From: Mayamaea pseudoterrestris | Lineage: Eukaryota; Bacillariophyta; Bacillariophyceae; Sellaphorales; Sellaphoraceae | Reading direction: 5' to 3' | Assembly (NCBI GenBank): GCA_027923505.1 | Contig: BROI01000001.1 | Span: 652,501-716,500 of the forward strand | DNA: 64,000 bases | Shown here: positions 1 to 64,000 of the stretch, one piece after another | How the letters are laid out: every line of letters begins with the position of its first letter | Numbering within the stretch: position 1 is the stretch's first letter | The notes under the pieces: generated by a model | What the model saw: only the letters and a program-made list of their open reading frames with translations | Told to the model about the DNA's origin: nothing | Database searches by the model: none | Made by a program: the position numbers and the translations under genes

Positions 1-3000
1 CGAGGCCAAGAAGAAGCAAGCCGAGCTACTTGCCAAGCAACTCGAAAATGAGACCATCAAGGCTGAGAAGGCCGAAAAGGAAGAAGATGCCAAGGGTCGT
101 TTCTCGAACCTCAAGACGAAACGAGACTACAAGGACTACAAAACGTTCCAACATCCCCACGCGTGGTTGAGTTGGAGCGCGTCTACCAAGGCAATCGCCA
201 AGCTCCATGGCTGTTCTAACGTGCTCGACAGCAAGTACGTACCAGTCACGGAAGAAGAGAAATTAGAGTTCGAGAATCAGCAAATCTTCATGTACACTGC
301 GTTTCGCAATTGTCTCGAAGTCCCTGGACACCAGTCGCTCCTAATGAAGTACGGTGACAAGTCTGACGCTCAGAGCGTCTATCGCGAACTCGCGACCAAG
401 TTTGGTTCTCGACAGTTGCACCTACCGATTGCGCGACGACGAACTGCAAGCCAAGCTTACGATCTAGATTCGACCTGGACGAAAGGACACTACAAGTTCC
501 TAAACTACATCGAACAGCTCGATGAAAAGAATCGATCCGTCCTGGAGTGACGGATGACAAGAAGAAGTACTACTGGCTCCGAGCTGCAGTGGAGGCGGGA
601 ATTTGGTCACCGGACTCGCGACCACACCTGAGCACGCGCGACGCATCATCAACCGAATGACGACGACTCCTGATGCTTTTGGGTTTACTATGTGTCGGCT
701 TTGGCGGCAGCAATGAGCGACAAGTTGACAAGAACGCCCGCCCGGACACGAGCCAGGCAAGCGAACACTGCGAACAGCGTGGTAATGGACGCGGTTCCGG
801 TCGCGGCGGAGGACGCGGCGGCCAAGGCGGACGCGGCGGTGGACGAGACGGTGGACGTGGCACCCAATCGGGCCGCGGTTCCGGAGGACGAGGCTCTTCC
901 GCGCCACTACCAGCAGCCGGTACGCAAGCGCATCGGGAACGATTCCCTGGCGATTATCTGAACTTTGAACAGTTGTTACAGAACCCCTGGTCGTACATGT
1001 CGTACGAACGACTCGGCCGACTTAACGAGGACGAATACGCTCAGCTCATGGCTCGACGCGAAGCCGTCCCAAGACCCGCCACCACAAGACGCGCGAACAA
1101 CGGTAACCGCGCGAATAACCAGCAGTCACAAGCGGCTGCCTCGGTGCCTGGTACAATCTTGTATCAGAATGACGCTGTCTCGATCGCCCCGACGACAGCC
1201 ACTCAAGGTGCACCGGATGACATGATTAGATCTTTCCTTGCGAACGCCGCGTCGTCTCGCACTCAAGCTGCGAATAACACCCAGCAAGAGTTTATGGGAA
1301 GCGACGGCCGTCGGTACCGCGCAATGGTATCGGTGCGCTACACTGTGAATCGAGCTCGCAGCAACGAGACCCGCCAAGGATCGCTGATTGACGGCGGTGC
1401 GAACGGTGGACTCGCTGGAAGCGATATGAGAATCTTGAGTACTACCAACCACACGTGTAACGTGACAGGTTTGAGCGACCACACGGTTCGCGACCTCCAA
1501 GTCGGAACTGGCGTCGCATTGATTGAGACTCGGACTGGACCCATTATCGGTCAGTTCAACCAGTATGCTTTGTACGACGGTGCTGAATCCATTCATGCGC
1601 CATCGCAGCTTCGTTCGTTCGGTCATCTGATCGATGACGTCGCTCGCTCACAGAAGGGAGCACAAGCCATTGTCACCAGTTGTGGCAAGACCATCCCCTT
1701 GGTGATCCGTGACGGCTTGCCTCGTATGGATATGCGTCCACCGACGGACGCAGAGTTGGAAATGTATCCGACGGTCATTTTCTCTGCGGACACCCTTTGG
1801 GATCCGGCGGAGTTGGATAATGAATGGAACGAAGAAGAACTTGAGTTTAATCGTCGCTTCGACGAATTGGAAGAAACCCACGGTTTCGTCGACGCCCGCA
1901 TGGATGACTTCGGCGACGCCACCTACCGGAACAACATGAATTCAGTGGAACGTGTGGTGCAGTATGTCGATCGCAATCAGGCTGATACGACGCGCCAAGC
2001 CAATGCGCCATAATGCCACAAGAACCTGACTACCAAGCGCTTACGACCCTACCTTGCGCACACGCCACTTGAACGAGTCAAGCGCACCATTAAGAATACG
2101 ACACAGCTTTTCCGTGCATCGGCACACACCCCATTTCGCCAACACTTTAAGTCGCGATTCCCTGCCGCCAATGTGGTTCGTTTCCATGACGATACGGCGA
2201 CAGATACCTGGTTTTCCAAGGAAGCCGCCTTTAACGACGGAATCCGCGGCCATGGCGGATGCAAGATGATGCAACTGTTCGTCGGCAAGAAGAGTCTGCT
2301 GACGAGGGGATACCCACTGAGAACCGAGAGTGACATGCCCATGGCGCTCGAAGACTTCATTCGAGACATTGGCGCTCCCGACTTGCTCATTAGCGATAAC
2401 TCGCGAGTGCAGCTCGGGAAGCAAGTTGAAACCTTGTTGCGATTCTACGCGATTCGTGACCAACAGAGCGAGCCCGGATACCAGAACCAGAACCCTGCCG
2501 AGCGTCGCATCCAAGAAGTCAAGTCATCAGTCCAGAACATCATGAACCGTACGGGCGCACCCGCTGGAGCCTGGCTCCTATGCGCGCTGTACGTAATCGC
2601 CTTATTCAACAATCTGGCGACCGAGTCCCTCAACTGGAAGACCCCTACTGAAGCCGCCTTCAACCGAGTGCCCGACATTTCGCCGTTCCTGCAGTTCAAG
2701 TTCTGGGAACGTGTTCTGTACGAGGCTGGAGCCGACGAGCCGCCGACATTTCCTCACACTAAGGAAGCAGCAGGGCGCTGGGTCGGTATTGCAGAGAACA
2801 AGGGTGACATCCTCACGTACCAAGTTCGATCCGATCGGACTGGAATGGTTGTCGTCCGATCCAACGTTCGTCCCTTCTCCGAAGGACGTAACCTACGCGC
2901 TGAAGCTGAAAGCGCTCCTGAACCCGAGTCCGAACGACCATTGTTCGCGGAACCTGTCTTCGACGTGCGCCCCGCGCGTGAACGAGTCCAAGTCGAGACT

Positions 3001-5705
3001 GTCGACGAGTTTGACGACGAGTATGACCTAGCCGGTCCGGTGTTTGAACACGATCTTACACCGACCCCAGCTCCTGATTCTGGGGGAACCGTGGATGAAG
3101 ACGCATTCACTTTGGAAAGCGCTGCCGAGTTAGCCGGTTTGGATCCTGACGGACCCATGCCGTCCTTTACTCCGGCTGAACTGATGGGACGCACTGTCCT
3201 TCTTGACGAGGAAGACGGCTCCACGCGACGTTACAAGGTTATCGAGCAACTAAACGATCGCGATGAAGCCAACCACAAGATTATCAAGTTTCGATTGAGT
3301 CTCGGCGATGGCGATGTCGACGAGCTTATTACCTACAACGAACTAGCCGACCTGTGCGAGCGGCAAGATTCTTTACGACTGGGGGACGATGACAACGACG
3401 ACCAGTACTACAAGTTTGATTTCATTGACGGACATGAAGGTCCACTGACACAAGCCGACGCTACGTATCGCGGCTCATCCTACAACTTGCTCATCCAATG
3501 GGCAAATGGCGAGAAGACCTGGGAGCCACTCGCATTGATTATCAAGTCCGACCCTGTGACCGTTGCCGAGTACGGCAAGCGCAAGGGTATGCTGGACAAG
3601 GATGGATGGAAGCGCTTGAGGCGCATGGCAGGACGCACTAAAATGTTTAACCGCATGTGCAAGGCTGCAAAGAAGAACCGTGTCCAAGAAGCGCGTTTCA
3701 AGTTTGGCGTTCAAGTTCCTAATACCTGGAAGGAAGCGAACCGCCTCGACGCTGCTAATGGAAACACCCTGTGGGCTGACGCCGTCAAGACTGAGATGGA
3801 GCAGCTACACGAGTACGACACTTTCATCGACAAGGGCATCGGTGCCTTCATGGAAAGTGACTGGAAGCGCATCAACGCGCATCTTGTTTTTGACTGCAAG
3901 AACGATCTACGACGTAAGGCCCGACTCGTCGCCGGGGGACATTTGACCGCTCCGCCCAAGGACTCCGCCTACTCCGGTGTTGTCTCTATGCGAAGCATCC
4001 GAACCATAGCACTGTTAGCTGAACTGAACGACCTCAAGTTTTGGGCTGCCGATGTCGGTAACGCCTACCTCGAGGCCAAGACCAAGGAAAAGGTCTACAT
4101 TGTTGCCGGTCCCGAGTTTGGACCATTGGAAGGCCATACCTTGGTCATCAGGCAATTTACGGATTCGCGCACTTCTGGCGCGCGTTGGCATGAGCTCTTG
4201 CCGACACGCCCGCCATTGATTCGACCCAAGCTACGCGGACCCTGAGTCTGATGAAGTGTGTACGATGCTTGGGTTCGGCTTTGTCGACGAACTGGCGATG
4301 AAAGATCCTCAAGCCTTCACGGACCTCCTCAAGGAAAAGTACAAGTACAAGTTGAAGGGCGTCGGCGACATCAAGTATCACCTTGGAGCCGATTTCTATC
4401 ATGACCCCGATGGAACCCTCTGCATGAGCGCCAAGACCTACGTCGGTCGAATGCTCAAGAACTACGAAACCATGTTTGGCGAGAAGCCACGCAAGCGCAA
4501 GTCACCGCTTGACGACGGGGACCACCCCGAACTTGACCTAACCGAAGAGCTGGATGCCCGTGGCATTCAACAGTACCAGTCTCTTATCGGTGCCCTCCAG
4601 TGGGCAGTGACCCTATGTCGACTTGACATTCATTGTGCCGTAATGACACTTGGCCGATTCCGCTGCGCCCCGCGCCGCGGACACCTGGACCGAGCCAAGT
4701 GAGTCTGCGGTTACCTAGCTGAGTACCCTGATGCGGCGATTCGTTTCCGGACGAAGATCGTCGATCACGGGGAACCTACCAAGTATGATTGGTTGCAATT
4801 GGTCTACGTCAACTCAAGCGAAGAGCTTCCGTGGAACATGCCGATCCCGAAGGGCAAGCCTGTGCAACTAACTACCTTTATGGACGCGAACCTGTACCAT
4901 GATTACACTACTGGACGTTCCGCAATGGGAGTCCTGCATTTCCTGAACCAGACGCCCGTCGAATGGTTCTGCAAGCGTCAGAATACTGTTGAGACTGCAA
5001 CGTATGGATCCGAGTTCGTCGTCGCCAAGACCGCGACGGAACAGATTATGGATTTCCGATACTCCCTACGCATGTTGGGAGTTCCTTTGAGTGGACCAGC
5101 CTGGATGTTCGGTGACAACGAAAGTGTCAAGAAGTCGTCAACGATCCCGCACTCCACACTTTCTAAGCGACACAATGCGCTCGCCTACCACCGAGTTCGC
5201 GAGGCCATTGCAAGCAATGTTCTGTACTTTGAGCACATCTTCGGCAAGCAGAACGTCGCCGACGTTCTTACCAAGTTCTTGCCGCATGCCACGTTCCGAC
5301 CCCTGATCATTCCGATTCTTTTCTGGAAGGGTGATACGGCAAACCGATCGTTGTCACAAGCCTAGATCAAGGGGGATGACACAATATTATTGAGTTGAGT
5401 TGACCTGCGTCTCATGACAAGACGGTTAGCTACCTGTGTTTTGTATGCATTTAATCCTGTGCAGGGTTGAGTCACACTTGTGACCGAATCCTCACATACA
5501 TGAGTGAAATCGCTGACGATCGAGGCGTGAACCTCGACCGTGAACCCAGTGAGAACGAGAAAGAAGCGCACGAGTAGAGTAGCGAGTAACATGCACTATT
5601 CTAGCAATTGAGTTTGTTTGTTTGCTTTACGCTGGACGAAGAGGTTGATCGCTCCGAGTCCATTGTAGTCGCTGGAATAAAGGTTCGTCTGATATTATCG
5701 TGTCA
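1..5705 (+). mobile_element. Ty1/copia LTR retrotransposon, copy 1 (5' end outside window)
   Basis: A fossil or recently active Ty1/copia-type element whose 5' LTR and gag start lie left of the window. Order of parts: gag-like charged region (about 1-660), Gly/Arg-rich stretch (about 780-900), aspartic protease with an IDGGANGG active-site motif (near 1387), integrase core with DNS and NPAER motifs (about 2170-2560), chromodomain-like segment with a TWEP motif (about 3475-3600), reverse transcriptase (about 3720-4470), RNase H (about 4790-5365), polypurine tract (5368-5376) and 3' LTR. Protease-integrase-RT-RNaseH order defines the copia superfamily; the sequence resembles diatom CoDi-type elements. 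The reading frame is broken in about four or five places. The protease and integrase regions are nearly identical in protein to the second copy at 51221-56029, so the family is young. Confidence 0.92.
5377..5705 (+). repeat. 3' LTR of copia copy 1 (329 bases)
   Basis: It begins TGACAC and ends GTGTCA, the expected TG...CA with a 6-base terminal inverted repeat, and directly follows a purine tract (AAGGGGGA). The same 329 bases appear in reverse complement at 51221-51549 and 55701-56029, which fixes both boundaries. The first five flanking bases on the right are GACGC; the left flank of the element is not in the window, so a target duplication cannot be tested. Confidence 0.93.
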
Positions 5706-6590
5706 GACGCGATGTAGTGGATTGGTAGCCTGCATCCTAGGTGACATGGAGCGGTATTGAATGGAGTGTATGACGAGAAGCTGTGGAAGTTGAAGGAGCT
5801 ACAGCATATGTGTGTTTAAATAACAAGATGACCCAAATGACCATTGAAGTTGAGGTTCGGGTAGTTTAAACCAAGACCAGACCACGAATAGCAAGGCTGG
5901 TCCCTTTGCACTTGATTGCAGTTGACTAGCAATTGATATTGTTGTTGTTGCTCTTGCTCTTTGCTGTAGAGGTTGATCGCTCTTAGGTATTGTAGCTGGA
6001 GACTAGTTGACGCAGCGTATTGCTACATCTTATCACAGTCCAATGGCGTCTTGCTTGGTCTGGACCTGGGCGGCAGCACTTGGTTTTGACCTTGGCAAAC
6101 GTGGCGCTGAGGGGGGTGGTTAGATGTGAGCTGGGCCTCGCCTTTGAGCATGCAAATGCAATTCCCTCATTGGAAAGGAAGCTGCAAAAGATGGTGCACA
6201 AGAAGGCAAGGAACTTGGCTCCAATACTGATGGAGACGATGGAACCAATGGAAGAAGAAGTGATGGACCCTTGAAACAGAGCGACAATTGTGGGGGTCTT
6301 GATGGAAAGAGGCTTTTCAGGTGGCCTCCAAAATATCAAGGCAATGGCAACACTAGTGTGTGTCAACCCAAGAATCCCAGGCACCATCAAACACCATTGA
6401 TGCTAAATCAAACGGCATATGACTTGCAACCAACTGTCATGATGGAATGCCAAGTTGGTTGGCCAAATGGAGAGCAAATTGCTGGGCCACAACTCTCAGA
6501 GCCACAGTGAAGAATGCCTCATTTAAAGTCAAATGGGACTGGCTCACAGGCAGGGCCAGAGCCGGATGACTAAGCAAATCAATCCAATCA
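5706..6590. other. Non-genic stretch with a decayed LTR-like remnant
   Basis: No convincing gene is visible. Bases 5936-6015 match the middle of the 329-base copia LTR loosely but in order: CTAGCAATTGA, then a T/G-rich stretch, then AGAGGTTGATCGCTC and ATTGTAG. I read this as a fragment of an older LTR of the same lineage. The rest has short open stretches on both strands with no recognisable motif. Confidence 0.4.
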
Positions 6591-8640
6591 TACGCACAAA
6601 GATAGTGCACTTGGAGAGAGACTGCGAGAGCAACAACAATAAAGCACCTTGTTTGGCTTGGTAGGAGACTTGGCAGATGGCATGGAGCTTGGACTCACAG
6701 GAGGCATCCAGGCTGGAGCAACAGGATTCAACTTGGCCAACTTGGCAAACTTGGCAGGCAGAGTGTCAGCACCACTTGCAAGCTCCCTCACCTGAATAGC
6801 TGCAGTCCTAGCAAACTGCACACCAGCGTCATAGCAATCATCACTTAGAGAGCACTCAATGTTGCAGAGCTTAGCAACTATGGCAGCTGGTGTGTGCTCA
6901 TCAATGATCATTGGATCATTGGCAACAATGGAAGCAATGGCATCCTCACCATCTGCCATGGCAGACACAATCTCATCAATGACATCTTCTTCACCTTCTT
7001 CTTCAAGATAACAATTGTCATTGGCTAAGGCAAGGGCCCTGGCATCAGTGGTGGTGGTGGCACAAGCTGAGAGATCATTTGTAGCAAGATAGACAGACGG
7101 CGTTTCACACCAGATGGCTGGCACCTGGAGCAGACAGAGAGCGAGGTCCAGTATGCTCATCAGTGCCATGGTTGAGTTGCCCCTGGTTGCAGGGAGTGCA
7201 CCAATGATTTGTCTTTCCTTCCTTTTTCAATGCCGGTTGACTGCAATGCTGTAGGAGTGATTCACTGCCAAGGAGCATTGTAGTAATGGACTTTGTTGAC
7301 CAGCTTGGAAGGAGCACCCTTTGTACTTTTTGGAGCAGTCTTGGGCTTTGCCTTTTCCATTTCCATTGGGAGCGCCATGCTTGTTGGCAGTGCGCTCAGG
7401 TTTTGCCTGTGGGCAAAAGCACTGAAAATAACACAGTTGCTTGCAGATATGAAAAGTATTGTCCTACTTCTCTCCCATTCTGTTTGCCTACAGGCAGGTG
7501 GGATGGCAGTTTTGTTGTGCGGATTGTTGGCAGGAAGCCAGTCATTGGCGGCACAAATCTGGTGGTAAGCAGTATTGGCTGCCGGCGTGCCAAGTCTTTT
7601 AACGTGAGATGCGCCTGAGTCATGAAGGCATCCTGCTCAATGGGACTCAGATGCAAACATCCGTCCAAGCCAACCACATGCTTAGCTTTCCAAGCTTTCA
7701 TCTTATCAAAGAACTCCTTGCCTCCAGTTGGTGGTGGTGAGGGAATGCAGATACTGACCCGCTTTAATCAATGGTCTTGCTTCGAGGAGAAGCGCATCCA
7801 TGTAGGTTGTAATTTCTGGCCTGGCTTCAATTGTGGCTTGTAGGCAGCAACTTCTGTTTCCACTTTCCACTATCAGTCTTGGGATTGGTGAAGAATCATC
7901 TTCAAGACTTGGAGATTGACAGCGCAGAAGTTATCAATGGCACTAGCATTGTGATAGTTGTTCAGATGCATGCAAAGCTCCTCGTTGAGCAAATCCTTGG
8001 AAAATGGATCATTGCCACAGAGCTCCGCCTGTTCCATGCAAAGCAATTGCTGATGCTGCAAGTTGCATGTCAACGTGAACTTTTTTGGAAGTTCCTTCTG
8101 CACTGTTGTTGCTTTAAAATTTTCAAGGGATGAAGTTTAAATGAGTTGCTTGGCTTGGCTCCATTGGCAATTGGCATCTCCAATCCCAGCCAGTCAATCT
8201 TTGTTGACTGCCTCCCATGCATGTCACTTGCTCCTTGGTGGAGATTTGGATGATATGGCCCATGATGGGCTTGTTTGGCATGTATACAGGCGCTGGGGCA
8301 TGATGCTTTTGAAACATTTCTGTAGAAAATTCTGCATCCATGTGTGTGGCAATGACCTCATCAATAGCGATTTGTTGCTCACAATTGGCATCCGCCGCTG
8401 CTCTTGCACAGCCTTGCACTGAGAGGCAACTTTAGCCCACTGTTTTTGTTTTCTCTTCAAGCAGCTTGTGAGCTTTGTCTTTGGCCACCTGCTCTTCTAG
8501 AGCGAGTGCCTCAAGACGTGCTCAATCTGCGGCGCTGTGCATTTTGGCATGCTGAACGTTGGACGCTGCTCGTCAGTCAATTGGACTGGTGGCAGTGGTG
8601 TTGGGGAACCTGGCATTATAATTGTTTTAACTTGAGTATT
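6590..8640 (-). other. Decayed coding-like block, unclassified
   Basis: The minus strand carries several open stretches between about 8615 and 6590 with protein-like composition: a Pro-rich start, an Ala/Glu/Lys-rich coiled-coil-like piece, a Gln/Leu/His segment, and a final segment of about 190 residues rich in Ala, Asp and Val (6588-7169). They lie in different frames with no splice signals I trust. I recognise no catalytic motif. Its position among copia relics and its TG/CA-rich, CpG-poor composition suggest an old mobile-element fossil with several breaks, not a working host gene. Confidence 0.35.
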
Positions 8641-10355
8641 TAATTAAAGCTTTGACTTCTGTCTTAGTTGCTTGCTTGGGTGTGCACTCCCTTGGCAAGA
8701 TGACAAATTGCAGAAGAATTGTTGGGCTTGTAACCAGTGAAGATCTCCAGCTATCGCAATGGCTACACTAGCAGATGTTTCTCACTCAATAGGATTGAAT
8801 GGAGAGACTGTTATTAAGAGCAACAACAAGAGCAGGGGACTTGAGTAATTGCAACTGCTACAACAACAAAGGTGTTGTTGATTAACTAAGAGAAGATATT
8901 TAGTTGCTACAAATGTACCTCACTCAGCACATTGTGGACACCCACAATTGCTGTTACACAGTGTGATTGATCCGTTGGGGCATCAACTGACACATATATC
9001 AAGATAGGTGCGTTTGTACCTTGGTGGGAAGGTATGATACACCTTCAACTTTGACTCTTGTCAAATTGTGCTTTACTGGTGTGGAATCAGTAGAGTTTTG
9101 TAAATATCCTTACAACCACCAAATTTGGTGAAATAATGCTTAAGTACCCAGTTGTCATCAGGTCTCTTCTCTGTCCACAAGCTATTCAAACCCAGAAGGT
9201 GCAAATGTTTGGTAGCTTTCAGGTGGCTTGGCATATTTGCTGACCATTTGGAGCAGACTTCTTATGGGACCATGACAATCAAACATACAGATTGCCATGC
9301 CTTCATGAATGATAAGGTGCAAGTGTATTTGTAAAAGTGTTACACATCCAAACATTAAGATCAGCATTTTTGGAGATGTTGAGCGAACTGTTAATATCAA
9401 CATAGATTGAACTGGATTGCCTGCACCAATCTGGTTGCTTTGCACATACACATCATAGCACTATTCACCGTCATGTCCCAGTCAGGTCTGTCTTGGTGGC
9501 ATGACCCCATTTTTGAAAGGTATCCAACAAAGTACCCAAGATATCTTTGCCTACCTCAACTTTCACTCGTGGCAGCCCATTTGATACAGCACAAACTCTA
9601 CATCACCCAACCAAACTAATGAGCATGCTGAATGATTTGTTGGAATTGCTGACAGTGTTGGCAATGCTCTAACATACTGGGTCTTAGATGAAGACCTACA
9701 TCAAGTTGTCACTTGAAGCATCACCACAGCTTGTCGGGATGATTTAAATCCAAACATTCATCTTGATATGCTGAAAGTTGATCATCTACAGAAGGTGACA
9801 TGTTTGTATATACTGAAGGGTAGTAAGAGTTTCTATCTAGGCAGTCAAAGCTCCAAAGAAAGGCAGCTCCCAGATAGCAGCCCTTATCAGTGGTTGCCAT
9901 CAGCACACCCACACAGACCAATTGATATTATACTAGTGTTCTCACCTGAAGATTGTCAATAAAAGAGCCCATGTGAGCCAAGATTGTTCACAAGCTCCAA
10001 CCATGGTGGATGCAGCCAACCATCACAAGATTAAGGTCCTACTCATAATTGGTGAAAAGAAAGCCAAAGAAGTCATCGACTACACCCAACTATGCAAAGT
10101 GTACAAAGCCAACCAAGCAGTGGCAACAAACAATCCAGAACATCATTGGATGTTCAAAACAGTACAAGCTCACAAAAGGCTCACTAATTGAGCAGCCAGT
10201 TGGGAACATAGCCTCAATAAACAACATCAAAGATTTTGGAAAGATAACTCCACAACATGGGAACCACTGAATGTTTTAGCACAGAATCATGCCATAAGAT
10301 GCACTTGTTATGCAGATGCAAATGGATTACTCAATAAGAAAGGCTGGTCCCATAT

Positions 10356-10620
10356 CAAAGTCAGCCTGACGCGCACACATCACCCGTTGCACATTAAACC
10401 AAGCCAAGCAGTGATGCAGCATTCATCACAAGTTTGATGTCAAAGTCAGCCTGATGTGCACACATCACCTGCCACACAGTAAACCAAGCCAAGCAGCAAC
10501 GCAGCAATCATCACAAGTTTGGTGTCAAAGTCAGCCTGACGCACACACATCACCCACCACACTGTAAGCCAAGCCAAGCAATGACATATCATTCATCATA
10601 AGTTTGGTGTCAAAGTAGCG
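10356..10620. repeat. 85-base tandem repeat, three copies
   Basis: The phrase CAAAGTCAGCCTGA recurs at 10356, 10441 and 10526, and a truncated fourth start (CAAAGTAGCG) lies at 10611: an exact 85-base spacing. Each unit contains CACACATCACC, AAGCCAAGCA and a CATCA-AGTTTG block. The array interrupts the copia relic. The 85-base period is half of the 169-176-base monomers seen elsewhere in the window, which may be coincidence. Confidence 0.85.
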
Positions 10621-10628
10621 TTACCCTG

Positions 10629-10642
10629 CCTAACCCTAACCC
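10629..10642. repeat. Short telomere-like motif
   Basis: CCTAACCCTAACCC reads as about two copies of the TTAGGG telomere repeat on the other strand. It sits just after the 85-base array. At this length chance is possible. Confidence 0.4.
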
Positions 10643-10846
10643 AAAAGAAGTTCAACATACCAAATGGACCAACGTGGAGAAGGTAGAGCTAGCAAGTCTG
10701 TTTGAATATGACACCTTTGTTGAACTCAAATTAAATGCCACACCTCCCAAAGGCTTTCAACAGATTTGCACCACCTGGGTCTACAACCGTAAGCAAGACT
10801 TCCATCACAAGGCTCAGATGTTTGCTGGTGCACACCTTACAGATCC

Positions 10847-13800
10847 TGTCAATAACACCGTTGACGATTTCGCAGTCAACGTCTTACCTCCAAAAAGCTC
10901 CGATACAGGGTCCTTGGCCACGGTCTGTACAGCTCTTGATGGAGATGGCTCGTTGAATAGTCTTGCGCTCGCCACTACACGAATACGACTGCACTCTCGT
11001 CGCAAACTAGTAGTTCTATATTGTGAGCTTATCGCTACATCGCTACATCGACCACTCGGAAGATCATCCGATCAATCCGTTTCTTTCAATCACATCACAT
11101 CAGTCGTAACTGGTCGTTCCATTCATACAACGCATCCACACGACGGTTGCGCACTTTCTTCATTCACATGTCACATACGACAGCTGCGGACTCGACACAA
11201 GCTAGTTAGGGTTCGGGCTCTTGACTTCGCCGCTCCTACTTGTCACTCCCCTCGGGTACGCTGCTCGTCGTAGCCGCATTCTTGTCCTTCACAATCGCAT
11301 ACGATGTATCGCCGCGCCAAAACAATACTGGCTTGAGCAATGGCATCGCATCACAGTACGGCAGGTACTTCGTCAGTACGTCCGCAATGTTCTCCTTTCC
11401 GTCAATCTTTACAAACTTGATGATCCCCGCAGCAACTGCCCAACGAACACGATGGTAGGCCAACGCATTGTGTCGCTTGGACAATGTCGAACTCGGGATT
11501 GTAGATTGCGTAATCACTGCTTGGTTATCTCCGTACATCCAGGCAGACTTCTCCAATGGTACGCCCATAGCCATGAGCGACGCGCGTAGAGAAATGCTGA
11601 TATCCGTTCCACTCTTTGCTACTCCGAATTCCGATCCGAAGGTCGCAGTCTCGACTGTAGCCTGGAGTTTGCAATGCCAGTCGACAGGCGTCTGGTTGAC
11701 AAATGACAAAACTCCTTCCAATGACTTGCCTGTCACCATGCAATGCATGAGACACGCATCCTCGAAAGTTGATGTTCGTACAGTCACACCCTTTGGCGGT
11801 GGGTAGACGTCCAACATCTCATCAACTCCGTCCTTCCCGTAAACGCTGCGCTCCCAATCTTGTTCCTCCATGGTGCCGAAGTGCTCCTCGTTGGCTGGCC
11901 GCCGTGCGGAAACGGATTGCTGCGTCAGTAACTCTCGCAAATATCCACAGACTTCGCTTCACCCGCTGCAGGTGTCCCTTGCGCGGCTCCACACGGAATC
12001 GCGACAGGCTCACAACTGCAACGGCAATGTCAAATCGTCCCAAAGTAATCGCCCACTGAAGTGCCCCGACTAGAGACTGGTAAATCTTCTTCTCTTGGTC
12101 GTTCAGTAGCTCGCTTTGGTCAAGTTCGGGATGATCGTCTTTGTCGATTGGTGATGAATACTTCTTCGGAGGACCTTCAAACAAACGCTCGTACTGCGCC
12201 AAGAGTTTCGCAACGTAGGTCTTGGCCGACCAGTAAAGGGTTCCATCAGGGTCTCGTCCAAAGTCACCGCCGAGATGATACTCGGGATGTCCAACACCTT
12301 TGAGCTTAAACTTATACTTCTCCTCTAGCATCTTGAAGAACGCTGCTGGATCGTCTGAAATATTCAACAGATCGTCGACCCATACACAGAGGTAGTCGTA
12401 GCTGTCGCCGGCGTCCTTGATCCACAGATCGGAATCGCAATAGGACGGCTTCCACCCTTCAGCAAGTAGGGGTCGGCTAAAGCGTTCGAAATTGTCGCTT
12501 GTTCGCAATCCGTACAAAGCCTTGACGATGACCAGGATGTGTCCTTCGGCGCTCCCGAACTCGGGGCCTCCAACGAAGTAAACCTTCTCCTTGGTGAACG
12601 CCTGAGATAAGCATTCCCAATGTCACCGACCATGCACTTCTTGCCGTTCGCTTCTCCAATGGCGAGAGCTAGACGCATTGCCTTCAATGAGATAACACTG
12701 AGTAGGCATCGTCGTTGTCTTTCGTCATGTGGCCGCCTGCAACGAGACGTGCCTTGTATCGCAAATCGTGCTTGACATCGTACACAAAATGGACTCGAAT
12801 CTTCTGGTAACCAGTTGGTGGTGTTGTGGTGGAACTTGGACCAAGATCTTGAAACGTCTCGTACTCGTCCAGGTTCGCCAGCTCCACGCCTTCCGCATCC
12901 GTCCACCCGTGTGCCCTGCAGCTTCTTGTAGACGACACGCTTCCTTCCAGTCTCGGGGTACTTGGACTCCAAACTTGTAGCGCGGGTCCGTTTCTTCTGC
13001 TGCTCCATTCGGGCGGTCGCCACCTTGCGCGCAACCTTCTTGGCGTTCCGGGCCCATCGATTCAACGATGACCATCCGTCCTTGTCGAGAAGATTATGCT
13101 TTTGCGCGTAGGCTGCCACTGATACTTTGTCGTTTTTGATCATCGCGTTGAGAGGCTCCCAAGTCTTGGATCCATCGTCCCATTGTACAAGGACGTTCCA
13201 CTTGGAGTGCTTCCAGTTCTTCGACTTGCTCGTCAGCGGACCCTGATGGTCTAGAATCTCCTTGAAGAACCATTTACGCTCAGGATTCGCCATGTCTTGG
13301 TTCACTTTGGCCTCGTAGAGATCGGAAACCTCGACATAGGACATCACTTCGTCCGCTTCGCCGTTACCAAGTTTCAGCATCATTTTAATGTTCTGATGGT
13401 TCTGGGCGTCGCGATTGTTCAGCTTGCTCATGACGGTCGCTCGAACTTCTTGCCCGTCGTCCGTCTTCATGAGAAACGACTTGCCGATAAGTTCATGGCG
13501 TGCATACCTCGAGTTTGCGCCACGGATTGATGTTCTTCTTCTTCGGCTTTGCGTCGCGTCATCGCCAGGGTCGTCATCGGCAGGATTAGGATCTAGCTCC
13601 CCGTCGGTCATATCGTCATCTTCCGGTATTCCACCGTTTTCACCAAAGGGGTATCGTCCCAGGAATGAAAGAATCTTCGTCTCTGCTGTCGGCGTCCGGT
13701 AATCTTCTTGATCATTTCCGCATAAGGATCTCGCCACCTAGACCAGGTACGGTATAGAGACGCGGCTCCCCTTCATGACTGGGAAGCAGGTGCCGGTACG

Positions 13801-14415
13801 GAAGGTTCAAAAATGTTGGGTCATTTCGGGGTAAGCAAACCGATCGCGTCATGATCTCGTGTCTCGCAATCGCAGATGAAGCACGCTCAGGTCGTCTCCG
13901 CACGTCGTGTTGGGTCCAAGCCAGTACGCCGCACGCTGGCGGCATTCCGGGGTCGGGCGACATCCTTGACAAAGTAGTTGACAATTTCAAACCAACGAAA
14001 ATGCAAATACTTCGACACGCCGACTTGCCCGTGATAAACTCGATGGGAGACTTGCCGTCAAGGCAGGATGCGACAAAATGACGGTACATCCCGGTTCGAA
14101 AGAGTAAAGCGCGTAGCCAGAAGCATGCCGAGAGTGCCCGTCGTCCATAAGTCGTTCATGACTTTCCTTTACGCGTCCGATGATGCGCTCGGCTGGGTTT
14201 TGATTCCGGTAGTACGGCTCCGATGTATGACGACGGCGAATCATGAACTCGCGGCATTACTTCGTCAAACTCGGCACTCATCGCTTCTTTCGCATTATCC
14301 GGAGAAGACTTCCAACGGAGCTCCAAACTCGCGGATGAAACACGGAATCGTTTCGCACGCCTGCCTTTTCGGTCCGCATGGGATACACGACAATGATAAA
14401 ATGCTGCACTGATAC
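10847..14415 (-). mobile_element. Ty1/copia element, 5'-truncated
   Basis: Minus-strand copia pol read from right to left: integrase core (about 14415-13990, with a YYRNQNPAER motif), chromodomain-like segment with a TWEPL motif (about 13250-13090), reverse transcriptase (about 12990-12010, including a VDDL active-site motif near 12370) and RNase H (about 11940-11240). It is clearly diverged from copies 1 and 2 but of the same lineage. Gag, protease and the 5' LTR are not found. A candidate 3' LTR spans about 10847-11199 (TGTC...GACACA on the plus strand), supported only by its TG/CA-type ends and position beyond RNase H. About five breaks; intermediate age. Confidence 0.8.
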
Positions 14416-14449
14416 GTCAAGATTGCAATCAGATCTGTTACGACATGCC

Positions 14450-17400
14450 GTGTGAACCTCTAAGAGTTGTTGCCAAATTTTTCAAACAAAGTTCTGCCAC
14501 ATTTCCAGTTTGCTCAAGTAATGCTGAACTCCTCAAGCAGTGCTTGATCCGCAAATGTATCTATGATAGATTTCATGGAATTTACAACGCATTGTAGTCC
14601 GGCTTCCTTATCCACGGAAATGGCAGACTTCCTCGTGATACCAGGGTCGCTGTCTCTATGAGAACCATAGATGATACAGAAGCTCCCAATTTGCTGCTTT
14701 ATCGTCTATGCTTGAGTCAGCGCGGGTTAAAGAAGATATGATCTCGTTGCAGTACTCCAGAGCGTCAACAGAGTTGCGACTTGCATGGCGCTTGGCCTGA
14801 TTCTAACACCTGTACCACTATGCTGGAGGCATGAGACGAGGACGACCCTGATTCCCAAGTGAATGGGATCGCTCCGCCAAGTAGAGAGACAGATAAGTCC
14901 AGCCACTTCATCAACTAAATTGCTTTGAACGCTAAAACATGCACGAAGTCGCTATATAGGAGGAGATGTTGCGCTTCCGATTGTTCCTGACTTGCGGAAA
15001 CAAATGCCGTGAAGATCCGTTCAATAGTAGCGCCTTCAAGAGGTGCAATCTTTTTGAACAATGGTATAAAATATGTCAATGTCTGCCGAACGAACTAGGT
15101 GTAGATCCATCTTTGCCACACGCAAGCGAAACGGTCGCAGCACAGGCCCGAGCATGGGACATCGCCCGGACGTTCCAACGCCAAATTGCTTAAAATGGAA
15201 GAGCTGCCGACCCTAGTTCGAGTTTTCGTCAAAAGTACAAGCCGAAGATCCGTAGTAGTAGAAGCACCCAATAACGATAGCAAAATCGTGATCGTTGGTG
15301 CGCCGAATCCCGGCTTTTGCAGGCGATGTGACAGAATCTGTTGAAGGGCCAAAAAGACGGTACTTCAAGAAGAGTTCGTTCAAATAATGCTGCGTAGATG
15401 CCGTAAGCGATGACTCTTTAAGAGCATTAAATAACATGCCTGCAAGCTCATCGCGTCGGGATGCCAGCAGCCTCGACGAATTTGATCGGAACAAATCCGA
15501 AGGATATACGTTAGGACTATGCTCCCCTTCACTGAAGCAAGATCCTCAACCATCGAACACAAATCGGACGAGTCTAGAGGAAGAGGGTTAAAAAGCCTGC
15601 GAAGCATCGTCAATAATGATTCAGAGCCATAGTGAATCAAAGAGATCGCCATCGCTACTCGTTCTTGCCGCAAATTTGGCGAAAATTTGTTCTCTCCAAG
15701 AAGGCGCTGCCCGACGTCAGTCACAGAATCGAAGCAACCATATCGCATGAGCTGCCATTGCCTTCTTTTAAAATAATCTCAATTAATTGTTTCATGTCTG
15801 CTGGGTATGGATCAAGAACAGACAGACCATCCATCTTCCCAACTGAGTAAGATCGCGTGCGTCTACCAGTACTTCTTGACTTGGTCCTAAATAATTATTT
15901 GCGGGTCGACTACTTTAACTCCTTTCAACATTTTTAGCAGAGTCCTTACCAAAGCACTAGGTATCATTTCAACTTCTCCATAGGTAACAATGCGCGCTCA
16001 GGATGGAGCGAAACCTGCATCATTCCACCGAGTCAGCAACGGGGCTAACTCCTCGCCAGTCTCCTCCAACGAATCTAACAAAACAGCAGCGGCTGTGCTC
16101 ATTCCACTGGCCAATGGTAGAAAAGCCATGCTGCGCTACCCTCGTTATCGTCATGGCCCCATACGTCGATAAACAGCACTGCTCACGCACAACCTCATCA
16201 GTGCATTCCGCAACTTTGCGGTTCCCGGGACCTCTTCAGTAAGGATACTCGACAACACTTGTCCGCCCATTTTTACCAAAGAAACATTGGATATTTCAAG
16301 TTGGTCGCCAATTTCAACAATTCGACCATTTTCCTCACTCTCAACCGACGAAACGTTGCGGCGAGCAAGGCCGTAGCGCAGCCACACGCACTTGCACGTC
16401 ACCGCGCTCAAGCAACACGAGACCAGGTATAACAGCGATGCTTACATCCTTCGCCTCGCCTAGAATAGAAATTGCCAGTTCGTGGCTTCAACACCTCCTT
16501 GTTGCTGTCGCCGATCGGACTGGCAGCTTCTAGATAAATCGCCAATCGCAAATATTCCAAGCATCTTTATCTGAAAGTAAATGCGCCGCAGCAACAGCAT
16601 GCTCCTTGTCACAATTAGTGCTCCAGGAATGAACAATCGCTAATGCTTGACACTCATTCAATTTCATGCTCGAATCACCTCATCAATGTTCATTTCGTCC
16701 GACCCAACTGGCGGCAACATGCCCACCAAATCATTCGAATCCCACCATTGCCGACTCATCAAAAGCAACAATTCCGTTGGTAAATCAATTAACTGCTTGC
16801 AATCAAGCATCTTGTCGCTCATGGAGTCTAACGCTGTGCAACTAGCTCACATGATACGGCGTCAATCTCATGCAACGTTTTTAACACAAGCCGCACTGGT
16901 TCCAGAGCAAGTTCGTCATTTTGAAAATACTTGCCGACAACGTTGGCGGTAACGGATGCGACCAAATGTAGCTGTCGGTCCATCCAAATGGAGCCGCGCG
17001 CCGACTCTTCCGCCAGCTCGACGATTAGACCCAATCGACCTTGATTCATGCTCATGACCACCACAGCCGCCAACAAGGGCGCAACAATAACACGATCGAT
17101 CGATGCAAGTATCCAAGCGACGGTAGAATTCAAGGCCGACGAGCCTGTCAAACGTCGTCTGGTCAAAGCATCAACCGCACTTGTCAAGGCCCACCAACGA
17201 CAGAAAGCAAGCGTCATCGACAAGCGGTTGTCGCTTGGGCGGAAGCAAAATACTTAAGAATGGTCGTCAAGGCGTCCGCCTCTGTTTCAAAAGGCGCGGC
17301 CCGCGAACAATCCCCCCAGTGACGAGCAAGTCAATTGTTTCTGGCGCCAGCTCCATGTGCTCCACCATGGACGAAACGACAACGTAGCTAGTAGCGGCGA

Positions 17401-18120
17401 ACTGGGTGCGAAGGATCCCAACAGACACGAAAAATGGTCCGAATGACTGGCTTCCTTGTCTGCCTTGTGTCACTTGGGCCAACCAGGCAAAGCCTTGCAA
17501 TAGTAGTTTCATAGACCACGACAGCAAAAATGATCGTCCGTCTTGACTGCTTGCACAACGCACCAGTTTCGTCAACCACGAGGTATTCTTGAGCACATGC
17601 TGCGCCACCAAGGCGGAAGGAATCTTTTGTTGTTTTCCAACACTCACGTAGGGCCTCAACCATAGTCGTTTTCCAGAAGCAGGTCGTCGAGCAGAGGCAG
17701 CGGTAAAGTAGACCCACATTTCATTCTTGCCCGCATAGGGAAGGGCGTCCAAAGTAACTCAGAACCATACTGCCGTGCGGTTGTATCGCCGCAGCGTATT
17801 CCCAGAACCTGCAGGGCACTCGTCCGTGATTCGTCCAATAGAACCGTCAGCTGAAGCCAAATGGATCAGATCTGCGACAGCATCGGCGCTTCGGCACTGT
17901 TTGCAAAGAACTGAAACACGAGGTCATAAGCCCAATTCTCAAAGCTTCTCTACAATTTTCTTCCAATACTTTCAAAGGAACATCAGCAGCATCCTTGCTT
18001 TGGCATGCAGCAGGGTTGGGAAAGCGAACCGACTTGTCGGCCATGGTTTGTCCGTGCTTGACAGAGTAGTGGGCCGCGACCGACGGCATCCTCATGGCGC
18101 GCTGCTTTGGAAATGACAAG
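14450..18120 (-). pseudogene. Broken HEAT-repeat-type host gene, possibly UTP10/HEATR1-like
   Basis: The minus strand holds a chain of protein-like segments that need several frame changes without matching splice sites. A start is likely near 18040 (MADKSVRFPN). The best segments are 17750-17270 (helical, with a DALPYAG motif followed by VWVYF-like hydrophobics), 17180-16830 (Leu/Val-rich helical pairs, LLAAVVVMSM) and 15750-15380. The LPY motif near an aromatic run, followed by alternating amphipathic helices, recalls the N-terminal part of UTP10/HEATR1, a small-subunit processome component, but I cannot confirm the family. Stop codons and frame changes spread over 3.7 kb make a pseudogene more likely than a multi-intron gene. 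Confidence 0.35.
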
Positions 18121-18259
18121 CCGGCATTCTTGGGATTGTTCAAGGCAGTCAGTTGCGACCTTAGTTAGAGACAAAGACATGATTGTTTTGCTACCGGTAG
18201 TGTATGATGGAGGATCCAGATGTGTAGTGTTGCCGCTGCCAAAAATTAATTTGTACCGA

Positions 18260-18960
18260 TGGCTGTCGTTCAAAACCGGAGCGACGTAAACTATCTTGGC
18301 ACTGCATATGGCATGATTTTTGAATGTCCATACCTTGAGCCATGTGTATGCCCAAATCAAACCAGAATGGTGCTAACATTCTTTTTTCAGGTGCGCTACA
18401 AGATGGATTGCCTGGCTGGTCCCTTGGTAGACTGCAATGTAATTGGTGACAAGTTGTTACCAATCTCAGCCAGCAGATGCAGTGATTTTAGAATGCCCAT
18501 ACCTTGAGCCATGCGTATGTCCAATTCAAGCCAGAATGGTGCTAACATCCTAATTTCAGGTGCGCTACAAGATGGATTGCCTGGCTGGTCCCTTGGTAGA
18601 CTGCAATGTGATTGGTGACAACTTGTCACCAATCTCAGCCAGCAGATGCCGTCATTTTTAAACGCCCCCACCTTGTGCCATGTGTATGTCCAAATCAAGC
18701 CAGAATTGTGCTAACATCCATATATCAGGTGCGCTACAAGATGCATTGCCTGGCTGGTCCCTTGGTAGACTGCAATGTGATTGGTGACAACTTGCTCTCA
18801 TTTCTCACCCCATGCCGTTTCCAATCAAGCACCGGTGCCATTCATATCATAAAAATCAGCCTGCTGGCTTTGGTGATTGGTGACAACTTGTCCCAATCTC
18901 AGCCAGCAGATGCCGTCATTTTCAAAAGCCCCTACCTTGTGCCACGTGGCAACATCTGCG
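18260..18960 (+). repeat. Satellite A variant (A'), inverted block
   Basis: About four units of roughly 168-170 bases related to satellite A, in the plus orientation (GCGCTACAAGATGG... rather than its reverse complement). Typical phrases are GGCTGGTCCCTTGGTAGACT and a perfect 25-base palindrome at 18610-18634 made of the 12-base arm GATTGGTGACAA, one centre base, and its reverse complement. The block switches to the opposite orientation around 18960, where a partial unit is embedded. Confidence 0.85.
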
Positions 18961-18969
18961 GATGGATTG

Positions 18970-21900
18970 ACTGGCTGGCATCTGCTGAGCTGAGACTGGT
19001 GAGAAGATGTCACCAATTACATTGCCATCCCCTGAGACACCAGCCAAGCCTACCATCTTGTAGCGCAGCCTGAATAATGACGTTAGCACCATTCGGGTGT
19101 ATTTTGGGCTCCTACAGGGCTTGCTGTAGGGGTGTTTGAATGTCACGGCATCTGTGGGCTGAGACTGGTGACAAGTTGTCACCAAATACATTGCTATCCC
19201 CTGAGACACCAGCAAAGCCTACCATCTTGTAGCGCTGCCTGAATAATGATGTTGGCACCATTCTGGTGTATTTTGGGCACCTACAGGGCTTGCTGCAGGG
19301 GCGTTTGAATGTCACGGCATCTGCGGGCTGAGACTGGTGACAAGTTGTCACCAAATACATTGCCATCCCCTGAGACACCAGCCAAGCCTACCATCTTGTA
19401 GCGCAGCCTGAATAATGATGTTGGCACCATTCTGGTGTATTTTGGGCACCTACAGGGCTTGCTGTAGGGGCGTTTGAATGTCACGGCATCTGCGGGCTGA
19501 GACTGGTGACAAGTTGTCACCAAATACATTGCCATCCCCTGAGACACCAGCCAAGCCTACCATCTTGTAGTGCAGCCTGAATAATGACGTTGGCACTATT
19601 CTGGTGTATTTTGGGCACCTACAGGGCTTGCTGTAATGGCGTTTGAATGTCACGGCATCTGCGGGCTGAGACTGGTGACAAGTTGTCACCAAATACATTG
19701 CCATCCCCTGAGACACCAGCCAAGCCTACCATCTTGTAGCGCAGCCTGAATAATGACGTTAGCACCATTCAGGTGTATTTTGGGCTCCTACAGGGCTTGC
19801 TGTAGGGGTGTTTGAATGTCACGGCATCTGCGGGCTGAGACTGGTGACAAGTTGTCACCAAATACATTGCCATCCCCTGAGACACCAGCCAAGCCTACCA
19901 TCTTGTAACGCTGCCTGAATAATAAGGTTGGCACCATTCTGGTGTATTTTGGGCACCTACAGGGCTTGCTGTAGGGGGGTTTGAATGGCACGGCATCTGC
20001 GGGCTGAGACTGGTGACAAGTTGTCACCAAATACATTGCCATCCCCTGAGACACCAGCCAAGCCTACCATCTTGTAGCGCAGCCTGAATAATGATGTTGG
20101 CACCACTCTGGTGTATTTTGGGCACCTACAGGGCTTGCTGTAGGGGCGTTTGAATGTCACGGCATCTGCGGGCTGAGACTGGTGACAAGTTGTCACCAAA
20201 TACATTGCCATCCCCTGAGACACCAGCCAAGCCTGCGATCTTGTAGCGCAGCCTGGATAATGAGGTTGGCACCATTCTGGTGTATTTTGGGCACCTACAG
20301 GGCTTGCTGCAGGGGCGTTTGAATGTCACGGCATCTGCGGGCTGAGACTGGTGACAAGTTGTCACCCATCCCCTGAGACACCAGCCAAGCCTACCATCTT
20401 GTAGCGCCGCCTGAATAATGAAGTTGGCACCATTCTGGTGTATTTTGGGCACCTACAGGGCTTGCTGTAGGGGCGTTTTGTGACAAGTTGTCACCAAATA
20501 CATTGCCATCCCCTGAGACACCAACCAAGCCTACCATCTTGTAGCGCAGCCTGAATAATGATGTTGGCACCATTCTGGTGTATTTTGGGCACCTACAGGG
20601 CTTGCTGTAGGGGCGTTTGAATGTCACGGCATCTGCGGGCTGAGACTGGTGACAAGTTGTCACCAAATACATTGCCATCCCCTGAGACACCAGCCAAGCC
20701 TACCATCTTGTAGCGCAGCCTGAATAATGAGGTTGGCACCATTCTGGTGTATTTCGGGCACCTACAGGGCTTGCTGTTGGGGCGTTTGAATGTCACGGCA
20801 TCTGCCGGCTGAGACTGGTGACAAGTTGTCACCAAATACATTGCCATCCCCTGAGACACCAGCCAAGCCTACCATCTTGTAGCGCTGCCTGAATAATGAG
20901 GTTGGCACCATTCTGGTGTATTTTGGGCACCTACAGGGCTTGCTGTAGGGGCGTTTGAATGTCACGGCATCTGCGGGCTGAGACTGGTGACAAGTTGTCA
21001 CCAAATACATTGCCATCCCCTGAGACACCAGCCAAGCCTACGATCTTGTAGCGCAGCCTGAATAATGAGGTTGGCACCATTCTGGTGTATTTTGGGCACC
21101 TACAGGGCTTGCTGTAGGGGCGTTTGAATGTCACGGCATCTGCGGGCTGAGACTGGTGACAAGTTGTCACCAAATACATTGCCATCCCCTGAGACACCAG
21201 CCAAGCCTACCATCTTGTAGCGCAGCCTGAATAATGATGTTGGCACCATTCTGGTGTATTTTGGGCACCTACAGGGCTTGCTGTAGGGGCGTTTGAATGT
21301 CACGGCATCTGCGGGCTGAGACTGGTGACAAGTTGTCACCAAATACATTGCCATCCCCTGAGACACCAGCCAAGCCTACCATCTTGTAGCGCAGCCTGAA
21401 TAATGAGGTTGGCACCATTCTGGTGTATTTTGGGCACCTACAGGGCTTGCTGTAGGGGCGTTTGAATGTCACGGCATCTGCGGGCTGAGACTGGTGACAA
21501 GTTGTCACCAAATACATTGCCATCCCCTGAGACACCAGCCAAGCCTACCATCTTGTAGCGCAGCCTGAATAATGAGGTTGGCACCATTCTGGTGTATTTT
21601 GGGCACCTACAGGGCTTGCTGTAGGGGCGTTTGAATGTCACGGCATCTGCGGGCTGAGACTGGTGACAAGTTGTCACCAAATACATTGCCATCCCCTGAG
21701 ACACCAGCCAAGCCTACCATCTTGTAGCGCAGCCTGAATAATGAGGTTGGCACCATTCTGGTGTATTTTGGGCACCTACAGGGCTTGCTGTAGGGGCGTT
21801 TGAATGTCACGGCATCTGCGGGCTGAGACTGGTGACAAGTTGTCACCAAATACATTGCCATCCCCTGAGACACCAGCCAAGCCTACCATCTTGTAGCGCA

Positions 21901-24450
21901 GCCTGAATAATGAGGTTGGCACCATTCTGGTGTATTTTGGGCACCTACAGGGCTTGCTGTAGGGGCGTTTGAATGTCACGGCATCTGCGGGCTGAGACTG
22001 GTGACAAGTTGTCACCAAATACATTGCCATCCCCTGAGACACCAGCCAAGCCTACCATCTTGTAGCGCAGCCTGAATAATGATGTTGGCACCATTCTGGT
22101 GTATTTTGGGCACCTACAGGGCTTGCTGTAGGGGCGTTTGAATGTCACGGCATCTGCGGGCTGAGACTGGTGACAAGTTGTCACCAAATACATTGCCATC
22201 CCCTGAGACACCAGCCAAGCCTACCATCTTGTAGCGCAGCCTGAATAATGATGTTGGCACCATTCTGGTGTATTTTGGGCACCTACAGGGCTTGCTGTAG
22301 GGGCGTTTGAATGTCACGGCATCTGCGGGCTGAGACTGGTGACAAGTTGTCACCAAATACATTGCCATCCCCTGAGACACCAGCCAAGCCTACCATCTTG
22401 TAGCGCAGCCTGAATAATGATGTTGGCACCATTCTGGTGTATTTTGGGCACCTACAGGGCTTGCTGTAGGGGCGTTTGAATGTCACGGCATCTGCGGGCT
22501 GAGACTGGTGACAAGTTGTCACCAAATACATTGCCATCCCCTGAGACACCAGCCAAGCCTACCATCTTGTATCGCAGCCTAAATAATGATGTTGGCACCA
22601 TTCTGGTGTATTTTGGGCACCTACAGGGCTTGCTGTAGGGGCGTTTGAATGTCACGGCATCTGCGGGCTGAGACTGGTGACAAGTTGTCACCAAATACAT
22701 TGCCATCCCCTGAGACACCAGCCAAGCCTACCATCTTGTAGCGCTGCCTGAATAATGAGGTTGGCACCATTCTGGTGTGGTGTATTTTGGGCACCTACAG
22801 GGCTTGCTGTAGGGGCGTTTGAATGTCACGGCATCTGCGGGCTGAGACTGGTGACAAGTTGTCACCAAATACATTGCCATCCCCTGAGACACCAGCCAAG
22901 CCTACCATCTTGTAGCGCAGCCTGAATAATGACGTTGGCACCATTCTGGTGTATTTTGGGCACCTACAGGGCTTGCTGTGGTGAATGGCACGGCATCTGC
23001 GGGCTGAGACTGGTGACAAGTTGTCACCAAATACATTGCCATCCCCTGAGACACCAGCCAAGCCTACCATCTTGTAGCGCAGCCTGAATAATGAGGTTGG
23101 CACCATTCTGGTGTATTTTGGGCACCTACAGGGCTTGCTGTAGGGGCGTTTGAATGTCACGGCATCTGCGGGCTGAGACTGGTGACAAGTTGTCACCAAA
23201 TACATTGCCATCCCCTGAGACACCAGCCAAGCCTACCATCTTGTAGCGCAGCCTGAATAATGAGGTTGGCACCATTCTGGTGTATTTTGGGCACCTACAG
23301 GGCTTGCTGTAGGGGCATTTGAATGTCACGGCATCTGCAGGCTGAGACTGGTGACAAGTTGTCACCAAATACATTGCCATCCTAGACACCACCAAGCACC
23401 TGAGTCCTGACACCAGCCAATCTCCACCAACCTCTGTAGCTCAGCCTGAATAATGATGTTGGCACTATTCTGGTGTATTTTGGGCACCTACAGGGCTTGC
23501 TGTAGGGGCGTTTGAATGTCACGGCATCTGCGGGCTGAGACTGGTGACAAGTTGTCACCAAATACATTGCCATCCCCTGAGACACCAGCCAAGCCTACTA
23601 TCTTGTAGCGCAGCCTGAAGAATGAGGTTGGCACCATTTGGGTGTATTTTGGGCACCTACAGGGCTTGCTGTGGGGGCGTTTGAATGTCACGGCATCTGC
23701 AGGCTGAGACTGGTGACAAGTTGTCACCAAATACATTACCATCCCCTGAGACACCAGCCAAGCCTACTATCTTGTAGCGCAGCCTGAAGAATGAGGTTGG
23801 CACCATTCTGGTGTATTTTGGGCACCTACAGGGCGTGCTGTAGGGGCGTTTGAATGTCACAGCATCTGCGGGCTGAGACTGGTGACAAGTTGTCACCAAA
23901 TACATTGCCATCCCCTGAGACACCAGCCAAGCCTACCATCTTGTAGCGCAGCCTGAATAATGATGTTGGCACCATTCTGGTGTGTTTTGGGCACCTACAG
24001 GGCTTGCTGTGGGGGCATTTTCATGTCCCGGCATCTGCGGGCTGAGACTGGTGACAAGTTGTCACCAAATACATTGCCATCCCCTGAGACACCAGCCAAG
24101 CCTACCATCTTGTAGCGCAGCCTGAATAATGATGTTGGCACCATTCTGGTGTATTTTGGGCACCTACAGGGCTTGCTGTAGGGGCGTTTGAATGTCACGG
24201 CATCTGCGGGCTGAGACTGGTGACAAGTTGTCACCAAATACATTGCCGTCCCCTGAGACACCAGCCAAGCCTACCATCTTGTAGCGCAGCCTGAATAATG
24301 AGGTTGGCACGATTCTGGTGTATTTTGGGCACCTACAGATCGCTCTGAAGTTGTCACCAAATACATTGCCATCCCCTGAGACACCAGCCAAGCCTACCAT
24401 CTTGTAGCGCAGCCTGAATAATGAGGTTGGCACCATTCTGGGTATTTTGG
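18970..24450 (-). repeat. Satellite A, 169-base tandem array (about 32 units)
   Basis: Nearly identical units repeat at exactly 169 bases for long runs (for example 20890-22740). Each unit carries a 17-base palindrome (GGTGACAA-G-TTGTCACC), a second dyad with 7-base arms CCTACAG/CTGTAGG around a 6-base loop, and a short CACCA/TGGTG hairpin. A few units are shortened or partly duplicated (near 20370, 20480, 22780, 22975, 23390 and 24345). Open frames of 88 codons recur on the minus strand, but they arise because 169 is one more than a multiple of three, so the same DNA is read in two frames in successive units. I see no evidence of real coding. Confidence 0.97.
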
Positions 24451-24479
24451 GCACGCGGCCTGCAGCCGAGGACTTTTTG

Positions 24480-24850
24480 GCACCCTGTAGGGGCGTTTGA
24501 ATGTCACGGCATCTGCTGGCTGAGATTGGTGACAAGTTGTTACCAATCACATTGCCGTCTACCAAAGGCCCAGCCAGGCAACCCATCTTGTAGCGCACCT
24601 GAAATAAGGATGTTAGCACCACTCTGGTTTGATTTGGGCATACACATGACTCAAGGTATGGGCATTTGAAAATGACGGCATCTGCGGGCTGAGATTGGTG
24701 ACAAGTTGTCACCAATCACATTGCAGTCTACCAAGGGACCAGCCAGGCAATCCAACTTGTAGCGCACCTGGAATAAAGATGTTAGCACCATTCTAACTTG
24801 ATTTGGGCATACACATGGCTCAAGGTATAGACAATAGGAAATTACGGCAT
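24480..24850 (-). repeat. Satellite A variant (A') at right edge of array
   Basis: Two units of the A' type (phrases AGTCTACCAAGGGACCAGCC and GTAGCGCACCTG), in the same orientation as the main array and opposite to the A' block at 18260-18960. They keep the GGTGACAA/TTGTCACC palindrome. So the homogeneous 169-base core is bordered on both sides by the diverged variant, as in arrays that are renewed from the middle. Confidence 0.85.
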
Positions 24851-24967
24851 GAGCTCGATCTTGTCAACATATTGCATGACCCCGTCTGCTAACCTTTCAA
24901 AGTTTTACATTAGTAATTCATACCAAACAATTTACAAGTAGCTATAGCTTTGTTTAATGATTGATAA

Positions 24968-26146
24968 CTAGAAAATACCAAGACCAGTCGTGACAGCAAA
25001 GACAATGAACAAGCTACCTCCAATGAACCCCAACGCTCGCTCCGAAACATACTTTGCCAAGACGGCGCCACCCGACACGGCGATACCAGTCGCTAATGCA
25101 TGCGCGGCAATGGCTCCTCCAGCCACAGCCACGGGGTTTTGCGCGGCGCTCAACGCAATCGTTGACAGAAAGCTTCGGTCACCAAACTCGGCGGCAAAGA
25201 CGAGCGCGAAAATACTGGCCAATTGTCCCCACGGCGTCACTTGCTTGACACTTTTGGATCCTTCCACTGCTTCCTGCGCATCGGCAAACTCCTCGTCCAT
25301 GGTGGATGCGCCTGGTTCCATCTCAAAGGCTTCCTTAAGCGTTTTGATACCAAAGAACAAAAAGGCCAAGCATGCTGCAACATCATCCAGAGGAAATCCA
25401 TTGGCAAAACCATCAGGAACGGCGTGAAAGATTTGTCCAATTCCCACACACACGAGCGTCATGGCAGCCAGTGCCGCCATGGAACCTAGGAATGAAATGA
25501 GACGCGAAGTCTTGGCGCTCAATAGACCGGCAATGAAGAATGTCTTGTCTCCAATTTCCGATAAAAATACAAGAGAAAATGCTTGATAGAAACCAGTTTC
25601 ACTCAGACTGGATAGCCACACGGGAGTGGCAGCAACGCCAGGCAAGCTGATAGCGTTGGCGGCTGGTGCAATGAGGGATGATGCGGCGGTGGATAGAATG
25701 ACTGCCATGGCCATGGACAATGTTTTGCTTGCCATGCTGGTAGAAGAGCGAGTCGATACCGCAGCTGATGCAGATGATTCCATCAGTCGACATTCCGATT
25801 CTTCGGGCCTGCTCATTGTAAGCCGTGGCTGTTGCAGCCGCGACATGAGTGACGGTGCAGCTAAATGAGTTGATGAAACGGCGTTGATTGATGATGCACG
25901 AGATGTATGCAAAGGTTGCATTGAGCTTGAATATGAGAAAAGTGTGGGTTAGATGAATCTTCAGACATTTCTTCTCTCACTTAATCAAGATTGCCATTTC
26001 AAGGAACTATATCGGATCATGATCATGCAGAAAGGCCGATCGGTAGCGCAGAAAATGATGAGAATGACTTACCTAAACCCTCGTGCTGTCGATACAAGCA
26101 GCAAGCCTGCTAATATGCGAGTCATTCTGATAGCAAAAGATTTCAT
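24968..26146 (-). CDS. GDT1/TMEM165 (UPF0016) family cation transporter, plastid-targeted, two exons
   Basis: Predicted 343-residue protein from exon 1 (26146-26073) and exon 2 (25925-24968) with a 147-base intron (GTAAGT donor, TTCAAG acceptor). Splicing adds a signal peptide, MKSFAIRMTRILAGLL..., ending in STARGF-SS, close to the diatom ASAFAP-type plastid motif in which F follows the cleavage site. A second hydrophobic stretch ending AANA may be a thylakoid-transfer region. Two hallmark motifs of the family are present: SEIGDKTF (E148, D151) and AEFGDRSF (E271, D274), each opening a three-helix half. Family members (PAM71, CMT1, GDT1) move Mn2+ or Ca2+ in exchange for H+. Likely role: manganese or calcium supply to the plastid. 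An in-frame upstream ATG at 26260 would bury the signal peptide and is less likely. The gene sits alone between satellite arrays A and B. Confidence 0.92.
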
Positions 26147-26484
26147 TCTGCTGTACTTGGTCGCTTCCGATGAGGCCGTCAAAGGTGCAAATGGATCATG
26201 GTCGAATTGACGACGGCGTTTGGAATTGCGACGATGGGCGCAAACGTGCGCAAACGTCATGTTGAGTCACGAGCGGACAACGATTCAATCGTACGTCTTC
26301 GTCCGTTTCTAAATTTTGACTGCTCGTGTGACCTAATAAGAGAGAGCACGACCTAACTGTAAATTAGGTAGGCCAAATTCAAGTTGTCACTTTATAGTTT
26401 GTCAAAGATGGCTGTTGAATGAAGTTATTAATTGAGGCAGCCTATGCTATGCATTGGAAGGTCAGATCCTTGCAGTTTGTAGGT
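26147..26484. other. Upstream region of GDT1-like gene
   Basis: No gene is seen. This 340-base stretch separates the first exon of the GDT1-like gene from satellite B and must hold its promoter. I see no clear TATA box or repeat. Confidence 0.5.
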
Positions 26485-29400
26485 TTTTGCCATGGCAGCC
26501 AGACTGGTGGATACTGGGGTGATAGTTGCCCCAGCATTGGATCAAAATGTCATCCGACATCATAGGAAACAGGTTAATTGGCTTAGCAGGCAAGGCTGAT
26601 GATCCTGTAGCCAAAGCATGGTGCACTGCTAGCACATTCAACAATGTGTTGAATGTGCGGAGTCTCATGGCACAATGCTGCGTTCCACACCACAATTGAC
26701 ATGACTAATGGTCAAATTGTATCATATGTATTTTAGTTACAATATTCTCGGGTCTGCAGGCCCTTCTGGCAGTCTGTGTACCAGGTGAGGTGCACCAATG
26801 GCGGATCCAACAAGTTATTGGATCTGCCGAGTCTCACCATGGCAGCCAGGCTGGTGGATATTGGGGTGATATTCACCCCAGCATTGGATCAAAATGTCAA
26901 CCAACATCATAGGAAACAGGTTAATTGGCTTAGCAGGCAAGGCTGATGACCCTGTAGCCAAAGCATGGTGCACTGCTAGCACATTCAACAACTTGTTGAA
27001 TGTGCGGAGTCTCATGGCACAATGCTGCGGTACACACCACAATTGACATGACTATTGGTCGAATTGTATCATATGTAATTTGGTTTCAATATTCTCGGGT
27101 CTGCAGGCCCTTCTGGCAGTTTGTATACCAGGTGAGGTGCACCACTAGCAGATCCAACAAGTTATTAGATCTGCCGAGTCTCACCATGGCAGCCAGGCTG
27201 GTGGATATTGGGGTGATAGTTACCACGGCATTGGATCAAAATGTCAATTATCATCATAGGAAACAGGCTGGATGGCTTAGCAGGCAAGTCTGATGACCCT
27301 GTAGCCAAAGCATGGTGCACTACTAGCACATTCAACAACTTGTTGAATGTGCGGAGTCTATGGCACAATGCTGCGTTCCACACCACAATTGACATGACTA
27401 TTGGTCGCATTGTTTTTTTATGTATTTTGGTTTCAATATTCTCGTGTCTGCAGGCCCTTCTGGCAGTCTGTGTACCACTTGAGGTGCACCGCTAGCAGAT
27501 CCAACAAGTTATTAGATCTGCCGAGTCTCACCAAGGCAGCCAGGCTGGTGGATATTGGGGTGATAGTTACCCCAGCATTGGATCAAAATGTCAATTAACA
27601 TCATAGGAAACAGGCTGGATGGCTTAGCAGGCAAGTCTGATGACCCTGTAGCCAAAGCATGGTGCACTACTAGCACATTCAACAACTTGTTGAATGTGCG
27701 GAGTCTCATGGCACAATGCTGCGTTCCACACCACAATTGACATGACTATTGGTCGCATTGTTTTTTATGTATTTTAGTTTCAATATTCTCGTGTCTGCAG
27801 GCCCTTCTGGCAGTCTGTGTACCAGTTGAGGTGCACCGCTGGCAGATCCAACAAGTTATAGGATCTGCCAAATCTCACCACGGCAGCCAGGCTGGTTGAT
27901 ACTGAGTTGATAGTCGCCACAGCATTGGATCAAATGTCAACCAACATCATAGGAAACAGGTTAATTGGCTTAGCAGGCAAGGCAGATGATCCTGTAGCCA
28001 AAGCATGGAGCACTACTAGCACATTCAACAACTTGTTGAATGTGCGGAGTCTCATGGCACAATGCTGCGTTCCACACCACAATTGACATGACTATTGGTC
28101 GAATTGTTTCATATGTAATTTGGTTTCAATAATCTTGGGTCTGCAGGCCCTTCTGGCAGTCTGTGTACCAGTTGAGGTGCACCGCTGGCAGATCCAACAA
28201 GTTAATGGATCTGCCGAGTCTCACCATGGCAGCCAGGCTGGTGAATACTGGGATGATAGTCACCCCAGCATTGGATCAAAATGTCCACCAACATCATAGG
28301 AAACAGATTAATTGGCTTAGCAGGCAAGGCTGATGATCCTGTAGCCAAAGCATGGTGCACTACTAGCACATTCAACAACTTGTTGAATGTGCGGAGTCTC
28401 ATGGCACAATACTGCGTTCCACACCACAATTGACATGACTATTGGTCGAATTGGGTCTGCAGGCCCTTCTGGCAGTCTGTGTACCAGTTGAGGTGCACCA
28501 CCATCTGATCCAACAAGTTAATGGATCTGCCGAGTCTCACCATGGCAGCCAGGCTGGTGAATACTGGGATGATAGTCACCCCAGCATTGGATCAAAATGT
28601 CCACCAACATCATAGGAAACAGATTAATTGGCTTAGCAGGCAAGGCTGATGATCCTGTAGCCAAAGCATGGTGCACTACTAGCACATTCAACAACTTGTT
28701 GAATGTGCGGAGTCTCATGGCACAATACTGCGTTCCACACCACAATTGATATGACTAATGATCCAATTGTTTCAAATGTATTTTGGTTACAATATTCTCA
28801 GGTCTGCAGGCCCTTCTGGCAGTCTGTGTACCAGTTGAGGTGCACCACCGTCTGATCCAACAAGTTAATGGATCTGCCGAGTCTCACCATGGCAGCCAGG
28901 CTGGTGGATATTGGGATGATAGTCACCCCAGCATTGGATCAAAATGTCCACCAACATCATAGAAAACAGGTTAATTGGCTTAGCAGGCAAGGCTGATGAT
29001 CCTGTAGCCAAAGCATGGAGCACTACTAGCACATTCAACAACTTGTTGAATGTGCGGAGTCTCATGGCACAATGCTGCGTTCCACACCACAATTGACATG
29101 ACTATTGGTCGAATTGTTTCATATGTATTTTGGTTTCAATATTCTCGGGTCTGCAGGCTCTTCTGGCAGTCTGTGTACCAGTTGAGGTGCACCACCGTTT
29201 GATCCAACAAGTTAATGGATCTGCCGAGTCTCACCATGGCAGCCAGGCTGGTGGATACTGGGATGATAGTCACCCCAGCATTGGATCAAAATGTCAACCA
29301 ACATCATAGGAACAGGTTAATTGGCTTAGCAGGCAAGGCAGATGACCCTGTAGCCAAAGCATGGTGCACTGCTAGCACATTCAACAACTTGTTGAATGTG

Positions 29401-30885
29401 CGGAGTCTCATGGCACAATTCCACACCACAATTGACATGACTAATGATCCAATTGTTTCATATGTAATTTGGTTTCAATATTCTTGGGTCTGCAGGCGAT
29501 TCTGGCAGTCTGTGTACCAGTTGAGGTGCACCGCTGGCAGATCCAACAAGTTAATGGATCTGCCGTGTCTCATCATGGCAGCCAGGCTGGTGGATATTGG
29601 GGTGATATTCACCCCAGCATTGGATCAAAATGTCAACCAACATCATAGAAAACAGGTTAATTGGCTAAGCAGGCAAGGCTGATGATCCTGTAGCCAAAGA
29701 ATGGAGCACTACTAGCACATTCAACAACTTGTTGAATGTGCGGAGTCTCATGGCACAATGCTGCGTTACACACCACAATTGACATGACTATTGGTCGAAT
29801 TGTATCATCTGTAATTTGGTTTCAATATTCTTGGGTCTGCAGGCGATTCTGGCAGTCTGTGTACTAGTTGAGGTGCACCGCTGGCAGATCCAACAAGTTA
29901 TTGGATCTGCCAAATCTCACCATGGCAGCCAGGCTGGTGAATACTGGGATGATAGTCACCCCAGCATTGGATCAAAATGTCAATTAACATCATATGAAAC
30001 AGGTTAATTGGCTTAGCAGGCAAGGCTGATGATCCTGTAGCCAAAGCATGGAGCACTACTAGCACATTCAACAACTTGTTGAATGTGCGGAGTCTCATGG
30101 CACAATGCTGCGTCCCACACCACAATTGACATGACTATTGGTCGAATTGTATCCTATGTAATTTGGTTTCAATATTCTTGGGTCTGCAGGCGATTCTGGC
30201 AGTCTGTGTACCAGTTGAGGTGCACCGCTGGCAGATCCAACAAGTTAATGGATCTGCCGAGTCTCACCATGGCAGCCAGGCTGGTGAATACTGGGATGAT
30301 AGTCACCCCAGCATTGGATCAAAATGTCAACCAACATCATAGAAAACAGGTTAATTGGCTTAGCAGGCAAGGCTGATGATCCTGTAGCCAAAGCATGGAG
30401 CATTACTAGCACATTCAACAACTTGTTGAATGTGCGGAGTCTCCTGGCACAATGCTGTGTTCCACACCACAATTGACATGACTATTGGTCAAATTGTTTC
30501 ATATGTAATTTGGTTTCAATATTCTTGGGTCTGCAGGCGATTCTGGCAGTCTGTGTACCAGTTGAGGTGCACCGCTGGCAGATCCAACAAGTTATAGGAT
30601 CTGCCAAATCTCACCATGGCAGCCAGGCTGGTGGATATTGGGATGATAGTCACCCCAGCATTGGATCAAAATGTCAACCAACATCATAGGAAACAGGCTG
30701 GATGGCTTAGCAGGCAAGGCAGATGATCCTGTAGCCAAAGCATGGTGCACTACTAGCACATTCAACAACTTGTTGAATGTGCGGAGTCTCATGGCACAAT
30801 GCTGCGTTTCACACCACAATTGACATGACTATTGGTCCAATTGTTTCGTATGTATTTTGGTTTCAATATTCTTGGGTCTGCAGGC
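26485..30885 (-). repeat. Satellite B, ~347-base tandem array (about 13 units)
   Basis: Units recur at 342-353 bases (one shortened to 316 near 28450). Each contains CACATTCAACAA-C-TTGTTGAATGTG-type palindromes (perfect, 25 bases, for example 28367-28391) and, half a unit away, a weaker dyad with arms GCAGATCC/GGATCTGC. The two dyads sit in two related half-units, so B is a dimeric repeat. Open frames of about 75 codons on the minus strand recur with the unit and show no coding features. The reverse-complement family appears at 56030-59105. Confidence 0.95.
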
Positions 30886-30923
30886 GCTAGGCCAAGAAAC
30901 AGCGGTAGATCACTAGGACTTAT

Positions 30924-31180
30924 GACTGCGTACATCTTATCTAGTCCTGGAATCATCAGTGCCTACATCTGTTATTAATGCAGAATCGCACTCATCAATA
31001 TTCCGGCTATGATGAAGTCCGAAATCGTTAAAGTCAAGGCACATTATGTGTCTGCGTATATCTTATCTAGTCCTGGAATCAGCGGTGCCTACATCTTGTT
31101 AACGATGCAGAATCGCACTCATTTATATTCCGGCTAAGATGAAGTCCGAAATCGTTAAAAATTCAAGGCACATTATGTGT
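30924..31180. repeat. 126-base direct duplication
   Basis: CTGCGTA-ATCTTATCTAGTCCTGGAATCA starts at 30926 and again at 31052; the following text (GCAGAATCGCACTCAT, ATTCCGGCTA, GAAGTCCGAAATCGTTAAA, AAGGCACATTATGTG) repeats in the same order. The copies differ at several bases. It lies just downstream of the FTO-like gene, between its stop and satellite B. Confidence 0.85.
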
Positions 31181-31198
31181 TGCTGTTTTGCTATAAAT

Positions 31199-32932
31199 TC
31201 ACGTCAACGATGCCTTTCTCTTTTTGCCCTTTTTCTTCTTTGATTGAACAAGTGGCACCAAGTCAAAGTTCAAGTCAATGAGCTTACCGCCAGCAACTTT
31301 GACTGGATCTTCACTTGGAAGACTGTCGGCCGTTGCGTTAGCGAATGCTTCTCCCCATTGGCGCACCATTTCGGCAATATGCTCGAGAAAGTCGTTTGAT
31401 CCGTCGGGAAAGGGAGACACACCAAGAAACTGGCCTTCAGATTTTATCTTGCCGTTGCGGACATTGTATTCGGCTGGAAACTCCAAGGGCTTTAAAGCAT
31501 CATCAACTCGCTTGAAGGAGGGATCACGTTCTCGCTCCACCCATAAGCCTCTGTTTCGAGCGCGGTCGGCAAGCAGCTCCGAAAATGATTCATATATTCC
31601 AGTGCTTGTCCGATATACTTCCTCCACAGCGACTTGAAAGGTTCGCATTTCAAGTTTACTCCAATACTTGAACAATAGACTGATAGGTTCGCACCAAAAT
31701 CCCCATAGCAAGTCCTTGTGCGCCTGCCCCTGGATGAAGAATTGTCGAAGCCATTCGCTCTCAATCTCATTCAGCAAGAGCTGCTCAATGCGCCATCGCT
31801 TGGGACCGTGATGAGCAAACTTTTGACAGATAGCTTCGCAGCGACTAATCATGGAACTAACTTGTGCTCCTTCGCGCAGCAGTCGATGCGTCGATGAGTA
31901 GCGCGTGCCCGAAATGTTTCCGACAACTTTTGGTGCCAAGACGGCATGCTGCAAGTGATGATTGGCGTCGTCGACCAAGTAATACACTGACGCAGTCGGC
32001 AAGGACAGTTTGATGGGAGGACTCTTGGTGTCAACGACAATTGATCCCAGTCGAGCCGCCTTTGGTCCTTCGGCATTGTGAGCAACGCGAAGAGCGACGG
32101 ACCACTCATGATTGTCCCTTGATTGCGACTTGTTCAAGTTTTGTCGTATAGTTTGATATACTGCAATCGTCGAATAATGTTCCAGTGAGCTATCAGCATG
32201 CCACGAAACGGTGCATTTTGCTTGCTTGTACATGGGCTCGTCCTTCAATCGCGGCATGCTTGCCATTTTGTTAATGAGCGACACGTCAAACCCGGGACGT
32301 CCTTTGGTTCCCGGTTCACCTCGAGCTCGTTTTCTAGCATCCAAAGACGTTAAATGAACCTTGGTTCGCTCCGTTAGTGTATCGTTCAAGCTAGATATCA
32401 CTCGCAGTGCATGCGCCACTGGCTCACTGTAGCATCCTGGTGCGCCTCCATCCCACGGATGCGCAAACATGCGCAGCCCCAAGTACTTGTACGTCATGCC
32501 GCGCTTGCCCACCAAGCAGCGCGTGACAAAGGTCGGTGCACACTTGGCGCCCAGTCCCGCCGGTTGCGTCACGTCGACGCGAAAAAAGCCAGCGTCGTCC
32601 AACGTTTGTAGCGCCTGCTGGACTCGTGTTTCGGAAAATACGTTTTCCTCCCAAGTGACTCCTTCGTAGCATGTCTGCATGGCTGCTTCGTACAAGTGCT
32701 TGTGCTGATTATCTGTATTACTCAAAAATCCTTTTAGACTTGAAGGAATTGGCAAGGGAAAGGGTGGCGGCACGATATCCTTGAAGGCATGATGCTGTTT
32801 TTTCGTCGTCGTCGTGGTCGACTGCTGCTGCTTTGGCGGAAAGGCCGCCGCGGCAGCTGCTAGCAGCAAGTCATCATCTGAGCTTTCCTCTTTTACAGTC
32901 TTTCGATCCCTCTTGCCGCGATTTTTGCCCAT
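31199..32932 (-). CDS. FTO: FTO-like Fe(II)/2-oxoglutarate-dependent nucleic-acid demethylase
   Basis: A single-exon protein of 577 residues (human FTO has 505). It carries the FTO catalytic set: iron ligands H245 and D247 in SWHAD and H329 in LQHAV (human H231, D233, H307), and the oxoglutarate-binding R344, S346 and R350 in TRYSSTHR (human R316, S318, R322), with YYLVDD before them matching human Y295. The FTO-specific C-terminal helical domain is also present (EWLRQFFIQGQ, then FWCEP, near residues 395-425). The N terminus is Lys/Arg-rich with an Asp/Ala/Gln/Thr low-complexity run, and the C terminus ends in a basic KKKKGKKRK cluster; both suit a nuclear protein. FTO enzymes oxidise N6-methyladenosine, m6Am or 3-methyl-pyrimidines in RNA or single-stranded DNA; the substrate here is unknown. 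It is transcribed away from the reductase-like gene at 33369. Confidence 0.92.
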   Translation of the reverse strand: MGKNRGKRDRKTVKEESSDDDLLLAAAAAAFPPKQQQSTTTTTKKQHHAFKDIVPPPFPLPIPSSLKGFLSNTDNQHKHLYEAAMQTCYEGVTWEENVFSETRVQQALQTLDDAGFFRVDVTQPAGLGAKCAPTFVTRCLVGKRGMTYKYLGLRMFAHPWDGGAPGCYSEPVAHALRVISSLNDTLTERTKVHLTSLDARKRARGEPGTKGRPGFDVSLINKMASMPRLKDEPMYKQAKCTVSWHADSSLEHYSTIAVYQTIRQNLNKSQSRDNHEWSVALRVAHNAEGPKAARLGSIVVDTKSPPIKLSLPTASVYYLVDDANHHLQHAVLAPKVVGNISGTRYSSTHRLLREGAQVSSMISRCEAICQKFAHHGPKRWRIEQLLLNEIESEWLRQFFIQGQAHKDLLWGFWCEPISLLFKYWSKLEMRTFQVAVEEVYRTSTGIYESFSELLADRARNRGLWVERERDPSFKRVDDALKPLEFPAEYNVRNGKIKSEGQFLGVSPFPDGSNDFLEHIAEMVRQWGEAFANATADSLPSEDPVKVAGGKLIDLNFDLVPLVQSKKKKGKKRKASLT

Positions 32933-33368
32933 TTTGAGTTCTTTAATGCGGGATCAAGGATGGACGAAAAGGTCGCAACTTTTGTTCTTTGCAAGTTGGA
33001 CGAAAAGGTCGCAACTTTGTTCTTTGCAAGTTGGTTGGCCAACGTGGAGTAACACTGCGATTTTGAAGCGACATGAGGGCAATAATGTGAATGACTCAAA
33101 AGATTGGGCCTTCTCTGAAAAAGCTGTTTTCTCCGCAATGACCGCGAGCAAGACATGGACATTGTGCGTGACGGATCCAACCATCAATCAAACAAGCAGT
33201 GAGATAGGCCAAGCAACATAATCATACGCATCGTCCCTATCAGTAGCAGTCCAAGTATACTCAGGCAAAAAGTTATTTATAGTCTCGGCCGCTTAAGATA
33301 CCAGCTCAACCCGTTGCCTTAGCACCTCGACATCTACACCCATCAATCATCCTTCGACAGATTCCATC
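32933..33368. promoter_or_regulatory. Shared divergent promoter region, FTO-like and AKR-like genes
   Basis: This 436-base gap separates two genes read in opposite directions, so it should hold both promoters. Within it, about 32966-33034, a GTCGCAACTTT-GTTCTTTGCAAGTTGG phrase occurs twice in tandem at about 36-base spacing, close to the FTO-like start. Whether the repeat is regulatory is inference. Confidence 0.55.
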
Positions 33369-34811
33369 ATGAGGCCAAACCGAAGCTCCTACTCCGTCAT
33401 TCAAGTAGCTCGAAGCATAACAGCAATATTGTTGCTACTTCAGCCTACTGAAGCGAATTTCTTCTCTCGAGTATACAAGCCGAACGATGGCAAGGATACG
33501 GACACGAAACCTGCTCCAGCAGGCGCAAGACTTGCCACCGGACCAGAGGCCCAAGTCGGCAGCATCATTGTCTTTGACAATGGCATTCCACTGGCTCATT
33601 TGGCCAACAATAACAAGATTCCACTCGTTGGCATGGGCGTGGGAAATCTCGATCACAATCTCATTCCAACATTGGTGGCGGAAGCCTTGCAGGATGACCA
33701 AAAGACTTTTCTCATTGATACGGCTCGTGCGTCCAACAATGAAGAATTGGTTGCCATGGGCGTCCTGCGCGGTCTGTCACAAAAGAAACTTGGACCGGGT
33801 GAGAAAATCCCCATTCACATTGTCACAAAGGTTTGGTACACTCACCTTGGCTACGAGCGAACGAAACTCTCCGTCAAGGAGTCGTTCGAGGCATTGGCGC
33901 CGTTGCTTAATAACGACAAGCTTGACTTGCACATTCACCTGTTGCTCCACTGGCCAAAGTGCTTTGACAACATTGCGTGGATGAATTGCAAGGAGGATGA
34001 AGCAAGCCTTCCGCAGTATGTCAAAGAGGCAGGTCCCGATCCAACCTTGAACCCCGACGGCGCCTGGAAGGAAAGTTGGAAGCTACTTGAAGACGTTTAC
34101 CTTGCCAATGAATACCCGATTGCAAGCATTGGAGTCTCCAATTTCCATCTACATGATCTGGAAGCCATGTCCTCCTTTGCACGAATTGAACCTCACATTC
34201 TACAGGTGAATGTATGGAGCCTTTTGTATGATTCGCATCTCGTCGAGTATTGCCACAAGCACAGGATTCACGTTCAAGTCTACAACTCCATGTCGAGCAC
34301 CGTCATGCAACCCGAGGCGGCGCCAAGGGCGTTCCATCACATTCAAAAGGTGGCGCTGGAGATTTCAAATCAGACTGGAATGAACCTAACTCCAGCCCAA
34401 GTTGTTCTTGCATGGCTCATCCAACATGGTGTCTCGGTCGTTCCTAGAACGTCCAAAATTGAGCGCGTCGCTGAGAACTCGGCCGTGGTTCTATCCAATA
34501 TTCCTGCCTTTTCTGATCTGCAAGTTGAGACGGTTGCTCATGCTGTCGAAGCTTATCTTAGCGGCGACGACTTGGAGCAAGATATCCATGTTTCGGTCAC
34601 CTTTCACGCACAAAGCGACATTGTCTTGTACTGGCTGGGACCAAACGACGAGACTCGGGTGGCTCTTTTGCGTAAAGGAGAAATTTTCAATGAGACGACA
34701 TATCCGAATCATGCCTATCGATCGTACGATGCGCAAAACAAGGACGTTTTCGTTGACCATCTCATTAAAGCAAACTTTGGGGAGCATGAAGACATTCATG
34801 TGGAACTATAA
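33369..34811 (+). CDS. Secreted aldo/keto reductase-like protein with VHL-like C-terminal domain
   Basis: 480 residues. An N-terminal signal peptide (hydrophobic core near residues 18-25, cleavage likely near TEA-NFF) suggests entry to the secretory route. Residues about 80-385 form an AKR-type barrel: VGMGVGNL start, LIDTA (D117), VTKVW (K154), LLLHWP (H194), IGVSNF, and VVLAWLIQHGVSVVPRTS. Of the catalytic Asp-Tyr-Lys-His set, D117, K154 and H194 are kept, but the tyrosine position (DTAxxY) is S122, so normal reductase chemistry is doubtful. Residues about 400-480 resemble the beta domain of VHL (LYWL...RVALLRKGE, TYPNHAYRSYD), a domain that binds hydroxyproline in VHL. Possible roles are a binding protein or a reductase with altered chemistry. 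It diverges from the FTO-like gene and converges on the gene at 35006. Confidence 0.85.
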   Translation: MRPNRSSYSVIQVARSITAILLLLQPTEANFFSRVYKPNDGKDTDTKPAPAGARLATGPEAQVGSIIVFDNGIPLAHLANNNKIPLVGMGVGNLDHNLIPTLVAEALQDDQKTFLIDTARASNNEELVAMGVLRGLSQKKLGPGEKIPIHIVTKVWYTHLGYERTKLSVKESFEALAPLLNNDKLDLHIHLLLHWPKCFDNIAWMNCKEDEASLPQYVKEAGPDPTLNPDGAWKESWKLLEDVYLANEYPIASIGVSNFHLHDLEAMSSFARIEPHILQVNVWSLLYDSHLVEYCHKHRIHVQVYNSMSSTVMQPEAAPRAFHHIQKVALEISNQTGMNLTPAQVVLAWLIQHGVSVVPRTSKIERVAENSAVVLSNIPAFSDLQVETVAHAVEAYLSGDDLEQDIHVSVTFHAQSDIVLYWLGPNDETRVALLRKGEIFNETTYPNHAYRSYDAQNKDVFVDHLIKANFGEHEDIHVEL

Positions 34812-35005
34812 TTGTTGTGGTTCTGTATAATTGTATCCTATTACTGTCATTTATACAAGTGTTATAAATTCGCTGCCAGCTAGCCGACATCGGAGTGCTG
34901 GGCGCTGATTATCGCTGTATAAGTAGACATGCAGTAGTATATATTATATGCACCACGGGGTACATTGATGAAATATAACAGTTGATAGGAAACTGTTATA
35001 GTCAC

Positions 35006-36067
35006 TTAAAACCCCTGAAAGTCTCCATTGGAGGCGTCCATCATGCTTACTTGCTCGTTTGGATCTCCAAGCGCTCCTGATTCAATGACACTGTTCTGCA
35101 GATTTGCCCATTGCGTGCCCAGTGACTTCTCCATGTTGTTCTTGGATCGAAATGAAAAGCTTTTACTTCTTGTGCTCTTCAAGTCATTGATGCAGGCTGC
35201 CCAAAACCGACCAACAGTGTCCAAGTCAGGGTTTAGTCGGAATCCAGGTACGCAATCGCTTCGAAGAAAGGCACCTGCATACCCTGCCTCCTTGAAGCGA
35301 GCCGTTTCCGCTCCAAGCCGTCCCTCTCCACCACTCACTTTGATAGATCCCAGTAAGGCTACTCGTTTCCTCAGCTCCTTCGACACCAGAGGCAAGGCGG
35401 CTTGTGCTACAGTTTCTTGCTCATCGTCGCTTGCAGGGTTAATGGATACTACCACTGCCACTGGTTCCTCTCCGATGAACTCAGTCAGTTCATCCAATAG
35501 CTTTGTGAAATCTTCTTCACTCCATGAAGCAGCAAAATCATGATCAATGGTGACTTCGGGAATAATTTGCAGTCCACAATCTCGTGCCGTCTTGATTGTC
35601 TCGAGGAACGTCGAATCTTCATGCAAAATGCTCGAGACGTCAGAGCTTGAGATACTTTGCTTTAAGCTTACAAGCAGACCATCGGCTCCTGCATCTGCAA
35701 CGTCTTGCGTATTGTCATCATACTTGGAACAGTATATAACCGGCAGAGGCCCAGGAAAACCGCCTTGCGCCGACTCTTGTTCGTTGCAAAAGGTTTTGAG
35801 TGCCATGACCGAGCCCTGCAGAAAGACTGCATTTGCTTTAGCGGTGCGAACTTTTGCACTTATTGTCTGGATAGCATTACTCTGCAGTAGAATGGCTGTC
35901 ATGTCGGCTGGTTCTGGAATGACAAGCTCGGGCGACAAGGTCAGCTTGCCGGAAGGTGACGAAAGCGCTTGCGAGAGGCGTCCTCGCGATTCGCTTAGAG
36001 TCAATCCATGTGAAAGGACTAATAAAGAAAGGCAGTAAACAATGCGGAGCATCTTTATCCTGTCCAT
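35006..36067 (-). CDS. Predicted TIM-barrel protein, indole-3-glycerol-phosphate-synthase-like fold, with signal peptide
   Basis: 353 residues. A signal peptide is likely (MLRIVYCLSLLVLSHG, following MDRIK), so the mature protein starts near LTLSES and is secreted, in the ER or in the plastid. The middle shows the beta-strand/alpha-helix rhythm of a phosphate-binding barrel: GADGLLVSL, GLQIIPEV, PVAVVVSIN, VALLGSIKVSGGEGR and then AGYAGAFLRSD, where indole-glycerol-phosphate synthases have their final phosphate-binding strands. The catalytic lysines and glutamates of that enzyme are not obvious, so I do not assign the reaction. The C terminus is Ser/Asn/Gln-rich. It converges with the reductase-like gene (194 bases between stops). 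Confidence 0.65.
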   Translation of the reverse strand: MDRIKMLRIVYCLSLLVLSHGLTLSESRGRLSQALSSPSGKLTLSPELVIPEPADMTAILLQSNAIQTISAKVRTAKANAVFLQGSVMALKTFCNEQESAQGGFPGPLPVIYCSKYDDNTQDVADAGADGLLVSLKQSISSSDVSSILHEDSTFLETIKTARDCGLQIIPEVTIDHDFAASWSEEDFTKLLDELTEFIGEEPVAVVVSINPASDDEQETVAQAALPLVSKELRKRVALLGSIKVSGGEGRLGAETARFKEAGYAGAFLRSDCVPGFRLNPDLDTVGRFWAACINDLKSTRSKSFSFRSKNNMEKSLGTQWANLQNSVIESGALGDPNEQVSMMDASNGDFQGF

Positions 36068-36292
36068 CGTTGCTGAATAGCGTTGTTTTGATGGGGGAGG
36101 GGGAGCAAATCAAAATTTGAATGGGCGAAAGTTTGATGACGGATGGAGACGAGTTGCGCGACGCGCGAGGCGAGCCAGAAACAGTGTGACGCACGTGAAA
36201 CGCCGCTCACAATATTTTTAGCTGCACTCTTGGAAAGAACTTGTACATCCAGTAGTAAGCAGTTGCAGCATCACGTCGTCATTATGGCTATC

Positions 36293-37495
36293 TTACTCAA
36301 TGGGGAGAATCGTAGCATTAACCATGTGAGCAAAGTCAAAGGTTGTTTTATCGCCAGCCTTCTTGCCAGGCACCGGAAACACCCGACAGGACAAGCTTTT
36401 GTTCCATCGACTAGCCACTGCCGCCACGTCCAATAGAAGCGCCACCAAGTCATTCTCGCAACAATCTCCTGGCACCGGAACAGTGTCAACGCCTACTCCA
36501 CAAACGTGTGATATACTGAGCAGCTTGCTAATGGTCAATGTGCCTGCATTGGAGAGTTCAGCGAGACGTGTATCCTCGCAGAGTGGAAGCATGAGGCCAC
36601 AGTATCCCGTCAGTTTGATTCCCGGGAGCGACTGAATGGCTTGCGTAATACAAGCGGCGGCTGCCAAGGAGCCTGGTCCACCAAACTCTCGAACTTGATC
36701 GAGTGACTCCATGGCGCGGGCCACCGATCCGTTCTCATCGAGGGACGGATTCAGACTCGTGTCCATTCCCAAATAGTCAACTGAAAGCTTGGATGCTGTC
36801 TCTTCGCACAGCATCTGCACTGGTAGCAAAGCACTTGCGTATTCACTCTTAAAGCTTTTAATGTTATCAAGGGACGAGCATTGTTGCAACAGCCGGCATG
36901 CCAATGCGCCATTCTCCAATCCGATAGCGAAGCAAACTCTTTCACTCGTGCTGGTTGCGGCTCGTGCCGCTGGAAAGAAGGGAATGTGTGCCTTGGATGT
37001 TGTCGCACAGAATCTAAAGTTTCCTAGCCCATGTAAACAATGCTCGACTTGACTTTTGGAGATTTGCATAATGCTTTCGGCAATGGCCTTGGCCATTACA
37101 ACATCAGTGGCGTTGAGCGACGCTGAGCACGAGAATCTAGGTGAATGTTCAACAATTTTAACGCAGATTGGTAAATCAGATGGCTGAAGGGCTGAACCAA
37201 GCGCACAAAAGTCCAGTTCATGTTGTTGGAGCACTGCGTCGATTCGTTCCAAATCATTCGTCGGATCACTTTTGGAAATCCAATCGGGAAACGGATTAGT
37301 AGCAACTCTGACAGTCTGTACATCGTAACCTTGCTCCATTAAAACGGCTTCCACTTGTTTGCCGACTCGAATGGCATTTTGCAGCTTGGTTTCAACTCCT
37401 TGCTTGGCATCAAAGTCGGCTCGTGACAAGCCGACGAAGCAAGTTATTGTCCGGATCTTAAAGAGGCTTTTGTAGTCTACATTTGCTTTGCTCAT
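36293..37495 (-). CDS. DUF711 (UPF0210) family protein
   Basis: 400 residues from the ATG at 37495 (MSKANVDYKS). The family signature runs through the whole length: IRTITCFVG at the start, VRVATNPFPDWI, PSDLPICVKIVEHSPRFSCSA, YLGMDTSLNPSLDENGSVA, FGGPGSLAAAACITQAIQ, GYCGLMLPLCEDTRLAE, and LLSISHVCGVGVDTVPVPGD. DUF711 proteins are found in bacteria, archaea and algae and have no established reaction. An in-frame ATG at 37645 would add 50 residues rich in Ser, His and Arg that do not match the family; I prefer the inner start because the conserved part begins right after it. About 330 bases (37496-37825) separate its start from the stop of the next gene on the same strand. Confidence 0.88.
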   Translation of the reverse strand: MSKANVDYKSLFKIRTITCFVGLSRADFDAKQGVETKLQNAIRVGKQVEAVLMEQGYDVQTVRVATNPFPDWISKSDPTNDLERIDAVLQQHELDFCALGSALQPSDLPICVKIVEHSPRFSCSASLNATDVVMAKAIAESIMQISKSQVEHCLHGLGNFRFCATTSKAHIPFFPAARAATSTSERVCFAIGLENGALACRLLQQCSSLDNIKSFKSEYASALLPVQMLCEETASKLSVDYLGMDTSLNPSLDENGSVARAMESLDQVREFGGPGSLAAAACITQAIQSLPGIKLTGYCGLMLPLCEDTRLAELSNAGTLTISKLLSISHVCGVGVDTVPVPGDCCENDLVALLLDVAAVASRWNKSLSCRVFPVPGKKAGDKTTFDFAHMVNATILPIE

Positions 37496-37825
37496 TGTTT
37501 TCAAGTTCAAAGTGTGATGCGGCAACGAGCAGAAGGACAGCTCTGGGAGGTGCTCGAATGAATTTGTGGATCGGCAGCTCGTCCTCCTTGCATAGCGTCG
37601 GCATCCGTGTCGTTGCGGTATCGAAGTGTGACTGGACGATGCCAAAGGTGTTCATGTTGCTCGTCGCGGGAACTACCGGCAGCAGTTCTATCAATCACAA
37701 CAATAAACCAATGAAGCGGATCTTATAGCATATATATTATTAAATAGTAGCAGACTACCGAAGACCCTTTATAATGCTGTCGCAGCGCCTGCGGGCGCGC
37801 GTGATTTCGTGCGCCATTGCAACAT

Positions 37826-38624
37826 TTACAGCTGCTTTTTGAAGACAAAGACACCTTCCGGCTCATCATATTGCGTAAAAGTCAATCCTGCTTGCGCCGC
37901 AAATTGAAGAACGAGATCAATGGAAACGTTTCGCCGCGCATACGCCAGCAGAAACGTTCCGTCGTCCTTGAGCAACTTGGGAATAGTTTGTAAAAACAGC
38001 GGCTCCAGCACTTGTTCAAGGTATATAATGTCAGCACCCATGACGACATCATATTGTCCGAGCGTATGAACAAATTCATCGACACGACGGCCCCAAACAA
38101 GCTGCCGGCAGGAAACATTCATGCCGACATTGCAATTGGTCGCCACGTTCGCTCGGCAATTGTCAAGCGTGTCAGTGTCGCCATCCGTAAGAATCACACT
38201 CGATGCTCCCAAATGAGAGGCGAGAATGCCGCACAGTCCCAAACCAGCTCCTAGCTGATGTTTTGCGAAGAGTAGGACATGAGCGCCGAAAGAAAGAAAT
38301 ACGCAGCATACAATTTGCACAGCGGCAACGCACCTCAATAATGTTCTTGTTGACGACATAGTCGGCAGCATGCAGCAACATGAAGTCGCAAAGAATATTC
38401 GACGCACGCCAAAGTGTAAGACCGGTAGAGTTCAAAGTCTGGCCAAGCTCCTGCTTGTGCCCCTTGAACTGTAGGCAAATATCGCGGCCTTGATGCGTCC
38501 ATTTAAAGTCAAAGGTATCGTATGGATCTGGATCCTGAAAGAGACTGCCAAACTCTTCTTCGTCATCGTCGTCCTGATTCTTCATCGACTCGGCTTCGAT
38601 CCATCGCTCGTCCGTTCCGCTCAT
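37826..38624 (-). CDS. METTL21-type lysine methyltransferase (Methyltransf_16), two exons
   Basis: 239 residues from exon 1 (38624-38334, 97 codons) and exon 2 (38254-37826), separated by a 79-base intron (donor GTGCGT, acceptor CATCAG). Joining them restores the SAM-binding motif I as NIIE-LGAGLGLCG (residues 94-106), which confirms the splice. Other family features: a WxAS segment before motif I (LWRASNILCDFML), LTDGD after the second strand, and the DxxY motif GADIIY (D172-Y175). The acidic N terminus (DDDDEEE) is typical of cytosolic members. This family methylates lysines of chaperones, elongation factors or other proteins; the substrate here cannot be told. Confidence 0.9.
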
Positions 38625-38668
38625 AATGTACAGAAATTGCTGCGGAACGACGACTGACGTACACGTCT

Positions 38669-38950
38669 TTACAACAAGGGCTCCCGACTACTTTGGCTTT
38701 TGTCGTCCTCGTCTAGATGCAAGTCATGCACCACGTCAACGGGAATGTAGTAATCGGGATCTTGAACAAGACAGCCGAGAAGCGGACAGGCAAAGCACGG
38801 AGCCGGAATGGCTATGCAGTTTGTGCAGATTGGTGGTAGCGGAAAACAGAAGCAAAAGGCAAAGCAATCAGCTGGCATGGAAAATCGTTTAGACTCGTTA
38901 CTGCTTTCTTGATCCCTGGAAAGATAATACCACAGAGAAAAGGAGGACAT
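38669..38950 (-). CDS. Small cysteine-rich hypothetical protein
   Basis: 93 codons with a Cys/Pro/Phe-rich middle (CFAFCFCFPLPP, CTNC, CFAC) and an acidic tail (YYIPVDVVHD, DEDDK). I do not recognise it. It fits in the gap between two minus-strand genes, 44 bases before the methyltransferase start. An acceptor-like TTATCTTTCCAG lies inside the frame near 38920, so a spliced version with an upstream exon is possible. It may also be chance. Confidence 0.3.
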   Translation of the reverse strand: MSSFSLWYYLSRDQESSNESKRFSMPADCFAFCFCFPLPPICTNCIAIPAPCFACPLLGCLVQDPDYYIPVDVVHDLHLDEDDKSQSSREPLL

Positions 38951-39241
38951 GCCGCGGCTACGCGAACCGTTTTGTCATGGTCGAGTCTGGTGGGTTTCGT
39001 TCGTTGGCTGGCGCAAAACGAAGCCGTTTCGCTGATCGCCAAATCTGTCGCATTGGTTTCGTCGCGACATCATTGCGATTCCGTCGCTGCGAGGGCCTCG
39101 GCTTACTCGTTAGTTCTTCTGTCATACGTATTTCAAAAGTTTGACTTTAGCAGCTATGGCTGAGTAAGTTGCTACCAGTTAATAGTCCATGTTCGTAAAT
39201 TGCTATTTTCAGGTGCGAGAAGCGACTAAGCAAAGCTCTAC

Positions 39242-40168
39242 TTAAGAATCCATCATGTAAAGCAGCTGCGGCAAGGCATCTATATGAATCCAGTGGCCGG
39301 CATTTTCAATGGTATGAAAGGTAAACTTGTCACTCTGTTTCTCTAGTAAATACTTTATGTCAGCCTCGTCCCAGCCCTGGTTCAACCCAGCACGGACCAA
39401 GTCGACGCGCACGTCTCCGCGTTGCAGTATGCCGTCGAGCTGATGAAAAAAGTCTTGCTCGCCAAAGTTGTGCAACAAGTCCTTTGCCACGTTTAAATCA
39501 AACTCGAAACAATGCTGTTCGGGTTGGTAGGAGCTTGATAGCCATTGAGCAGTTGACGGATCAACAAAGTAGTTTCGCTTTAAAATCGTTTCGGCCTCCT
39601 TGCGAGTCTTGACTGGATCGTCTTCCAAGAATGATTCAGCAATCTCCAACGTAAATTTGACACTGTTAAAGGCTGCGCCAGGAACAGTGTCGAGGAGCCA
39701 TATGCGCTCGACGGAAGGAGTCAAAGCGTCGTAGGCGTATTGCAGCGTCAGTCGACCGCCGAGGGAGTGGCCGACCAAAGTAATGGCGTCAATCTTGCCG
39801 TCTGGGTGCTGTTTTAACGTTGAGCTCACGTCTTCGGCGCAACTCTTGATGGTATGTTCGTTAGTTGCCTCAGCGACGGCACTCTTGCCATGACCTCGAA
39901 CATCCATTAGCAAGCCGGATCGATCTTTGCGCTCACACAATTTTCGGGCCATGGTTTGAACATTCTTGCCGTTGCCGAGCAACCCATGGAGAAATACTAT
40001 TGGATTCGTCGACGGGCCGCCTCCAATCCATTGATTGTGTAACTGCTGCGCGCAGCGAACCGCCGATCGACCAAAGGCCATGGCAAAATCGTTTGGAAAA
40101 TAAATGGCCTCGCATCGGAATCGAAACGTCAATCTGACGTCATTCAACCGCGCCCGTCTGTCCGTCAC
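39242..40168 (-). CDS. ABHD11-like alpha/beta hydrolase
   Basis: 308 residues. Motifs in order: [12 protein letters not shown] (oxyanion loop), [16 protein letters not shown] (nucleophile S135), LLDTVPGA, and NAGHWIH (catalytic H292). The acid residue probably lies in [16 protein letters not shown] but I cannot fix it. The pattern DVRGHG...VGHSLGG...NAGHWIH matches ABHD11, a mitochondrial hydrolase that protects the 2-oxoglutarate dehydrogenase complex from lipid adducts in animals. The N terminus is rich in Arg and has a second possible start at M30 (40081), which would leave 120 bases to the Sm-F start; the first ATG leaves only 33. Confidence 0.87.
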
Positions 40169-40201
40169 CAGCTTGCGCCTCGCGGCCGTCGACGCTCCAC
40201 A

Positions 40202-40650
40202 ATGCTTGTCACCATGGTGAGTATCGTGCGGCGGCTGCTGGACATGCGAATGCTCCTACCGGTAGTCTAATCTTATATTGTATCATCTTTTTTCTCCAGT
40301 CACAGTTCATTGTGAATCCAAAACCCTTTCTCATTGACTTGACAGGCCAGCTCGTCAAGGTCAAGCTCAAGTGGGGCATGGAGTATCAGGGCAAGCTGGA
40401 GAGCGCCGATGCCTACATGAATTTGCAACTGACCGGATGCGAAGAGTTTCTGGATGGGCAGTTTGCAGGTTTTCTCGGAGAAGTACTGATTCGATGTAAC
40501 AATGTACTGGTACGTTGACATATTATTTGCTGCCCCAATGGCATGACGATTTTATCATTGCTAATCCTTCATTCGTCGTCTTGTTTGCAGTACATTCAAG
40601 CAGCCGTCAAGGAAGAAGCGGAAGGCGACGCCGCGATGAAGGAGTCATAA
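40202..40650 (+). CDS. SNRPF: Small nuclear ribonucleoprotein Sm F, three exons
   Basis: Exons 40202-40216, 40300-40509 and 40591-40650, with introns of 83 (GTGAGT...TCCAG) and 81 bases (GTACGT...TGCAG). The spliced protein has 94 residues from the first ATG, or 90 from the ATG that ends exon 1; human SmF has 86. The sequence [32 protein letters not shown] and [13 protein letters not shown] matches SmF closely: the Sm1 and Sm2 motifs of the Sm fold. SmF is one of the seven proteins in the ring around spliceosomal U1, U2, U4 and U5 snRNAs. The short acidic/basic tail ([13 protein letters not shown]) is usual for SmF. Confidence 0.96.
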
Positions 40651-41180
40651 TACAAGTTGTTTGCGAATAGAGTAAGTACAAATCTACACGAAGCACCTTC
40701 ATTAAACATGCATGCATTAATTCTCGATGAAGATTGAGCGAGTCTGAATCATGGTTCAGCTTCACCGCAAGGTGGAGAGAGTCGTTTGGGTCTGCAAAGA
40801 CTTGATGGCTCACGAACCGTGGCTGCGAAACAACTACAAGCATTGAAGACCATCTAGTCCATTTCAGGACTGCCATATCACCAACCCATATCTGAGAGAA
40901 ATGAATAGTGCCTGGAGCATGGGTGGCATTCTTCCGTACATTAAAGTATGTTTACTCACATGACGTCCTTTCTTATTTACGCAGACGACTAGCAAGGGTA
41001 CAGATTCAATTCTCGCCTGAAGAGCCTATGCAGCTGCTCGTTTCGACCATTATTAACTGTCGACTGTCGACAGAGGAAGCGCAAGGTCGACGCGGTTATC
41101 ATTAAGAACAAGAGCTGCAACAAATCCCCCTATTGTTAAACTCGTACATTATTAATGTCAATATTATGTATCTTTCGTAT
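40651..41180. other. Convergent 3' region, no gene seen
   Basis: 530 bases between the stops of the SmF and Kish genes. Two short open frames occur but have no recognisable features; one overlaps SmF exon 3 on the opposite strand. Confidence 0.6.
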
Positions 41181-41501
41181 TTACTTGAAAAAGAGTCCGT
41201 GAATCGCCATGATGGCGCAGCAAGCGCCAACGTAAGGACTCACTCGTTCACCAATCCGGCTCAACTTCCATAGAAAGCCCAAAATACCCTCTCGCTTGAT
41301 TGGTGAACCGTCTGGTGGCTGCGAAAAAGACAAAAGCTTGTTCATGAGCATGATGCAGCAGCAGTTACGTTCATCGACGACGAGGCAACGCACCAGAGGA
41401 GGATCAAAAATGGCTGGTCGAAGCTCTCGAATGTAGGTGCATGTACATATTCCAAGTAGTAACACTGTCAGGAGGGATGACAAGTCAAAGAGCGCGGACA
41501 T
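41181..41501 (-). CDS. Kish/TMEM167-like Golgi membrane protein, two exons
   Basis: 81 residues from exon 1 (41501-41394) and exon 2 (41318-41181) with a 75-base intron (GTGCGT...TCGCAG). The exons match TMEM167A end to end: MSALFDLSSLLTVLLLGICTC and TYIREL, then GILGFLWKLSRIGERVSPYVG and a second membrane helix ending LFFK. Kish proteins are two-helix Golgi membrane proteins needed for constitutive secretion. The intron is a multiple of three and lacks a stop, so the unspliced message stays open; the protein family shows that the 25 extra residues do not belong. A further in-frame ATG lies upstream at 41588. It diverges from MGST3, with 255 bases between starts. Confidence 0.93.
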   Translation of the reverse strand: MSALFDLSSLLTVLLLGICTCTYIRELRPAIFDPPLVRCLVVDERNCCCIMLMNKLLSFSQPPDGSPIKREGILGFLWKLSRIGERVSPYVGACCAIMAIHGLFFK

Positions 41502-41756
41502 TTTGAATGCCAAGTAAAAAATGTTGGGCAGGTCGACGAATTGACGATGGACGATTGCGATGAGCGCGGTTCGATTTTGATGGTTCACAGTTAAGGATGA
41601 GGCTCATCAAACGACGCTTAGAGTTGAGGTTCATCGCGATCCTTGACGATCTTCCATGGCGTTCCTCGACGGCGAGGCGAAACGCTTTCGTCAGTGTTGC
41701 ATCGCACAACATCTCGTTTGATTCGCAGCAGCAACAATAACAACAACAAAAGCACC

Positions 41757-42467
41757 ATGTCCTTTTCAGTCTCTGTTCCCGGCAACTATGGATATGGTAA
41801 GTGTGCTGGGTGCTGTTGCTGGAAAGGAGCTTGTCGTGGTGCATGGCAGCAGTGAAGAAGTGAATCTAGTCATCGATTTGCTCACTGCTCACTCTTGCTT
41901 CTTTTCTTCTTTTGGTCAGTCATTCTGACGACTGTCGTTGGACAGTTTGTCGCCAACTTTTACATGGGTGGCCAGGTGATGGAGGCCCGCAAGAAGTTTA
42001 ACGTTCCATACGTAAGTGCATGATACAGACGAGTTCAAAAATGTTGCGCCGACCGACAAGGCCATTTGTTGCTCGCGAATTTTCGACTCACTTCAATCAT
42101 TCATTTTTCATTGCTTCATTTCCTTCAGCCAAACTTGTATGCGACACCCGGCTTCCACAAGAGTGCCGATGAGTTCAACCGCGTGCAGCGCGGACACCAG
42201 GCCTCTTTGGAGCAAACCGCCATTGTCACCGTGGCGTCCTTGATTGGAGGTTTGCAGTATCCCATTGCGGCGAGCGTTTTGAACGCTCTCTTTTCCTTGG
42301 GCAACATTTTCTTTCAGATTGGATATGCGGATACGACCCTGGATGTATCCATGGCGCGCTACAAGAAGGGAGGTGCGCTCAAGTGGGTGGGAGTGTTTGG
42401 ATCGATTGGCTTGTCGGTCAATGTTGCTGGCAAGTTGCTTGGATGGTGGGGAGTCAAGACTGTATAA
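41757..42467 (+). CDS. Microsomal glutathione S-transferase 3-like (MAPEG), three exons
   Basis: Exons 41757-41796, 41920-42011 and 42129-42467, with GT-AG introns of 123 and 117 bases, encode 156 residues (human MGST3 has 152). Features: a first membrane helix (VILTTVVGQFVANFYM), EARKKFNVPYPNLYA (human ARKKYKVEYPIMYS), the MAPEG signature FNRVQRGHQASLE near residues 60-72 that forms the glutathione site, and three more hydrophobic helices. Members act in ER or envelope membranes as glutathione transferases and peroxidases on lipid hydroperoxides. Its stop is only 75 bases from that of the convergent M3 peptidase gene. Confidence 0.94.
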
Positions 42468-42542
42468 AGCAGCGGCAATATATAGTTGCCAGAGCTACGA
42501 TAGTAAATGAAAATTATTAATGCAACGCTTCTACTTTCAAGT

Positions 42543-44537
42543 TTATAAGTCATACTTGTCAAAGAGCGCGTCAGTGCTTCTCCACTCGCCATCTCCCTCT
42601 GTCAATAGCTCCTGCCGTACCTGTTGCTGCAATTCGAGCGCTGACACTGTTCCATGCTGATTCTTGACTTGCTCAAACAGGGCAGTGCTCTGCGCTTCAC
42701 ACCAAAGATAGCGATAGTGTGCTACCGATCGCCCACCAGCGTTTTCCCGAAACAATTCAACCAACGGACCCATTGACTTTTCAGGCGGCATGTCGTGCGG
42801 CGTATATTCCTTCGCCCAGCGATGTTGTAGCGAAAGCAGCGACTCTTCTCCACGAATGTCAAAGTCTGAAAACACTTTGATTTCAAGCGATCCATAAAAG
42901 GCCAGTTGAGCGAGTTCCAAATGCTTGCGACGAGATCGGGCTCGAAAGGCGGCATCGATGGAGTCGTCCGAAAATGCCACACGACTTTGTGATGTTTCCA
43001 TGAGTGCGTATATTGTAGACCTTTCTAGCATCCACAGCTCCATGAACTATGAATAAAAGAAGTGAGAGTAAGCGAAACAACGATTTGCAACCATCTCATG
43101 CTGACATACCTTTGGTAGGAGCTCGGATCGATCAATTGGTAATGTCTCGACCGGGCCTGCGATGGATCCGAATCGATTGGAAGACAACAACAAGTCCATT
43201 ACGTGTCCAAGCTCATGGAGAAAAGCTTCAATGTCTTCCCACGTCATTGCCGCTGGATCAGTGTCCCACGTTGGCGGCTGCATAAAGAGCGACATGTACA
43301 CCGCAGGAGGAGTTGCCGGCCCCCTTGGCAACACCAGCGTTGTCACGGGACGTCGCAACTTTCCTGGTCGTTCAAACGGATCCAGATAAAATGAACCAAT
43401 GCAGCGTTGTGTGTTCGAGTCATGGACGTGAAACAGACGCACAGAATCATCCCAATGCAGCGCGCCCTTCAAATCCGATGTTTGCTCGATGACATCAACA
43501 CCAAACAAGTCGCTACAAAGTCGAGTGCAGAACGTAATGACGCCATCCAAAGTAATATGTTTTTCTAGTCGGATCATGTCTCTTTCGTCTTGTTGCTTCG
43601 GATTGAGTGGACGACCTGGACCAAGGTTTGCCCCGGAAGGTGGCGCCGACATGCCCAAAAGTTCATTGAGTGCCGCGTCAGTAGTCGCCTTGGTTGGATC
43701 GTACACAAGAGGCAAGATGCGATCTCGAACCGAATCGTGAAGGTCCTTGACTTGTTTGATTGATGTCGCGCGACGAGAAAAAACTTGTTCAACAACCGTT
43801 TCGAATCCGTGCAGCTTGGCGATTTCGGTTTTTAACCCAAGAAATTGATACATGTTTCGCATGACAGCCTTTGGCGGCGAGGAAGCAAGTGGGGACTGCA
43901 ATTCAAAAGAGATTTGGTTTAACGCAGCCTGGTATCTAACGAGGGCCTCTTCCTTGTCAGGATCTGCCAGGTTAGTGTCTTCGTAGCAAGCGATGAGGTG
44001 CTTCGCCGCGCGACTGGCCGCAGTGTCCGTATCGGCATTCTTCAACGTCGACTCAATGGCATCAATCAAATCCTTTTCAAGCTCATACGATGGCAATTGG
44101 TCAATGATTGGTGAAAATTTCTTGTCTCTAGCGATTGACAGTATGGTTACGGCGTACTGCAAGGCTTTCGATGGTGCATATATATGATCGAGTCGATCAA
44201 GCAGTGCAGCAAGGCCGTCATAAGCCGATAGCTGAAGTTTCAATTGTTCCATTTCCGTGTGTAATCGAGAGTTTAGAGATTTGGATTCATCTACTGCATG
44301 TCGCACCTGCATGTCTTTCCATTTTGAGAGGTTGTATGGAACTGGTTGCTTGATGTCGTCATTTCGTGCGTCGTCGGATCGAGCAGATCCGTTCTTGCTG
44401 TACACTGCCTCTATACTTTCCAACACCGGATTCGAGGATTGGAACGGTTTGAAGAGAGCGCCAAGGAACGTTCGATGCTGGGTCCCATGATGACAAGTGT
44501 GCCGAGCGACCAAGCCGCTGACAGGACGAAACGCCAT
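42543..44537 (-). CDS. Mitochondrial intermediate peptidase-like M3 metalloprotease, two exons
   Basis: 643 residues from exon 1 (44537-43110) and exon 2 (43046-42543), separated by a 63-base intron (GTATGT...CATAG) that falls between SELLPK and FMELWM, a conserved block of the family (usually ELPSQFMENW). The zinc site is complete: HELGH at H441-E442-H445, with the third ligand expected at the Glu of DRSELLPKF. The N terminus (MAFRPVSGLVARHTCHHGTQHRTF) is basic, Ser/Thr/His-rich and without acidic residues, as in a mitochondrial presequence. Such enzymes trim octapeptides from imported precursors; M3 also includes oligopeptidases, so a general peptide-clearing role is possible. It is 279 bases from the stop of the HCP gene on the same strand. 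Confidence 0.9.
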
Positions 44538-44816
44538 GGTGATGGACGACGGAAATGCATGCGATGACGAAGAAAAATTCGACAGATAGTGAGTACCGCA
44601 ACGACTTTCACAATGTAGCTACCAGCTACCTTATTGCTTTGGCGAATGACTTGCGAAGGACGAATGTAACGTTATTGATATCATATACAAGATCAGTTTG
44701 AGCTAATGCACTTGTGGTATTCTCTAGTCATATAGCCAGGATGTACTGCAGGTGTGTTATACAAAGGGATGATACGTAATTCTGATGTATGTCGAAAGCA
44801 ACGGCAAGAGAAGTAT

Positions 44817-46770
44817 TTACTGTCCAAGCATCATCATTTTCAAATCTTCGTCCGCATCTCCCGTCTTCATGAGATTTAAATCCTTGCTCAACACTTCTAA
44901 AATGTTCGGAGTCAGATACGCCGGCAAAGTAGGTCCCAATCGAATGTTCTTGATGCCAAGGCTCAACAAGGTCAGCAAGACGGCAGCCGCCTTTTGTTCG
45001 AGGTGGCTGATAGCCAAACTGAGTGGTAAGTCATTGACAGTGCAGTTGAGAGCTTTCGCAAGTTCCATCGCAACAACCTGTAGAGACGGCGGGACGAAAT
45101 GTTAGCATCCAGAGCTTTCGCGCACGTCGCCGAACATTTGAAAACATATGCGCACCGCGCCAAGTCGCACTCAAACAAGCAAAAATACCTACCACAGCCG
45201 AATACGCATCATTACACTGTCCCATATCCAAAACACGAGGAAGGCCGGTGTCACCAAGCATGGCACCGTCCAGTTTGGGCGAGTGAATGATGCGGTTCTT
45301 CGCGCAACCGAGCGTCAGGATGATCGAGTCATCCGGAGTCGCCTCCGCCAAGGTTGTAAAGTAGTTACGCTCCCATTGACTGCCATCGCAACCCCCAACA
45401 AGGAAAAGTCTCGACAAGGCCTTACTCTCAACCGCTTGGAGGATCTTCCCCGCCAGCGGTAGGACGACGCGGTGGTTAAAGCCAGTAGTGACGAAATGGG
45501 CCGGCTCGATGGTGCGCGGAAAACCCTTTTCCTTGAGTGCGCAGTCAATGACCGCCGAGTAGTCTCGATTTTTGATGTGAGTGACTCCTTCCGCGCCAAC
45601 TTCATTCATGGTAAAGATGCGCTTCTTGTATGCCTTGCGGGGCGGGCTGATGCAGTTGGTCGTCATGATGACTGGCCCCGGAAAGGCGGCAAACTCAAAC
45701 TTTTGATTCTGCCAAGCAGTTCCAAAGTTACCGGCCAAATGCTTGAAAGCCTTGAGTTTTGGGTACATGTGACCTGGAAGCATCTCACCATGCGTAAAGA
45801 CGTTGATGCCAGTGCCTTCCGTCGCCTTTAATAGATGGTAAAGATCTTCTTGATCATGACCCGAAATGAGAATACACTTTCCCTCAACCGCCGTGGTACG
45901 GACTTGCGTCGGAACGGGCACACCAAAGTTACCAGCATGCGCTTCGTCCAATAACGCCATGACGGTTGCATTGACTTGACCGACCTGCATGCACGTGGCC
46001 AGTAGTCCGTCTACGTCAGGTTCGTCACTGTTGGTCTTGGCAAAGAGCTCATGCAACTGAGGGAAAATGACATCCAGCGCATTCTTGTCGACTGTAGTGT
46101 TATTGTCGCTCTCGAGCAACTGGTGAACGTGCATGGCGTAGGCGCAAACACCCTTGAGGCCATAGGTGGCGAGTTCATTCAAGCAAAAGGCATCCTCGTT
46201 GCCCATAGCGGCTCCTCGCTTGGGAACAGAAACACTGGCACCATAGTCTTCAAGTTCCTCCAGCGACATGCTGCTGATATCCTTGCTTGGAGCTCCAAGA
46301 TTCGTTCCACCAAGCTGCTTCAGATACTCATTGCCTTCCTTTGTGTATTCGGCAATGCGCTCATCACTAAAGTTGACATTCGTCAAGGTGGAAAAAGTGG
46401 CAGCAAGAGTCCAAACACTCACTTCCTTGGGAATGGATTTGCCTTGGGCGCGAGCCTCCATGCATGCTTGCGAAACATCGCGAACAACCTGCATGAGGGT
46501 GTCTTGGCAGGCAGCCACCTCGCTCGTCTTGCCACAAACACCCATGGAAGTGCATGCAACATGATCTTGAGTCTGCTCACATTGACGACAAAACATTGGT
46601 TGCTGAATCAATGGTTCAGAAGTGGCTGGAGCGGTCGAGAATGATTGTGCTTGAGTAACTCCGGAACGCGGAAGGAGATTCATGGTTGCACTCAAGGCGG
46701 GGCGGACACTGCGACGAATGATGGCCGACGACGCCCGGGGGAGAAGAGTCTTGGAGGCGCGACGGAACAT
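44817..46770 (-). CDS. hcp: Hybrid-cluster protein / hydroxylamine reductase, mitochondrial, two exons
   Basis: 612 residues from exon 1 (46770-45193) and exon 2 (45077-44817) with a 115-base intron (GTAGGT...TACAG); splicing restores [14 protein letters not shown]. The N-terminal cluster motif is C61-x2-C64-x8-C73-x5-C79, the spacing linked to a [4Fe-4S] cluster in anaerobe-type HCP, not the wider E. coli spacing. All hybrid-cluster ligands of the Desulfovibrio protein have counterparts: His in ISGHDQED, Glu in THGEMLPG, Cys in [22 protein letters not shown] and MGQCNDAY, and Glu and Lys in LEQKA. The first ~55 residues are Arg/Ser/Ala-rich without acids, a strong mitochondrial presequence. 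HCP reduces NO or hydroxylamine; a role in nitrogen-oxide detoxification in low oxygen is likely. Confidence 0.96.
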
Positions 46771-47404
46771 GATGGTAACGACGTGATGGTGTATAGTGTA
46801 TGATATAGACGTCGAAGAGAGAGTGAGTGTGACCGATCTTTTGAAGCGATGAAGTGAAGAGAGATAGCCTTGAATCCGAATCCACGTCGATGCTTCTCAT
46901 CCGGTCGGCAGTCATTGTGTGCGAACCCGAAGCTCAATAGACTGGCTGAAAGAGTAGCGCCAGTTTCTGCACTTTGGAAAGTCTCGAAAGTCTCGCTTAT
47001 AATGACTCATATGGCGTCATGATACCAAAGTATATGTGTATAATGACCTTCTCGTAAAGCAACCATGGCAGTGAACGATCGCGATCATTGAACGCGAAGC
47101 CATTCTCGTTTGATGCCATCGCAAAGTGACGAAGCTAAACTGCGGGATGCGAAGATGGAGTACGAGTGGCTGTAGTTGGCACACAATAAAAACATGTAGA
47201 CCAGCTGTCAGAAGGCTCCATTGCCAGTTGACAACTGCCAAATAAATAGTGGCCATTCCAACAACGGACATACCGGTTTTACTACAGTTAGCTAGATGAT
47301 ACAGGCCGATTCCTTCCGCAATTTTCTCTGAACACCCCACCGGATTCAGGGATACAGCCAACCCAGTGATGTTCAGCTGCAATAAGGCTCAACGCAGCCA
47401 GGGA
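46771..47404. other. Upstream region of hcp, no gene seen
   Basis: About 630 bases between the hcp start and satellite C. It must hold the hcp promoter. A minus-strand open frame of 121 codons (47017-47382) has no recognisable domain and overlaps the edge of the repeats; I do not call it. Confidence 0.5.
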
Positions 47405-48855
47405 TCTGTTTGAAAGCAACCATGATGCAGGATGTGCAAGCCATTCAATGGTATACCTACAACTCCTCCAGGAAAATGACCAGGGTTGGGTTAGGCATGG
47501 GTCCAGCTACTCAAATATAAACACACTCAATAGCCATAGCCATGTGCCAGCCAGCTTCAATCTGAGTCTCTGCGGTTGCTAGGCATGCATAAAGGATGCA
47601 GGATATGCAATTAATTCACTGGTATACCTTCAAACCCTCCAGTAAAATGACTGGTTGGGTTCAGCAATGGTTTCAGCTATTTAAATACAAACACACTCAA
47701 TAGCCATAGCCATGAGCCAGCCAGCTTCAATATGAGTCTCTGCAGTTGCAAGGCATGGATTATGGATGTAGGATGAGCAATCTGTTCAATGGTATACCTT
47801 CACACCCTCCAGTAAAATGACTGGGGTTGGGTGGGGTTTGGTGGTTGCTGGCAGGCACATGGGTTTCAGCTATTCAAACACACTCAATAGCCATAGCCAT
47901 GGGCCATCCAGCTTCAATATGAGTCTCTGCGGTTGCTAGGCATGCATAAAGGATGCAGGATGTGCAATTCATTAAATGGTATACCGACAACTCCTCCAGG
48001 AAAATGACCGGGGTTGGGTTTGGCATGGGTCCAGCTACTCAAATATAAACACACTCAATAGCCATAGGCATGTGCCAGCCAGCATCAATCTAAGTCTTTG
48101 CGGTTGCTAGGCGTGCATAAACAATGCAGGACATGCAATCCATTCAAATTTGTACCTACAGACCCTCCAGCAAAATAATCAAGGTTGGTTTCAGCATGGG
48201 TTTTAGCTTCCCAAATACAAACGAACTCAAGATCCACAGCCACGGGCCAGCCCGCTTCAATACAAGTCTCTGCGGTTGCTAGGCATGCATGAAGGATGTA
48301 GGATGTGCAATTTCTTCAACGGTCTATCTTCACACCCTCCAGTAAAATGACTGGGGTTGGGTGGGGTTTGTGGTGGCTGGCATCAACTACTCAAACACAC
48401 TCACAGTCAATAGCAATAGCCATGGGCCAGCCTGCTTCAATATAAGTCTCAGTGGTTGCTAGACATTTTTTAAAGATGCAGGATGTGCAATCTATTCAAT
48501 GGTATACCTACAACCCCTCTAGGAAAATGACCTGGGTTAGTTTCAGCTTGGGTCCAGCTACTCAGATATAAACACACTATATAGCACTAGCCACGGGCCA
48601 GCCAGCTTCAATCAGAGTCTCTGCGGTTGCTAGGCATGCATAAAGGATGTAGGATGTGCAATCCATTCAATGGTATACCTACAAACCCTCCAGTGAAATG
48701 ACTGGGGTTGGGTGGGGTTTGGTGGTGGCTGACAGGCAGCATGGGTTTCAGCTGCTCAAACAAACTCAATAGCCATAGCCATGGGCCAGCCAACTTCAAT
48801 ATGAGTCTCTGCAGTTGCTAGACATGCATAAAGGATGCAGGATGTGCAATCCATG
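47405..48855 (+). repeat. Satellite C, about 8 units of 170-190 bases
   Basis: The phrase CAATAGCCATAGCCATG recurs near 47528, 47698, 47885, 48056, 48228, 48408, 48577 and 48767, with spacings of 170, 187, 171, 172, 180, 169 and 190 bases. Units also share GAGTCTCTGCGGTTGCTAGG, GATGCAGGATGTGCAAT and CCCTCCAG-AAAATGAC. The longer units carry a G-rich insert (GGGGTTGGGTGGGGTTTGG). Units are more diverged than in satellite A. The array joins satellite A directly near 48856. Confidence 0.92.
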
Positions 48856-51220
48856 TTAGGCTTGGCTGGTGTCTCAGGTGATGGCAATGTATTTGGTGAC
48901 AACTTGTCACCAGTCTCAGCCCGCAGATGCCGGGACATTCAAACGCCACTACAGCAGGCCCTGTAGGTGCCCAAAATACACCAGAATGGTGCACCATCAT
49001 TATTCAGGCTGCGCTACAAGATGGTAGGCTAGGCTGGTGTCTCAGGGGATGGCAATGTATTTGGTGACAACTTGTCACCAGTCTCAGCCCGCAGATGCCG
49101 GGACATTCAAACGCCCCTACAGCAAGCCCTGTAGGTGCCCAAAATACACCAGAATGGTGCCAACATCATTATTCAGGCTTCGCTACAAGATGGTAGGCTT
49201 GGCTGGTGTCTCAGGGGATGGCAATGTATTTGGTGACAACTTGTCACCAGTCTCAGCCCGCAGATGCCGGGACATTCAAACGCCACTACAGCAGGCCCTG
49301 TAGGTGCCCAAAATACACCAGAATGGTGCACCATCATTCTTCAGGCTGCGCCACAAGATAGTAGGCTTGGCTGGTGTCTCAGCGGATGGCAATGTATTTG
49401 GTGACAACTTGTCACCAGTCTCAGCCCGCAGATGCCGGGACATTCAAACGCCCCTACAGCAAGCCCTGTAGGTGCCCAAAATACACCAGAATGGTGCCAA
49501 CATCATTATTCAGGCTGCGCTACAAGATGGTAGGCTTGGCTGGTGTCTCAGGGGATGGCAATGTATTTGGTGACAACTTGTCACCAGTCTCAGCCCGCAG
49601 ATGCCGGGACATGCAAACGCCCCTACAGCAGGCCCTGTAGGTGCCCAAAAAACACCAGAAGGGTGCCAACATCATTATTCAGGCTGCCTTACAAGATGGT
49701 AGGTTTGGCTGGTGTCTCAGGGGATGGCAATGTATTTGGTGACAACTTGTCACCAGTCTCAGCCCGCAGATGCCGGGACATGCAAACGCCCCTACAGCAG
49801 GCCCTGTAGGTGCCCAAAATACACCAGAAGGGTGCCAACATCATTATTCAGGCTGCGCTACAAGATGGTAGGCTTGGCTGGTGTCTCAGGGGATGGCAAT
49901 GTATTTGGTGACGACTTGTCACCAGTCTCAGCCCGCAGATGCCGGGACATTCAAACGCCCCTACAGCAAGCCCTGTAGGTGCCCAAAATACACCAGAATG
50001 GTGCCACCATCATTATTCAGGCTGCGCTACAAGATGGTAGGCTTGGCTGGTGTCTCAGGGGATGGCAATCTATTTGGTGACAACTTGTCACCAGTCTCAG
50101 CCCGCAGATGCCAGGACATGCAAATGCCCCTACAGCAGGCCCTGTAGGTGCCCAAAATACAACAGAATGGTGCCATCATCATTTTGCAGGCTATGCTACA
50201 AGATGGTAGGCTTGGCTGGTGTCTCAGGGGATGGCAATGTATTTGGTGACAACTTGTCACCAGTCTCAGCCCGCAGATGCCGTGACATGCAAACGCCCCT
50301 ACAGCAGGCCCTGTAGGTGCCCAAAATACACCAGAAGGGTGCCAACATCATTATTCAGGCTGCTTTACAAGATGGTAGGCTAGGCTGGTGTCTCAGGGGA
50401 TGGCAATGTATTTGGTGTCAACTTGTCACCAGTCTCAGCCCGCAGATGCCGGGACAATCAAACGCTCCTACAGCAAGCCCTGTAGGTGCCCAAAGTACAC
50501 CAGAATGGTGCCAACATCATTATTCAGGCTGCGCTACAAGATGGTAGGCTAGGCTGGTGTCTCAGGGGATGGCAATGTATTTGGTGACAACTTGTCACCA
50601 GTCTCAGCCCGCAGATGCCGGGACATGCAAACGCCCCTATAGCAGGCCCTGTAGGTGCCCAAAATACACCAGAATGGTGTCAACATCATTCTTCAGGCTG
50701 CGCTACAAGATGGTAGGCTTGGCTGGTGTCTCAGGGGATGGCAATGTATTTGGTGACAACTTGTCACCAGTCTCAGCCCGCAGATGCCGGGACATGCAAA
50801 CGCCCCTACAGCAGGCCCTGTAGGTGCCCAAAATACACCAAAATGGTGCCAACATCATTATTCAGGCTGCGCTACAAGACGGTAGGCTAGGCTGGTGTCT
50901 CAGGGGATGGCAATGTATTTAGTGACAACTTGTCACGAGTCTCAGCCCGCAGATGCCGGGACATGCAAACGCCCCTATAGCAGGCCCTGTAGGTGCCCAA
51001 AATACACCAGAATGGTGTCAGCATCATTCTTCAGGATGCGCTACAAGATGGTAGGCTTGGCTGGTGTCTCAGGGGATGGCAATGTATTTGGTGACAACTT
51101 GTCACCAGTCTCAGCCCGCAGATGCCGGGACATTCAAACGCTCCTACAGCAAGCCCTGTAGGTGCCCAAAGTACACCAGAATGGTGCCAACATCATTATT
51201 CAGGCTGCGCTACAAGATGG
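48856..51220 (+). repeat. Satellite A, second array, opposite orientation (about 14 units)
   Basis: The same 169-base unit as at 18970-24450 but reverse-complemented (GGCTTGGCTGGTGTCTCAGG, GGTGACAACTTGTCACC palindrome, CCTACAGCAAGCCCTGTAGG dyad). Units vary more than in the first array: CAAGCCC versus CAGGCCC in the second dyad, and ATTCAAACGC versus ATGCAAACGC. The array stops abruptly at the LTR of the copia element at 51221. Confidence 0.96.
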
Positions 51221-51549
51221 TGACACGATAATATCAGACGAACCTTTATTCCAGCGACTACAATGGACTCGGAGCGATCAACCTCTTCGTCCAGCGTAAA
51301 GCAAACAAACAAACTCAATTGCTAGAATAGTGCATGTTACTCGCTACTCTACTCGTGCGCCTCTTTCTCATTCTCACTGGGTTCACGGTCGAGGTTCACG
51401 CCTCGATCGTCAGCGATTTCACTCATGTATGTGAGGATTCGGTCACAAGTGTGACTCAACCCTGCACAGGATTAAATGCATACAAAACACAGGTAGCTAA
51501 CCGTCTTGTCATAAGACGCAGGTCAACTCAACTCAATAATATTGTGTCA
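51221..51549 (-). repeat. 3' LTR of copia copy 2
   Basis: 329 bases, TGACAC...GTGTCA at the ends, adjacent on its right to the reverse complement of the polypurine tract (TCCCCCTTGAT). Confidence 0.93.
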
Positions 51550-54500
51550 TCCCCCTTGATCTAGGCTTGTGACAACGATCGGTTTGCCGTATCACCCTTC
51601 CAGAAAAGAATCGGAATGATCAGGGGTCGGAACGTGGCATGCGGCAAGAACTTGGTAAGAACGTCGGCGACGTTCTGCTTGCCGAAGATGTGCTCAAAGT
51701 ACAGAACATTGCTTGCAATGGCCTCGCAAACTCGGTGGTAGGCGAGCGCATTGTGTCTATCCTTGACGACTTCGCTTTTCCAACATCCAGGCTGGTCCAC
51801 TCAAAGGAACTCCCAACATGCGTAGGGAGTATCCGGAAACCATAATCTGTTCCGGTCGGTCTTGGTTGCAGGATCAACAGTATTCTGACGCTTGCAGAAC
51901 CATTCGACAGGCGTCTGGTTCAGGAAATGCAAGACTCCCCATTGCGGAACGTCCAGTAGTGTAATCATGATACAGGTTCGCGTCCACAAAGGTGGTTAGT
52001 TGCACGGGCTTGCCCTCGGGACCGGCAACAATGTAGACCTTTTCCTTGGTCTTGCCCGGGTGAGACGCACGACATCGCCGCCCAAAACTTGAGGACTTCG
52101 TTCAGTTCAGCAACGTGCTTGGTTGGATCGTGCCAGCACGGAAAGAAGGGTCGTTGTGGCGAGCAGTCTCAAATTTCGCGCGAATTCTGCCTACGAGATC
52201 GTTCTTCAAAACCAAGATGCGCGTTGATGTTCATTCATGAGGCCCAATGCTTGTCCGTACTCGTGTAGCTGCTCCATCCAGTCTTGATGGCGTCGCCCAC
52301 CCACAGGGTGTTTCCATTAGAAGATAACAACTTGAACCAAACTTGAGCCAACGCGCTTCTTGGACACGGTTCTTCTTGTGCGCCTTGCACATGCGGTTAA
52401 ACAGTTTAGTGTGTCCTGCCATGCGCCTCAAGCGCTTCCATCCATCCTTTTCAGCATTACCCTTGCGCTTGCCATACTCGAGCGGGCAACGGTCACAGGG
52501 TCGGACTTGATAATCAATGCGAGTGGCTCCCAGGTCTTTCTCGCCATTTGCCCCGTGTATGAGCGAAGTTGGGATGAGCCGCGTGCGAGAGGGGCGTCGG
52601 CTTGTGTCAGTGGACCCTCATGTCCGTCAATGAAATCAAACTTGTAGTACTGGTCGTCGTTGTCATCGTCCCCCAGTTAAAGAATCTTGCCGCTCGCACA
52701 GGTCGGCTAGTTCGTTGTAGGTAATCAGCTCGTCGACGTCGCGTCGGCAGGCTCAATTGGAACTTGATGATCTTGTGGTTGGCTTCATCGCGATCGTTTA
52801 GTTGCTCGATAACCTTGTGTCGCGTGGAGCCGTCTTCCTCGTCAGAAGGACAGTGCGTCCCATCAGTTCAGCCGGGTAAAAGACGGCATGGGTCCGTCGG
52901 GATCCAACGCTTTCGGCGAAGCAGCTTTCGCGAATTGAAGCGTCTTCATCCACGGTTCCCCCAGAATCAGGCCGACAACCATTCCAGTTCGATCGGATCG
53001 AACTTGGTACGTGAGGATGTCACCCTTGTTCTCTGCAATGCCGACCCCAGCGTCCTGCTGCTTCCTTAGTGTGAGGAAATGTCGGGCTCTCGGCTCCCAG
53101 CTTCGTCAGGACTCGTTCCCAGAACTTGAACTGCAGGAACGGCGAAATGTGGTACTCGGTTGAAGGCGGCTCAGTAGGGGTCTTCCAGTTGAGGGACTCG
53201 GTCGCCAGATTGTTGAATAAGGCGATTACGTACACGCGCATAGGAGCCAGGCTGCAGCGGGTGCGCCCGCACGGTTCATGATGTTCTGGACTGATGACTT
53301 GACTTCTTGGATGCGACGCTCGGCAGGGTTCTGGTTCTGGTATCCGGGCTCGCTCTGTTGGTCACGAATCGCGTAGAATCGCAACAAGGTTTCAACTTGC
53401 TTCCCGAGCTGCACTCGCGAGTTATCGCTAATGAGCAAATCGGGAGCGCCAATGTCTCGAATGAAGTCTTCGAGCGCCATGGGCATGTCACTCTCGGTTC
53501 TCAGTGGGTATCCCCTCGTCAGCAGACTCTTCTTGCCGACGAACAGTTGCATCATCTTGCATCCGCCATGGCCGCGGATTCCGTCGTTAAAGGCGGCTTC
53601 CTTGGAAAACCAGGTATCTGTCGCCGTATCGTCATGGAAACGAACCACATTGGCGGCAGGGAATCGCGACTTAAAGTGTTGGCGAAATGGGGTGTGTGCC
53701 GATGCACGGAAAAGCTGTGTCGTATTCTTAATGGTGCGCTTGACTCGTTCAAGTGGCGTGTAGCCAAGGTAGGGTCGAAGCGCTTGGTAGTCAGGTTCTT
53801 GTGGCATTATGCGTCGTGCATTGGCTTGGCGCGTCGTATCAGCCTGATTGCGATCGACATACTGCACCACACGTTCCACTGAGTTCATGTTGTTCCGGTA
53901 GGTGGCGTCGCCGAAGTCATCCATGCGGGCGTCGACGAAACCGTGGGCTTCTTCCAATTCGTCGAAGCGACGATTAAACTCAAGTTCTTCTTCGTTCCAT
54001 TCATTATCCAACTCCGCCGGATCCCAAAGGGTGTCCGCAGAGAAAATGACCGTCGGATACATTTCCAACTCTGCGTCCGTCGGTGGACGCATATCCATAC
54101 GAGGCAAGCCGTCACGGATCGCCAAGGGGATGGTCTTGCCACAACTGGTGACAATGGCTTGTGCTCCATTCTGGGAGCGAGCGACGTCGTCGATCAGATG
54201 GCCGAACGAACGAAGCTGCGATGGAGCATGAATGGATTCAGCACCGTCGTACAAAGCATACTGGTTGAACTGACCGATAATGGGTCCAGTCCGAGTCTCA
54301 ATCAATGCGACGCCAGTTCCGACTTGGAGGTCGCGAACCGTGTGGTCGCTCAAACCTGTCACGTTACACGTGTGGTTGGTAGTACTCAAGATTCTCATAT
54401 CGCTTCCAGCGAGTCCACCGTTCGCACCGCCGTCAATCAGCGATCCTTGGCGAGTCTCGTTGCTGCGAGCTCGATTCACAGTGTAGCGCACCGATACCAT

Positions 54501-55700
54501 TGCGCGGTATTGACGGCCGTCGCTTCCCATAAACTCTTGCTGGGTGTTATTCGCAGCTTGAGTGCGAGACGACGCGGCGTTCGCAAGGAAAGATCTAATC
54601 ATGTCATCCGGTGCACCTTGAGTGGCTGTCGTTGGTGCTTTTGAGACAGCATCATTCTGATACAAGATTGTACCAGGCACTGAGGCAGCTGCTTGTGACT
54701 GCTGGTTATTCGCGCGGTTTCCATTGTTCGCGCGTCTTGTTGTGGCGACATCAAGGCGCCATGAGCTGAGCTGTCTATTGTCGTTTGTACCGACATGATG
54801 GCGGCCAACAACTGTTCAAAGTTCAGATAATAGGCAACCCCCAGATTATGATCCGGGCCTGTGGGGCGCGGAAGGCCTGCGTCCTCGACCGTGGCCGGCA
54901 GGTGCCCGTCCTGTCTCGTCCGGTGCCGCGCGTCCGCCTTGGCGCCCGCGTCCTCCGCCCCGGAACCGCGTTTCCTCGGTGTGTTAGCGTTTTCACTTGG
55001 CCCGGTCGAGCGTTTTCTTGCCCTTGTTCAACAGCGTTCTTGTTGTCAATCGCAAAGCCTGCTGCGACAACATGTCGAAAGACCGTCATAATCTTCAGTC
55101 ACGGCGGCATCTGGGTCACCCTCACTGATGTGCATCGTCATCAAATGTCAAGTGCTAGTCAAATGTCGTGCACGTGGGTGCTTCTCGTCAAGCCCCTTCT
55201 GCAGCTGAGGGCCAGTAGTACTTCTTCTTTCATCCGTGCTCCCAGGACGGAACTCTTAGTTCTTCATGAGCTGTTCGATGTAATTTAAAAGGAACTTGTA
55301 GTGTCCTTTTGTCCAAGTCGAATCTGGCGAATCATCCTGGCTGGGCTTCAAGTTGCTCCTTGGTCAATCTCAACATCTGGGTAGTGGTGGTTACATTCCA
55401 AAACAAGAACGCTTCTTGGATGTCTTGTCCGAAAACGTTCACGCAGAGCGCTTGCAAAGCCTCCACAGTAACCGAAACCATGATAATGAATACCTCACTT
55501 TCCGCAAGTCCTTTCTCACACAACAACCGCTCTCAATGCAGTCGAGCCTTATACGATCCTGTTCTACGCGCTCGCGTCAAGTATTCGGATTGACGACGCC
55601 GCAAGGAATCTGCTCTTTCTCTCTCAATTTCTCGATTCTTTCACTCTCTCTCTTTCGCACAGCTCTCTCAGGTCAAGACAAGCTAGCAAGACTGTTAATC

Positions 55701-56029
55701 TGACACGATAATATCAGACAAACCTTTATTCCAGCGACTACAATGGACTAGGAGCGATCAACCTCTTCGTCCAGCGTAAAGCAAACAAACAAACTCAATT
55801 GCTAGAATAGTGCATGTTACTCGCTACTCTACTCGTGCGCTTCTTTCTCGTTCTCACTGGGTTCACGGTCGAGGTTCACGCCTCGATCGTCAGCGATTTC
55901 ACTCATGTATGTGAGGATTCGGTCACAAGTGTGACTCAACCCTGCACAGGATTAAATGCATACAAAACACAGGTAGCTAACCGTCTTGTCATAAGACGCA
56001 GGTCAACTCAACTCAATAATATTGTGTCA
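55701..56029 (-). repeat. 5' LTR of copia copy 2
   Basis: 329 bases, about four differences from the 3' LTR (near 98.8 percent identity by eye). The element interior begins at 55700 with a sequence reading GATTAACAGTC on the minus strand, where a primer-binding site would lie; I could not assign the tRNA. Confidence 0.92.
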
Positions 56030-59000
56030 CTCCCTTTGTGGCTGCAGGGATCATCAGCATTGCCTGCTGAACCCTCCAATATATTTCAAATAGGTTGGTT
56101 GTCATGATGGGCCATATGGTGGTAGTTGCACCTCAGTATTCATCACCGTGTATGCCATGGTGAGACTGAACTGACCCTACAACTTGTTGGATCTGCCAGC
56201 GGTGCACCTCAAGTGGCAAGTGAGACTTCCAAAATGGCCTCCAGACCCCATATTACACAAACATGGACTGTAATAGTGAATGGGGCTCATATACTTGTCC
56301 AATTGGGTGTGGAAGCCATTACTATGCCCTGAGACTCTGCACATTCAACAACTGGTTGAATGTGCCAGCCATGCTCCCTTTGTGGCTGCAGGGATCATGA
56401 GCATTGCCTGCTGAGCCCTCCAATATCTTTCATATCATGTTTGTTGTCATGATGGGCCATAAGTTGGTCAGTTGCACCTCAGTATCCTTCACCGTGTATG
56501 CCATGGTGTGACTGAGCAAATCCAACAATTTGTTGGGTCTGCCAGATCTGCCAGCAGTGCACCTCAAGTGGCAAGTGAGACTTTAAAATGTCCTCCAAAC
56601 CCCATAATCCAACTAACATGGACTTTACCAGTAAATGGGACTCAAAGACTTGTCCATTGGGGTGTGCAAGCCATCACTATGCCCTGAGACTCAGCACATT
56701 CAACAACTGGTTGAATGTGCCAGCCCTGCTCCCTTTTTGGCTGCAAGGATCATTAGCACTGCCTGATGATCCCTCCAGTATATTTCAAATTGGTTTGTTG
56801 TCATGATGGGCCAATAAGTTGGTCAGTTGCACCTCAGTATCCTTCACCATGTATGCCACGGTGAGACTGAGCAGATCTAACAACTTGTTGGATCTGCTAG
56901 AGCTGCCAGCAGTGCACCTCAAGTGGCAAGTGAGACTTCCAAAATGGCCTCCAGACCCCATATTACACAAACATGGACTGTAACAGTGAATGGGACTCAT
57001 AGACTTGTCCTGTTGGGGTGGAAGCCATCACTATGCCCTGACACTCCGCACATTCAACAACTGGTTGAATGTGCCAGCCCTGCTCCCTTTGTGGCTGCAG
57101 GGATCATCAGCAGTGCCTGCTGAATCCTCCAATATATTTCAAATAGGTTTGTTGTCATGATGGGCCATATGTTGGTCAATTGCAGCTCAATATCCATAAC
57201 CGTGTATGCCATGGTGAGACTCAGCCGATCCTACAACTTGTTGGATTTGCCAGCAGTGCCCCTCAAGTGGCAAGTGAGACTTCCAAAATGGCCTGCAGAC
57301 CCCATAATACAACTAACATGGACTTTATTAGCGAATGGGACTCAAAGACTTGTCCATTGGGGTGTGGAAGCCATCACTATGCCCTGAGACTCCACACATT
57401 CAACAACTGGTTGAATGTGCCAGCCCTGCTCCCTTTGTGGCTGCAGGGAGCATCCGCATTGCCTGCTGAGCCCTCCAATATATTGCAAATAGGCATGTTG
57501 TCATGATGGGCCATATGTTGGTCAGTTGCATCTCAGTAACCATCACAATGTATGCCATGGTGAGACTCCGCCAACCCTACAACTTGTTGGATCTGCTAGT
57601 GGTGCACCTCAAGTGGCAAGCAAGACTTCTAAAATGGCATGCAAACCCCATAATACAACAAACATGGACTTGAACAGTGAATGGGACTCATAGACTTCTC
57701 CATTGAGGTGTAGAAGCTATTACTATGCCCTGAGACTCCACACATTCAAAAACTGGTTGAATGTGCCAGCCCTGCTCCCTTTTTGGTTGCAGGGATCACC
57801 AGCATTGCCTGCTGAGCCCTCCAATATCTTTCATATCACATTTGTTGTCATGATGGGCCAATAAGTTGGTCAGTTGCACCTCAGTATCCATCACCATGGT
57901 ACGCCACTGTGAGACTTAGCAAATCCAACAACATGTTGGATCTGCCAGAGCTGCCAGCAGTGCACCTAAAGTGGCAAGTGAGACTTCCAAAATGGTCTCC
58001 AGACCCCATAATACAACTAACATGGACTTTACCAGTAAATGTGACTCAAAGAATTGTCCATTGGGGTGTGGAAGCCATCAATATGCCCTGAGACTCCGCA
58101 CATTCAACAACTGGTTGAATGTGCCAGCCCTGCTTCCTTTGTGGCTGCAGGGATCATCAGCATTGCCTGCTGAGCCCTCCAGTATATTGCAAATAGGTTT
58201 GTTGTCATGATGGGCCATAGTTGGTCAGTTGCACCTGAGTATCCATCACCATGTATGCCATGGTGAGACTGAGCCGATTCTACAACTTGTTGGATCTGCC
58301 AGCGGTGCACCTCAAGTGGCAAGTGAGACTTCCAAAATGGCCTGCAGTCCCCATAATACAACTAACATGGACTGTAACAGTGAATGGGGCTCATAGACTT
58401 GTCCAATTGGGTGTGGAAGCCATCACTATGCCCTGAGACTCCGCACATTCAACAACTGGTTGAATGTGCCAGCCATGCTCCCTTTGTGGCTGCAGGGATC
58501 ATCAGCATTGCCTGCTGAGCCCTCCAATATCTTTCATATCATGTTTGTTGTCATGATAAGCCATAAGAAATCAGTTGCACCTCGGTATCCTTCACTGTGT
58601 ACGCCACGGTGAGACTGAGCAGATCCAACAACTTGTTGGATCTGCCAGCGGTGCACTTCAAGTGGCAAGTGAAACTTCCAAAATGGCCTGCAGACCCCAT
58701 AATACAACAAATATGGACTGTAACAGTGAATGGGACTCATAGACTTGTCCATTGGGGTGTGGAAGCCATAACTTTGCCCTGAGACTCAGCACATTCAACA
58801 ACTGGTTGAATGTGCCAGCCATGCTTCCTTTGTGGCTGCAGGTATCATCAGCATTGCCTGCTGAGCCCTCCAATATCTTTCATATCATGTTTGTTGTCAT
58901 GATGGGCCATAAGTTGGTCAGTTGCACCTCAGTATCCATCATCTTGAAAGCCATGGTGAGATTGAGCCGACCCTACAACTTGTTGGATCTGCCAGCAGTG

Positions 59001-59105
59001 CACCTCAAGTGGCAAATGAGACTTCCAAAATGGTCTCCAGACCCCATAATCCAACTAACATGAACTTTACCAGTAAATGGGACTCATGGACTTGTTATTT
59101 TGGGT
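56030..59105 (+). repeat. Satellite B, second array, opposite orientation (about 9 units of ~346 bases)
   Basis: Homologous to 26485-30885 in reverse complement: GAGACTCCGCACATTCAACAA, GGATCATCAGCATTGCCTGCTGAG and GTGTGGAAGCCATCACTATG match the other array. Each unit is a dimer: ATTCAACAACTGGTTGAAT and ATCCAACAACTTGTTGGAT lie 176 and 170 bases apart in alternation (58447, 58623, 58793). The second forms a perfect 27-base palindrome at 58619-58645 (13-base arm GCAGATCCAACAA, one centre base). The array begins right at the copia LTR and ends at a junction with satellite D. Confidence 0.94.
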
Positions 59106-59109
59106 GTGG

Positions 59110-62100
59110 AAGGGAAGCAGGCAACATGCAGGAGGCAAATGCACAAAGTGAATGCAATATACAATATCCATTTGTGACCTTGGATCATGCCCCAAGCCAG
59201 TTTACAAAGAGATTGTGGGGATCTGATGTTTGCCACTGCTAGGGTAGGCAGTCACATAGTACCTGCTAACTGAAGCTGCTGACCTGAAGGCAAAAGGCAA
59301 GCAGGAGGCTGATGCGCAAAACAAATTCACCAAGGAGGTATGTCTTGTGCCCTCGGATCATGCACAGTGGCTGTACGCATAGAGTGTGTGGGCACTTCAT
59401 GTTTGCCACTGCTAGGTTGATGTTCGGCAGTTGGGTAGTACATACCAGTAACTTCTGCGGATCTGGAAGCAGGCAACATGCAGGAGGCAAATGCACAAAG
59501 TGAATGCACTATACAAAATCCATTTGAGACCTCGGATCATGCCCCAAGCCAGTTTACAAAGAGATTGTGGGGATCTGATGTTTGCCCCTGCTAGGGTAGG
59601 CAGTCACATAGTACCTGCTAACTGAAGCTGCTGACCTGAAGGCAAAAGGCAAGCAGGAGGCTGATGCGCAAAACAAATTCACCATGGAGGTATGTCTTGT
59701 GCCCTTGGATCATGCACAGTGGCTGTACGCATAGAGTGTGTGGGCACTTCATGTTTGCCACTGCTAGGTTGGTGTTCGGCAGTTGGGTAGTACATACCAG
59801 CAACTTCTGCGGATCTGGAAGCAGGCAACATGCAGGAGGCAAATGCACAAAGTGAATGCACTATACAATATCCATTTGTGACCTTGGATCATGCCCCAAG
59901 CCAGTTCACAAAGAGATTGTGGGGATCTGATGTTTGCCACTGCTAGGGTAGGCAGTCACATAGTACCTGCTAACGGAAGCTGCTGACCTGAAGGCAAAAG
60001 GCAAGCAGGAGGCTGATGCGCGAAACAAATTCACCAAGGAGGTATGTCTTGTGCCCTCGGATCATGCACAGTGGCTGTACGCATAGAGTGTGTGGGCACT
60101 TCATGTTTGCCACTGCTAGGTTGGTGTTCGGCAGTTGGGTAGTACATACCAGCAACTTCTGCGGATCTGGAAGCAGGCAACATGCAGGAGGCAAATGCAC
60201 AAAGTGAATGCACTATACAATATCCATTTCTGACCTTGGATCATGCCCCAAGCCAGTTCACAAAGAGATTGTGGGGATCTGATGTTTGCCACTGCTAGGG
60301 TAGGCAGTCACATAGTACCTGCTAACGGAAGCTGCTGACCTGAAGGCAAAAGGCAAGCAGGAGGCTGATGCGCGAAACAAATTCACCAAGGAGGTATGTC
60401 TTGTGCCCTCGGATCATGCACAGTGGCTGTACGCATAGAGTGTGTGGGCACTTCATGTTTGCCACTGCTAGGTTGGTGTTCGGCAGTTGGGTAGTACATA
60501 CCAGCAACTTCTGCGGATCTGGAAGCAGGCAACATGCAGGAGGCAAATGCACAAAGTGAATGCACTATACAATATCCATTTCTGACCTTGGATCATGCCC
60601 CAAGCTAGTTTACAAAGAGATTGTAGGGATCTGATGTTTGCCACTGCTAGGGTAGGCAGTCACATAGTACCTGCTAACTGAAGCTGCTAACCTGAAGGCA
60701 AAAGGCAAGCAGGAGGCTGATGCGCAAAACAAATTCACCAAGGAGGTATGTCTTGTGCCCTCGGATCATGCACAGTGGCTGTACGCATAGAGTGTGTGGG
60801 CACTTCATGTTTGCCACTGCTAGGTTGGTGTTCAGCAGTTGGGTAGTACATACCAGCAACTTCTGCGGATCTGGAAGCAGGCAACATGCAGGAGGCAAAT
60901 GCACAAAGGGAATGCACTATACAATATCCATTTGTGACCTTGGATCATGCCCCAAGCCAGTTTACAAAGAGATTGTGGGGATCTGATGTTTGCCACTGCT
61001 AGGGTAGGCAGTCACATAGTACCTGCTAACTGAAGCTGCTGACCTGAAGGCAAAAGGCAAGCAGGAGGCTGATGCGCAAAACAAATTCACCAAGGAGGTA
61101 TGTCTTGTGCCCTCGGATCATGCACAGTGGCTGTACGCATAGAGTGTGTGGGCACTTCATGTTTGCCACTGCTAGGTTGGTGTTCGGCAGTTGGGTAGTA
61201 CATACCAGCAACTTCTGCGGATCTGGAAGCAGGCAACATGCAGGAGGCAAATGCACAAAGGGAATGCACTATACAATATCCATTTGTGACCTTGGATCAT
61301 GCCCCAAGCCAGTTTACAAAGAGATTGTGGGGATCTGATGTTTGCCACTGCTAGGGTAGGCAGTCACATAGTACCTGCTAACTGAAGCTGCTGACCTGAA
61401 GGCAAAAGGCAAGCAGGAGGCTGATGCGCAAAACAAATTCACCAAGGAGGTATGTCTTGTGCCCTCGGATCATGCACAGTGGCTGTACGCATAGAGTGTG
61501 TGGGCACTTCATGTTTGCCACTGCTAGGTTGGTGTTCGGCAGTTGGGTAGTACATACCAGCAACTTCTGCGGATCTGGAAGCAGGCAACATGCAGGAGGC
61601 AAATGCACAAAGTGAACGCACTATACAATATCCATTTGTGACCTTGGATCATGCCCCAAGCCAGTTTACAAAGAGATTGTGGGGATCTGATGTTTGCCAC
61701 TGCTAGGGTAGGCAGTCACAGAACCTGCTAACTGAAGCTGCTGACCTGAAGGCAAAAGGCAAGCAGGAGGCTGATGCGCAAAACAAATTCACCAAGGAGG
61801 TATGACTTGGGCCCTCGGATCATGCACAGTGGCTGTACACATAGAGTGTGTGGGCACTTCATGTTTGCCACTGCTAGGTTGGTGTTCGGCAGTTGGGTAG
61901 TACATACCAGCAACTTCTGCGGATCTGGAAGCAGGCAACATGCAGGAGGCAAATGCACAAAGTGAACGCACTATACAATATCCATTTGTGACCTTGGATC
62001 ATGCCCCAAGCCAGTTTACAAAGAGATTGTGGGGATCTGATGTTTGCCACTGCTAGGGTAGGCAGTCACATAGTACCTGCTAACTGAAGCTGCTGACCTG

Positions 62101-64000
62101 AAGGCAAAAGGCAAGCAGGAGGCTGATGCCCAAAACAAATTCACCAAGGAGGTATGACTTGGGCCCTCGGATCATGCACAGTGGCTGTACGCATAGAGTG
62201 TGTGGGCACTTCATGTTTGCCACTGCTAGGTTGGTGTTCGGCAGTTGGGTAGTACATACCAGCAACTTCTGCTGATCTGGAAGCAGGCAACATGCAGGAG
62301 GCAAATGCACAAAGTGAATGCACTATACAATATCCATTTGTGACCTTGGATCATGCCCCAAGCCAGTTTACAAAGAGATTGTGGGGATCTGATGTTTGCC
62401 ACTGCTAGGGTAGGCAGTCACATAGTACCTGCTAACTGAAGCTGCTGACCTGAAGGCAAAAGGCAAGCAGGAGGCTGATGCCCAAAACAAATTCACCAAG
62501 GAGGTATGTCTTGTGCCCTCGGATCATGCACAGTGGCTGTACGCATAGAGTGTGTGGGCACTTCATGTTTGCCACTGCTAGGTTGATGTTCGGCAGTTGG
62601 GTAGTACATACCAGCAACTTCTGCGGATCTGGAAGCAGGCAACATGCAGGAGGCAAATGCACAAAGTGAATGCACTATACAATATCCATTTGTGACCTTG
62701 GATCATGCCCCAAGCCAGTTTACAAAGAGATTGGGGGGATTCGATGTTTGCCCCTGCTAGAGTAGGCAGTCACATAGTACCTGCTAACTGAAGCTGCTGA
62801 CCTGAAGGCAAAAGGCAAGCAGGAGGCTGATGCGCAAAACAAATTCACCAAGGAGGTATGTCTTGTGCCCTCGGATCATGCACAGTGGCTGTACGCATAG
62901 AGTGTGTGGGCACTTCATGTTTGCCACTGCTAGGTTGGTGTTCGGCAGTTGGGTAGTACATACCAGCAACTTCTGCGGATCTGGAAGCAGGCAACATGCA
63001 GGAGGCAAATGCACAAAGTGAATGCACTATACAATATCCATTTGTGACCTTGGATCATGCCCCAAGCCAGTTTACAAAGAGATTGTGGGGATCTGATGTT
63101 TGCCACTGCTAGGGTAGGCAGTCACATAGTACCTGCTAACTGAAGCTGCTGACCTGAAGGCAAAAGGCAAGCAGGAGGCTGATGCGCAAAACAAATTCAC
63201 CAAGGAGGTATGTCTTGTGCCCTCGGATCATGCACAGTGGCTGTACGCATAGAGTGTGTGGGCACTTCATGTTTGCCACTGCTAGGTTGGTGTTCGGCAG
63301 TTGGGTAGTACATACCAGCAACTTCTGTGGATCTGGAAGCAGGCAACATGCAGGAGGCAAATGCACAAAGTGAATGCACTATACAATATCCATTTGTGAC
63401 CTTGGATCATGCCCCAAGCCAGTTTACAAAGAGATTGTGGGGATCTGATGTTTGCCACTGCTAGGGTAGGCAGTCACATAGTACCTGCTAACTGAAGCTG
63501 ATAACCTGAAGGCAAAAGGCAAGCAGGAGGCTGATGCGCAAAACAAATTCACCAAGGAGGTATGTCTTGTGCCCTCGGACCATGCACAGTGGCTGTATGC
63601 ATAGAGTGTGTGGGCACTTCATGTTTGCCACTGCTAGGTTGGTGTTTGGCAGTTGGGTAGTACATACCAGCAATTTCTGCGGATCTGGAAGCAGGCAACA
63701 TGCAGGAGGCAAATGCACAAAGTGAATGCACTATACAATATCCATTTGTGACCTTGGATCATGCCCCAAGCCAGTTTACAAAGAGATTGTGGGGATCTGA
63801 TGTTTGCCACTGCTAGGGTAGGCAGTCACATAGTACCTGCTAACTGAAGCTGCTGACCTGAAGGCAAAAGGCAAACAGGAGGCTGATGCGCAAAACAAAT
63901 TCACCAAGGAGGTATGTCTTGTGCCCTCGGATCATGCACAGTGGCTGTACGCATAGAGTGTGTGGGCACTTCATGTTTGCCACTGCTAGGTTGGTGTTCG
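59110..64000 (+). repeat. Satellite D, 352-base higher-order tandem array (about 14 units, continues past window)
   Basis: Units repeat at exactly 352 bases (one of 350 near 61720) with very high identity. Each unit contains two diverged monomers: GGATCATGCACAGTGG... and GGATCATGCCCCAAGCC..., starting 179 and 173 bases apart. Both monomers share TGTTTGCCACTGCTAGG, GGCAG, TAGTAC, AAGCAGG and GAGGC-AATGC/GATGC in the same order. Several open frames of 60-88 codons on both strands recur with the unit and have no coding features. Confidence 0.96.

Follow-up and report, generated by a model that had tools for sequence, protein, structure and literature searches.

Satellite DNA is usually regarded as fast-evolving and free of sequence constraint. 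The human CENP-B box is 17 bp long, with a TTCG and a CGGG part, and is not a long dyad; human arrays are megabase-size and occupy one main region per chromosome. The closest precedent for the satellites described here comes from the root-knot nematodes (Meloidogyne), in which a 17-bp satellite motif resembles the CENP-B box (PMC3694981), while a different box, of 19 bp, marks tandem repeats that have been reported to be CenH3-associated (PMC9673304). There, divergent satellites of one genome, with units of about 80 or 180 bp and located in several chromosome regions, have in common a short box of protein-binding size that is less variable than the rest. Human alpha satellite offers another parallel in its n-box/CENP-B-box dimers, whose halves hold two different boxes at the corresponding place (PMC8997354). 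Excerpts of the same paper, citing Kasinathan and Henikoff 2018, describe dyads in centromeric satellite monomers that are able to form hairpins; these are presented there as short (<10 bp), not as a sequence common to unrelated satellites. Among diatoms, the centromeres of Phaeodactylum tricornutum are described as short, non-repetitive and AT-rich (Diner et al. 2017 as cited in PMC9266582 and PMC7082073), and the accessible text of a raphid diatom genome paper (PMC8329260) contains neither 'satellite' nor 'centromer'.

The satellites of the diatom Mayamaea pseudoterrestris resemble these systems in part. As in Meloidogyne, the same motif lies in otherwise unrelated satellites, here called A and B, and it varies less than the remaining monomer sequence, except for one of the two B boxes (P2) within arrays. 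In contrast to the nematode motifs, the diatom box forms a 17-29 bp dyad in which the arms vary from one satellite to the other and the symmetry is largely retained. The two B boxes, P1 and P2, recall the paired boxes of alpha satellite, whereas the diatom arrays are kilobase-size and lie at many places. They differ from the short centromeric dyads in that both letters and symmetry are conserved, and from the AT-rich centromeres of P. tricornutum, also a diatom, in a GC content of 46-53%. A conserved box common to unrelated satellites and alternating boxes in dimers are thus already known, from Meloidogyne and human alpha satellite respectively; the new part is a long dyad, with arms differing between satellites, in a diatom. 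At the level of titles and the starts of abstracts, no report of a shared dyad box in diatom satellites was found in the open literature.

The genome comprises 30,627,229 bases in 41 contigs, and the window, the whole stretch of 64,000 bases that was analysed, lies on contig C1 (C1:652501-716500). Ordinary genes surround its satellite arrays: a GDT1 antiporter, FTO, an aldo/keto reductase, a Prismane family member, an M3 peptidase and an alpha/beta hydrolase. The protein at 35006-36109 has 307 matches, of which 120 were listed; every named one among these 120 comes from a diatom (Fistulifera, Entomoneis, Seminavis, Cylindrotheca, Amphora and others), with identities of 66-67% at the top, which points to a genome of raphid-pennate-diatom type. 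Pieces recognised by eye as Copia-like retrotransposons flank the satellite region (661-5365, 10602-13737 and 53226-54815), and the one open frame of these that was scanned gave a weak RVT_2 match, below the curated cut-off. An RNA element was rejected, the window having no Rfam match at the gathering threshold. Tandem Repeats Finder (TRF) called the satellites A (169 bp), A', B (347 bp), D (171/352 bp) and C (352 bp), and a scan of the window for perfect palindromes with arms of at least 7 bases found lengths of 17-19 bp in A, 25 bp in A' and 27 bp in B. The longest perfect palindromes outside the box-bearing satellites are three of 19 bp with other sequences (centres 5259, 51667 and 52995). 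The 9-base core ACAACTTGT is present in 68 copies in the window against 0.88 expected from dinucleotide shuffles; since these copies stand in tandem, they count as two satellite families and not as 68 separate events.

The box of satellite A is GGTGACAASTTGTCACC, an exact 17-mer that occurs 7,671 times in the whole genome; if each occurrence represents one 169-bp unit, A makes up about 1.3 Mb or 4.2% of the assembly. The main array of the window (18977-24820, plus strand) carries a perfect dyad of 17-19 bp in most units, preceded by GGCTGAGACT, and the A dyad pairs only as far as position 9. A second array (48853-51221, minus strand) has 14.0 copies and 12 ACAACTTGT centres. The first-pass annotation had placed the palindrome in every 169-base unit, which holds for most: the 17-mer is identical to that of the array consensus in 93.7% of the 158 A monomers sampled. 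The variant A', about 73-81% identical to A depending on the stretch, extends the dyad. It lies at 18314-18935 (minus strand), where the palindrome scan recovered the expected perfect 25-bp palindrome at 18610-18634, and again at the right end of the A array (24487-24850, plus strand), where a second 25-bp palindrome has its centre at 24705. The A array (18314-24850) has A' units of opposite orientation at its two ends, an inverted arrangement that recalls the macro-dyads described in Tribolium (PMC13081366). The five lowest-GC 100-bp segments listed for the window (28%) adjoin this array, around 24884-24990; low GC marks the putative centromeres of P. tricornutum (PMC9266582).

Satellite B is a 347-bp dimer with a different dyad in each half, a structure read from 12 further B stretches and from the loci of a whole-genome B search. 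The two boxes, P1 (GCACATTCAAC-NNNNN-GTTGAATGTGC) and P2 (GCAGATCCAACAASTTGTTGGATCTGC, 29 bp long in several arrays), are spaced 169-185 bp apart. B has at least 363 matches in the genome; about 150 listed ones lie on 15 contigs, and among those listed, diverged full-length matches are 71-73% identical. The P1 pattern occurs 568 times genome-wide. Array 1 of the window (26490-30886, minus strand) holds 12 copies of the perfect 27-bp P1 palindrome, GCACATTCAACAACTTGTTGAATGTGC, with centres from 26992 to 30769, and its TRF consensus has a perfect P1 and a P2 with 1-2 broken pairs. One of these P1 copies had been described as a 25-base palindrome at 28367-28391; it is real and extends to 27 bp (28366-28392). 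Array 2 (56030-59112, plus strand) belongs to a diverged subfamily, about 73-75% identical to array 1, and its consensus has one broken pair in each box. The perfect 27-bp palindrome anticipated at 58619-58645 is present and is a perfect P2, and in view of the imperfect consensus boxes it is exceptional within array 2. The proposed density of about one palindrome per ~170-base monomer agrees with the spacing of one per 169-185 bp in A and B, with exceptions, as the B consensus is often imperfect.

Array 1 also forms part of a duplication. A 93%-identical host-gene block occurs both in the window (24874-31630) and on contig C29 (C29:203296-206591), with 2.8 B units in the C29 copy against 12.7 in the window. 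The idea that the array sits inside a mobile element with identical flanks on C1 and C29 was rejected on these grounds. The block holds GDT1 and part of FTO, and the homology starts 24 bases beyond the A array; consisting of host genes, it represents a segmental duplication and not a transposon.

Outside the box, A and B show no detectable relationship, in agreement with the first-pass annotation. Flank alignments of A or A' against the B halves score z −0.5 to 1.4 relative to shuffles (−1.1 and 1.7 in reverse orientation), compared with 18.9 for A against A' and 5.3 for one B half against the other, which are clearly related; a comparison of the window arrays likewise gave no significant match between A and B. 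ACAACTTGT is the sole 9-mer present in at least three of the five satellite families (A, B and a family E that was found via this core), with a mean of 0.03 in 200 shuffles. The proposal of one common centre for all boxes is borne out to the extent that A and B both contain ACAACTTGT, and fails for arrays read on C13, C1 (2.37 Mb), C7 and C4, where the P1 centre is CCAWTGG. A further element, TGAGACT, lies beside the box in A and in both B halves; its distance from the centre is 8 bases in A and 15 bases in each B half. Viral relatives were set aside: P1 has no match in IMG/VR, and the A 17-mer occurs there in 24 stretches, taken as chance or phage operators. Two IMG/VR contigs (L085 and L091) carry the 17-mer twice, 39 bases apart, and might hold a phage operator pair.

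The letters of the arms vary between boxes in a symmetric manner. Between A', two perfect P1 forms and P2, the base pair differs at 8 of the 12 dyad positions, and every position is complementary in all four boxes. Among 15 B arrays the consensus dyad is perfect in 9 for P1, in 7 for P2 and in 12 for either. Breaks in the P1 consensus always fall at position 2, as an A-G between the A-T and C-G forms, while those in P2 fall mostly at positions 3-5. If the boxes are homologous, these differences would represent compensatory change, at position 2 by way of a tolerated mismatch; if they are not, a long dyad would have arisen more than once around one core. For the most part, symmetry survives the differences in arm letters from one type of box to another, as would be the case at a site for a symmetric dimer.

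Whether the palindrome is more conserved than the rest of its unit had been set beforehand as a test, and the answer depends on the box. Constraint is clear in A, in the arms of P1 inside B arrays and, when B arrays are compared with one another, in both boxes; it is weak for P2 copies inside arrays. The A sample comprised 158 monomers from five arrays, collected by alignment of the whole unit and not by the box. Pooled substitutions amount to 15 in 3002 cells of the box (0.005) against 624 in 23600 cells of the rest (0.026), and the box has the lower rate in all five arrays (0.0034/0.0276, 0.0162/0.0293, 0.0033/0.0362, 0.0053/0.0247 and 0.0000/0.0215 for box/rest). The ten 19-bp segments that score below the box all overlap it and jointly form one block with it, GGCTGAGACT plus the palindrome. 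Measured by intact copies, the figure of 93.7% for the 17-mer compares with a median of 73.4% (range 35.7-89.9%) for non-overlapping segments.

The comparison of B covered the consensus sequences of 15 of the 16 arrays, that of contig C18 being dropped because its TRF consensus was out of phase; the 15 are not independent trials, as they have a common ancestry and the C29 array is a duplicate of array 1 of the window. Mean pairwise identity between arrays is 0.946 in the two palindromes and 0.772 outside them, and among 348 circular 27-bp segments P2 ranks 1, P1 ranks 3 and the two jointly rank 1. The 22 arm bases of P1 are invariant over the 15 arrays, whereas its central base takes all four letters. 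Within arrays, substitutions over the full 27 bp number 83/3394 for P1, 132/3402 for P2 and 1674/36634 for the rest; with arms only, they are 49/2764 (0.018) for P1, 0.039 for P2 and 1427/31604 (0.045) for the rest. The P1 arms fall below the rest in 14 of 15 arrays, the exception being C1b, and core and arms together lie above the rest in 3 of 15. The P1 cores are variable in C1b, C7 and C4 (0.13-0.22).

Satellites C and D of the window and family E do not carry the dyad. Satellites D (47424-48854, plus strand) and C (59113-64000, plus strand) served as negative controls, and their consensus sequences have no palindrome at the scan threshold (arms of at least 7). The first-pass annotation had held that satellites lacking the palindrome entirely would speak against it; C and D of the window lack it, and A and B carry it. 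No spacer separates the box-less from the box-bearing satellites: D adjoins A at 48853/48854, and C begins exactly at the end of B (59112/59113). Satellite C is very homogeneous (92-100% over the matches listed, 247 matches in all) and dispersed over contigs C1, C7, C10, C18, C19, C23, C30, C31, C33 and C38, near contig ends on C18 and C38. The search for the 9-base core in other tandem repeats of the genome, suggested at the outset, did yield a third family, though one with no dyad. Searching by pattern for the core between different arms gave 48 places, which led to family E (181 bp, on 11 contigs). Because E was found by searching for the core itself, its 9-bp core is given by the search; its arms pair at only 3 of 9 further positions, which makes E a core with no dyad.

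Arrays of these families are scattered over the assembly. The places of A, B and E form at least 54 clusters (100-kb gap) on at least 26 of 41 contigs, at least 13 of which have two or more; contig 1 alone has at least 6, between 0.61 and 2.71 Mb, and 15 contigs have no such place among the matches listed. TTAGGG repeats occur at one contig end (C11) and at one internal place in C30, a contig at least 236 kb long; contigs therefore cannot stand for whole chromosomes. The dispersal argues against a regional centromere satellite with one main array region per chromosome. Judged from the matches listed, it would fit a repeat-based holocentromere of many short arrays along every chromosome, and it leaves room for a role in heterochromatin, nucleosome phasing or a polycentric system.

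Taken from the sequence, the A/B box stands a somewhat better than even chance of being the site of a dimeric DNA-binding protein, kept by purifying selection. The nucleosome-length units of A and B would then present a dyad-symmetric recognition site for a homodimeric, sequence-specific protein about once per 169-185 bp, and its putative purpose would be the chromatin organisation of dispersed arrays, through heterochromatin or nucleosome phasing and possibly in relation to the kinetochore. Most of the surrounding repeat evolves faster than the box, which suggests that the box is read by a paired protein. The invariant arms and variable centre of P1 fit a dimer that would make little contact at the dyad axis, and the asymmetric TGAGACT block suggests an added or accessory contact. 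The dimeric protein proposed in the first-pass annotation is partly supported: it draws on the conservation and symmetry of the box, and it has against it the box-less C and D, the bare core of E, the imperfect dyads and the weak constraint on P2. Its more specific suggestion of a CENP-B-like factor is opposed by the dispersal insofar as such a factor would serve a single regional centromere on each chromosome; the dispersal does not speak against a role that is itself dispersed or polycentric. The A, P1 and P2 boxes contain no CG dinucleotide and hence neither TTCG nor CGGG, and the families PF03184 and PF03221 (DDE_1 and HTH_Tnp_Tc5) have no match in this genome and likewise none in 14 control genomes.

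The main rival holds that the dyad is kept for DNA structure, a hairpin or cruciform of 25-29 bp, or by symmetry-making replication template switching, and not for a protein. Folding does give strong hairpins for the three boxes tested (−10.2 to −13.6 kcal/mol, z −5.8 to −8.5), dyad symmetries are reported to be common at centromeres with no CENP-B boxes (PMC8997354), and template switching would also yield symmetric letter differences between box types. Structure alone would, however, permit compensated changes, yet the P1 arms of the 15 arrays are invariant in their letters and not in symmetry alone, and the conserved block of A runs into the non-symmetric GGCTGAGACT. Standing imperfect consensus dyads, which neither version predicts, occur for P1 in 6 of 15 arrays and for P2 in 8 of 15. 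We consider this explanation unlikely.

Common descent alone would make A, B and E old relatives diverged beyond recognition and the box a slow-evolving remnant with no function. The status of ACAACTTGT as the only 9-mer common to at least three of the five families points this way, with the reservation that E was found via this core, as do a weak 35-bp local match of E to B around the core (71%, E-value 0.059) and the clear paralogy of the B halves. Descent by itself would neither lower the substitution rate in the box nor keep symmetry while letters change, and the rate difference in A largely opposes it; we consider it distinctly unlikely. Still more doubtful is the idea that a recombinase or transposase-like enzyme acts at the box and so spreads or rearranges the arrays, as proposed for the CENP-B-box-like motif found where nematode satellites join. 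The spread over at least 26 contigs would suit such an enzyme, and two Meloidogyne monomer transitions lie exactly at the box (PMC3694981). Array edges in the diatom have no constant phase, and of the 16 that lie within the loci read none falls inside a box (11 of B, two of them C29 repeats of window edges, and 5 of A/A'); with boxes covering about 1/6 of the B unit and 1/9 of the A unit, 1-2 would be expected by chance, so this last point weighs little.

These satellites have a wider interest. One genome contains two satellites with no detectable relationship, of which one is a superfamily of diverged arrays, and in both the same kind of dyad persists as the remaining sequence is replaced; this amounts to a natural experiment in what satellites must keep. 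The matching differences in both arms provide a sharp, testable signature of dimer recognition, and the boxes could be used as bait for the binding protein in diatoms, a group whose centromeres, in the portions of the literature available, are described in few species. There is a slim chance that a dimeric chromosome protein binds the dyad box sequence-specifically and makes numerous short, unrelated arrays into centromere or chromosome-scaffold units along the chromosomes. If true, this would be a polycentric or holocentric diatom system quite unlike the short, AT-rich, non-repetitive centromeres of Phaeodactylum.
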